DNA from: Heterotrichella gracilis
Taxonomy: Eukaryota > Sar > Xanthophyceae > Tribonematales > Xanthonemataceae
Direction of reading: 5' to 3'
NCBI GenBank assembly: GCA_032358255.1
Contig: JAULBX010027496.1
Span: forward strand, 1 to 36,619
Length of the DNA: 36,619 nt
The stretch's first letter is position 1. The number at the start of each line of letters is the position of its first letter. Of this stretch, positions 1-36,619 are shown piece after piece. The notes beneath the pieces were generated by a model. It had not been told where the DNA came from. It saw only the letters and a program-made list of their open reading frames with translations, and ran no database searches. Made by a program: the position numbers and the translations under genes.

Positions 1-5
1 CATAA

Positions 6-436
6 ACCATCGTATGAATTAGTATACTTACATGCTTTAAATGGTTTTTCCTGCTGTTGAGTCGCGATTTTTTATACCACAATATTGAATCACATAAGAA
101 ACATAAGGACACATAAGAAGGTTCCGGTAAAAGCCCTTATGTGATCTTATGTCTCTTATGTGGTTTAAAAAATTGAGAGGCTTATGTCCCTTATCCAGTT
201 TATTATCTAGCAAATACCTTACCATATACCATCGTATGAATTAGTACACTTACATGCTTTAAATGGTTTTTCCTGCTGTTGAGGCGGGATTTTTTTATAC
301 CACAATATTGAACCACCCTTCGACAACCCTTCGATAAACTCAGTGCAAGGCTCAGGGTAAAACATAAGAAACATAAGGACACATAAGAAAATCCTACTAT
401 AAACCCTCATGTGATCTTATTTCCCTTATGTGGTTT
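6..436. repeat. Two direct copies of a CATAAG-word hairpin repeat
   Basis: Positions 6-166 and 228-436 are imperfect direct copies of one unit. Each has a shared left part (start ACCATCGTATGAATTAGTA) followed by a long hairpin whose arms are runs of the word CATAAG and its complement CTTATG (arms about 91-117 and 136-162 in copy 1, roughly 27 bp with three mismatches). Copy 2 carries about 50 extra bases at 313-362, including CTTCGATAAACTCAGTGCAA, placed just before the left arm. I see no gene in 1-510; the open frames here on the minus strand follow the repeat and have no family features. Confidence 0.85.
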
Positions 437-510
437 ATTTTTTTCAACCCCTATAATTTGCTCTTCTTATTCACAATTAATTCTCTTTTTTTTCGTTTCT
501 TTAAGCAGAT

Positions 511-2073
511 ATGTTTTCAGAAAAAATTCATCGATATCTGTATTTATTCGGGCTGGTTTCTTTAGGCTTCGGAATGATGATGGGAACTGTTCCTACCAGT
601 GTGCCGCAATTTATTTTATTGGGCAATTGGTTACTGGAAGGCAACTTTAAAAATAAACGGCTTAACTTAAAGTCCAATACACTTTTTTGGATCATGAGTT
701 CTGTTTTTTTGATTCATGTGTTGGGTCTGATCCACACGGATGATCTGGCAGCGGGACTCAAAGACGTTAAAACAAAAATGCCCTTAATGTTTCTGCCCAT
801 TATTTTTTTTAGTTCAAAACCTTTATCCTTAAAAGAGTTTCATTTGTTCTTGTATTTTTTTATTGCCGGCTCCGTTGTAAATACTGCCTGGTGTTTGATC
901 TATAGTTTTGTATTACATCAAAATGAGGTCATGCGAAATGCCTCGCGTTTTATGAGTCATATCCGATTAGGTTTATATCTCAACCTGGCAATGGCCACTT
1001 GTGTTTATTTTATTTATTTATCCAAACGTCTTTGGCAGCAGGCCATTCTCGCCGCTATTATTCTTTATTTTGTTTATGTCTTGTATGCCTTAGGATTAGC
1101 AACCGGCATTCTTAATTTTTTGCTGCTGCTGACATTGAGTTTGTTGGTTTTTATTTACCGTCAAAAGACCTTTATTAAAATAGGGGGAGTATTATTACTT
1201 GTGGTATTAATTGGATTGGTAGTAAGTTACGTGATCCGCATCAATCAGGCACAAATTGGCGTGAAGCAGTCTGACGTGAATTTACCTAAAAAAACCACCG
1301 CATCCGGACGACCATACATACACTTTGAAGAAAACGGACAAAAGGAGAACGGTTATTTTATCCAAGTAAATATTCAACCGATTGAATTGCAGAAAGAGTG
1401 GAAACGTCGTTTTCCGGCAGATAGTTTTGATTATAAAAGCAGTCATAATATTGAACGATATGAAGTGTTGATCCGTTATTTAAGCAGTAAAGGGTTGACA
1501 AAAGATTCACTGGCATTAAGCACCTTGAATGAAGAAGATTTTAAGAACATTCAAAAGAATTATACCAATGCGGAATATGGACAATGGAGTTTTTTGCACA
1601 AACGTATTTATGAATTTGTGAACGAGTACGATGAGTTTAAACATGGACGTTATGTAAACGGACATTCCATGACCATGCGTTTATACTTTTGGAAAGCAGC
1701 GTTGCAGACCATTCAGAAACACACACTTGTTGGGGTTGGCACCGGAGATGTTCAGTCTCAATTAAATAAAACCTATGTAGAAACACATACGCCTTTGAGT
1801 GAAGAGTGGTATAAACGCCCTCACAATCAGTTTCTAACGGTAACGGTCGCACTGGGTGTAATTGGATTTTTGATCTTTGTATTTAGTCTATTTTATCCCA
1901 TCGTTAAATTCAGAAAAGAATTACCTGTTTTGTTTTGGCCTTTTATTTTATTGGCATTAGGTTCTTTTTTGATGGAAGACACCTTGGAAACGCAGGCAGG
2001 TCTCAGTTTTTACGCAGTGTTTAATTCTGTATTGGTGGCGATGGCTTATTACAAAAACCACTTAGTCCGATAG
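511..2073 (+). CDS. O-antigen ligase / Wzy_C-family polymerase
   Basis: A 520-residue polytopic inner-membrane protein of the O-antigen ligase (Wzy_C) type, expected to join or polymerise lipid-linked glycans on the periplasmic face. About ten hydrophobic segments frame one large hydrophilic loop (about residues 250-410), the usual layout. After the loop comes the conserved motif RPHNQFLTVTVALG near residue 435, where the HN pair is characteristic. The start at 511 gives a short charged N-terminus before the first membrane segment. No other glycan genes adjoin it, so ligase and polymerase cannot be told apart. The last two codons and the TAG stop lie inside an 18-bp palindrome (2065-2082), so the extreme C-terminus may have been altered by repeat insertion. 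Confidence 0.85.
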   Translation: MFSEKIHRYLYLFGLVSLGFGMMMGTVPTSVPQFILLGNWLLEGNFKNKRLNLKSNTLFWIMSSVFLIHVLGLIHTDDLAAGLKDVKTKMPLMFLPIIFFSSKPLSLKEFHLFLYFFIAGSVVNTAWCLIYSFVLHQNEVMRNASRFMSHIRLGLYLNLAMATCVYFIYLSKRLWQQAILAAIILYFVYVLYALGLATGILNFLLLLTLSLLVFIYRQKTFIKIGGVLLLVVLIGLVVSYVIRINQAQIGVKQSDVNLPKKTTASGRPYIHFEENGQKENGYFIQVNIQPIELQKEWKRRFPADSFDYKSSHNIERYEVLIRYLSSKGLTKDSLALSTLNEEDFKNIQKNYTNAEYGQWSFLHKRIYEFVNEYDEFKHGRYVNGHSMTMRLYFWKAALQTIQKHTLVGVGTGDVQSQLNKTYVETHTPLSEEWYKRPHNQFLTVTVALGVIGFLIFVFSLFYPIVKFRKELPVLFWPFILLALGSFLMEDTLETQAGLSFYAVFNSVLVAMAYYKNHLVR

Positions 2074-2105
2074 TTATCGGACACTAAGGTCACTGAGGTT
2101 CACTC
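2065..2105. repeat. Mini-palindrome plus CACTRAGG-word repeat arm
   Basis: GTCCGATA-GT-TATCGGAC (2065-2082) is a perfect 8-bp-arm palindrome covering the stop codon of the upstream gene. It is followed by words CACTAAGG, CACTGAGG, CACTCAG at 9 and 10 nt spacing. The word run looks like one arm of a longer hairpin whose other arm is missing. Confidence 0.7.
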
Positions 2106-2268
2106 AGAATAAATATAGTCGGCACTGGGCAGGAGCAGTTTGCATTTTGCAGCAGAGTTACCAACACTGAGCGGAGTCGATGTGATAGTTTGCAGTTGGC
2201 AGGAGCATTACGCAAATCGAACGTCTAACCTTTAACAATTAACTTATAACTATTAACGAATCACCTTT
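2106..2268. other. Intergenic stretch with degenerate short repeats, no gene
   Basis: I find no credible gene. The stretch holds two near copies of a GGCAGGAGCA / GTTTGCA word (about 2125-2145 and 2188-2207), a CACTGAGCGGAGTCGATGTG word of a kind dispersed in related genomes, and a TAAC-rich run (about 2225-2257). Confidence 0.5.
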
Positions 2269-2492
2269 CTCTGTGCCCTCGTGTCTCAGCTTGAAAAAAT
2301 ATCAGTACCTCAGCACCTCTGTGCCTCAGAGCCTCCGAGCACTCTGTGTTGAAAAGAAGAATCATTAAACTTTTGCGCTCTTGGTGTCTCTGCGCGAAAA
2401 AAACTCTCTGTGCCCTCGTGTCTCAGCTTGAAAAAAAATCGGTACCTCAGCACCTCTGTGCCTCAGAGCCTCCGTGCACTCTGTGTTGAAAA
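2269..2492. repeat. Direct repeat pair of an 87-bp CCTCTGTG-word unit
   Basis: Two nearly identical 87-bp copies lie at 2269-2355 and 2406-2492, separated by about 50 bp that also contains a related run (TTGGTGTCTCTGCGCG). Each copy is built from short words such as CCTCTGTG, CCTCAGAG and CCTCCGTG. The second copy ends 4 bp before the stop codon of the minus-strand peptidase. An open frame across the second copy (2410-2643, plus) is a by-product of the repeat and of the antisense peptidase gene. Confidence 0.85.
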
Positions 2493-2496
2493 TAGA

Positions 2497-3369
2497 CTAA
2501 AAAGCCACAAATTCCTGCGGATTCACCGGCGAACCATTAAACCACAATTCAAAATGCAAATGTGGACCGCGGCTTCTTTCGCCTGTATTTCCAACAATGG
2601 CGATGGCTTCACCCGATTTTACGCGGGCACCGGTTCTTTTTAAAAATACCGAACAGTGTTTATAGATACTCACTAAATTATTACTGTGTTGAATCTGAAT
2701 GATATTTCCATCTTCGGCTGAAAAGCCGGTAAAAATAATGGTTCCATCTAAAGTAGATTTAATTGTTTCGTCGGGTTTGGTTGCCACATCTACGCCAAAG
2801 TGTTCCACCCGCAGGTTAAACGATTCGGTAATTAGACCAATGACCGGCGTAAAAAAGACCAATTCAGACAAGCCTGAAAATTTTAATTTGGACAATTGAT
2901 CGGCGGGTTTATTTTTATTTTGCTCATAATCCGCTCTGAATTCAAGATCACTTTTCCCAGGATTAGTGTTAATTTTTGCAAATTTTCCGGTCGTATCTTT
3001 CTTTGGTTTGGCTGTTTTAGTGTCTAGTTTTTCGTTAAGGGCATTTGACACACTTTGCCAATAAATATCACGTGCTTCAATGGCTTCATCGAGCGAATCG
3101 GCCATGAGGGTGAGTTTTAAGATCTGTTTTCGTTCGGCAATATTACCATAACCCGGTATGTATTCTCTTAAAGGCGTAAAGGCCACAATACTAATAACGG
3201 CGCTGGTTAGGAGAATGGTAAGTGCTGAAGCACCAATAATAATGCCCCAGGGAGTCATGCGCAGGGAGAACTTTTCCCCAAAAGTAGAGTCATTGAGGAT
3301 AACAAGGCGATATCTTTTGCGTAAAAACAGCAAAAAACGTTTCCATCTGCTCAAGTTGTGATGTTCCAT
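2497..3369 (-). CDS. M23-family membrane-anchored metallopeptidase
   Basis: A 290-residue protein. A short basic N-terminus and one transmembrane segment (about residues 33-60) are followed by a periplasmic linker and a C-terminal LytM/M23 domain. The zinc motifs are visible: HFGVD (H-x3-D) and GPHLHFE (HxH), with a further histidine in IYKHCS. M23 enzymes cleave peptidoglycan cross-links or act as activators or scaffolds; with both metal motifs present it is probably catalytic. The frame is open further upstream, but I start at the ATG giving MEHHNLSRW, because the extension overlaps the divergent regulator promoter. It is divergent from the TetR gene, and its 3' end abuts a repeat. Confidence 0.85.
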   Translation of the reverse strand: MEHHNLSRWKRFLLFLRKRYRLVILNDSTFGEKFSLRMTPWGIIIGASALTILLTSAVISIVAFTPLREYIPGYGNIAERKQILKLTLMADSLDEAIEARDIYWQSVSNALNEKLDTKTAKPKKDTTGKFAKINTNPGKSDLEFRADYEQNKNKPADQLSKLKFSGLSELVFFTPVIGLITESFNLRVEHFGVDVATKPDETIKSTLDGTIIFTGFSAEDGNIIQIQHSNNLVSIYKHCSVFLKRTGARVKSGEAIAIVGNTGERSRGPHLHFELWFNGSPVNPQEFVAF

Positions 3370-3409
3370 CTGAGTGTAAAGATGCAAAAAAATAATTTTG
3401 ACAGGAAAC

Positions 3410-3440
3410 TTGCAAGACAATAATAGTTTCCATAGTTTTG
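3410..3440 (+). promoter_or_regulatory. Bacteroidota-type promoter for the efflux operon
   Basis: TTG at 3410-3412 is followed after 20 bases by TAGTTTTG at 3433-3440, matching the Bacteroidota -33 TTG / -7 TAnnTTTG pattern. It lies 14 nt upstream of the ATG at 3455. This placement supports the inner ATG rather than the longer open frame from 3398 as the start of the regulator. Confidence 0.6.
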
Positions 3441-3454
3441 TGCCCGAATTTAAC

Positions 3455-4078
3455 ATGGAACCTCAGGAGAAAATATTAAAAACAGCACTGGCTTTATTTT
3501 TTAAGTATGGCATCAAGCATGTAACAATGGATGACATAGCTAAAGAATTAGGCATGTCGAAAAAAACGATCTATCAGTTTTATAAAGAAAAAGATGAATT
3601 GGTTAATCAGTTATGTGAATTAGAGATGCATGAAAACGAATGCCAGTTCACAGCATTTAGTGAAAACGCCAAAGATCCTATTCACGAGATCATTCTGATT
3701 TCAGAACACATGCGAAAAATGATGCAGAACATCAATCCCACTTTTTTTATGGATCTGCAAAAGTTTTATCCTACGGCCTTCAGTCGTTTTCAACACTTTA
3801 AAGAAAACTGCGCTTACCATCAGGTATACACTAACATTAAACGTGGCATCGAATTAGGAGCCTACCGTGATGATATTGATCCTGAATTTGCCGCACGTTA
3901 CCGTTTAGCACAAATTGATATGCTGATGTTTGGAAACGCCTTTTCGTATGAAAAAATAAGTTTTAGTAAAACCAATGAACTAATACTGGACATGTTTGTC
4001 TATGGCTTGTGCACAAGTAAAGGACATAAAATGCTCAGTCAATACAAAGCCAGTCATTTAATACCAGAAAAAAAATAA
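3455..4078 (+). CDS. TetR/AcrR-family transcriptional regulator
   Basis: A 207-residue DNA-binding protein. The N-terminal TetR helix-turn-helix spans about residues 5-50, with the recognition region DDIAKELGMSKKTIYQFYK. The C-terminal two thirds is a helical ligand/dimer domain of typical length. It is the first gene of a co-directional run with an outer-membrane channel, a membrane-fusion protein and an RND pump (gaps 31, 0 and 43 bp), so it probably represses this operon and itself. The inducer cannot be read from sequence. The start at 3455 is chosen from the promoter position. Confidence 0.85.
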   Translation: MEPQEKILKTALALFFKYGIKHVTMDDIAKELGMSKKTIYQFYKEKDELVNQLCELEMHENECQFTAFSENAKDPIHEIILISEHMRKMMQNINPTFFMDLQKFYPTAFSRFQHFKENCAYHQVYTNIKRGIELGAYRDDIDPEFAARYRLAQIDMLMFGNAFSYEKISFSKTNELILDMFVYGLCTSKGHKMLSQYKASHLIPEKK

Positions 4079-4109
4079 AACCTATCACCAACTATTTTTA
4101 ATCATAATT

Positions 4110-5462
4110 ATGAAACAGACAAAAAAAATCCTACTGCTAATGGCGCTGACCCTGTTCATCCTCGACGGTTCGGCACAGGAAAAAAATGCAGGCAGTTTTA
4201 GTTTACAAGAAGCCATTGACTATGCCGTTGCGCATAATCAAAATTATCAGAATGCGGCATTAGAGGTGCAGGCCGCAGAATACAAAAACAAAGAATATAC
4301 CGGAATTGGTTTGCCACAAATTAGTGGGAGTGCCGATGTAAAAGATTATTTGGCAATTCCTACGTCTGTAATTCCACTCGCAGCTTTTGGTGGTCCAGCA
4401 GATACTTATACCACAGTACAGTTTGGGGTAAAATTTAATGCTACTTTAGGAATTACCATTTCACAAATCATATTTAACAGTGATTACATTGTGGGCTTGC
4501 AAGCTGCCAAGGAGCTGGTGAGTTTATCTGAAAAAGGATTAAAACGCACTAAGGTAGAAACGCACGCAGCAGTCACAAAGGCCTATTATGGCGCTATTAT
4601 TGCTAAGGAACGTTTAAGTGTGATTGATGCCAACATTGACCGTGTAAAAAAATTATTCGATGATACAAAGGCCATGAACAATGCCGGTTTTGTTGAAAAA
4701 CTAGATGTTGATCGTATCGAATTAACCTACAATAATTTGTTAGCAGAGAAGGAAAAATTAGTGCGTTTTACTGCACTTAGCGAAACCTTGTTAAAATTTC
4801 AAATGGGATATGAACTCGCTAGTCCGATCACATTAACCGATGTCTTGAGTCCTGAATTAATGATTGACATCGACGCTTTAAATCAGTCGAAAGTAAATTA
4901 CGAGGCACGTCCGGAATACGACATGATGGTCTCTCAACAAAACATTAATGGGTTAGAATTGAAACGTTATCGTTATCAATATTTACCAAGTTTATCCGCT
5001 TATGGTTCCTTTTCAGAACAAGCCCAGCGAAATCAGTTTGATGTGTTTAACATTGATAAGCCTTGGTATTCCATTGGTATCATTGGTGCAACCTTAAATA
5101 TCCCTATTTTTAATGGTGGCCAAAAATATTATAAAATCCAACAGGCAAAAATAGGCTTAACCAAAACGGCCAACTCCTTAGATTACTTAAAACGCTCCAT
5201 TGATGTGGAAGTACAAACCAATACCATCCAATATAAAAATGCCATCGTGAGTTTGGAAACCCAGCGTAAAAACAAGGAGCTGGCCAAAAACATTTATGAT
5301 ACTTCTAAAATTAAATACGATACCGGCGTAGGATCCAATCTTGATATTATTTACGCTCAGGCAGCTTACAAAGAAGCTGAGATCAATTTTTTATCGGCTG
5401 TGTATGACCTCATTCTTGCCAAAACAGATTATTTAAAAGCCACCGGAACATTGGTGAAATAA
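4110..5462 (+). CDS. TolC-family outer-membrane efflux channel
   Basis: A 450-residue protein with a signal peptide (cleavage likely after DGSAQ) and two TolC/OEP repeats of alternating helix and strand, each beginning with the usual pattern (SLQEAIDYAVAHNQNYQNA near the N-terminus). Length is normal for the family. It should form the trimeric outer-membrane exit duct for the RND pump encoded two genes downstream. Its TAA stop is immediately followed by the ATG of the fusion-protein gene, indicating tight co-translation. Confidence 0.9.
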   Translation: MKQTKKILLLMALTLFILDGSAQEKNAGSFSLQEAIDYAVAHNQNYQNAALEVQAAEYKNKEYTGIGLPQISGSADVKDYLAIPTSVIPLAAFGGPADTYTTVQFGVKFNATLGITISQIIFNSDYIVGLQAAKELVSLSEKGLKRTKVETHAAVTKAYYGAIIAKERLSVIDANIDRVKKLFDDTKAMNNAGFVEKLDVDRIELTYNNLLAEKEKLVRFTALSETLLKFQMGYELASPITLTDVLSPELMIDIDALNQSKVNYEARPEYDMMVSQQNINGLELKRYRYQYLPSLSAYGSFSEQAQRNQFDVFNIDKPWYSIGIIGATLNIPIFNGGQKYYKIQQAKIGLTKTANSLDYLKRSIDVEVQTNTIQYKNAIVSLETQRKNKELAKNIYDTSKIKYDTGVGSNLDIIYAQAAYKEAEINFLSAVYDLILAKTDYLKATGTLVK

Positions 5463-6641
5463 ATGAAAACAATGAAAACAAAAAGCAATTCAACCCTTCA
5501 CAATAAAAACAACAATCGTATGAGATCACTAGTCATGAAAAGCAATTCAATCTTAATTTTAGCGCTCACAATCCTTTTAATGGCTTGTGGCGGAAAAGAA
5601 GAACAAAGTTTAACCGAATTAAAAGCCACCGAAGCAGAACTAAAAACCCAACTGGCGGAGGTGTCTGCCAAAATTGCCAAGCTTGAAGGTGATTCAGCCG
5701 GCAAATTTGTTTTGATAGAGGCCAAAGCCATTGTGCCATCCATCTTTAAAACTTACATCAACATTCAGGGTCGTGTAGATGCCGATGAAAATGTGGTCTT
5801 ATCTACTGAAATGCCTGGTACCATTTCAAAGATCAATGTGAAGGTGGGAGATCAGGTTTCTAAAGGTCAGGTTTTAGCGGAAACCGATACCAGAGCGCTT
5901 CAGCAAAATATCTCCGATCTAAAAATTAATTTAGAATTACTGACACAGGTTTATGAAAAACAAAAATCATTGTGGGAACAAAAAGTAGGAACCGAATTGC
6001 AATACCTACAGGCAAAAGCTTCCAAAGAAAGTACAGAGAAAAAACTGGAGATCTTAGAAGAACAAGTGCGTATGTCGAAGATCATCTCTCCAATTGATGG
6101 AAACGTAGATGCGGTGGATATTAAATTAGGTCAGTTGACAGCTCCCGGTATGCAAGCCATTCGTGTGATCAACTTTAATAATTTAAAAGTAAAAGCCGAT
6201 CTGGCCGAAAGTTTTGTTTCTAAAGTTCACAAAGGAAATGAAGTGATGATCAAATTTCCGGATACCAATGATTCATTGATCAGTACAATCAATTTCTCAG
6301 CCAGATCGATCAGCGCCATGAACAGAACCTTTGCAGTAGAAGTTTTATTGGAAGGAAGAAAAGATTTTCACCCGAATCAAATTGCCATCTTAAGCATCAA
6401 TGATTATAAATCTGAAAAACCAGTGATGGTTCTTCCTTTGAAATACGTTCAAAAGGATTTAAAGGGACAAACCTATGTGCTCTTAGCCGATGGTAAGAAA
6501 GTGATCAAACGTTTTATTAAACTATCAAAAGAATACAAGGGATTTGCTGAGGTAACAGAAGGGTTAACTGAGAAAGACCTGGTTATTACAGAAGGTTATG
6601 AAGGTTTAAACGAAGGAGATGCCATTAAAATTAAAGCGTAA
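5463..6641 (+). CDS. RND efflux periplasmic adaptor (membrane-fusion lipoprotein)
   Basis: The HlyD/AcrA-type adaptor linking pump and channel. A lipobox (ILLMACGG) implies lipid anchoring; then come a short coiled-coil (about 55-75), a biotinyl-lipoyl-like half motif (GTISKINVKVGDQVSKGQVL), a helical hairpin, the second lipoyl half (SPIDGNVDAVDIKLGQL) and beta-barrel domains. The start is uncertain: the first ATG directly follows the TolC stop, but an ATG at 5535 (MKSNSILILAL) gives an ordinary-length lipoprotein signal peptide. The word AAAAGCAATTCAA occurs after both starts, suggesting a small local duplication. Confidence 0.88.
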   Translation: MKTMKTKSNSTLHNKNNNRMRSLVMKSNSILILALTILLMACGGKEEQSLTELKATEAELKTQLAEVSAKIAKLEGDSAGKFVLIEAKAIVPSIFKTYINIQGRVDADENVVLSTEMPGTISKINVKVGDQVSKGQVLAETDTRALQQNISDLKINLELLTQVYEKQKSLWEQKVGTELQYLQAKASKESTEKKLEILEEQVRMSKIISPIDGNVDAVDIKLGQLTAPGMQAIRVINFNNLKVKADLAESFVSKVHKGNEVMIKFPDTNDSLISTINFSARSISAMNRTFAVEVLLEGRKDFHPNQIAILSINDYKSEKPVMVLPLKYVQKDLKGQTYVLLADGKKVIKRFIKLSKEYKGFAEVTEGLTEKDLVITEGYEGLNEGDAIKIKA

Positions 6642-6684
6642 TTAATTGATCGTCCTTGTATAATGGATATTAAAAACAATAACT

Positions 6685-9600
6685 ATGGATTTTAAACAAT
6701 TTAAGCCCAGTTCATGGGCAATAGATAACAAAACAGCGATATACATTGTTACCATCATCATTACGTTTGCAGGTATCATGTCGTATCAGAATTTACCGAA
6801 GGAAAGTTTTCCGGACATTGTAGTGCCTAAATTTTTCGTGAGCACGGTTTATGCAGGTAACTCACCCAGCAACATTGAGAATACCGTTACCAAACCCTTA
6901 GAGAAAAAATTAAAATCGATACCGGGAGTGAAAAAACTCACCTCCAATTCGATGCAGGATGTGTCCTTAATAACCGTAGAGTTTAATACAGATATTACGG
7001 TTGATAAAGCACGTCAGGCCGTAAAGGATAAAGTGGATGAAGCGAAATCAGATTTGCCAACGAGTTTAACGCGTCAGCCTTTTGTAAAAGAATTAGCCTT
7101 TTCTGAATTGCCTATCATGTATATCAACATTGCCGGTGATATGGATCTTCAAAAACTAAAGGAGTATGCCGATGATTTAAAAGATAAGATCGAAGGTTTA
7201 AAAGAGATTACCGAAGTTAAAATGGTAGGTGCACCCGATCGCGAAATTCAGATCAACCTCGATATGTACAAAATGCAAACTTTGCAATTAGGCATGAGCG
7301 ATCTCGAACGTACCATTGGTGGTGAAAATATTACCATTAGTGGTGGTCAGGTGCCTATGGATGGAACCAAACGCATGATCAGTGTGAAGAATGAATTTCA
7401 CAGCATCGAAGAAATAGAGAATTTGGTGGTTTCCGGACAAGCAGGTGCGCGAGTGTATTTAAAAGATTTTGCCACCGTGATCGATACCGTGAAGGAAACA
7501 GAAAGTTATGCCAGATTAGGTGGAAAGAATGTGATCACCTTAAACGTGATCAAACGCGCCGGAGAAAATTTGATCTCCGCTTCCGATAAAATTAAAACAA
7601 CCATCGAAGAATTAAAGAAAACAGAATTCCCTTCAAACATTGAAGTAAAAATTACCGCCGATCAATCTGACAAAACAAAAGTTACCTTGCATGATCTGAT
7701 CAACACCATCATTATTGGCTTTATTTTAGTGACCCTCATTCTCATGTTCTTCATGGGTGTTACCAATGCCTTGTTTGTGGCTTTATCTGTGCCTCTCTCT
7801 ATGTTCATTGCGTTTTTGTTCATGCCAAGTATTGGATTCTCTTTAAACATGATCGTGCTTTTCGCTTTCTTATTAGCGCTTGGTATTGTGGTGGACGATG
7901 CCATTGTGGTGATAGAAAACACACACCGTATTTTTGATAATGGAAAAAAGGATATAAAAGTCGCCGCTAAAATGGCCGCCGGTGAAGTGTTTTTACCGGT
8001 GCTAAGTGGAACGATCACAACCCTTGCACCATTTATTCCATTGGCTTTTTGGCCGGGCTTAATTGGTAAGTTCATGTTCTTTTTACCGGTCACTTTAATT
8101 ATCACTCTCTTAGCTTCTTTATTCGTAGCCTATATCATTAACCCGGTGTTTGCGGTTGATTTTATGAAATCACACGAAGAAGAATTTAAGAAGTATGGTA
8201 AGATCGACCGCAAAGCCTGGTTGAGAATTGGTTTATATGGAATTTTAGCCACGATCTTTTTCTTAAATGGCAGTCCGGCTTATGGTAACCTCATGATCTT
8301 TTTTGCTTTGTTCATGGTGTTTCACCGTTTGGTCTTGTATAAGGTGATTGAAAATTTTCAAAACAAAGCCTGGCCTTGGTTTCAAGCCAAGTATGTGTCT
8401 GTTTTAAAATGGGGATTAAAACGTCCTTACACCTTACTCATGTATACTTTGGGATTGTTTGTTTTTTCAATTGTGCTGATGGCTGTGCGAAAACCAAACA
8501 TTGTGTTCTTCCCGCAAGGAGACCCGAATAATATTTTTGTGTACGTAAAATTACCTGAGGGTACCGATCCGGCAAAAACAAATGCGGTGATGAAGATTGT
8601 CGAAAAGAAAGTCAATGCCATCATAGAACAAGATGCTGAAATTGTTTCTTCCGTTATTACAAACATCACCATCGGCGTGACTGATCCGCAAGACGAAGAC
8701 CAAAGTTCTTATCCTAACCGTGGAAAAATTGCCGTGAATTTTGTGGAGTTCGCCGATCGAAAAGGAAAGAGCAGCATGAAGTTATTAAAAGAGCTTCAAG
8801 CGGTGAAGTGGGATATTCCTGGCGCAGAGATCACCTGTAACAAAGAAAACTCCGGACCTCCTGTAAGTAAACCCATTAACATCGAAATTAAAGGAGATAA
8901 ATTTGAAGAGCTGGTTGAGAATGGTAAAAATTTGAAAAAGTTTTTAGTGGATGCCGGAGTGCCGGGTGTAGCTGAATTAAAATCAGACTTTGTAGACAAT
9001 AAACCTGAAATTGTTTTTGATATTGACCGCGAGCGTGCCAATAGAGAAGGTATCTCTTCCGCTCAGTTGGCGATGGAGATCAGAAAGGCTGTGTTTGGAA
9101 TTGATAATCCAAGTAAGTTCAGAGATGCCAATGATGAATATCCAATTCAGTTGAGATACAATTATGCGCAACGTACGGATGTAGAAACCATCCGAAATTT
9201 GAAGATCACTTTCAGAGATATGAACATGGGTGGAATGTTACGTTCAGTGCCGCTTTCAGCCTTTTGTGATATTCGTTATGAAAACACCTATGGTGGAATT
9301 AAACGGAAACAAAATAAACGTGTGATCACCTTATCTTCTGATGTGTTAGAAGGATTTAATGCCAATAATGTAGTGGCGCAATTACAAGAAACCGCAAAAG
9401 GATTTAAACCTAGCGGTGGAGTAGAAGTGAAGTTCACCGGACAACAAGAAGAACAGGCTGAAACAGGAGCTTTTTTAGGAAATGCCTTAATGATCTCTAT
9501 TGGAATCATTTTATTAGTATTGGTAATTCAGTTTAACTCCATTGGAAAACCGGTGATCATTCTTTCTGAAATTATTCTCAGTGTAATAGGTGTGTTTTTA

Positions 9601-10146
9601 GGAACTGCTATTTTCAAAATGGACATGAGTATCGTCATGACCGGAATTGGGGTAGTTGCTTTGGCCGGTATTGTTGTCCGAAATGGTATATTATTGGTGG
9701 AGTTTGCAGAAGAAGCGCGACACAAAGGCATGAGTTTAATTGACTCAACCATTGAAGCCGGAAGAACACGGATGACTCCGGTGATCTTAACGGCCTTTGC
9801 CGCTATCTTAGGTTTAATTCCATTAGCCGTTGGTTTAAATATCGACTTCGAAGGTTTATTAGCAAGCTTCTCTCCACACATTCACTTTGGTGGTGATAAC
9901 GTGGTGTTTTGGGGACCATTAAGTTGGACCATGATCTTTGGTTTAGGGTTTGCAACGATCTTAACCTTGCTTTTAGTTCCAGCCATGTATTTAATAGCAG
10001 AACGATTAAAACGCAAGGCGGAAGTTATTTTACTTCATTTTGATCTGCCAAGTGTGTTGATGTACATTCCGTTTTTTGTCTTGGTTTGTAGCTTGATTTT
10101 AGCAGCTCAAAAAAAGAAATTAGATTATGGAAACTTAGATCGCTAA
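6685..10146 (+). CDS. RND efflux transporter, HAE1/AcrB family
   Basis: An inner-membrane proton-driven drug/solute exporter of 1153 residues. Two repeats are visible, each with one membrane helix, a large periplasmic porter/docking domain and five to six further helices. The TM4 proton-relay aspartates are present (VVDDAIVVIEN, about D403/D404). In TM10 the position of the usual lysine is an arginine (VVRNGILLVEF, about R999). Residues about 500-550 carry an insertion of hydrophobic segments between the halves (LYGILATIFFLNG), and the C-terminus adds another hydrophobic stretch. It is the last gene of the efflux operon, followed by a strong hairpin terminator. Confidence 0.92.
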   Translation: MDFKQFKPSSWAIDNKTAIYIVTIIITFAGIMSYQNLPKESFPDIVVPKFFVSTVYAGNSPSNIENTVTKPLEKKLKSIPGVKKLTSNSMQDVSLITVEFNTDITVDKARQAVKDKVDEAKSDLPTSLTRQPFVKELAFSELPIMYINIAGDMDLQKLKEYADDLKDKIEGLKEITEVKMVGAPDREIQINLDMYKMQTLQLGMSDLERTIGGENITISGGQVPMDGTKRMISVKNEFHSIEEIENLVVSGQAGARVYLKDFATVIDTVKETESYARLGGKNVITLNVIKRAGENLISASDKIKTTIEELKKTEFPSNIEVKITADQSDKTKVTLHDLINTIIIGFILVTLILMFFMGVTNALFVALSVPLSMFIAFLFMPSIGFSLNMIVLFAFLLALGIVVDDAIVVIENTHRIFDNGKKDIKVAAKMAAGEVFLPVLSGTITTLAPFIPLAFWPGLIGKFMFFLPVTLIITLLASLFVAYIINPVFAVDFMKSHEEEFKKYGKIDRKAWLRIGLYGILATIFFLNGSPAYGNLMIFFALFMVFHRLVLYKVIENFQNKAWPWFQAKYVSVLKWGLKRPYTLLMYTLGLFVFSIVLMAVRKPNIVFFPQGDPNNIFVYVKLPEGTDPAKTNAVMKIVEKKVNAIIEQDAEIVSSVITNITIGVTDPQDEDQSSYPNRGKIAVNFVEFADRKGKSSMKLLKELQAVKWDIPGAEITCNKENSGPPVSKPINIEIKGDKFEELVENGKNLKKFLVDAGVPGVAELKSDFVDNKPEIVFDIDRERANREGISSAQLAMEIRKAVFGIDNPSKFRDANDEYPIQLRYNYAQRTDVETIRNLKITFRDMNMGGMLRSVPLSAFCDIRYENTYGGIKRKQNKRVITLSSDVLEGFNANNVVAQLQETAKGFKPSGGVEVKFTGQQEEQAETGAFLGNALMISIGIILLVLVIQFNSIGKPVIILSEIILSVIGVFLGTAIFKMDMSIVMTGIGVVALAGIVVRNGILLVEFAEEARHKGMSLIDSTIEAGRTRMTPVILTAFAAILGLIPLAVGLNIDFEGLLASFSPHIHFGGDNVVFWGPLSWTMIFGLGFATILTLLLVPAMYLIAERLKRKAEVILLHFDLPSVLMYIPFFVLVCSLILAAQKKKLDYGNLDR

Positions 10147-10169
10147 GAGAGCGATTGTTAGAAGAGAAG

Positions 10170-10196
10170 AGCTCCTGTAACAGGGAGCTTTTTTTT
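10170..10196 (+). terminator. Rho-independent terminator of the efflux operon
   Basis: AGCTCCTG-TAA-CAGGGAGCT forms a stem with one bulged base, followed by a run of eight or more T. It lies 23 bp after the RND stop. A smaller hairpin, ATCGCT-AAGAG-AGCGAT, overlaps the stop codon itself (about 10138-10154). Confidence 0.85.
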
Positions 10197-10316
10197 ATGG
10201 ATTTCATTGTGATTTTTTAGAAAGCGGAAAAATGAGTTTGACACTCCAAAGGAATCCTAAAGACAAAAGCAACAAATTCAAGGGAGTACAGAATGTAAAC
10301 AAGAGCGAAATAGGAA

Positions 10317-10423
10317 AGACACGAATTTCACTAATTTTCACGAATTATGTTCGCATTCATATTTATGCAATATGTGTCTTTTCATAATACACTAGCATTA
10401 GTGCAATTCGTGTAATTAGTGTC
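10317..10423. repeat. CACGAATT-word long hairpin repeat
   Basis: The left arm (10317-10346) is words CACGAATT, CACTAATT, CACGAATT at 9 and 10 nt spacing. The right arm (about 10391-10423) is the complementary set GTGCAATT, GTGTAATT, GTGTC. The central loop holds a further ATTCATAT / ATATG inverted pair. No gene is credible between 10200 and 10518; related degenerate words continue to about 10508. Confidence 0.75.
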
Positions 10424-10518
10424 TTGTTCTAATTCAATGATTCGTGTAATCTTATTCTGTTGATCAAGACATTAATGATCTTTGACATCAGCGAAATCTG
10501 TGTCTTAAAACCTGGCAT

Positions 10519-10854
10519 TCACAACTTCAACTCCTCCATCGGATCCCAATACAGTTCTTTAAAGTTTAGAATTTTATCATTCTCAACCTTAATATGTTCT
10601 TTCTCCAATAACTCCTGCATCTGAAAAGGTGTTTCAAAATGGTGTTTTCCGGTTAATAAGCCATTCCTGTTTACCACCCGATGTGCCGGTACTTTTGGTT
10701 TTATTCGGTGAGCACCATTCATGGCATATCCCACTAAGCGTGATGAGGTTTTCGCGCCTAAATAGGCTGCTATGGCTCCGTAGCTGGTCACCCGACCTTT
10801 TGGAATTAACCGAACCACCTGATAAACCATCTGAAAAAAGTCTTTTTCTGCCAT
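10519..10854 (-). CDS. Alkyltransferase-like (ATL) DNA-repair protein, MGMT fold
   Basis: A 111-residue protein covering the DNA-binding/active-site domain of O6-alkylguanine-DNA alkyltransferases (GRVTSYGAIAAYLG, SSRLVGYAMNG, then VPAHRVVNRNG). The acceptor cysteine of PCHR is replaced by alanine (PAHR), the hallmark of alkyltransferase-like proteins, which bind alkylated bases and hand them to nucleotide excision repair rather than removing the alkyl group. The start is the ATG at 10854; an upstream in-frame TTG is less likely. It is divergent from gltX with a 45-bp shared promoter region. Confidence 0.85.
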   Translation of the reverse strand: MAEKDFFQMVYQVVRLIPKGRVTSYGAIAAYLGAKTSSRLVGYAMNGAHRIKPKVPAHRVVNRNGLLTGKHHFETPFQMQELLEKEHIKVENDKILNFKELYWDPMEELKL

Positions 10855-10885
10855 AAAATTCTCCAACAAAATAAAACATTTAGGT

Positions 10886-10893
10886 TATCTTTG
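10886..10893 (+). promoter_or_regulatory. -7 box of gltX, leaderless arrangement
   Basis: TATCTTTG ends only 6 nt before the gltX ATG at 10900, so transcription should begin at or within a base or two of the start codon. I see no good -33 TTG at the expected distance. Confidence 0.6.
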
Positions 10894-10899
10894 CAAACT

Positions 10900-12414
10900 A
10901 TGGAAAAACGTGTCAGAGTTCGATTTGCGCCCAGTCCTACCGGTGGTTTACACATGGGTGGGGTGCGTACCGCTTTGTTTAATTATTTATTTGCAAAACA
11001 TCACGGCGGTGATTTTATTTTACGTATTGAAGATACCGATCAAACGCGCTTTGTAGAAGGCGCAGAAGAATATATTATCAACGCACTTAAGTGGTGCGGC
11101 ATTGAACCAAATGAGGGTGTTGGTTTTGGAGATGGTCCGCACAAACCATACCGTCAAAGTGAACGCAAAGAATTGGGCATTTATAAAACCTATGCCGATC
11201 GTTTGATCGCTTCAGGTCACGCCTATTACGCCTTTGATACCACCGAAGAATTAGATGAGATGCGCAAACGTTTGGAAGCTGCAAAAGTAGTGGCTCCTCA
11301 ATACAATGCGGTGACCCGTCAAAACATGCGTAACTCTTTAACACTTCCCGAAGATGAGGTAAAACGTTTATTAGAAAGCGGCGCTAAATATGTGATCCGT
11401 TTAAAAGTGCCGCGTAATGAAGAGATCCGTTTTAATGACATTATCCGTGGTTGGGTTATTGTTAATTCATCGCAAGTAGATGATAAGGTTTTATTAAAAA
11501 GTGATGGTATGCCAACCTATCATTTAGCGCATATTGTGGATGATATTGAAATGCAGATCTCACATGCGGTGCGTGGTGAAGAATGGTTACCAAGTGCTCC
11601 GGCGCATATTCTTATTTACCGATATTTAGGACTTGAAAATGACATGCCCAAACTGGCACATTTACCTTTGATCTTAAATCCGGATGGAAAAGGCAAGATC
11701 AGTAAACGCGAAGCACGCTTTCCGGTGTTTCCATTAAGCTGGCAAGATCCGCGCGAAAGCGCACCATACATTGGGTACAAAGAAGCCGGGTATTATCCAG
11801 AGGCCTTCGTGAATATTTTAGCCTTGTTGGGCTGGAATCCCGGGAACAACGAAGAGATCTTTAGTGTAGAAGAATTATCTAAATTATTTGAATTTGAACG
11901 CGTGCATAAAAGCGGTGCGAAATTCGATCCCGAAAAAGCAAAATGGTTCAATCAACAATATTTACGTAAACACACAGATGCCGAATTGGCGGCCGTTTTT
12001 AAACCTATTTTAAAAGAAAAAGGTTTTGAAAAAGATGAGGCCTTTATGATCGAATTCTGTAAACTGGTTAAAGAAAAAGTACAGTTTGTACACGAGTTTT
12101 GGGATCACGGAAAATATATTTTTATAGCGCCTGATTCATACGATGAAAAGGTCATGGCCAAAAAATGGAACGACCAAAGCAAAGCATTGTTCACGCGTGT
12201 ATTAGATCTTTTTCAAAGCATTAACACCTGGAATGCAACAAGCATTCACGATGAATTTGAAAAGTTAGTAGCCCAAGCCGGTAAAATTGATATGCAGGTA
12301 TTACGTGTCTTAATTACCGGAGTAGCCGGCGGTCCACAGTTATTCGACATGATGGCACTGATGACAAAAGAAGAAGTGGTGAAACGTTTAAAAACGGCTT
12401 TAGATAAACTCTAA
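10900..12414 (+). CDS. gltX: Glutamyl-tRNA synthetase
   Basis: A 504-residue class I aminoacyl-tRNA synthetase charging tRNA-Glu. The HIGH-type motif appears as FAPSPTGGLHMGG at the N-terminus, and the KMSKS-type loop as GKGKISKRE near residue 268. The C-terminal anticodon-binding domain is present and length is normal. The open frame could begin at a TTG at 10891, but that codon is part of the -7 box; the ATG at 10900 (MEKRVRVRFAP) matches the family. It is a single-gene unit ending at a shared bidirectional terminator. Confidence 0.97.
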   Translation: MEKRVRVRFAPSPTGGLHMGGVRTALFNYLFAKHHGGDFILRIEDTDQTRFVEGAEEYIINALKWCGIEPNEGVGFGDGPHKPYRQSERKELGIYKTYADRLIASGHAYYAFDTTEELDEMRKRLEAAKVVAPQYNAVTRQNMRNSLTLPEDEVKRLLESGAKYVIRLKVPRNEEIRFNDIIRGWVIVNSSQVDDKVLLKSDGMPTYHLAHIVDDIEMQISHAVRGEEWLPSAPAHILIYRYLGLENDMPKLAHLPLILNPDGKGKISKREARFPVFPLSWQDPRESAPYIGYKEAGYYPEAFVNILALLGWNPGNNEEIFSVEELSKLFEFERVHKSGAKFDPEKAKWFNQQYLRKHTDAELAAVFKPILKEKGFEKDEAFMIEFCKLVKEKVQFVHEFWDHGKYIFIAPDSYDEKVMAKKWNDQSKALFTRVLDLFQSINTWNATSIHDEFEKLVAQAGKIDMQVLRVLITGVAGGPQLFDMMALMTKEEVVKRLKTALDKL

Positions 12415-12606
12415 TTAATAAAACAAACGTCTTTTTGCATTTGGGTAAAAGACGTTTGTTTTAATGGTATCCATGCTTCCCGGCCAATTGGGATAAGGAT
12501 CAGCCTGAGGATAGGAGAATGAAGTCCGGGTATTTCTAATAGTTTGATTCGAAAGATCTGTTCTGATCGTAAGGAATAAGACACTTATGATCAGCGTTTT
12601 TTTCAA
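12415..12606 (-). CDS. Doubtful small ORF downstream of the T9SS gene
   Basis: A 63-codon frame begins with TTG three nt after the stop of the T9SS gene. It encodes a lysine pair and hydrophobic stretch (KKTLIISVLFLT) that looks like a signal peptide, then a polar tail. Its last codons run through the bidirectional terminator. I recognise no family. It may be a small co-translated secreted peptide, a gene remnant, or chance. Confidence 0.25.
   Translation of the reverse strand: MKKTLIISVLFLTIRTDLSNQTIRNTRTSFSYPQADPYPNWPGSMDTIKTNVFYPNAKRRLFY
12420..12462. terminator. Bidirectional terminator between gltX and the T9SS gene
   Basis: Perfect 16-bp arms AAAACAAACGTCTTTT (12420-12435) and AAAAGACGTTTGTTTT (12447-12462) enclose an 11-nt loop. 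The A and T ends provide a U-tract for either direction, fitting the convergent gene arrangement. Confidence 0.85.
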
Positions 12607-12609
12607 GAT

Positions 12610-14340
12610 CTAATTTTTGATCAGTTTTTCTCTGAAAAATTTATCCTCTGAAATTAATTCTATAAAGTATATGCCATTCTCAAGAGTGGAAAGATCAATT
12701 TTGCTGCGATAGTTATTTTTTATCTCTGATTGCATAATGATTCTTCCTGCCACATCCACTATATTCAGTTTTGCATCCGTAAGATTTTCAGTAAAGTCTA
12801 ACGTTAGTAAAGAATTGCAGGGATTAGGATAAAGCATTCCCTTAAGTTCTTTTTTATTTTCCTGCTTGATGCCGACAGTAGAAGCCAAAGTGACTGTTGG
12901 TGCACATTGCGGATTTTGATGATTGGCATCGTAGTATCTGATGTTTTTGACATCGCGTTTCACCCGTGTATTAAATTGGGTGATGGTATTAACGGCCTGC
13001 GTGGTATCCTGACTAAACACTAGTGCATAACCCCATTCAATTTTGCTATTGGCCGGAAAAGTAAAAGGACCACTGCTCATAAGGATCCTTCTGTCACCAG
13101 GAGAATTTCCGGCAGTTGACTCTGTCCAACCACTGTTTGTTTGAGGATCGCCTGTGTAAACCCATGAAGTAGAAGTTGTGCCTCCATAGGCATTTGCTCC
13201 GTAGGTAAAAGGGCTATTGTCTTTCCAGTAACCGGTCATAAAGTTGTAATAATCTATGGCAACAGAAGGGTTAGTTGTTTGAGGTAAAAAGGCGCCATGA
13301 TTATTGTTATAATAAGTGACTTTATTCAGTTTAAATTGTTCGCCGGCTTCATCAATTTGTCCATCCTGATCATTGTCAATTCCATCACCTGAGCAATCGG
13401 TTGGCAAAATGGCGTGACTCAAAACCGGTGGTTTATTTCCATAACCGATGGTTCCAAACTGGCTAGGGTCATTGGCAGTACCGTTGTAACAATAAGCAAA
13501 GTTGTTGACTGTATCTGATCCAATATAATCATCTATATAATTCCCTACGTCAATATCTGACCAATCTGTTAGGTAAACATCATGATACGCAAAGGAACTT
13601 CTGTTGTAAATCGTATAATGATAAAAGGTGGTGTAGTTAATGGCTTGCATGCTATCGTTGATCGTTGGATCAGAATAAACATACGATCGTTCATGGATCT
13701 CAAGACCCATGGGCGGTGCACCGGTTTCGGTATGTGTGGAATAATTATCGTTATAGATGGAAAGAATTTGTTGATGCCCTTTTATGATCGGGTAGTCGCC
13801 TTCGTTTTGAGGATCATACACCGAATTGTTTCCGGCATCCATAAATGGGTTAAGTTTTTTTTGAAAATTTCCGGTGCCAATGGCAGGATAATTTAACAGG
13901 TCATTTGGAACAGTATAAGTTGCGGCAGTGACAGAGCCGTTATTAAAAGCGTTTACAAAATCATTAATATCATTACAATCTATTTTCCACAAACGATTGT
14001 AAGGTGCGGTATTGCTGGCGCTAAATGCCGAAATCAGGGATGTGTCAAGTGGTCCTTGCCAAAAATCTATCCCGCCTTGTTTATAGGTATTTGCCGATAA
14101 GTGCAATTGTCCACCTGCATCCAATCCTCCTATCCAAAGACTATTGGCAAACATGGCATGGGTGCCTTTTCCAACGGGCACTTCATAAGAAGCATTCCCA
14201 TTTCCATTAATATTCCAGAATTTATCATTGGTGGTATTGATCCTGGCCTTTACCTTATTTTTATCCAGGTATTTAGTGTTTAAACTGCTTTGTGCAATTA
14301 AATCAACACTTAGAAAGAGTAAAATAATTATTTTTTTCAT
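12610..14340 (-). CDS. Secreted protein with T9SS type A sorting domain
   Basis: A 576-residue protein with a signal peptide (MKKIIILLFLSVDLIAQ), a long beta-rich region of unknown function, a calcium-binding-like acidic segment (GDGIDNDQDGQIDEAG), and a C-terminal Por secretion tail beginning about GMLYPNPCNSLLTLDF and ending REKLIKN. The tail predicts export through the type IX system and cell-surface attachment or release. I do not recognise a catalytic domain. The start is the ATG at 14340, 14 codons inside the longest frame, because the signal peptide begins there and a promoter lies just upstream. Confidence 0.8.
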   Translation of the reverse strand: MKKIIILLFLSVDLIAQSSLNTKYLDKNKVKARINTTNDKFWNINGNGNASYEVPVGKGTHAMFANSLWIGGLDAGGQLHLSANTYKQGGIDFWQGPLDTSLISAFSASNTAPYNRLWKIDCNDINDFVNAFNNGSVTAATYTVPNDLLNYPAIGTGNFQKKLNPFMDAGNNSVYDPQNEGDYPIIKGHQQILSIYNDNYSTHTETGAPPMGLEIHERSYVYSDPTINDSMQAINYTTFYHYTIYNRSSFAYHDVYLTDWSDIDVGNYIDDYIGSDTVNNFAYCYNGTANDPSQFGTIGYGNKPPVLSHAILPTDCSGDGIDNDQDGQIDEAGEQFKLNKVTYYNNNHGAFLPQTTNPSVAIDYYNFMTGYWKDNSPFTYGANAYGGTTSTSWVYTGDPQTNSGWTESTAGNSPGDRRILMSSGPFTFPANSKIEWGYALVFSQDTTQAVNTITQFNTRVKRDVKNIRYYDANHQNPQCAPTVTLASTVGIKQENKKELKGMLYPNPCNSLLTLDFTENLTDAKLNIVDVAGRIIMQSEIKNNYRSKIDLSTLENGIYFIELISEDKFFREKLIKN

Positions 14341-14360
14341 GAGTCGGGTTTTTGTTAAGA

Positions 14361-14391
14361 CAAATGTATGTTCAGCAAACACTTATAAGTG
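14361..14391 (-). promoter_or_regulatory. Promoter with palindromic operator-like site
   Basis: On the minus strand TACATTTG (14368-14361) is a good -7 box 20 nt from the ATG of the T9SS gene. Just upstream lies the perfect 12-bp palindrome CACTTATAAGTG (14380-14391), flanked by TTTG and TTTGC. It sits between the -7 box and the -33 region, where a regulator would block polymerase. Confidence 0.5.
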
Positions 14392-14468
14392 CAAAAGATG
14401 TTCAAGTCCATAGGATGAACTTGTATGTGGAATGATTTAACGGTTAAATGGGAAACGAAACGATTTTT

Positions 14469-15455
14469 TTAAATCAAACCAAATTGCCCCAGAATAATTA
14501 TCAGGCTACAAAAAATCAACACAGATAGAATGGTATTAGTGATCTTTAGTTGTTTGAGCTGGAATAAATAATCCCCAATAAAAAAAGATAAAGGAAAGGC
14601 AAAGGTCAGCATAATACTCGAACTGTTAGCCCCGCCCGAAAAAAAGCCGAAAAAGGAAAGAAAAATAAACCATAAAAGGATAGACTTCGTTCTCTGTTTT
14701 TTAACGGTGTTACCAAATCCATACATAATAAAATAGAAAAAGGAGATCACCAATAATAGTGTTAGACTGATGGAAAGCGGCAGGTAATATTCACTAAACG
14801 AGGGACTGCGCATAGAACTGAAAAATAGTTCAATGGCATCCAACAAATACCATTGATTAAAATCGGTTAAATAGGCCATGCATTCGTAAATAAAAAAGGG
14901 GACAAAAAAACCAAGCAAGGCAATCACCCAATCTCTCCAATGAAAAGGTCTTAAAATAAGCAAACAAATAAAAAACAAAGGAAAACCGATGATGCTTGAG
15001 ATGGTGATAAATGCCGAGACACCCAGCCAAAAGGAGGCTTCAAAGATCTGACTCAACACATTCTCTTGCCGGTAAGTGTCTAAAAGCTTGTAAATGGCAT
15101 ACAACACAAACACATTGGTGACTATTTGAGGCGTAATTTGATTGGGATTAACCGCCGAAACAGAGATCAATAGGTATAAAAAGACCGGAAAATAGTTCAG
15201 TTTTTCAACAATTTCCTGATTGACCGAGATCAAACTGACCAAGGTTAAACCGATGCCAATAAAGAGAAAATTAAAGAGATTAATGGCCAGCTTGCTGCTA
15301 ATTTTAGAGGTAAAATAGTTGTAAAATAAGTTGGGGTAATGCGCCTCCTCCAGCCCGCCGGGCGATAAGTAGCAGGTAATGAGTGAAATAAGAAATAACA
15401 CGCAGATCAGCACCAAACTACCCCTGAATCCTTTATTTAACCAGCCTGCAAACAC
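14469..15455 (-). CDS. Polytopic membrane protein, DUF6427-like
   Basis: A 328-residue protein made almost entirely of about nine to ten hydrophobic helices, with short basic loops (RPFHWRDW, KKQRTKS). Its size and pattern, and its position beside a small one-helix protein, resemble the DUF6427 family of Bacteroidota, though I rest this on recollection of the pattern. No catalytic motif is visible. A minus-strand -7-like box (CATCTTTG) lies about 15495-15502. The divergent neighbour is the small membrane protein at 15598. Confidence 0.6.
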   Translation of the reverse strand: MFAGWLNKGFRGSLVLICVLFLISLITCYLSPGGLEEAHYPNLFYNYFTSKISSKLAINLFNFLFIGIGLTLVSLISVNQEIVEKLNYFPVFLYLLISVSAVNPNQITPQIVTNVFVLYAIYKLLDTYRQENVLSQIFEASFWLGVSAFITISSIIGFPLFFICLLILRPFHWRDWVIALLGFFVPFFIYECMAYLTDFNQWYLLDAIELFFSSMRSPSFSEYYLPLSISLTLLLVISFFYFIMYGFGNTVKKQRTKSILLWFIFLSFFGFFSGGANSSSIMLTFAFPLSFFIGDYLFQLKQLKITNTILSVLIFCSLIIILGQFGLI

Positions 15456-15597
15456 GATTTTTTTGTTTTGAAATTATTTCTATTTTTGTACCTGCAAAGA
15501 TGCAAATTTAACATTATTGCAGGGAGGAGATTTCTTATTCTGAATAGAAATAAACAATTTCCAATAAAATAAAATATAATACACTAAAATAAAGACT

Positions 15598-15798
15598 ATG
15601 ACACATTTAATGGTAACCTGGACAGATATTTTTTACGGAATCGGCGATTTCTGCCAATTAATTTTCAGAGGAATGAAAATGATGGGTCATGGACCAAATG
15701 TGTTCATTTCACTTTTTGTTATTGGTTTATTGGGGTATTGGACCATGCGTTTGTTGCGTTATAAAAAAGAAGCAGCCCGCAATTCAACCATCGAATAA
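15598..15798 (+). CDS. Small single-span membrane protein
   Basis: A 66-residue protein: an amphipathic N-terminal half, one membrane helix (about 38-55, VFISLFVIGLLGYWTM) and a basic tail (RLLRYKKE). Size and position recall the DUF6341 small proteins found next to DUF6427 genes in related bacteria; this is a low-certainty guess. It is followed by a strong terminator, which supports it being a real transcribed gene. Confidence 0.6.
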   Translation: MTHLMVTWTDIFYGIGDFCQLIFRGMKMMGHGPNVFISLFVIGLLGYWTMRLLRYKKEAARNSTIE

Positions 15799-15827
15799 TT
15801 TTTTAAATCCAACTTATTTTCTGAAGC

Positions 15828-15890
15828 AGAAATGAAAGGAGTACAGATCTAGTTGATCTGTGGGACTTTTGTTTCTGTTTTTTTTTTTTT
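15828..15890 (+). terminator. Strong Rho-independent terminator
   Basis: The core stem ACAGATC-TAGTT-GATCTGT is extended outward by imperfect pairing to CAGAAA / TTTCTG, then a run of thirteen or so T. It ends the small membrane-protein transcript. Confidence 0.85.
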
Positions 15891-15898
15891 CATGATTG

Positions 15899-16077
15899 GA
15901 ACGCGGATGACGCAGATTAGTATGATAAACGCTGATCTATTGCTTGAAACGGATTTCATCATGAGCATTGATTAGACTAAAAACGAGATTTTTTTATTGT
16001 ATTAATTTTGGCGGAAAACAAAAATCTGCGTTAATCTGCTATATCCGCGTCTCCCGATATTTATCGGGATGCGTTCT
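15899..16077. repeat. ACGCGGAT/ACGCAGAT-word hairpin with inserted palindrome
   Basis: The left arm (15899-15936) has words ACGCGGATG, ACGCAGATT, AAACGCTGAT. The right arm (16021-16077) is the complement (AATCTGCGTTAATCTGC, ATCCGCGT, GCGTTC). The right arm is split by the palindrome TCCCGATATTTATCGGGA (16052-16069), which interrupts an otherwise continuous arm. No gene lies in 15891-16097. Confidence 0.75.
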
Positions 16078-16097
16078 ATTAGGAACAAGGCTTACTT

Positions 16098-17240
16098 TCA
16101 CAAAGCACAAATGATCTCCGCTGCCTTCTCAAGCGTCTCATCCTTTTTCGCAAAACAAAAACGCAAGAGCTGTTGATTGGTTTTGTTCTTATAAAACACC
16201 GATAAGGGAATAGTCGCCAGTTTTTTTTCTTTGGTTAATCGAATCGCCAGATCGCTATCTGATTCAGAACTGATATGTTGATAGTCCATTAACTGAAAAT
16301 AGGTACCACTTGTTTTTAAAGGAATAAGCCGGGATGTTTTTGTGAGATTTAAAAACAGATCACGTTTGGATTGATAAAAATTTCTGAGATCCAGGTAATT
16401 TTGTTTGTCGGCTAAGAAGTCTGCCAGCGCCAACTGCAGCGGGTGATTCACCACAAAGACCAGAAACTGGTGGACTTTTCTAAACTCGGCCATGATCTCT
16501 TTGGGTGCCGCCACATAACCGATCTTCCAGCCGGTGGTATGCACTGTTTTTCCGAACGAAGAAATCAAAATACTTTGTTCTCTTAATGTTTTATTTAAAG
16601 CCACACTCTGATGCAGCTCCCCATCAAACACCATGTGCTCGTATACTTCATCGCTTATCACCAGTATGTTGGTGCCGGCAATGATCTTCTCCAGTTCTAA
16701 GAGATCCTGTGCTTTTAAAGTGGTTCCACTCGGATTATGTGGTGAGTTAATTAAGATGGCTTTTGTTTTCGGACTGATCTTTGAGCGCACATCGTTCCAA
16801 TCAATGCTAAAGTTTGGAGCATGCAAGGTGGAATAAACAGCAATGCCGCCATGCACTTCAATAGCTGGAACATAACAATCGTAAGCCGGTTCAAACACGA
16901 TCACTTCATCTCCTTTTGAAATAAAAGTTGCAATGGCCGTGTAAATAGCCTGTGTGGCGCCTGCTGTAATGGTAATATCAGTGTCTGGATGATAATTGGC
17001 CTGATAACACACCGATAAAATTTCAGCCACACGTTCACGTAACTGAATGGTACCGGGCATGGGCGCGTATTGGTTAAAACCATTATTAATATAGTGATTG
17101 GCTAATTCACGTAATTTTGGGGAACAGTCATAATCAGGAAAACCCTGTGAAAGATTGATGGCATTGTGTTCGCGGGCGAGTGCACTCATTACGGTGAAAA
17201 TGGTGGTGCCAACATTTGGAAGTTTGGAGTTTATTTGCAT
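16098..17240 (-). CDS. ybdL: PLP aminotransferase, YbdL (methionine aminotransferase) type
   Basis: A 380-residue class I/II fold-type I aminotransferase. Family features include NLSQGFPDYD near the N-terminus, SPHNPSGT, ISDEVYEH and the PLP lysine in SSFGKTVHTTGWKIGY. The closest family I recognise is YbdL, which transaminates methionine, phenylalanine and histidine with 2-oxo acids; kynurenine aminotransferase-like enzymes are the alternative. It follows the zeta-like ATPase by 16 bp on the same strand, so it could be read through from it, although no functional link is obvious. Confidence 0.88.
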   Translation of the reverse strand: MQINSKLPNVGTTIFTVMSALAREHNAINLSQGFPDYDCSPKLRELANHYINNGFNQYAPMPGTIQLRERVAEILSVCYQANYHPDTDITITAGATQAIYTAIATFISKGDEVIVFEPAYDCYVPAIEVHGGIAVYSTLHAPNFSIDWNDVRSKISPKTKAILINSPHNPSGTTLKAQDLLELEKIIAGTNILVISDEVYEHMVFDGELHQSVALNKTLREQSILISSFGKTVHTTGWKIGYVAAPKEIMAEFRKVHQFLVFVVNHPLQLALADFLADKQNYLDLRNFYQSKRDLFLNLTKTSRLIPLKTSGTYFQLMDYQHISSESDSDLAIRLTKEKKLATIPLSVFYKNKTNQQLLRFCFAKKDETLEKAAEIICAL

Positions 17241-17256
17241 TTATGGTAATTGTATT

Positions 17257-18036
17257 TCAAGAAATTTTATTTATGTAGTATTGAAAGAACCAATCTGGTA
17301 TTTTTTTTTGCGTAGGTATTTTCCAGTTTTTTGAACCTTGCATCATTTTAAAATTGGCAAATAAAAAAGGTTTTTTACCAGAATTATCCCAAAAAAAAGT
17401 CTGATAACTTAATTGTGAAGCTTCATACAAAAGGTCAAGTGAACGAAAATACCGACTTTCTATTTTGTCTTCTGGCACCGAATGGCCACCAAGTTTTACC
17501 CTAAGTTTAACACGTTCCTTATTTAATTCGGGTGAACTCGTGGACACAAAATATAAGTATACCTTATAACCTTTTTTGATAGCATCCTTCATGATTTGCA
17601 ACTTAGATGGATGAGAGAAAACAGTTTCAAATGAAAATTTTTGTTCGGCATTAACTAATTTTTTTCTCAAAAAGTCGGCAATGATCTGAGCCAGCTCTTC
17701 TGATTTTGCACTGTGAATGAGTCGCAGCTTTTGACCGTTTATTGCATAAGAAGAATTAAATTCTTTTTCTGTAAACGATTTATTAATTAGTCCTGAGTCC
17801 AAGGCGATTTTCTGAAACTCCTTTTTCGTTGTATTTACCTGATAAGATCTAAAACTGAATTTATGTGATTTGAGTTGAACTAAGATCTCATCCGCATTTA
17901 TATATATCCCGAAGTCTATTTTACCTGATTCAGTTTTATAAGATCTCACAGAATCAATGATGGTGCTTTTCCCGGAACCATTCGGTCCGGCAAAGATGCG
18001 CATACGCAAACTATTTTTTGATTTAATCGAGGACAA
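17257..18036 (-). CDS. Zeta-toxin-like P-loop ATPase/kinase (COG4185 type)
   Basis: A 259-residue protein with a Walker A motif GPNGSGKST (residues 17-25) close to the N-terminus, INADEI, and a distal arginine/glycine block (RVKLRVKLGGHSVP then RYFRSLDLL) typical of the zeta-toxin-like ATPases. Classical zeta toxins phosphorylate UDP-amino sugars; the substrate of this subgroup is not clear. The first ATG overlaps the upstream small gene by 14 bp; a second ATG at 18003 (MRIFAGPNG) would remove the overlap. Together the two genes look like a toxin-antitoxin pair, which is inferred from arrangement. Confidence 0.75.
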   Translation of the reverse strand: MSSIKSKNSLRMRIFAGPNGSGKSTIIDSVRSYKTESGKIDFGIYINADEILVQLKSHKFSFRSYQVNTTKKEFQKIALDSGLINKSFTEKEFNSSYAINGQKLRLIHSAKSEELAQIIADFLRKKLVNAEQKFSFETVFSHPSKLQIMKDAIKKGYKVYLYFVSTSSPELNKERVKLRVKLGGHSVPEDKIESRYFRSLDLLYEASQLSYQTFFWDNSGKKPFLFANFKMMQGSKNWKIPTQKKIPDWFFQYYINKIS

Positions 18037-18289
18037 GACGATTTGGGCGCTTCGTTTTTTTCAGTTTAGATATTTTTTCCTCTGTTCCATTGGCATATTC
18101 TTTAACGATCCACCCATTAGATTCTTTCACGGTATAACCAACCATTTCTATGGCTATTTCTGCCTTTTTTTTGGTACCCTTTGAAACGGCTCTTTCCAAT
18201 GCCTGTAAAGAAAAGTAACCAAGCCCTTTTTTAGGACCTTTTTTCTTGACTGCTTTTTTAATTGTTTTTTTAGCCGCGCGTTTTGCCAT
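18023..18289 (-). CDS. Small basic partner protein, possible antitoxin of the zeta-like gene
   Basis: An 88-residue protein with a histone-like lysine/alanine N-terminus (AKRAAKKTIKKAVKKKG, about residues 2-18) followed by a short acidic-basic globular part (ALERAVSKGTKKKAEIAIEMVGYTVKESNG). It overlaps the ATPase start, the usual antitoxin-first order. The basic tail suggests nucleic-acid binding and possible autoregulation. I recognise no named family. The start at the ATG at 18289 is preferred, because the alternative TTG lies within the promoter box. Confidence 0.6.
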   Translation of the reverse strand: MAKRAAKKTIKKAVKKKGPKKGLGYFSLQALERAVSKGTKKKAEIAIEMVGYTVKESNGWIVKEYANGTEEKISKLKKTKRPNRLVLD

Positions 18290-18292
18290 AAT

Positions 18293-18300
18293 CAAATTTA
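18293..18300 (-). promoter_or_regulatory. -7 box of the zeta-like pair, leaderless arrangement
   Basis: TAAATTTG on the minus strand, only 3 nt before the ATG at 18289. Transcription should start at or inside the start codon. Confidence 0.55.
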
Positions 18301-18338
18301 ATCAATTCTAAACAAATTTCATCACTGAATCTCTTAAA

Positions 18339-19583
18339 TTACTTAAACCAAAAAATAAAGGGAAAAGTAAAGGTCACCACCATGGTCCATAAACTATAAA
18401 TCGGTAAAAAATCCGCAATGGCTTTGTCTACCTGTTCAATGTGCTCGGCCGAGCGTAGGGTTTTAAATAATCTGAAACACACAATCACTAAATTGATCAG
18501 TATTAAAATATTTCCTCCCAACACCGCCATTCTATTTGGGGTAATGCCCCATTCAGCAATTCTGAATAGTATAGCCGATAAGGCAATGCCGTTCACAATA
18601 ACCGTCACCAGTGATAAAAGAAACAAAATAACCAGAGAAGTTTTGTGTGTTTCTGTTCTGGATGTTTCTGCCACCGAAAATAAAATGAGCGCCATCACCC
18701 CAATGAGTAAGCCGTTAAATATGATTAAAAAATCGCGGTCATTGTAAGGATCTTTTCCTGAACTAATAATGGCAATCAAATAAATGACCAGAGTCACCAA
18801 TACAATTGGACTAAATAATTTGGCGATCACCGGAGACACTTTTGTAACCAGTTGCGGATTTGTTTGCGTAAGATAGGTTCCTACCAGAGGTGCGGCTGCT
18901 AAACCAAACACCACCACGTACTTCGAATAAAAATCGGCAATGTCAATGCCAATGAGCGAAAACAAACCAATGGTCAAGCCGGTTAAGATCATCCCCGCAA
19001 TGAGAATAAGTGTACTCATCACTACCAGATCTCCGTTATAACGTAAAAAGTCAAGACGTTTTTCTGTCTTACTGCGCTCTTTCCCTACAAATGTAAAGCC
19101 CAGTATGGCCCACAAAAACAAAGGCAGATGAACAAAAGACAAAACGAGACTATGACTTTCAGAAAGATCGGGCAACCAATTAATATAATATAGGCAAATG
19201 AGAAAGACAGATAGAACGACAACAATGCTGCTCAGACTGCTTTTGTTTTTTCTGAGGAAATAAGCCGCTAAAAAAGGAAAGACAATAAAGCCAATGTTTC
19301 TCGAATAAAAAAATTCTTCCTGAATATGAAAGATCTGCGGTAATTTAGCCACGAAACCTGCCAGCAAAGAAGCTACGATCACAAAGATCAGATCACTGCT
19401 ACTGCCCCAGGAAATATCACTGCTTTCATAACTTAGCCGCTCGTGCCATACTTGGGCAACAGCCTGCTCAGAAATGTCAGGATAAATAGCAGTAAATTCT
19501 TTTTTAAATAAACGTTTATTGTCGCGGTACATTTTTTCCAAATGTCGGGCATCGTTGAGGTGTTCCAAAATTTCAGCTCTCAT
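18339..19583 (-). CDS. Polytopic membrane protein of unknown function
   Basis: A 414-residue protein. The cytoplasmic N-terminal helical region (about 1-60, with LFKKEFTAIYPDISEQAVAQVWHERL) is followed by about eleven hydrophobic segments to the end. It resembles the DUF4153-type multi-span proteins in layout, but I cannot confirm membership. No transport motif or catalytic residue is evident. It is monocistronic: the next minus-strand gene starts about 40 bp downstream with its own promoter box. Confidence 0.7.
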   Translation of the reverse strand: MRAEILEHLNDARHLEKMYRDNKRLFKKEFTAIYPDISEQAVAQVWHERLSYESSDISWGSSSDLIFVIVASLLAGFVAKLPQIFHIQEEFFYSRNIGFIVFPFLAAYFLRKNKSSLSSIVVVLSVFLICLYYINWLPDLSESHSLVLSFVHLPLFLWAILGFTFVGKERSKTEKRLDFLRYNGDLVVMSTLILIAGMILTGLTIGLFSLIGIDIADFYSKYVVVFGLAAAPLVGTYLTQTNPQLVTKVSPVIAKLFSPIVLVTLVIYLIAIISSGKDPYNDRDFLIIFNGLLIGVMALILFSVAETSRTETHKTSLVILFLLSLVTVIVNGIALSAILFRIAEWGITPNRMAVLGGNILILINLVIVCFRLFKTLRSAEHIEQVDKAIADFLPIYSLWTMVVTFTFPFIFWFK

Positions 19584-19718
19584 GTAAGGGAAGTGTTGCT
19601 AATTGAAAAATAAATTTGTTGTGTAATAAAGATAGAAATTAATTCACAGCTTCCTTTAAATGACCAATCATTTTAAAAATTGCTATAATCTATAGCCACT
19701 TATCGCAGCCCTTTCGAA

Positions 19719-19726
19719 TAACTTTG
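19719..19726 (+). promoter_or_regulatory. -7 box just before a GTG start
   Basis: TAACTTTG ends 4 nt before the GTG at 19731, another leaderless arrangement. Confidence 0.5.
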
Positions 19727-19730
19727 TTAA

Positions 19731-20030
19731 GTGGAACGATTAGAATTTTTAGTGTCGGAAGTAGAAAAAGTGCCTTATACCGCCAGTCGGGTTTGTTTAG
19801 CTGAGCTCAATGAAAAACTCAACGAGCTTATTTATTTTCTCGAAGCCGGTGGTCCGGAGACAGATAAAGCCCTGCTGCACATACAAGCCTGTTGTTGGAT
19901 GTTGCAGGAAGGACGGCACACAAAAACAGAAGAACAACAATTTTTAACCTTTCATTATATCAAAGATAAAACACAACGCGCTTGTCAAAGCCTTCTTCAC
20001 AGTAAACAAGGAAGAAGAAGCGCGGCCTAA
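19731..20030 (+). CDS. Small helical protein upstream of the CoiA-like gene
   Basis: A 99-residue, probably all-helical cytosolic protein beginning with GTG (ERLEFLVSEVEKVP). No family recognised. It ends 4 bp before the CoiA-like gene, so the two are very likely co-transcribed. The GTG is chosen because a -7 box lies 4 nt upstream; an in-frame GTG at 19752 is an alternative start. Confidence 0.6.
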   Translation: MERLEFLVSEVEKVPYTASRVCLAELNEKLNELIYFLEAGGPETDKALLHIQACCWMLQEGRHTKTEEQQFLTFHYIKDKTQRACQSLLHSKQGRRSAA

Positions 20031-20034
20031 CCAC

Positions 20035-20892
20035 ATGGAATTTGCCTTACATCAAGGTTTAAAAACAATGGCACAGCCCGGCTTAAGTGGATTTTGTCCG
20101 CATTGCCATGCCCCGGTAATGGCAAAATGTGGTTCTAAAAAGATCTGGCATTGGGCGCATGTGGCTGTGGAGAGCTGTGATCCCTGGTTTGAGCCGGAGA
20201 CACAATGGCATCGCGACTGGAAAAATGTTTTCGGAAAAAACCATTCAGAGATCAGAGTGGAGAAGGAGAACAAATACCACATTGCCGATGTCATCAATGA
20301 AGCGGGCATTATTTTTGAATTTCAGAATTCACCTATTTCTGCCGATACCATTAAAGCGAGAGAAGCCTTTTACGGCGAACGCATGATCTGGGTAATTAAT
20401 GGCAGTGCATTCAAAAACAATTTTCACCTGCGCGATCTGGAATTCATTGATCATTGGCAGCTGAAAGTGATGGATGAATTTGAAGTCCTGAAGCATTATA
20501 AAACCTATGAGAGCTCACTGTTGATAGAAGATTGGAAAGTGAAAAAAGAAGCAGTGAAAGATTATTTAAGGCAGAACAATTTTAACCATGTGAGTGAAGC
20601 CGGTGTTTATTATTTAGCACTCAATAATGGTAGAAACAAAGATCTCCTTGCCGAGAAACTCTATGCAGAAATAAAAGAACTTTACGAACAACAAAACACC
20701 AACATCGATTTTGTGAAAGGAGAATTTGAATGGGAACATGCGCGGGCTTCCTGGCAAGAAAGCAAACGTCCCGTTTTTATTGATTTTGGAGAAAATTTTT
20801 TGTACCATGTCAGCACTCAAGCAGGACGCAGGTATGGACGCGGCGTAAAAGTGAACAAACAACGCTTTTTAGAGAAGTACGCGAAATTCTAA
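20035..20892 (+). CDS. CoiA-like nuclease-domain protein
   Basis: A 285-residue protein. An N-terminal zinc-finger-like segment (CPHCHAPVMAKCG) precedes HWAH and a restriction-endonuclease-like core with EIRVEKENKYHIADV and IIFEFQNSPIS, matching the E...D...ExQ pattern of the CoiA family. CoiA proteins are linked to processing of incoming DNA in competent bacteria; homologues elsewhere are uncharacterised nucleases. It is the second gene of a two-gene unit. No com genes are nearby, so a competence role is only inferred from family. Confidence 0.75.
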   Translation: MEFALHQGLKTMAQPGLSGFCPHCHAPVMAKCGSKKIWHWAHVAVESCDPWFEPETQWHRDWKNVFGKNHSEIRVEKENKYHIADVINEAGIIFEFQNSPISADTIKAREAFYGERMIWVINGSAFKNNFHLRDLEFIDHWQLKVMDEFEVLKHYKTYESSLLIEDWKVKKEAVKDYLRQNNFNHVSEAGVYYLALNNGRNKDLLAEKLYAEIKELYEQQNTNIDFVKGEFEWEHARASWQESKRPVFIDFGENFLYHVSTQAGRRYGRGVKVNKQRFLEKYAKF

Positions 20893-21150
20893 AAGAAGAA
20901 TGATTATAGCGTGCCACCATGAAGCAGAAAGGCCCGTGCATACGTGATCAGCCTTTCGCTTCATGGGGTCGGGCCCTTCGCTTTAGCCGGCTTACAACTA
21001 TTAAGAAGCGCAAAGAACTAGCAGCTGCGGGGTCTTTTGGTTAAGACCAAAAGCCTCCGCCCTGCTGCGCTTCTAAACATTTGTTGCGCCGGGCTGCCGC
21101 TTCGGTCCCTCACGCGGGTTTATCTTCAATAAAAATTCGGTGATTATGAA
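20893..21150. repeat. GC-rich cluster of strong hairpins between genes
   Basis: No gene is seen. The stretch is clearly richer in G and C than its neighbours and holds nested inverted repeats. One is CCATGAAGC...GCTTCATGG with arms of about 16 bp (20917-20933 / 20951-20966). A second compound hairpin spans roughly 21003-21077, with outer GAAGCGCA / TGCGCTTC and inner CTTTTGGT / ACCAAAAG arms. Possible roles are terminator, structured RNA or a repeat family. Confidence 0.55.
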
Positions 21151-21191
21151 ATTAATTTTTAGAAGAAATAAGTTCTTCAGGAGAATAGTTT

Positions 21192-21865
21192 TTATTTCAG
21201 CTTCATTAATTGACGATTGTTCACTAATATATTCATTTGTGAAATGGCAATCCCATTTAATTGAACCACTCGTTCAGACGAACTTATTTTTTGTTGGATC
21301 AAGACCGAGTTGATACTTTCTAAATTCGATAAAACAACTAATTGCTCAAGTCTGGCACTATCCCGAATATTTCCAATGGCAGCGGGATTCTTCTCACGCC
21401 ATTCTTTCGCGGTACAGCCAAATAAAGCCACATTTAAAATATCAGCCTCTTCAGCGTAAATTCTATTAATTTGTAATTTGTTTAGTTCAGGTGGTATCAA
21501 ATTTTCTTTTATAGCGTCTGTATGAATGTGGTAATTTACTTTTGCTAAAGTTCGTTGAAATTTCCATTCGAGTTTGTCTTGCCGGCTTTCGTTTTCTTTA
21601 AGACGCTGAAATTCTTTAATGAGGTAAAGTTTAAATTCAGGACTTACCCAGGAAGCAAATTCGAAGGCAATGTCTTTGTGTGCCAGAGTGCCTCCATTAT
21701 TTCCTTGTCTTGATATTAAACCGATGGCATTTGTTCCTTGAATCCATTTAGATGGAGATAAAGTAAATGCATTGCTTCCAGACTCGAACTTAAAGGAGTC
21801 GAATTCGACCCCTTTGAAATTCGGATTATTTAATTGTTTCCATAAGCCTAAAAATTCAAGTGTGG
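21192..21865 (-). pseudogene. KilA-N domain gene, 5' end removed at repeat element A
   Basis: On the minus strand the frame is open from 21865 to the stop at 21192. It encodes a KilA-N-type protein: LEFLGLWKQLNNPNF, SPSKWIQGTNAIG, RQGNNGGTLAHKDIAFEFA, WVSPEFKLYLIKEFQ, then the C-terminal region PPELNKLQINRIYAEEADI to NNRQLMKLK. KilA-N is a DNA-binding domain common in phages and mobile DNA. The N-terminal start and about 40-50 residues are missing: upstream of 21865 the sequence becomes repeat element A, with a stop 9 codons in. No ATG precedes the domain. A TTG at 21500 would give only a 102-aa C-terminal piece. Confidence 0.75.
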
Positions 21866-22029
21866 CCGCTCCGCAGGATTTTTAATCCTGCGGAATAAAA
21901 CAATCTTATGGATTTTTAATCCAATCATATAAACCTTTTCTAAATGAAAAAAGGGATTTCAAATCCCTTAACTCAATGGTCTTGGCAAAGAATTATAATC
22001 CGCGTCTTATTGAAAGCTGCGCAGCCGCG
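21866..22029 (+). repeat. Multi-hairpin element, copy A
   Basis: Starts CCGCTCCGCAGGATT and ends GCGCAGCCGCG. Hairpin 1 CCGCAGGATT-TTT-AATCCTGCGG, hairpin 2 TGGATT-TTT-AATCCA, and hairpin 3 AAGGGATT-TCA-AATCCCTT are intact. Hairpin 4 is degenerate. It interrupts the KilA-N gene. Confidence 0.85.
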
Positions 22030-22048
22030 CTCCAAACAATCGTTTTTG

Positions 22049-22105
22049 ATTATTTACAAAAAATGTAAATTATTTACAAAAAATGTAAATAAATGAGTAT
22101 CTTTA
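22049..22105 (+). promoter_or_regulatory. Tandem operator repeats and -7 box of the GNAT/HTH pair
   Basis: Two exact, adjacent 20-bp copies of ATTATTTACAAAAAATGTAA (22049-22068, 22069-22088) each contain the inverted repeat TTTACA-N5-TGTAAA. TATCTTTA (22098-22105) follows and ends 3 nt before the ATG at 22109. The palindromes sit where a dimeric HTH repressor would bind, and the downstream HTH protein is the natural candidate. Confidence 0.65.
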
Positions 22106-22108
22106 AGT

Positions 22109-22576
22109 ATGCGAATTACCCATGTTAAAACAGGTAAAAACCATGAAATAGTGATTGAAAGGGTGAAGGGCGTCGATTATAAAACGATGACCAAGGCCAG
22201 GTACTTTTTTAATTGGAAAACAGAAAAGAAAAACTGGGTCTATAAATTGAGATTGAACAATGAAGAGGATATACTTGGACTCATGTCATTAGTTAACCTG
22301 GAAGAGGAGAAGCGTTTCGAAATTAAATTAATAGCAGTATCAAAAGAGAACCGGGGAAAACACAGAGTATACGATGGGATCATTGGAAACCTGATAGCCT
22401 TTGCTTGCAGAGAAGTGATACGCTTATATCATTTTGAGGGAGCTGTTTCTTTAGTCCCTAAAACAAAACTTAAAGCACATTACCAAAAAAAGTATGGCAT
22501 GTTGGATGCTGGCTGGCATTTACTTTTACAAGGAAGGGCATTAACAAAACTCATACATAAATACGGATCATTATGA
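22109..22576 (+). CDS. GNAT-fold-like protein, putative toxin of a two-gene module
   Basis: A 155-residue protein with an N-acetyltransferase-like pattern: FNWK (34-37), VYKLRL, NRGKHRVYDG (81-90) leading into GNLIAFAC (93-100), which resembles an acetyl-CoA-binding turn and helix, then HY (124-125) and a C-terminal LIHKYG. It is clearly homologous to the protein at 29858-30388, sharing these same blocks. Its stop overlaps the start of an HTH gene (ATGA), the normal coupling in toxin-antitoxin pairs. The substrate is unknown; the toxin role is inferred from context. Confidence 0.65.
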   Translation: MRITHVKTGKNHEIVIERVKGVDYKTMTKARYFFNWKTEKKNWVYKLRLNNEEDILGLMSLVNLEEEKRFEIKLIAVSKENRGKHRVYDGIIGNLIAFACREVIRLYHFEGAVSLVPKTKLKAHYQKKYGMLDAGWHLLLQGRALTKLIHKYGSL

Positions 22577-23076
22577 AAAACTTAGAAAAAAAATACAGCG
22601 CATCTGAACTCGTTGAAGCTTTTGTATTCAGATCAACATTAACAGCCAAACAACAAGTAGAAGCTGCCAAACAACTGAAGCTAGCGCGAGCTAAGATCAA
22701 TAAACAAACAACTGAAGAAGAAAAACTGCAGTGTGCCATCCTGCAGTTACGTTTTCAGATAGAAGACTATATAAAATCGAATACCTATAATAAGGCCCTC
22801 TCTTTTGGTTATTTTTTACGTCAATACATTAAGTTACGCTATAAAACCAATAAAAAGTTTGCAAAGGATCTTAGACTCGAGGAGACCGAACTAAGTTTGA
22901 TTTTAAATAATCACCGTGCGCCCAGTGAAAAAGTATTGGTGCGTATTGAAATTCAATCCACCATACCGGCTCTGTATTGGTATAAACTAGTAGAAAAACA
23001 AAAAGAGTATGAGCTGGAAACCGATTTTGTGCTTCGGGAAAGAGAAAGTAAGTATGTTAAGAACCGGTTGAAATAA
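22573..23076 (+). CDS. HTH protein, putative antitoxin/autorepressor
   Basis: A 167-residue protein. The N-terminal helical region (YSASELVEAFVFRSTLT, about 8-24, and a coiled segment to about 70) likely binds the partner. A C-terminal XRE/HigA-like helix-turn-helix lies about 92-128 (FAKDLRLEETELSLILNNH), followed by a tail with PALYWYKLVEKQ. I recall related proteins being common in Bacteroidota, but give no family name. Coupled by ATGA to the GNAT-like gene. The tandem operators upstream of the pair fit autoregulation by this protein. Confidence 0.65.
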   Translation: MKNLEKKYSASELVEAFVFRSTLTAKQQVEAAKQLKLARAKINKQTTEEEKLQCAILQLRFQIEDYIKSNTYNKALSFGYFLRQYIKLRYKTNKKFAKDLRLEETELSLILNNHRAPSEKVLVRIEIQSTIPALYWYKLVEKQKEYELETDFVLRERESKYVKNRLK

Positions 23077-23085
23077 AGCGCACAA

Positions 23086-23282
23086 CGCTCCGCAAGTTCT
23101 GTTCCAAAGGTTCCGATCACTATCGGAATTAATCCCGCTCCGCAGGATTTGTAATCCTGCGGAATAAGCAATCTTATGGATTTTTAATCCAATCATATAA
23201 ACCTTTTCTAAATGAAAAAAGGGATTTCAAATCCCTTGACTCAAGCCTATGGCGCAGGATTACAAATCCTGCGCAGCGGCGG
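23086..23282 (+). repeat. Multi-hairpin element, copy B with duplicated head
   Basis: A partial head CGCTCCGCAAGTTC plus the mini-palindrome TTCCGAT-CAC-TATCGGAA (about 23111-23128) precedes a full unit from 23135. All four hairpins are strong, and hairpin 4 is the simple form CGCAGGATT-ACA-AATCCTGCG. It begins 10 bp after the HTH gene stop. Confidence 0.85.
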
Positions 23283-23295
23283 TTCCATTCACTAT

Positions 23296-23495
23296 CCGCT
23301 CCTCAGTTTCCGATCACTAATGGAATTAATCCTGCGGAATAATCCAATCTCTATGGATTTTTAATTTATTCGTATAAACCTATACTAAAAACAAATAAGG
23401 ATTACAAATCCCTTGACTCAATAGTCTTGGCACAGGATTACATTGCTATGGCTATCGGAACCGGCGCAGCGGTTAGCTATCGGAACCTGCGCAGG
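23296..23495 (+). repeat. Multi-hairpin element, copy C, tandem to B
   Basis: Immediately follows copy B. The head is rearranged (CCGCTCCTCAG then TTCCGATCACTAATGGAA) but the right half is normal. The tail carries a duplicated CTATCGGAACC-GCGCAGC unit. No gene lies in 23077-23510. Confidence 0.8.
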
Positions 23496-23510
23496 GGGGC
23501 TAATCCTTCA

Positions 23511-24146
23511 TTAATTTTTCTTTATGTGTTTGCCTCTTGTTCCATTTAATCTTTCTTTATAATCCTGCCTTTGCTCCAACGGAATAAAATTAGGACTTGC
23601 AGTAATGCTTGTGTCAATCGTTAATTGAATTTTCATTTCTTGGCGAATACTATCATAAATAATTGGAAGAAAATAAATTTCTTCCTCGAAATTTTTCTTA
23701 GCAAATTTTTGAAGTAATTCACATTGAAAAGGATCTGTTGCGACTCCAATACATTGAAATCCTGCTTTTTTAGCCAATTGATAACCATAAAATAAATTTT
23801 CCGTGCTATGTTCTGCCAGTGTATCGGTATAAATATTTTCAGACTTAATACCTAATTGCGATGCAAATAAGGCCATGGATGGACCTTCCTTCCATTTAGT
23901 ATAAACAGCATTCCCCGAATAAATAATATTTTTTGTGATCCCTTTTCTATAGAGAAAACTTGACCAAATGATTCTCGCTTTTAGAAGTGTGTCCCATTGA
24001 CCTTTGTGTAACGGTAAGCCGGGTACAACAATAACGTCTAAAGGTTTTATCTGTTCAATGTTTTTATACTGTTTGTTTTGTCTGCTCCCTAAAAACATGC
24101 AGGAGGGCCAGCATAGAATACAAAGGATTGTAAATAAAATTCTCAT
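23511..24146 (-). CDS. YdcF/SanA-like DUF218 protein
   Basis: A 211-residue protein with an N-terminal hydrophobic segment (ILFTILCILCWPSC, possibly a lipobox-like cysteine) and a DUF218 domain: DVIVVPG, R-I-x3-LYRKG, IIYSG, then DTLAEHSTENLFYG. DUF218 proteins such as YdcF and SanA are linked to envelope barrier function and may bind nucleotide. The segment GYQLAKKAGFQCIGVATDPFQ is also typical. Its start overlaps the stop of the upstream lipoprotein gene (ATGA), so the two are co-translated. Confidence 0.75.
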   Translation of the reverse strand: MRILFTILCILCWPSCMFLGSRQNKQYKNIEQIKPLDVIVVPGLPLHKGQWDTLLKARIIWSSFLYRKGITKNIIYSGNAVYTKWKEGPSMALFASQLGIKSENIYTDTLAEHSTENLFYGYQLAKKAGFQCIGVATDPFQCELLQKFAKKNFEEEIYFLPIIYDSIRQEMKIQLTIDTSITASPNFIPLEQRQDYKERLNGTRGKHIKKN

Positions 24147-24952
24147 AGCGGAGAAGTTTTTTTCTTTTTAAATATAAATGTATACTGAAATCCTAAACTA
24201 AAAATGAAAACAGGACTAAATTGTGTATTTCGGATATCAATCGCGGTGGAATAGGGGATCATAAACTGAACTTGCAAAATAGCCGAAACATTTTTAATAC
24301 CTACTTTATTTGTTAAACAGGGTTCCAAGAGGAATAAATTCTTGTTGTAGAACTCCTTATTTACAACATAGACGGGGCTGTTCATCACGAGTGTGCTGTC
24401 CGCATTCAGTTCTTTATAAATGTATTTTTCGAAAACGATATGAGAAAATCGACAATTGATGGAGAACGAATAGTTTATTTTATAAATCTCCATTTTTCCA
24501 AAATAGCCAAAGGAAACTTGAGTAAAATATTTGTTGTACGACGACTCCGTCACATAATTAGATTTGTCGTCATTAAAAGCATTGAACCACACACTGTTTT
24601 GTTTCAAACTATTTCTGCTTGTATTCGCGCCAAATAAAAGCTCATACCTCCATTTGGCATTATCTTTAGAATAATCGTATACTCCAACCAAACCTTCATA
24701 TACTTGCAATCCTTTTCCTAGATTCACATTTGCCCCTATCGAAAAATGATTTATGGGATTTGTTCCAATTAATACTTCGGCATGGTTTGACCCAACAAAG
24801 GCTTTTGCCTGAACTTGCTTTTTTTCATTAAACAAATGTTCGTTACCAATAGTTGGAATGTAAACAGAGCGAATAGCACAACCTGAGAATAAGAGTAAAC
24901 ACAAAAACAGAGAATAGTGTAGCGGAAAAAATGGGGAGATCCGGCCTGTCAT
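24143..24952 (-). CDS. Lipoprotein with beta-rich body, unknown function
   Basis: A 269-residue protein with a lipoprotein signal (LFLCLLLFSGC), then alternating short strands with many aromatic residues and a final aromatic strand (SLGFQYTFIFKKKK), suggestive of an outer-membrane-associated beta structure. No family recognised. The start is the ATG at 24952; the longer frame starts at a TTG that is part of the -7 box TACATTTG (24966-24959), 6 nt upstream. It forms an operon with the DUF218 gene. Confidence 0.65.
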   Translation of the reverse strand: MTGRISPFFPLHYSLFLCLLLFSGCAIRSVYIPTIGNEHLFNEKKQVQAKAFVGSNHAEVLIGTNPINHFSIGANVNLGKGLQVYEGLVGVYDYSKDNAKWRYELLFGANTSRNSLKQNSVWFNAFNDDKSNYVTESSYNKYFTQVSFGYFGKMEIYKINYSFSINCRFSHIVFEKYIYKELNADSTLVMNSPVYVVNKEFYNKNLFLLEPCLTNKVGIKNVSAILQVQFMIPYSTAIDIRNTQFSPVFIFSLGFQYTFIFKKKKTSPL

Positions 24953-24988
24953 ATGTTTCAAATGTAGCTTTTCTCAGTTGATCTTCAA

Positions 24989-25055
24989 AACCGCAGGAAT
25001 TTGTGTATTTCTACTCCGTAGGCTCTGATGACTATCGGAACCTGAGAAGTGGCAA
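24989..25055 (+). repeat. Decayed remnant of the multi-hairpin element
   Basis: CCGCAGGAATTTGTGTA followed by CTCCGTAGG and GATGACTATCGGAACCTGAGAAGTGG resembles the head and hairpin-4 tail of the element with the middle missing and several substitutions. Confidence 0.5.
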
Positions 25056-25068
25056 TTTACGCAGCAAT

Positions 25069-25281
25069 TCAACTAAGCTTTATCGAATTCATAGCTTCTA
25101 TAAGGCCATCCGTAAATGGACTTCTATCGGAGATCGTTTTTTTCTTTTGGAGATTGAACTTTACCTTCAATTCATTTAATGCTTGCGAAAATTCTTCTTT
25201 GCTAATGTCCTGCCGTTCCGGGTGATCATCATCCCGAATGAGTAAGGGATCTTTGTTGAGGATTTTTTCTAATATTCCCAT
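25069..25281 (-). CDS. Small acidic/basic hypothetical protein
   Basis: A 70-residue protein (MGILEKILNKDPLLIRDDD...) predicted soluble and mostly helical, with a central ISKEEFSQALNELKVKF helix. No family recognised. The ATG at 25281 is chosen because the longer frame begins at 25332 within the likely promoter (TTG, 20-nt spacer, TACCTTAA). It stands alone on the minus strand, divergent from the beta-helix gene. Confidence 0.5.
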   Translation of the reverse strand: MGILEKILNKDPLLIRDDDHPERQDISKEEFSQALNELKVKFNLQKKKTISDRSPFTDGLIEAMNSIKLS

Positions 25282-25343
25282 ATGCTTAAGGTACGCATTT
25301 TTTATGGATTTTGCAAGTGCATAAATGAACACAGAATTTTTGC

Positions 25344-25351
25344 TATCTTTA
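25344..25351 (+). promoter_or_regulatory. -7 box of the beta-helix T9SS gene
   Basis: TATCTTTA lies 18 nt upstream of the ATG at 25370. Confidence 0.45.
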
Positions 25352-25369
25352 ATATAAATTTATAATCCC

Positions 25370-26995
25370 ATGAAAACAATTCTAACATTCCTTACTCTTT
25401 TTATCAGTTTAAATTTCCAATTTGCCTTCGCGCAGTTATCCGGAACAGCTTTTCTTTCCGGTCAAACCAACCACTCAGGAATCAAAGTAAAATTTACAGC
25501 CGCTTCCGGCACCGCTGTAAGTGATTCTTGTCTTACCGGCGCATCAGGCACGTATTCCATATCTATTTCCGGAGGGCTGTATTACATTTCATTTAGTAAA
25601 ACGGGCTACCAAAGTCATATGTATAATAATGCAACTATCACTGCGCTCACAAATACGGTCGTTTTACAAACACTCACACTTGCAGTTGGAACTGTTTCAT
25701 ACGTTACAGGTGCTGTAAGCGGAAGCTGGGCAGGAAATGTTACCTACCTGGTTAGCGGAGACCTCAATGTGCCGCTGGGATCCACGCTTACAATTCAGCC
25801 AGGTGCCGAAATAAAATTTCTTGGGAATTATTCCCTTAATGTCAACGGGGTATTAAACGCAAGCGGCACCGGTGTTTTGCCTATTCGTTTTATGCCTTCC
25901 GTATCAACATCATCCTGGAGTGAAGTTAATTTGAATGGCGGACCAAACACACTCGATCATTGTGAATTCAGTAATTTTTCAGGAATTAGCAACTGGAATG
26001 CTGCATTCAGCATCTCAAACTGCCGCATCTCAAACGCCAAACGATATGGTATTCAATTTGTAGATGGAAGTGGAACAATTGAAAACAATGATATTGTTAA
26101 TGCTCCAATAGGTATTGGCGGATATGCCCATTCGGCAACCATTACGTGTAACCGCATCAGCTCACCGATTTATAAAAATGACATGAATGTGATCAACCGC
26201 GGTATCAACATTACCGGTTCCGATCGTTTTACTGATAACGAGATATGGGATTGTCAAGAAGGGATTCGACTTCGTGATTTTTCTGGCACTCCTGTTGTGA
26301 AGAACAATTACATTCACCATACCTCTCACGTTGCTATTTATGTTGAAGCCAACACTTCCCCAACTCTTTTAATAGCAAATAACACGCTTCACCAAAATTA
26401 TATGGGGGTTTACGGCATTCACCAGGGTCTTACTTTATCTAACAATGTGGTGACGTCTTCCACTATTGGCATTTTTGGTTCAGGCATGGACCTCGACCAC
26501 AACCTTATTTTTAATTGTACAACAAATTTCTCTATTAATCCGGCAATTGTTGGACTAGGACAAATAGTGAATACCAACACAAATGGTGACCCGATCGATT
26601 CATATTATAATTTATTTATCGATCCAAATTATGGAACCATGATACCTTCATTTCTTCCGGGCAGCCCCGTGCTTAGCGCAGGTAATCTTAGCCATGGACC
26701 TGACATTGGCGCAAATGTTAACACACTTTGTTTTTCTTCATTAACTACAGGCTTGACCGAAAAAAGTCTTAGCGATTATAAAGCGTTTCCTAATCCATCC
26801 TACGGTGTATACACCATTGAACTGCCTGGTGCTTTGCAGCTGCGTGTCTATACATTAGCCGGAGTAGAAATTCTCAACCGAAACTTCGAAGAAGATAAGA
26901 TCATTGTAAACATCTCTGATCAACCCGCCGGAATTTACTTTTGTGAGATTCGGGGGAGAAACAATACAAAGCTAATCAAGCTGATCCATCTTTAG
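25370..26995 (+). CDS. Secreted right-handed beta-helix protein with T9SS sorting domain
   Basis: A 541-residue protein. After the signal peptide (cleavage about FAFAQ) comes a carboxypeptidase-regulatory-like beta-sandwich (about 22-105, with ASGTYSISISGGLYYI). A parallel beta-helix of the pectate-lyase/NosD type follows (about 110-430), with repeated short turns such as IENNDIV, VVKNNYIHHT and IANNTLHQNYMGVYG. The C-terminal sorting tail is AFPNPSYGVYTIEL to KLIKLIHL. It should be exported through the type IX system and may bind or cut polysaccharide. No catalytic residues can be assigned. Confidence 0.85.
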   Translation: MKTILTFLTLFISLNFQFAFAQLSGTAFLSGQTNHSGIKVKFTAASGTAVSDSCLTGASGTYSISISGGLYYISFSKTGYQSHMYNNATITALTNTVVLQTLTLAVGTVSYVTGAVSGSWAGNVTYLVSGDLNVPLGSTLTIQPGAEIKFLGNYSLNVNGVLNASGTGVLPIRFMPSVSTSSWSEVNLNGGPNTLDHCEFSNFSGISNWNAAFSISNCRISNAKRYGIQFVDGSGTIENNDIVNAPIGIGGYAHSATITCNRISSPIYKNDMNVINRGINITGSDRFTDNEIWDCQEGIRLRDFSGTPVVKNNYIHHTSHVAIYVEANTSPTLLIANNTLHQNYMGVYGIHQGLTLSNNVVTSSTIGIFGSGMDLDHNLIFNCTTNFSINPAIVGLGQIVNTNTNGDPIDSYYNLFIDPNYGTMIPSFLPGSPVLSAGNLSHGPDIGANVNTLCFSSLTTGLTEKSLSDYKAFPNPSYGVYTIELPGALQLRVYTLAGVEILNRNFEEDKIIVNISDQPAGIYFCEIRGRNNTKLIKLIHL

Positions 26996-27218
26996 TTTAA
27001 TTTTGAAGCGGACAATTTAATGCTGCACTTTGTTGATCCAAGTTGGATAAAAACAAAAAACTAAGAATTTGCACTAAATAGACGAAGTCTGAGAAACAAA
27101 AACATTTTTTTAAAAAAAATTGAGACGATCTTTAGCTTGGATTCCAATAAAGTGATACCTCACAAAAAATTTTATTCCTAGTTTCAACCATCTCCATTTC
27201 CCCCAAAATTCATCTTGG
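26996..27218. other. Intergenic stretch without recognisable gene
   Basis: AT-rich, no credible coding frame. The last 30 bp (27190-27211) are a 22-bp exact copy of 27671-27692. Confidence 0.5.
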
Positions 27219-27350
27219 CCGCTCCGCAGGATTGAAAAGCTTACAGAATAAACCAATCTCTATGGATTTTTAACCCATTCATTTAAACCATTACCAAAAA
27301 CAAATAGAGATTACAGATCCGCTGACTATCTATCGGAACCTGCGCAGCGT
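27219..27350 (+). repeat. Multi-hairpin element, copy D (degenerate)
   Basis: Head CCGCTCCGCAGGATT is intact, but the right arm of hairpin 1 is replaced by GAAAAGCTTACAG. The middle is conserved, hairpin 4 is shortened, and the tail is CTATCGGAACCTGCGCAGCG. Confidence 0.75.
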
Positions 27351-27381
27351 TAATGGATAATGGCGAACGTTTTCTGCTGCA

Positions 27382-27541
27382 CGGCCTTCGAGAAATTACG
27401 TTGAGATCAAGAGGCGCGTTTCTGGTGTTCTAAGCAGGCGGTAGGCGCTAAATTAATTCATACATTTTAGCGTCCATGCGCGCCCTTCGCCTGCGGCAGA
27501 AACGCGGCTCGTAGCATCTCAAGTAATTTCTCGTAAGCCTT
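27382..27541. repeat. 160-bp near-palindrome
   Basis: The left side GGCCTTCGAGAAATTACGTT... pairs with the right side ...AAGTAATTTCTCGTAAGCC. The inner arms GCGCGTTTCTG / CAGAAACGCG and GGCGCTAAAT / ATTTTAGCGTCC continue to a short loop near TTAATTCATACA. A 28-bp stretch of its right arm (27514-27541) recurs exactly in inverse orientation at the window end (36592-36619), so this is a dispersed element. Confidence 0.75.
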
Positions 27542-27550
27542 GATTTTTTG

Positions 27551-27576
27551 TTACTTTTTCATCAAGGAAAAAGTAA
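27551..27576. repeat. TTACTTTTTC hairpin
   Basis: TTACTTTTTC-ATCAAG-GAAAAAGTAA is a perfect 10-bp hairpin. A related copy at about 29680-29726 has extra sequence in the loop. No gene is seen between here and 27715; 27624-27642 forms a weak AATTAGC / GCTAATT hairpin. Confidence 0.6.
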
Positions 27577-27715
27577 GACGGAATTATTGGCAATAGATTA
27601 ATACAGAGCTTTAAATAGAAAAATTAGCTTTACGCTAATTAGTCGCTCATATCCGCATGTAAACTTTCCAATCTCCATTTCCCCCAAAATTCTTATCTTG
27701 CCACTAAATTAGCTT

Positions 27716-28480
27716 ATTAAAAAAATCCTTTATACAGCCGGCGCCTCGCTCATCCTCTTGATGGCATTGGTCTATTTTACCCCAATACCCTTTACGGCTA
27801 TTTCACCCAATAGTTATTGGTGCGAAAGTGCCTATGCGCTCACCAACTCCGGCGGCACCCTCGGTTTTTTTGTGGTGCTCTTTATCACAAGCATCTGTTA
27901 TGCTTCCAGCGCGGCTTCCAAGACTTTAAAGACACAAGTATTTTTTAAATCCTTTTTTTCTTTGCTGCTCTTTTTTGGTTCCCTGGCACTGCTCAATGAA
28001 CGCTACACAAAACCACTCCTAAAATTACAAAGACCCAGTCATGTTTATATGCTCAAACAAACCGGTTCAATTAAGGTGATAGACTCTTTGTATCAATTGG
28101 ATAAAAAAACACGCGAAGCATTTTTTGAGAACCTGGTCAAAACCCATCCTTTAGAATTTAAACAAATTGATCCGGATATTACGGAACATTGGATAGAAGA
28201 AGCCGGTTTTTCCTTTCCGAGCGGACATACTTTTAATTCATTTTTGTTTGCCATGATCCTTTCTTACGCCATTATTTATAACCGCTCTTATCCCAGACTA
28301 CGAAAATGGTTTTTTATTCCCTTTATCTGGGCTTTATTTATTGGCATTTCGAGGGTGGCCATTGGTGCCCACAGTGCCTTGGATGTGTCGGCAGGAGCGG
28401 CACTGGGTATTTTTATCGGCTGGTTCTTTTTATACATCGAGAAAACCCGGCATTGGTTAACACGCAAAACAAAACTATGA
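27716..28480 (+). CDS. PAP2-family membrane phosphatase, probable ATT start
   Basis: An integral-membrane lipid/undecaprenyl phosphatase of the PAP2 superfamily. All three phosphatase motifs are visible: KLQRPSHVY (C1), SFPSGHTF (C2) and SRVAIGAHSALD (C3), set among about five membrane helices. The in-frame ATG at 27761 would start inside the first helix. Upstream codons from an ATT at 27716 add a lysine pair and LYTAGASLILL, completing a normal N-terminal helix, directly after an in-frame stop. I therefore favour 27716 as the start; 27761 is the conservative choice. The stop overlaps the glycosyltransferase ATG (ATGA). Confidence 0.8.
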   Translation: MKKILYTAGASLILLMALVYFTPIPFTAISPNSYWCESAYALTNSGGTLGFFVVLFITSICYASSAASKTLKTQVFFKSFFSLLLFFGSLALLNERYTKPLLKLQRPSHVYMLKQTGSIKVIDSLYQLDKKTREAFFENLVKTHPLEFKQIDPDITEHWIEEAGFSFPSGHTFNSFLFAMILSYAIIYNRSYPRLRKWFFIPFIWALFIGISRVAIGAHSALDVSAGAALGIFIGWFFLYIEKTRHWLTRKTKL

Positions 28481-29532
28481 AAATTTTATACGGAGTTCCT
28501 GGCGAAGGCATGGGACATGCCACCCGCAGCAAAGTCATTATTGATCATCTGTTAACGAGCGCACACGATGTGCAGATCGTTTCCAGCGGCAGAGCCTTTC
28601 AGTTTCTAAATAAACATTTTCCAGGTAGAGTGACGGAGATCAAGGGTTTTCACTTCAGTTATAAAAATGCGGAAGTCTCTAAGCTCGCAACGTTTTTTTC
28701 TAATTTACGATCAGCCGGAAATAATTTAATTTATAATACCGCCAAAAAATTACAGCTCGAAAAAAATTTTCATCCCCAATTAATCATCAGCGATTTTGAA
28801 AGTTTTTCCTTCTTTTTTGCTTTAGAACATCAATTGCCTATTGTTAGCATTGATAACATGCAGGTGATGGACCGTTGTGTCTTGGATCTCAGCATTCCGA
28901 AAGATGAAAAGGCCAATTATCAATTAGCAAAAAACATTGTCAAATTAAAAGTGCCGGGTTGTGATCAGTATTTTATCAGCAGTTTTTTTGAAGCCGATAT
29001 CAAAAAAAAAAATACCGAATTGGTTCCACCCATTATTAGAGAAGCTATTCAGAAGGCAAAAACGAAAGAAGGAAATCACATCGTGATGTATCAAACCAGC
29101 AGCAGTTTAAAAGAAGTCTCCGATATTTTAAAACAAGTACCCAACGAAACGTTTTTTGTGTACGGCATGAATTTGGATAAAACGGATGGAAACATTGTAT
29201 TTAAACCCTTTAGTGAAGAAGGATTTATAAACGATCTGGCTTCGTCAAAAGCCGTGATTGCCAATGGTGGTTTTTCATTCATCAGCGAGGCCGTGTATTT
29301 GAAAAAACCGGTGTATTCCTTTCCAATCAAAAATCAGTTTGAACAATGGATGAATGCCGCGTACATTGATAAATTGGGCTATGGCCGCCATTTTGCAGAC
29401 CTTAACGCCGATCACTTAAAGGCCTTTTTGTATGATCTTCCTGTATTTAAAAATAAGCTCAAGGCCTATCAACAAAAAGGCAATGAACTATTGTTTGCCA
29501 AACTCGACGCGTGTATTAAACGACTTGTTTGA
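28477..29532 (+). CDS. MurG/GT28-like glycosyltransferase (MJ1255-type)
   Basis: A 351-residue two-domain GT-B protein. The N-terminal glycine-rich motif GVPGEGMGHATRS is typical of UDP-sugar glycosyltransferases of the MurG / MJ1255 group. A central DFESFSFFFA and a C-terminal donor-site block (VIANGGFSFISEAVYLKKPVYSFP) complete the pattern. The start at 28477 overlaps the PAP2 stop, so the pair is translationally coupled. A lipid-linked sugar pathway, with the phosphatase recycling the carrier, is a plausible joint role, but it is inferred. Confidence 0.85.
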   Translation: MKILYGVPGEGMGHATRSKVIIDHLLTSAHDVQIVSSGRAFQFLNKHFPGRVTEIKGFHFSYKNAEVSKLATFFSNLRSAGNNLIYNTAKKLQLEKNFHPQLIISDFESFSFFFALEHQLPIVSIDNMQVMDRCVLDLSIPKDEKANYQLAKNIVKLKVPGCDQYFISSFFEADIKKKNTELVPPIIREAIQKAKTKEGNHIVMYQTSSSLKEVSDILKQVPNETFFVYGMNLDKTDGNIVFKPFSEEGFINDLASSKAVIANGGFSFISEAVYLKKPVYSFPIKNQFEQWMNAAYIDKLGYGRHFADLNADHLKAFLYDLPVFKNKLKAYQQKGNELLFAKLDACIKRLV

Positions 29533-29857
29533 AGCTGAAAATACTCCCTTAGCCCATCTTGTGTGCGGGTACTGAGGGACCGGCCTTACGGCAAAGCTTC
29601 AGTAGAGCTTTGAGCGAGCTTGTGAGCAGGTCTTTTGCCAGCGCGCATTCTGGCTCAAATGTGCACTGCACATTTGCCCCTTTTTCACTTGTGCTGAGTT
29701 TATCGAAGCATCAAGGAAAAAGTAAGGCAGAATGTCGGGCTGAATGAGATTCAGCGTCATTAAGAGTAAATTAACTTTAGGCCTATTTGATAGTTACCGG
29801 TAAAGCCTGAGGACAGGGACACTAGGAACTTCTTGATTTTTTCATTAAATTTAATCT
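29533..29857. repeat. Intergenic repeats: hairpins and a 21-bp palindrome
   Basis: No gene. It contains CAAATGTGCA-C-TGCACATTTG (29656-29676, perfect). It also holds a CTTTTTC...GAAAAAG hairpin whose loop carries the word ACTTGTGCTGAGTTTATCG (29687-29708), the complement of a word found in the repeat at 329-350. GCTGAAT-GAG-ATTCAGC follows (29739-29755). TAAATTTA (29846-29853) is a -7-like box 4 nt before the next GTG. Confidence 0.65.
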
Positions 29858-30388
29858 GTGAAAAAGACAAGACCAATACCGCTGGACTTCATCATCGACA
29901 AGCTAACAAATTCAATTGAAAATGTTGTTACCGGTGACAGCTTTGCTACTTCAATTAGCTTAGTTTCCAGGACGGACTTTTCTAAAATTACAAAAAAAGC
30001 CGGCTGGACATTTAACTGGAAGTATGAATTTCAGCAGCCTTATCGTGACGTCTACAAGTTGACTATAGTAAACAATCAGAGCATTATTCAAGGACTTATT
30101 TGCCTTCAAGTAATGACAGATCATGTTTATATGCATTTATTGGAAAGCGCGCCATTTAATCGAGGTAGTTCAAAGATGTATGCTGGAGTTCCCGCAAATC
30201 TTGTTGCATTCGCTTGCCAACTTTCATTTCAGCGTGGACATAAGGGTAATATTTCTTTTATCTCGAAATCTCTTTTAATTAAGCACTATCAGGAGTCACT
30301 TGGTGCAGTTCATGTTGGCGGACGTTTGATGGTTATTGAAACCACTGCCGCTTTAAAATTAATTGACAAATATTTCAAAAACATTTAG
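29858..30388 (+). CDS. GNAT-fold-like protein, second paralogue
   Basis: A 176-residue protein starting with GTG (KKTRPIPLDF). It shares with the 22109 gene FNWK (52-55), VYKL, GL-x2-L, NRG (101-103), Y-x-G-x3-NLVAFAC (108-120), the K-x2-L-x2-HY block (to 144) and the C-terminal LIDKY. The N-terminus is about 18 residues longer. Identity outside these blocks is low. It is followed 1 bp later by a 52-aa gene instead of an HTH gene. It is probably an acetyltransferase-fold toxin-type protein with a different partner; function is inferred. Confidence 0.6.
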   Translation: MKKTRPIPLDFIIDKLTNSIENVVTGDSFATSISLVSRTDFSKITKKAGWTFNWKYEFQQPYRDVYKLTIVNNQSIIQGLICLQVMTDHVYMHLLESAPFNRGSSKMYAGVPANLVAFACQLSFQRGHKGNISFISKSLLIKHYQESLGAVHVGGRLMVIETTAALKLIDKYFKNI

Positions 30389-30389
30389 A

Positions 30390-30548
30390 ATGAAAAAAAG
30401 CAAAGAACTAAACGTAGACACAATTGGCGGACAAGGTTCGCTGACAAAGGAAGAAGAAAAAATAATTTCTGACTTTCTTAAATCTCGCTCGACAAAAAAG
30501 AGTGTGCAGACTCATAAAAAGACAACCAAACGAAAGTCAGCAGCATAA
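30390..30548 (+). CDS. 52-aa partner protein of the second GNAT-like gene
   Basis: A 52-residue protein, MKKSKELNVDTIGGQGSLTK then an EEEKIISDFLKSR helix and a lysine-rich tail. It begins one base after the GNAT-like stop and ends 11 bp before repeat element E. I recall similar short proteins with an IGGQGSLTKEEE core in Bacteroidota but know no function. By position it may neutralise or escort the GNAT-like protein. The ATG at 30390 is preferred to a TTG at 30363 inside the upstream gene. Confidence 0.6.
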   Translation: MKKSKELNVDTIGGQGSLTKEEEKIISDFLKSRSTKKSVQTHKKTTKRKSAA

Positions 30549-30559
30549 TTAAGGAACTT

Positions 30560-30721
30560 CCGCTCCGCAGGATTTATAATCCTGCGGAATAAACCAATCT
30601 TTATGGATTTAAAATCCATTCATATAAACCTTTACTAAAAACAAATAGGGATTACAAATCCCTTGAATAATAGTCTTGGCGCAGGATTACATTCCGATGG
30701 CTATCGGAATCTGCGCAGTGG
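30560..30721 (+). repeat. Multi-hairpin element, copy E (near consensus)
   Basis: Hairpin 1 CCGCAGGATT-TAT-AATCCTGCGG, hairpin 2 around TGGATT / AATCCA, hairpin 3 AGGGATT-ACA-AATCCCT, and hairpin 4 GCGCAGG...TCTGCGC enclosing ATTCCGAT-GGC-TATCGGAAT. It cuts the grasp-with-spasm gene fragment on its right side. Confidence 0.9.
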
Positions 30722-30850
30722 ATATAACCGTTCTATTTCTAGATCGTTCAGGCCATTAATTCTAACAAAATCTTTTTTGTAATATTTTAACCAATCTATA
30801 ACTTCATCCATTGAAGTTTGAAAGTAGGCATTTGACAATATTAGTATCAT
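30701..30850 (-). pseudogene. Truncated grasp-with-spasm-type ATP-grasp gene (N-terminus only)
   Basis: A 49-codon frame starting MILILSNAYFQTSMDEVIDW with KDFVRINGLNDLE following. This is the N-terminal pattern I associate with the ATP-grasp peptide maturases of grasp-with-spasm RiPP systems, which normally exceed 300 residues. After about 43 codons the frame enters repeat element E and stops at 30701. Its ATG overlaps the stop of the upstream DUF6624-like gene (ATGA), showing it was once the next operon gene. No SPASM enzyme or precursor gene is seen. Confidence 0.55.
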
Positions 30851-31782
30851 TTTGTGATGCTTTTGTTTTTTAAAAATTCTTCGACCGGCTGAAACCCCAG
30901 CTTTTTCCTTCTTTTAAGCATCTTTTGGTAGTCGTCCACAACATAAAGCGTTTCCGTTTTGTTTTTATCAATTAAGGTTCCATACTTTTGTGGTTGTCCA
31001 ATATTTCGTAAGGCTCTATCAATTATATATGCAGACATTTTTGGTTCGTAACCTCTCTTTTTTTGATGTAATAATTTTTTGCCTAGAGATAATTGAATAG
31101 TGGGATAATAATCCAGATGTAAAATTATGAGTTGTACAATGGCTGTTCCTTTTCCAATCTCGTTTTTTTTCGGGAATCTTATGGTATCAACTTTATCTGT
31201 AAATTGCTTAAAATTAGTTTTCAATTGAGCAATTCTTTCAGCTTTTGAAATGACAGTATTTCCAAGTATTTCCTGTTCCTTACCATCTATTGCTTCCAGC
31301 GCATTTAGTAAATATGGTTTTTTTAATTTGTTTTCAAATGAATAAGATTCAAATTGACTACAACATAATTTCTTTTGATTATCGAATATAGAGTCATTTA
31401 TTTGCCCGAAAGGTTCAGCTTCTAAGTAAGAACATTTGCATTTACCTTTTGAAATAGAAACATACTTTTCAACAGTATTTATGGCCTCAGGTTGCATTTT
31501 ATTTAGTTGGTAGATCTTTGCCAAATTGTAATAGCCTTGATAATAATTTGAGTCTAATAGAATTAGTTTTTTGTAAAAAAATATTGCTGAGTCAAGATTA
31601 TTAAGATAGTATTCTTTAACGGCTCTTTCAGCTATAAGCTGCTTGCTTTCATCGTATGATTGCATTTTTGAATCCTTAAAAATGAAATGCTGATATATTT
31701 GTGATTTAGACTTGAGTATTAAACCAAAAAGGAGGAATACAAGCCACAAAAAGGTTTTAACGTTTACACCTTTGTTACACAT
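30847..31782 (-). CDS. Secreted/anchored TPR plus DUF6624-like protein
   Basis: A 311-residue protein. An N-terminal signal or anchor segment (FLWLVFLLFGLILK) is followed by two TPR-like helical repeats (YYLNNLDSAIFFYKKLI, YYQGYYNLAKIYQLNK) and a short cysteine-rich stretch (GKCKCSY, KLCCSQ). The C-terminal domain has the pattern SAYIIDRALRNIGQPQKYGT (about 252-271), which matches DUF6624 proteins. Role unknown. The ATG at 31782 is used; the longer frame runs backwards into repeat element F. Coupled to the truncated ATP-grasp frame by ATGA. Confidence 0.65.
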   Translation of the reverse strand: MCNKGVNVKTFLWLVFLLFGLILKSKSQIYQHFIFKDSKMQSYDESKQLIAERAVKEYYLNNLDSAIFFYKKLILLDSNYYQGYYNLAKIYQLNKMQPEAINTVEKYVSISKGKCKCSYLEAEPFGQINDSIFDNQKKLCCSQFESYSFENKLKKPYLLNALEAIDGKEQEILGNTVISKAERIAQLKTNFKQFTDKVDTIRFPKKNEIGKGTAIVQLIILHLDYYPTIQLSLGKKLLHQKKRGYEPKMSAYIIDRALRNIGQPQKYGTLIDKNKTETLYVVDDYQKMLKRRKKLGFQPVEEFLKNKSITK

Positions 31783-31815
31783 AATTCGTATGTTAGCTAA
31801 TCGAAATAAGCGGTT

Positions 31816-31976
31816 CCGCTCCGCAAGATTTATAATCCTACAGAATAAACTAATTTTTATGGATTTATATTCCATTCATTTAAGCCTTTACTAAAAACTA
31901 ATAGGGATTACAAATCCTTTGAATAATAGTCTTGGCGAAGGATTACATTCAGATGGCTATCGGAACCTGCGCAGCT
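31816..31976 (+). repeat. Multi-hairpin element, copy F (mutated hairpin 1)
   Basis: CCGCAAGATT-TAT-AATCCTACAG keeps a weakened hairpin 1. The middle part is conserved (TAATAGGGATTACAAATCC) and the tail is TATCGGAACCTGCGCAGC. Confidence 0.85.
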
Positions 31977-31990
31977 GAATATAATTTCAA

Positions 31991-33079
31991 TCACCGGCTA
32001 ACAATTTTAAAAAACACCTGGTCATATGATAAACTTTTATTTTCTTCAAAAATGAAATAATCAGTATCTAGTTTTTTTGGAACAGCAATATGGAGTTCTT
32101 TGGCCATCTCCTCGTCAACATATGGAATTATTACCCAGCTATTCATTTCGAGCATGTGCTTTTTAATATCCTCAAATAGTTCTTTATTTTGACATTTTAA
32201 CACAAGTCGTTTCGATGGCATTTTTACCAATAATTCTGTCATACAATAAAAGGCAAATTGCGAAGCCTCTTTTTCTAGTTTAGTATTTTTAAATTTTAAA
32301 AGGCTATATTCTGAATAATCTTGAGGTCTGTAATATAAATTGCTGAGGAGCCAAATAATGTTTCCCCAATCTTCTTCTTGTTTTTCACATAATTCCACCA
32401 GCTTTTGAATGAGGCTGATTTGAAACTCACGTTCTTTCACGCCTAAATGCACAATAACCATATTGGGATTGGCAGATTTAAAGGAGCAACTTTGTCCACC
32501 CACTTTTTTAAAACTTGGCCAACCTTTAGATTCAATCAGTTTTTTGTAAAAATTAAAATTTGATTTGTCAATACTTGCTTGAAGAAAAAGGAGTGAATCC
32601 TTGAGATGTTTTTCCATACCTTGCACAATGGAGCCTCTGTAACGCTGATCCTCCACTTGCAGACTATCAATCACCGTTAAATAACTTTTATCAAAAGCAT
32701 TTAGGTAGTTATTTTTATAAGATCGCTGAATATAAGAAGAATCATTTTCCTTAAACATACCTTGTCTGATACATGGATAGGACAAACCCAATGCAAAAGA
32801 AGTATCCAGTTTGTTTTTCCAAGATGTATCAGACCTTCTGTTTAAGAGTATTGATTGATATAAATAGCCCTGGTAACGTAATTTATCTTTGTACTCTTTT
32901 AGGTGAAAGGACAATGAGTCCTTTTCAGAATAGCTGCTGTAGTTCTCAATTTTCTCTCTTAATTTAGAGTCTTCAAGAAAGTTTTTAAAGCTATAGTTTT
33001 GTCCGTAAGCAGAATAAATGAATGAATTAGTAAAGAACGCAAACAATAGTGGTGTTAGTTGAGTGCCGCCTATTTTCAT
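31991..33079 (-). CDS. Secreted protein, DUF6624-related
   Basis: A 362-residue protein with a probable signal peptide (MKIGGTQLTPLLFAFF...IYSAYGQ). The central part (LLFLQASIDKS...IESKGWPSFKKVGG, NMVIVHLGVKEREFQISL) resembles the first half of DUF6624 domains (GWP-x-G, H-x4-FQ), making it a distant relative of the neighbouring gene's product. No catalytic role known. The frame is open a further 63 codons upstream, but those codons come from repeat element G, so I start at the ATG at 33079. Confidence 0.6.
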   Translation of the reverse strand: MKIGGTQLTPLLFAFFTNSFIYSAYGQNYSFKNFLEDSKLREKIENYSSYSEKDSLSFHLKEYKDKLRYQGYLYQSILLNRRSDTSWKNKLDTSFALGLSYPCIRQGMFKENDSSYIQRSYKNNYLNAFDKSYLTVIDSLQVEDQRYRGSIVQGMEKHLKDSLLFLQASIDKSNFNFYKKLIESKGWPSFKKVGGQSCSFKSANPNMVIVHLGVKEREFQISLIQKLVELCEKQEEDWGNIIWLLSNLYYRPQDYSEYSLLKFKNTKLEKEASQFAFYCMTELLVKMPSKRLVLKCQNKELFEDIKKHMLEMNSWVIIPYVDEEMAKELHIAVPKKLDTDYFIFEENKSLSYDQVFFKIVSR

Positions 33080-33204
33080 AAAAGAAACTTTTGGGTTTAT
33101 ATAATTTAAAGATAATTGAAAAATGGAAATTATCAAATCAGGAGGATTATTATCAAAAATAATTCGCATAACTTTTTTACTCATCAACTTTTCAAAAAAC
33201 CTCT

Positions 33205-33366
33205 CCGCTCCGCAGGATTTATAATCCTGCGGAATAAACCAATCTTTATGGATTTTGAATCCATTCATTTAAACCTTTACTAAAAACAAAGAGGGATTAC
33301 AAATCCCTTGAATAATAGTCTTGGCGAAGGATTGCATTCCGATGGCTATCGTAAGATGCGCAGCCG
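33205..33366 (+). repeat. Multi-hairpin element, copy G
   Basis: Near-consensus. Hairpin 2 has GATT-TTG-AATC, hairpin 3 GAGGGATTACAAATCCCT. The hairpin 4 tail is changed (CTATCGTAAGATGCGCAGCC). Read on the minus strand, its left half encodes MNGFKIHKDWFIPQDYKSCG, which runs on into the next gene as a false N-terminus. Confidence 0.88.
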
Positions 33367-33429
33367 TGGACACACAATAATTAATAAGCAAAAATAATAA
33401 GCTTCACAAATTCATCTAACGACGAAGCC

Positions 33430-33870
33430 TTAGAGTAGTTTTTTAATACCGCGTTTAACGGATCCGGAATTTTTGAAACAGGTCAAGATTTCAGAAAATA
33501 GCTCCGGTAACATCTGACCCCATCGCACATAATCAGTGCCTTCAATGACATATAACTCTTTCATTAAATTCTGATCATAGGTATCCAATTCATGTCCATA
33601 CAAATGAGTCTTAAATGGAAAGGTTTTGCCATCGGATGTAACTATGCTAGCAGCGGGAATAACAAAACAGTTTAGGTTAACATCTGGTAGCTCTATGCAA
33701 CCGGTTTTTTCTTCATGCGAGGAAGGTATACTGTCTTTACGTGTAGGCAAGGAGGCTAAAATACTATGAGTACCTGTAACTTTTAAAATAAGGCAATATT
33801 TTTCTTTAGCGGTGTTGCCGTTCTTGAAATAAAAAGGATCAAAATAAATGATTTCGCCTTCGGTAAACAT
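33430..33870 (-). CDS. Putative toxin of a Panacea module, PemK/MazF-like pattern
   Basis: A 146-residue protein starting MFTEGEIIYFDPFYF, then KEKYCLILKVTG and SILASLPTRKD, which looks like the strand pattern of PemK/MazF-type SH3-like barrels; the later part is unrelated to anything I recognise. It starts 5 bp after the Panacea-domain gene on the same strand. Toxin assignment rests mainly on that pairing. MazF/PemK proteins cut RNA; whether this one does is not known. Confidence 0.5.
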   Translation of the reverse strand: MFTEGEIIYFDPFYFKNGNTAKEKYCLILKVTGTHSILASLPTRKDSIPSSHEEKTGCIELPDVNLNCFVIPAASIVTSDGKTFPFKTHLYGHELDTYDQNLMKELYVIEGTDYVRWGQMLPELFSEILTCFKNSGSVKRGIKKLL

Positions 33871-33875
33871 AAGGC

Positions 33876-34451
33876 TTAGTTTATGAGCTGGTATTGCTCA
33901 AATAATTGTTTTTTCTTTTCATCGTGAGCCACCAACACGCTTAAATCTACCAAGTACTCGGTGTTATTTATCAACTCTTTCTCCAGGAGATCTATTACCC
34001 CATATTGCTGAGCTGCGATATGCCAAGGTGAGTTTTTACGATGGGTATAAGCAACCAGTTCTTTAGAGGATTTGTTACCGAATTGTTCTATGACAAGATC
34101 CATTATGGCCATATCATTATCTGAAAATTCATCATCATTAAATGCAGAGTCAGAAACGATGATACTTTGATTTTCTATTCCCTCGCGCCTAATGTAATTC
34201 TTTAATAAGCTGGGCTCGCTCGAAAGGTCTATAAATAATTCCTCAGAAACAGGACCGAATTTCCAAACTTTGTATTTAAGATTCAGCAATGGAATGCCAC
34301 TCTTTTTTATACTCACTTCATCTAAAATATAAAGTAGTTTAAGTAATTTGGTTTTGCTGAGCAAAGGGACTTTAGCTGCTAAATAATTAGCTGCATTGCC
34401 TATTTTTTTTAATTGATTGGAAGTATATTGAATATATGGTAAGTTAACCAT
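33876..34451 (-). CDS. Panacea-domain (DUF4065/SocA-like) antitoxin
   Basis: A 191-residue protein. The N-terminal two thirds has the Panacea pattern (ANYLAAKVPLLSKTKLLKLL, VWKFGPVSEELFIDL, then ELVAYTHRKNSPW near 135). Panacea antitoxins neutralise several unrelated toxin types. It is the first gene of the pair. The -7 box TAATTTTG (34463-34456) is 4 nt before the ATG, so the transcript is probably leaderless. Confidence 0.8.
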   Translation of the reverse strand: MVNLPYIQYTSNQLKKIGNAANYLAAKVPLLSKTKLLKLLYILDEVSIKKSGIPLLNLKYKVWKFGPVSEELFIDLSSEPSLLKNYIRREGIENQSIIVSDSAFNDDEFSDNDMAIMDLVIEQFGNKSSKELVAYTHRKNSPWHIAAQQYGVIDLLEKELINNTEYLVDLSVLVAHDEKKKQLFEQYQLIN

Positions 34452-34548
34452 AAATCAAAATTACGGATTTAAATTACAAGACTTGCTATGTTTTGTAGTA
34501 TTTAACAGACTTTTTTAAGAGAAGCAAGTTAAAGTTTAAAACCACCCT

Positions 34549-34723
34549 CCGCTCCGCAAGTTCCGATTACTATCGGAATTATTCCTGCGGAATAAACCAA
34601 TCTTTATGGATTTTTAATCCATTCATATAAACCTTTACTAAAAACAAATACGGATTGCAAATCCCTCGAATAATAGTCTTGGCGCAGGATTGCATTCCGA
34701 TAGCTATCGGAACCTGCGCAGCA
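34549..34723 (+). repeat. Multi-hairpin element, copy H with nested palindrome
   Basis: Hairpin 1 carries the mini-palindrome TTCCGAT-TAC-TATCGGAA inside its loop (CCGCAAG...ATTCCTGCGG). Hairpins 2 and 3 are close to consensus, and hairpin 4 encloses ATTCCGATAGCTATCGGAAC. Confidence 0.88.
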
Positions 34724-34779
34724 GAAGGTCTCAAAGGTTTCATGCAATCTAAAATTCTTACCAAATCATTTTTAAATAA

Positions 34780-34863
34780 TTCATTATCAATGAAATATAT
34801 TATATATTTGCAAGAATTTTAAATTAAAATTCTTGCAATATTAGCGATAATTTAATATCTTTG
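34780..34863 (+). promoter_or_regulatory. AbiE promoter with two inverted repeats
   Basis: TTGCAAGAATTTTAA-A-TTAAAATTCTTGCAA (34808-34838) has perfect 15-bp arms. A second, weaker site TTCATT-ATC-AATGAA lies at 34780-34794. The right arm of the large palindrome contains the -33 TTG (34833-34835), followed after 20 bases by the -7 box TATCTTTG (34856-34863). AbiEi antitoxins are known to repress their own operon through upstream inverted repeats, so this is the likely operator. Confidence 0.7.
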
Positions 34864-34881
34864 CATAAGAGGAATAGAAAC

Positions 34882-35478
34882 ATGACAACTTTGAAGGCGC
34901 TTAAAAAGCATTTAAAAAAAGGAAGGGTTTATCGAAGGAATGAATTATCTGAATGGTCTAAATCCGTTGATAGACATCTGGAAGAATTGCAGAAAGAAGG
35001 AGTTTTAGAAAAACTCTCTCAAGGATTGTATTACGTTCCTCAGACTTCCGTTTTTGGAAAGGTGCCACCGGATGAAGTTGTTTTGGTGCGCAGCTTTTTA
35101 AAAGATGATCGGTTTCTTCTGGTCTCACCGAATTTTTATAATAGCCTTGGTCTTGGTACAACTCAGCTTTACAATAAAAAAGTAGTTTATAATCATAAAC
35201 GACATGGCAAGTTTAAATTAGGAAACAGAGATTTTGAATTTCAGTTGAAACATCATTTTCCGGCAAAAATGACAGAAGAGTTTTTGTTAGTGGATCTAGC
35301 AAATAATATAGATAACTTAGCCGAAGATCGTGATCAGGTAATGAATAAACTACTTTTGAAAGCATCTCAAATGCCTTCTAAAAAACTGAATCAAGTTGTT
35401 ATGGCATATGGAAGTGCTAAGACTAAAAAAATGTTTAAACCACTTATGAGCAATACCAGCGCACTTGCCAATGCCTGA
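34882..35478 (+). CDS. AbiEi-like antitoxin (DUF6088 type)
   Basis: A 198-residue protein with an N-terminal winged-helix region (about 1-55, with GRVYRRNELSEWSKSVDRHL and GVLEKLSQGLYYVP) and a C-terminal domain of the AbiEi type. It is the antitoxin and probable repressor of the abiE pair. The frame extends to a TTG at 34861 that is part of the -7 box, so the ATG at 34882 is used; AAGAGGA lies 8-14 nt before it. Overlaps the next gene by 8 bp. Confidence 0.82.
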   Translation: MTTLKALKKHLKKGRVYRRNELSEWSKSVDRHLEELQKEGVLEKLSQGLYYVPQTSVFGKVPPDEVVLVRSFLKDDRFLLVSPNFYNSLGLGTTQLYNKKVVYNHKRHGKFKLGNRDFEFQLKHHFPAKMTEEFLLVDLANNIDNLAEDRDQVMNKLLLKASQMPSKKLNQVVMAYGSAKTKKMFKPLMSNTSALANA

Positions 35479-36421
35479 CTTTTTACACGATCATAAACAG
35501 TTTGCTTCTTTGATGACTATTCTTGCAAACGACAAGAATATTGAACCCGGATTAGTTGAAAAGGATTATTGGATCATGCATGTTTTGTATGGATTAAAAA
35601 AACAAGGTTTTCAATTTGAGTTAAAAGGTGGAACTTCTTTATCTAAAGGATACAAACTAATTCATCGATTTTCAGAAGATATTGATATCCATATTAAGCC
35701 GCCGAAAAAATTTTCCATCAATGAAAATCCAAAGAATACAAATAAAAATAATGCAACGAAACGAAAAGCTTTCTATGACTGGCTTGCAACTGAAATAAAA
35801 ATACCCGGTATAACTTCCATAGAAAGAGATACAGCTTTTGATGAAGAAACCACTTATCGTAGTGGAGGTATTCGATTGCATTACGAAAATAAGGTTGATA
35901 AAGTTGGAGCGATGAAAGAAGGTATTCTTTTGGAAGCCGGATTTGATAATGTTACTCCAAACAAACAGATCACCATGAGTTCTTGGGCGTATGATAGAGC
36001 AATCGAATCTAAAGTTGAAATTGTTGACAATAGAGCACTAACTATTTCATGTTACCATCCCGGTTATACATTAGTAGAAAAATTACAAACGATCGCCACT
36101 AAATTCCGCAACGAACAAAGTAATGGAAACAAAGGACTTAACTTTATGCGTCAATACTATGATGTGTATTGCCTCTTAGACTCGAAAGAGGTCTTAGAAT
36201 TCATCGGTACAGCAGAATACTTAAAGCATAAAGAAAAGAGATTTCCCAAAATAGATCATGAAATTCCAATTCATAAAAACGAGGCTTTCTTATTATCCTC
36301 GCCAAAAATACGGGCCGATTACACGAAAAGATATCATTCAACATCCGCTTTATATTATCAGGGACAGCCTCCTTTTGAGGAATTAATTAAACGAATAGCG
36401 AAGCATATTAAAAAAATGTAA
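35471..36421 (+). CDS. AbiEii-like nucleotidyltransferase toxin (DUF1814)
   Basis: A 316-residue protein with nucleotidyltransferase motifs GGTSLSKGYK (GGTS at 53-56) followed by EDIDIHI (D70 and D72 as metal ligands), and a C-terminal FMRQYYDVYCLLD block typical of the family. AbiEii proteins act on tRNA or nucleotides and give abortive phage defence with AbiEi. The ATG at 35471 is preferred to a TTG at 35465. The motifs visible are intact. Confidence 0.82.
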   Translation: MPDFLHDHKQFASLMTILANDKNIEPGLVEKDYWIMHVLYGLKKQGFQFELKGGTSLSKGYKLIHRFSEDIDIHIKPPKKFSINENPKNTNKNNATKRKAFYDWLATEIKIPGITSIERDTAFDEETTYRSGGIRLHYENKVDKVGAMKEGILLEAGFDNVTPNKQITMSSWAYDRAIESKVEIVDNRALTISCYHPGYTLVEKLQTIATKFRNEQSNGNKGLNFMRQYYDVYCLLDSKEVLEFIGTAEYLKHKEKRFPKIDHEIPIHKNEAFLLSSPKIRADYTKRYHSTSALYYQGQPPFEELIKRIAKHIKKM

Positions 36422-36447
36422 GCACAGTTTTATTTCCTATGCACTAA

Positions 36448-36517
36448 CCGCTCCGCAGGATTTATAATCCTGCGGAATAAACCAATCTTTATGGATTTTT
36501 AATCCATTCATTTTTTT
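36448..36517 (+). repeat. Multi-hairpin element, copy I (right half missing)
   Basis: Head and hairpins 1 and 2 match consensus up to TTAATCCATTCATTT, then the sequence changes. It starts 26 bp after the AbiEii stop. Confidence 0.85.
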
Positions 36518-36619
36518 GCAGATAAATTCTCAATTTCTCTCCTGTTCTTTTGCTTGATCAAAAGAACCAAACCCCGTATAGCTATCGGGGCAAGGCTTAC
36601 GAGAAATTACTTGAGATGC
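36518..36619. repeat. Hairpin repeats at the window end
   Basis: GTTCTTTTG-CTTGAT-CAAAAGAAC is a perfect 9-bp hairpin (about 36544-36567). The mini-palindrome CCCCGTATAGCTATCGGGG (36574-36592) follows, then 28 bp (36592-36619) identical to the inverse of 27514-27541. The element runs past the window edge. No gene is seen. Confidence 0.7.

What the first reader, a model, noticed from the sequence alone, without database searches (positions are those of the whole stretch)
21866..36517. Repeat-delimited cassette array rich in toxin-antitoxin-type modules
Nine copies of one roughly 165-bp element, all on the same strand, separate small independent gene modules: KilA-N remnant, GNAT/HTH, DUF218/lipoprotein and T9SS gene, PAP2/GT and GNAT2, DUF6624-like genes, Panacea pair, AbiE pair. 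Four of the gaps hold toxin-antitoxin-type pairs. Module strand varies but element strand does not. Two modules are cut exactly at an element edge. This layout resembles an integron array, but I see no attC core sites or integrase, so it may be a different recombination-based cassette-swapping arrangement.
Basis: partly seen in the sequence, partly recalled or inferred. Interest (0 to 1): 0.75.

Follow-up and report, generated by a model that had tools for sequence, protein, structure and literature searches.

The report
Palindromic transposon relics between accessory genes
A Bacteroidota DNA segment carries nine same-facing copies of a hairpin-rich repeat between unrelated accessory genes; the repeat looks like a gene-less relative of a known single-strand-DNA transposon family and not like an integron, although same-facing clusters with genes cut at their edges are unusual.

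Summary
The repeats are real: eight longer copies and one 66-nt piece, all on one strand between 21866 and 36513. They do not look like attC sites (strict core sites in 0 of 9 copies), and no protein of the assembly passed the integron-integrase cut-off of TIGR02249. In related Bacteroidia the element's left 33-nt hairpin is the terminal palindrome of a REP-associated tyrosine transposase (RAYT): all 5 plus/minus pairs lying 634-712 bp apart enclose a RAYT gene, two of them interrupted by stops. One relative holds a RAYT-less element of about 160 bp with the same order of hairpins. The repeat is best read as a non-autonomous REP/REPIN-type element of a Bacteroidetes RAYT class. Same-strand clusters recur in one relative (G087), with an ORF6N gene and toxin-antitoxin-like fragments cut at element edges. 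I infer that RAYT-type copies settled between genes of an accessory island and that recombination between same-facing copies deleted or joined DNA. Active cassette swapping is not shown: one junction is the same in another sample, two unit borders lack an element, and no empty site was found. Toxin-antitoxin content has good profile support for two modules (AbiE, SocA/Panacea), little for two others.

The parts
21192..21863 (-). KilA-N gene remnant, 5' half missing at the left edge of copy 1
   Evidence: Pfam KilA-N positions 46-106/107 from residue 4; lengths of listed homologs; frame read
21866..22027 (+). element copy 1
   Evidence: no Pfam hit; weak HTH hits
23135..23279 (+). element copy 2, with the simple right palindrome
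23296..23472 (+). element copy 3, left palindrome holding a second hairpin
23511..26995 (.). module: DUF218 (-), outer-membrane-type protein (-), small ORF (-), T9SS-sorted beta-helix protein (+)
   Evidence: OMP-DUF218 pair in 7 of 20 fetched relative loci
27219..27349 (+). element copy 4, short degenerate right arm
   Evidence: PAP2 beside the GT in 7 of 9 relative loci
30560..30721 (+). element copy 5
   Evidence: fold
30719..30850 (-). 5' fragment weakly resembling a grasp-with-spasm ATP-grasp maturase, running into the right edge of copy 5
   Evidence: TIGR04192 positions 1-34/318, E 0.0028, far below cut-off
30847..31782 (-). TPR / DUF6624-like protein; its stop overlaps the start of the fragment
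   Evidence: overlap read
31816..31977 (+). element copy 6
   Evidence: same junction in homolog P0001
31991..33079 (-). uncharacterised 362-aa protein (start codon chosen by me)
   Evidence: no family match
33205..33366 (+). element copy 7
33430..34451 (-). uncharacterised 146-aa protein and SocA/Panacea-domain protein
   Evidence: PF13274 E 4.9e-21; partner without match
34549..34722 (+). element copy 8, left palindrome holding a second hairpin
34861..36421 (+). AbiEi/AbiEii pair (type IV toxin-antitoxin)
36448..36513 (+). element copy 9, left 66 nt only, close to the contig end

Best explanation
The repeat is a non-autonomous, REPIN-like derivative of a Bacteroidota RAYT element (Y1 HUH transposase of REP type, most likely subclass 2.6). 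Shown: its left hairpin equals the end palindrome of RAYT genes in relatives, and a RAYT-less element with the same order of hairpins exists in one relative. Inferred: copies were placed in intergenic DNA of an accessory island by RAYT-type single-strand transposition and persisted where they broke no needed gene. Recombination between copies facing the same way then removed or joined the DNA between them, leaving gene stumps that end at element edges and a patchwork of unrelated modules. The toxin-antitoxin content is ordinary cargo of such islands.
For: Matches in 11 of 37 and 11 of 87 relatives, all within the left part of the element; the palindrome with up to 3 mismatches in 20 of 87 genomes, 50 hits, 0 for the reversed-pattern control. 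All 5 plus/minus pairs 634-712 bp apart enclose RAYT sequence: G013 C26, G042 C12 and G059 C62 open, G013 C8 and G010 C209 interrupted by stops. The RAYT in L116 passes NF047646 (96.6 bits, cut-off 80). RAYT-less element of about 160 bp in L111, a larger one on own contig C111, and a degenerate RAYT start between palindromes in L112. Same-strand clusters and edge-cut genes in G087.
Against: No RAYT of this type in the window's own assembly, only two canonical Y1 proteins. Of 12 genomes searched with the RAYT protein, 5 had no match: G000 and the palindrome carriers G007, G016, G024, G076; G087 had only a 28-residue remnant. The middle and right parts of the element had no match in relatives. 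Most copies have a modified right arm. The relatives' elements fold by minimum energy into one long hairpin, not four. Recombination is inferred from stumps, three of four of them weak matches. Relatives hold at most 11 palindromes, on both strands, so nine in 15 kb on one strand is not typical.
Confidence: 0.65

Rival explanations
1. Module-swapping platform: same-facing elements act as homology tags by which DNA carrying one element integrates, and modules loop out, so the array gains and loses genes at element borders.
For: 9 of 9 same strand (two-sided chance about 0.004 by hand if orientation were random); copies 1 and 2, which flank one module, share private bases; gaps share only short repeats; same-strand clusters in G087; module pairs recur in relatives in other neighbourhoods.
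Against: Copies differ by up to 36%, so most are old; one junction is the same in another sample; two unit borders lack elements; the modules traced elsewhere have no palindrome core nearby.
Confidence: 0.15
2. Passive accumulation: RAYT-type copies insert with a strand preference, for example on the lagging-strand template, and survive only between genes; no recombination role.
For: Lagging-strand preference is described for IS608 and ISDra2 (PMC6006769 passages); 0 element bases overlap the frames taken as coding.
Against: Gene stumps at edges need a deletion step; G054 C7 holds both strands on one contig; no match in the first 21.8 kb against 9 in 14.7 kb.
Confidence: 0.15
3. Integron-type cassette array with divergent attC sites.
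For: Same-facing hairpins, small accessory modules, toxin-antitoxin genes; a tyrosine recombinase on contig C222 resembles integron integrases and just passes NF040815, a broad model whose description includes integron integrase (221.4 bits, cut-off 220).
Against: Strict cores RYYYAAC/GTTRRRY in 0 of 9 copies; even bare AAC...GTT pairs are missing from copies 6, 7 and 9; TIGR02249 not passed, with model positions 178-237 unmatched in the best hit; the palindrome belongs to RAYT genes.
Confidence: 0.02

Closest known systems
REPINs and REP/RAYT systems (Pseudomonas and others)
   Same: Inverted pairs of REP palindromes, non-autonomous, same palindromes beside a RAYT gene; ordered clusters are reported as tandem repeats (PMC3116915, passages).
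   Different: Here about 160 bp with two inner hairpins and mostly a modified right arm; units are separated by whole gene modules instead of short tandem repeats.
TnpA-Y1 subclass 2.6 / RAYT group 5 (Bacteroidetes)
   Same: The relatives' RAYT has NHIH, WQ and YIHNNP and lies between hairpins; the paper gives atypical structures for 2.6 (PMC6006769, passages), and the window elements lack a GTAG foot but for one stray GTAG near copy 6.
   Different: The three motifs also fit subclass 2.4 of the same table, so 2.6 is the likelier, not the proven, class; no such gene was found in the own assembly.
Integron cassette arrays
   Same: Alike in appearance only: same-facing structured repeats between small modules including toxin-antitoxin pairs.
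   Different: No strict attC cores, no integrase over the TIGR02249 cut-off, genes cut at edges.

Membership tests
REP/REPIN of RAYT type | Same palindrome flanks RAYT genes in inverted orientation | tested here: met
   all 5 plus/minus pairs 634-712 bp apart in relatives; tested on relatives, not on the window's own genome
REP/REPIN of RAYT type | Two inverted REPs forming one non-autonomous unit | tested here: met
   window copy 2 has the simple right arm; L111, L106 and C111 likewise; most window copies have a modified right arm
REP/REPIN of RAYT type | Cognate RAYT in the same genome | tested here: inconclusive
   none in G000, but the bacterium may be only partly in this assembly; also none in 4 palindrome carriers
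REP/REPIN of RAYT type | Mobilisation by RAYT | not testable with these tools
   needs an assay
Integron | attC core sites RYYYAAC / GTTRRRY | tested here: not met
   strict consensus in 0 of 9 copies with 20-nt flanks, both strands; bare AAC...GTT pairs absent from copies 6, 7, 9
Integron | IntI integrase in the genome | tested here: inconclusive
   TIGR02249: 8 stretches, none over cut-off; the best one just passes the broader NF040815; genome possibly incomplete
MITE of a DDE transposase | Target-site duplication at element ends | tested here: inconclusive
   longest shared words in 30-nt flanks are 4-9 nt, the longest from neighbouring repeats; no shuffle control, ends not exact

The most novel reading that the evidence does not exclude
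A RAYT-type hairpin element has been turned into a general border tag: same-facing copies let a chromosomal island gain, lose and trim accessory modules, toxin-antitoxin pairs above all, giving an integron-like array without an integrase, arisen at least twice (this bacterium and G087).
Probability: 0.12. Interest if true: 0.75.

Novelty: new variant of a known kind. Interest (0 to 1): 0.4.

Why it matters
If confirmed, it links a little-studied Bacteroidota RAYT class to the build-up of accessory and toxin-antitoxin genes. It also gives a concrete test of whether REP elements shape gene content by recombination instead of only sitting between genes. It warns that same-facing structured repeats between cassettes need not mean an integron.

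Tried and rejected
Integron: strict attC cores not met; integrase test not decisive. DDE-type MITE: no consistent target duplication, test not decisive. Known RNA family: 0 Rfam matches at gathering scores, 0 tRNAs. Carriage by phage or plasmid: no match in viral contigs for two exact patterns, none in plasmids for the element or for the 14.7-kb array at high similarity, none in phages for the element. Growth of the array by duplicating whole modules: gaps share only short repeats, and among the 32 window ORFs compared by blastp the only pair below E 0.01 is the two GNAT-like proteins. A first exact-pattern scan of genome contigs gave 0. A structure model of the 176-aa 'GNAT' protein came out at mean pLDDT 41 and was not searched. 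Covariation in the hairpins was not counted. On whether such arrays are in print, the listings (titles and abstract starts, some capped) showed none; papers were seen as passages or listings, never whole.
Full report
What is there. The window is contig C499 (36.6 kb) of a 68.5-Mb, 903-contig assembly. Its genes are bacterial and of Bacteroidota type (T9SS sorting domains; the best of 80 gltX loci is 88% identical, in a MAG labelled Sphingobacteriaceae, and the list is mostly Bacteroidota MAGs). That the contig is a bacterial companion or contaminant of a larger assembly is inference. Nine same-strand copies of one element lie between 21866 and 36513; copy 9 is only 66 nt. A search of the whole assembly listed these nine and one weaker match on contig C111 (such counts are lower bounds).

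Anatomy. A full copy (about 160 nt) reads: palindrome CCGCTCCGCAGGATT-NNN-AATCCTGCGGAATAA, a small hairpin, a spacer, a second small hairpin, and a right palindrome ending CCTGCGCAGC. Copy 5 folds into four hairpins as single-stranded DNA at -35.1 kcal/mol against a shuffle mean of -14.4 (z -6.8). Copy 2 keeps a simple right palindrome; most others hold an extra TTCCGAT/ATCGGAA hairpin there. Identities among the eight longer copies run from 64 to 94%.

What it belongs to. A DNA search of 37 related genomes, reached through 37 of the 80 gltX loci, gave matches in 11. A search of the 87 held genomes of the same family gave 11 at a stricter limit. Every listed match lies in the left part of the element (query positions 4-76 and 1-65). 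As a pattern with up to 3 mismatches the left palindrome occurs 50 times in 20 of 87 genomes, with 0 hits for the reversed-pattern control. A second pattern, asked of the order, met the same number of genomes and matched in 19 of 87. All five plus/minus pairs 634-712 bp apart enclose RAYT sequence: G013 C26, G042 C12 and G059 C62 with an open frame, G013 C8 with one stop and G010 C209 with several. L116 scores 96.6 bits against NCBIfam REP_Tyr_transpos, cut-off 80.

Which RAYT class. Its motifs NHIH, WQ and YIHNNP (read) agree with the row for subclass 2.6 (RAYT group 5) in PMC6006769 (passages). They agree with the row for subclass 2.4 too. Subclass 2.6 is said to be mostly in Bacteroidetes and flanked by atypical structures with copies elsewhere; 2.4 goes with canonical or double-foot REPs. 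GTAG, the canonical foot recalled for REPs and named there for E. coli, is missing from the window elements except once near copy 6. So 2.6 is likelier, not proven.

Against this reading. With the L116 RAYT protein as query, 7 of 12 genomes matched. G000 did not, nor did four genomes that carry the palindrome (G007, G016, G024, G076); G087 has only a 28-residue remnant. With the general Y1 family, 11 of 13 genomes matched, G000 with two canonical proteins only.

Non-autonomous forms. L111 (G010 C190) is a RAYT-less element of about 160 bp with palindrome, small hairpin, spacer, second hairpin and inverted palindrome. L106 is a shorter form. C111 of the own assembly has a larger one. By minimum energy these three fold as one long hairpin with paired ends, unlike copy 5; the energy set in that script was not checked. 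L112 (G017 C47) has a degenerate RAYT start between two palindromes (read; weak match), which suggests origin by internal loss. The L100/L117 RAYT copy has a small hairpin before its right palindrome, as in the window.

Arrangement. 0 element bases overlap the 17 frames taken as coding, while 86% of the other array DNA is coding. This depends on start codons I chose: the mechanical frames to 31875 and 33268 enter copies 6 and 7. The result fits selection against insertions in genes as well as a border role. Two unit borders lack an element. The gaps share only short repeats, among them a 30-nt imperfect duplication on either side of copy 4 (27190-27217 and 27671-27700) and a 29-nt repeat at 27514-27542 and the contig end.

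Edge cuts. KilA-N: model positions 46-106 of 107 start at residue 4 of the fragment; 115 of 120 listed homologs have 267 aa or more, five have 228-245, the fragment 223. Grasp-with-spasm: positions 1-34 of 318, E 0.0028, far below cut-off, at the right edge of copy 5. In G087 an RstR-like fragment (60-106 of 108, E 0.0034, below cut-off) and a ParE-like fragment (14-84 of 89, E 0.0011, below cut-off) both begin at a palindrome's left edge. Only the KilA-N case is strong. I read these as deletion joints; no intact precursor was seen.

The G087 comparison. In the stretches fetched, six palindromes on C30 (five plus, one minus, within 2.2 kb) and four on C1 (all minus, within 0.7 kb) cluster, with none found by the same pattern in the rest of the 15.7 kb of C1 and 10 kb of C30. 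Among them lie an ORF6N protein, the two fragments, and small proteins of unknown kind. Same-facing clustering is thus not unique to the window. It is not universal: C24 of G087 has a pair on opposite strands, and G054 C7 has both strands.

Modules in relatives. The glycosyltransferase has a strong homolog (E 1e-60 or better) in 9 of 87 genomes, with PAP2 in 7 of those 9 loci, once only in part; DUF218 has homologs (E 1e-15 or better) in 32 of 87, and 7 of the 20 loci cut out also have the OMP gene. An exact palindrome core was found in 0 of these 29 loci, which reach about 1.5 kb to each side. The array lies past the end of a conserved block (gltX-DUF6427-aminotransferase). Beyond that block, 15 relatives were compared over 0.6-7.6 kb (14 gave frames): all gene families but one occur in one locus only, and no array gene was met; L058 keeps the window's small gene 18023-18295 there. 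The relatives are too distant for an empty-site test.

Toxin-antitoxin content. AbiEi/AbiEii and SocA/Panacea are supported by Pfam and, for AbiE, PADLOC. AbiEi and SocA lie below the NCBIfam equivalog cut-offs and AbiEii has no NCBIfam match. The two GNAT-like proteins are 36% identical and match no family in four libraries; a structure model was too poor to use.

Integron test. Strict cores: 0 of 9. Bare AAC...GTT pairs 35-160 nt apart occur in six copies with flanks but not in copies 6, 7 and 9. TIGR02249 rings below its cut-off in the assembly, as in all 14 control genomes. The best protein, on C222, just passes NF040815 (221.4 against 220), a broad Xer-type model whose description includes integron integrase. 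That C222 belongs to the same bacterium is not known.

Mechanism and weight. Identity as a RAYT-derived REP/REPIN-type element: well supported. Insertion by RAYT: inferred from the family. Recombination between same-facing copies: inferred from edge-cut genes and direct orientation, moderate. Active module swapping: possible, not shown. A homolog of the 30847 protein from another sample (8 differences in 342 residues) reads into the same element at the same place, so that junction is shared. GC skew changes sign inside the window without a clear switch, so replication bias could not be judged.

Literature. REPINs and tandem clusters: PMC3116915 (passages). REP placement: PMC3733652 (passages). 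IS elements targeting REPs: PMC1525189 (listing only). The listings showed no paper on same-facing REP arrays between toxin-antitoxin modules in Bacteroidota.

Noticed in passing
27380-27542 and 36591-36619: A second repeat type with inverted arms (20 nt at 85%, 14 nt at 93%); 29 nt of it recur in reverse at the contig end, which may be where the assembly broke.
   Followed up: partly
27190-27217 and 27671-27700: A 30-nt stretch, 93% alike, lies on both sides of element copy 4, the second one upstream of the PAP2 gene.
   Followed up: no
L168:399-929 (G087 C1): RstR-like and ParE-like fragments start directly at the outer edge of a palindrome, and the frame stays open back through the palindrome.
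   Followed up: partly
L167 and L168 (G087): Several palindromes are followed by a terminator-like ACCGTAG...CTACGGT hairpin or a second repeat, CCGCTCGCGCGGATAT.
   Followed up: partly
22109-22576 and 29858-30388: Two homologous proteins of an uncharacterised family, one beside an HTH-like gene and one beside a very small ORF; possibly a new two-gene module.
   Followed up: partly
window 1-36619: The contig is bacterial although it lies in a 68.5-Mb assembly; the kind of host or sample is unknown.
   Followed up: no
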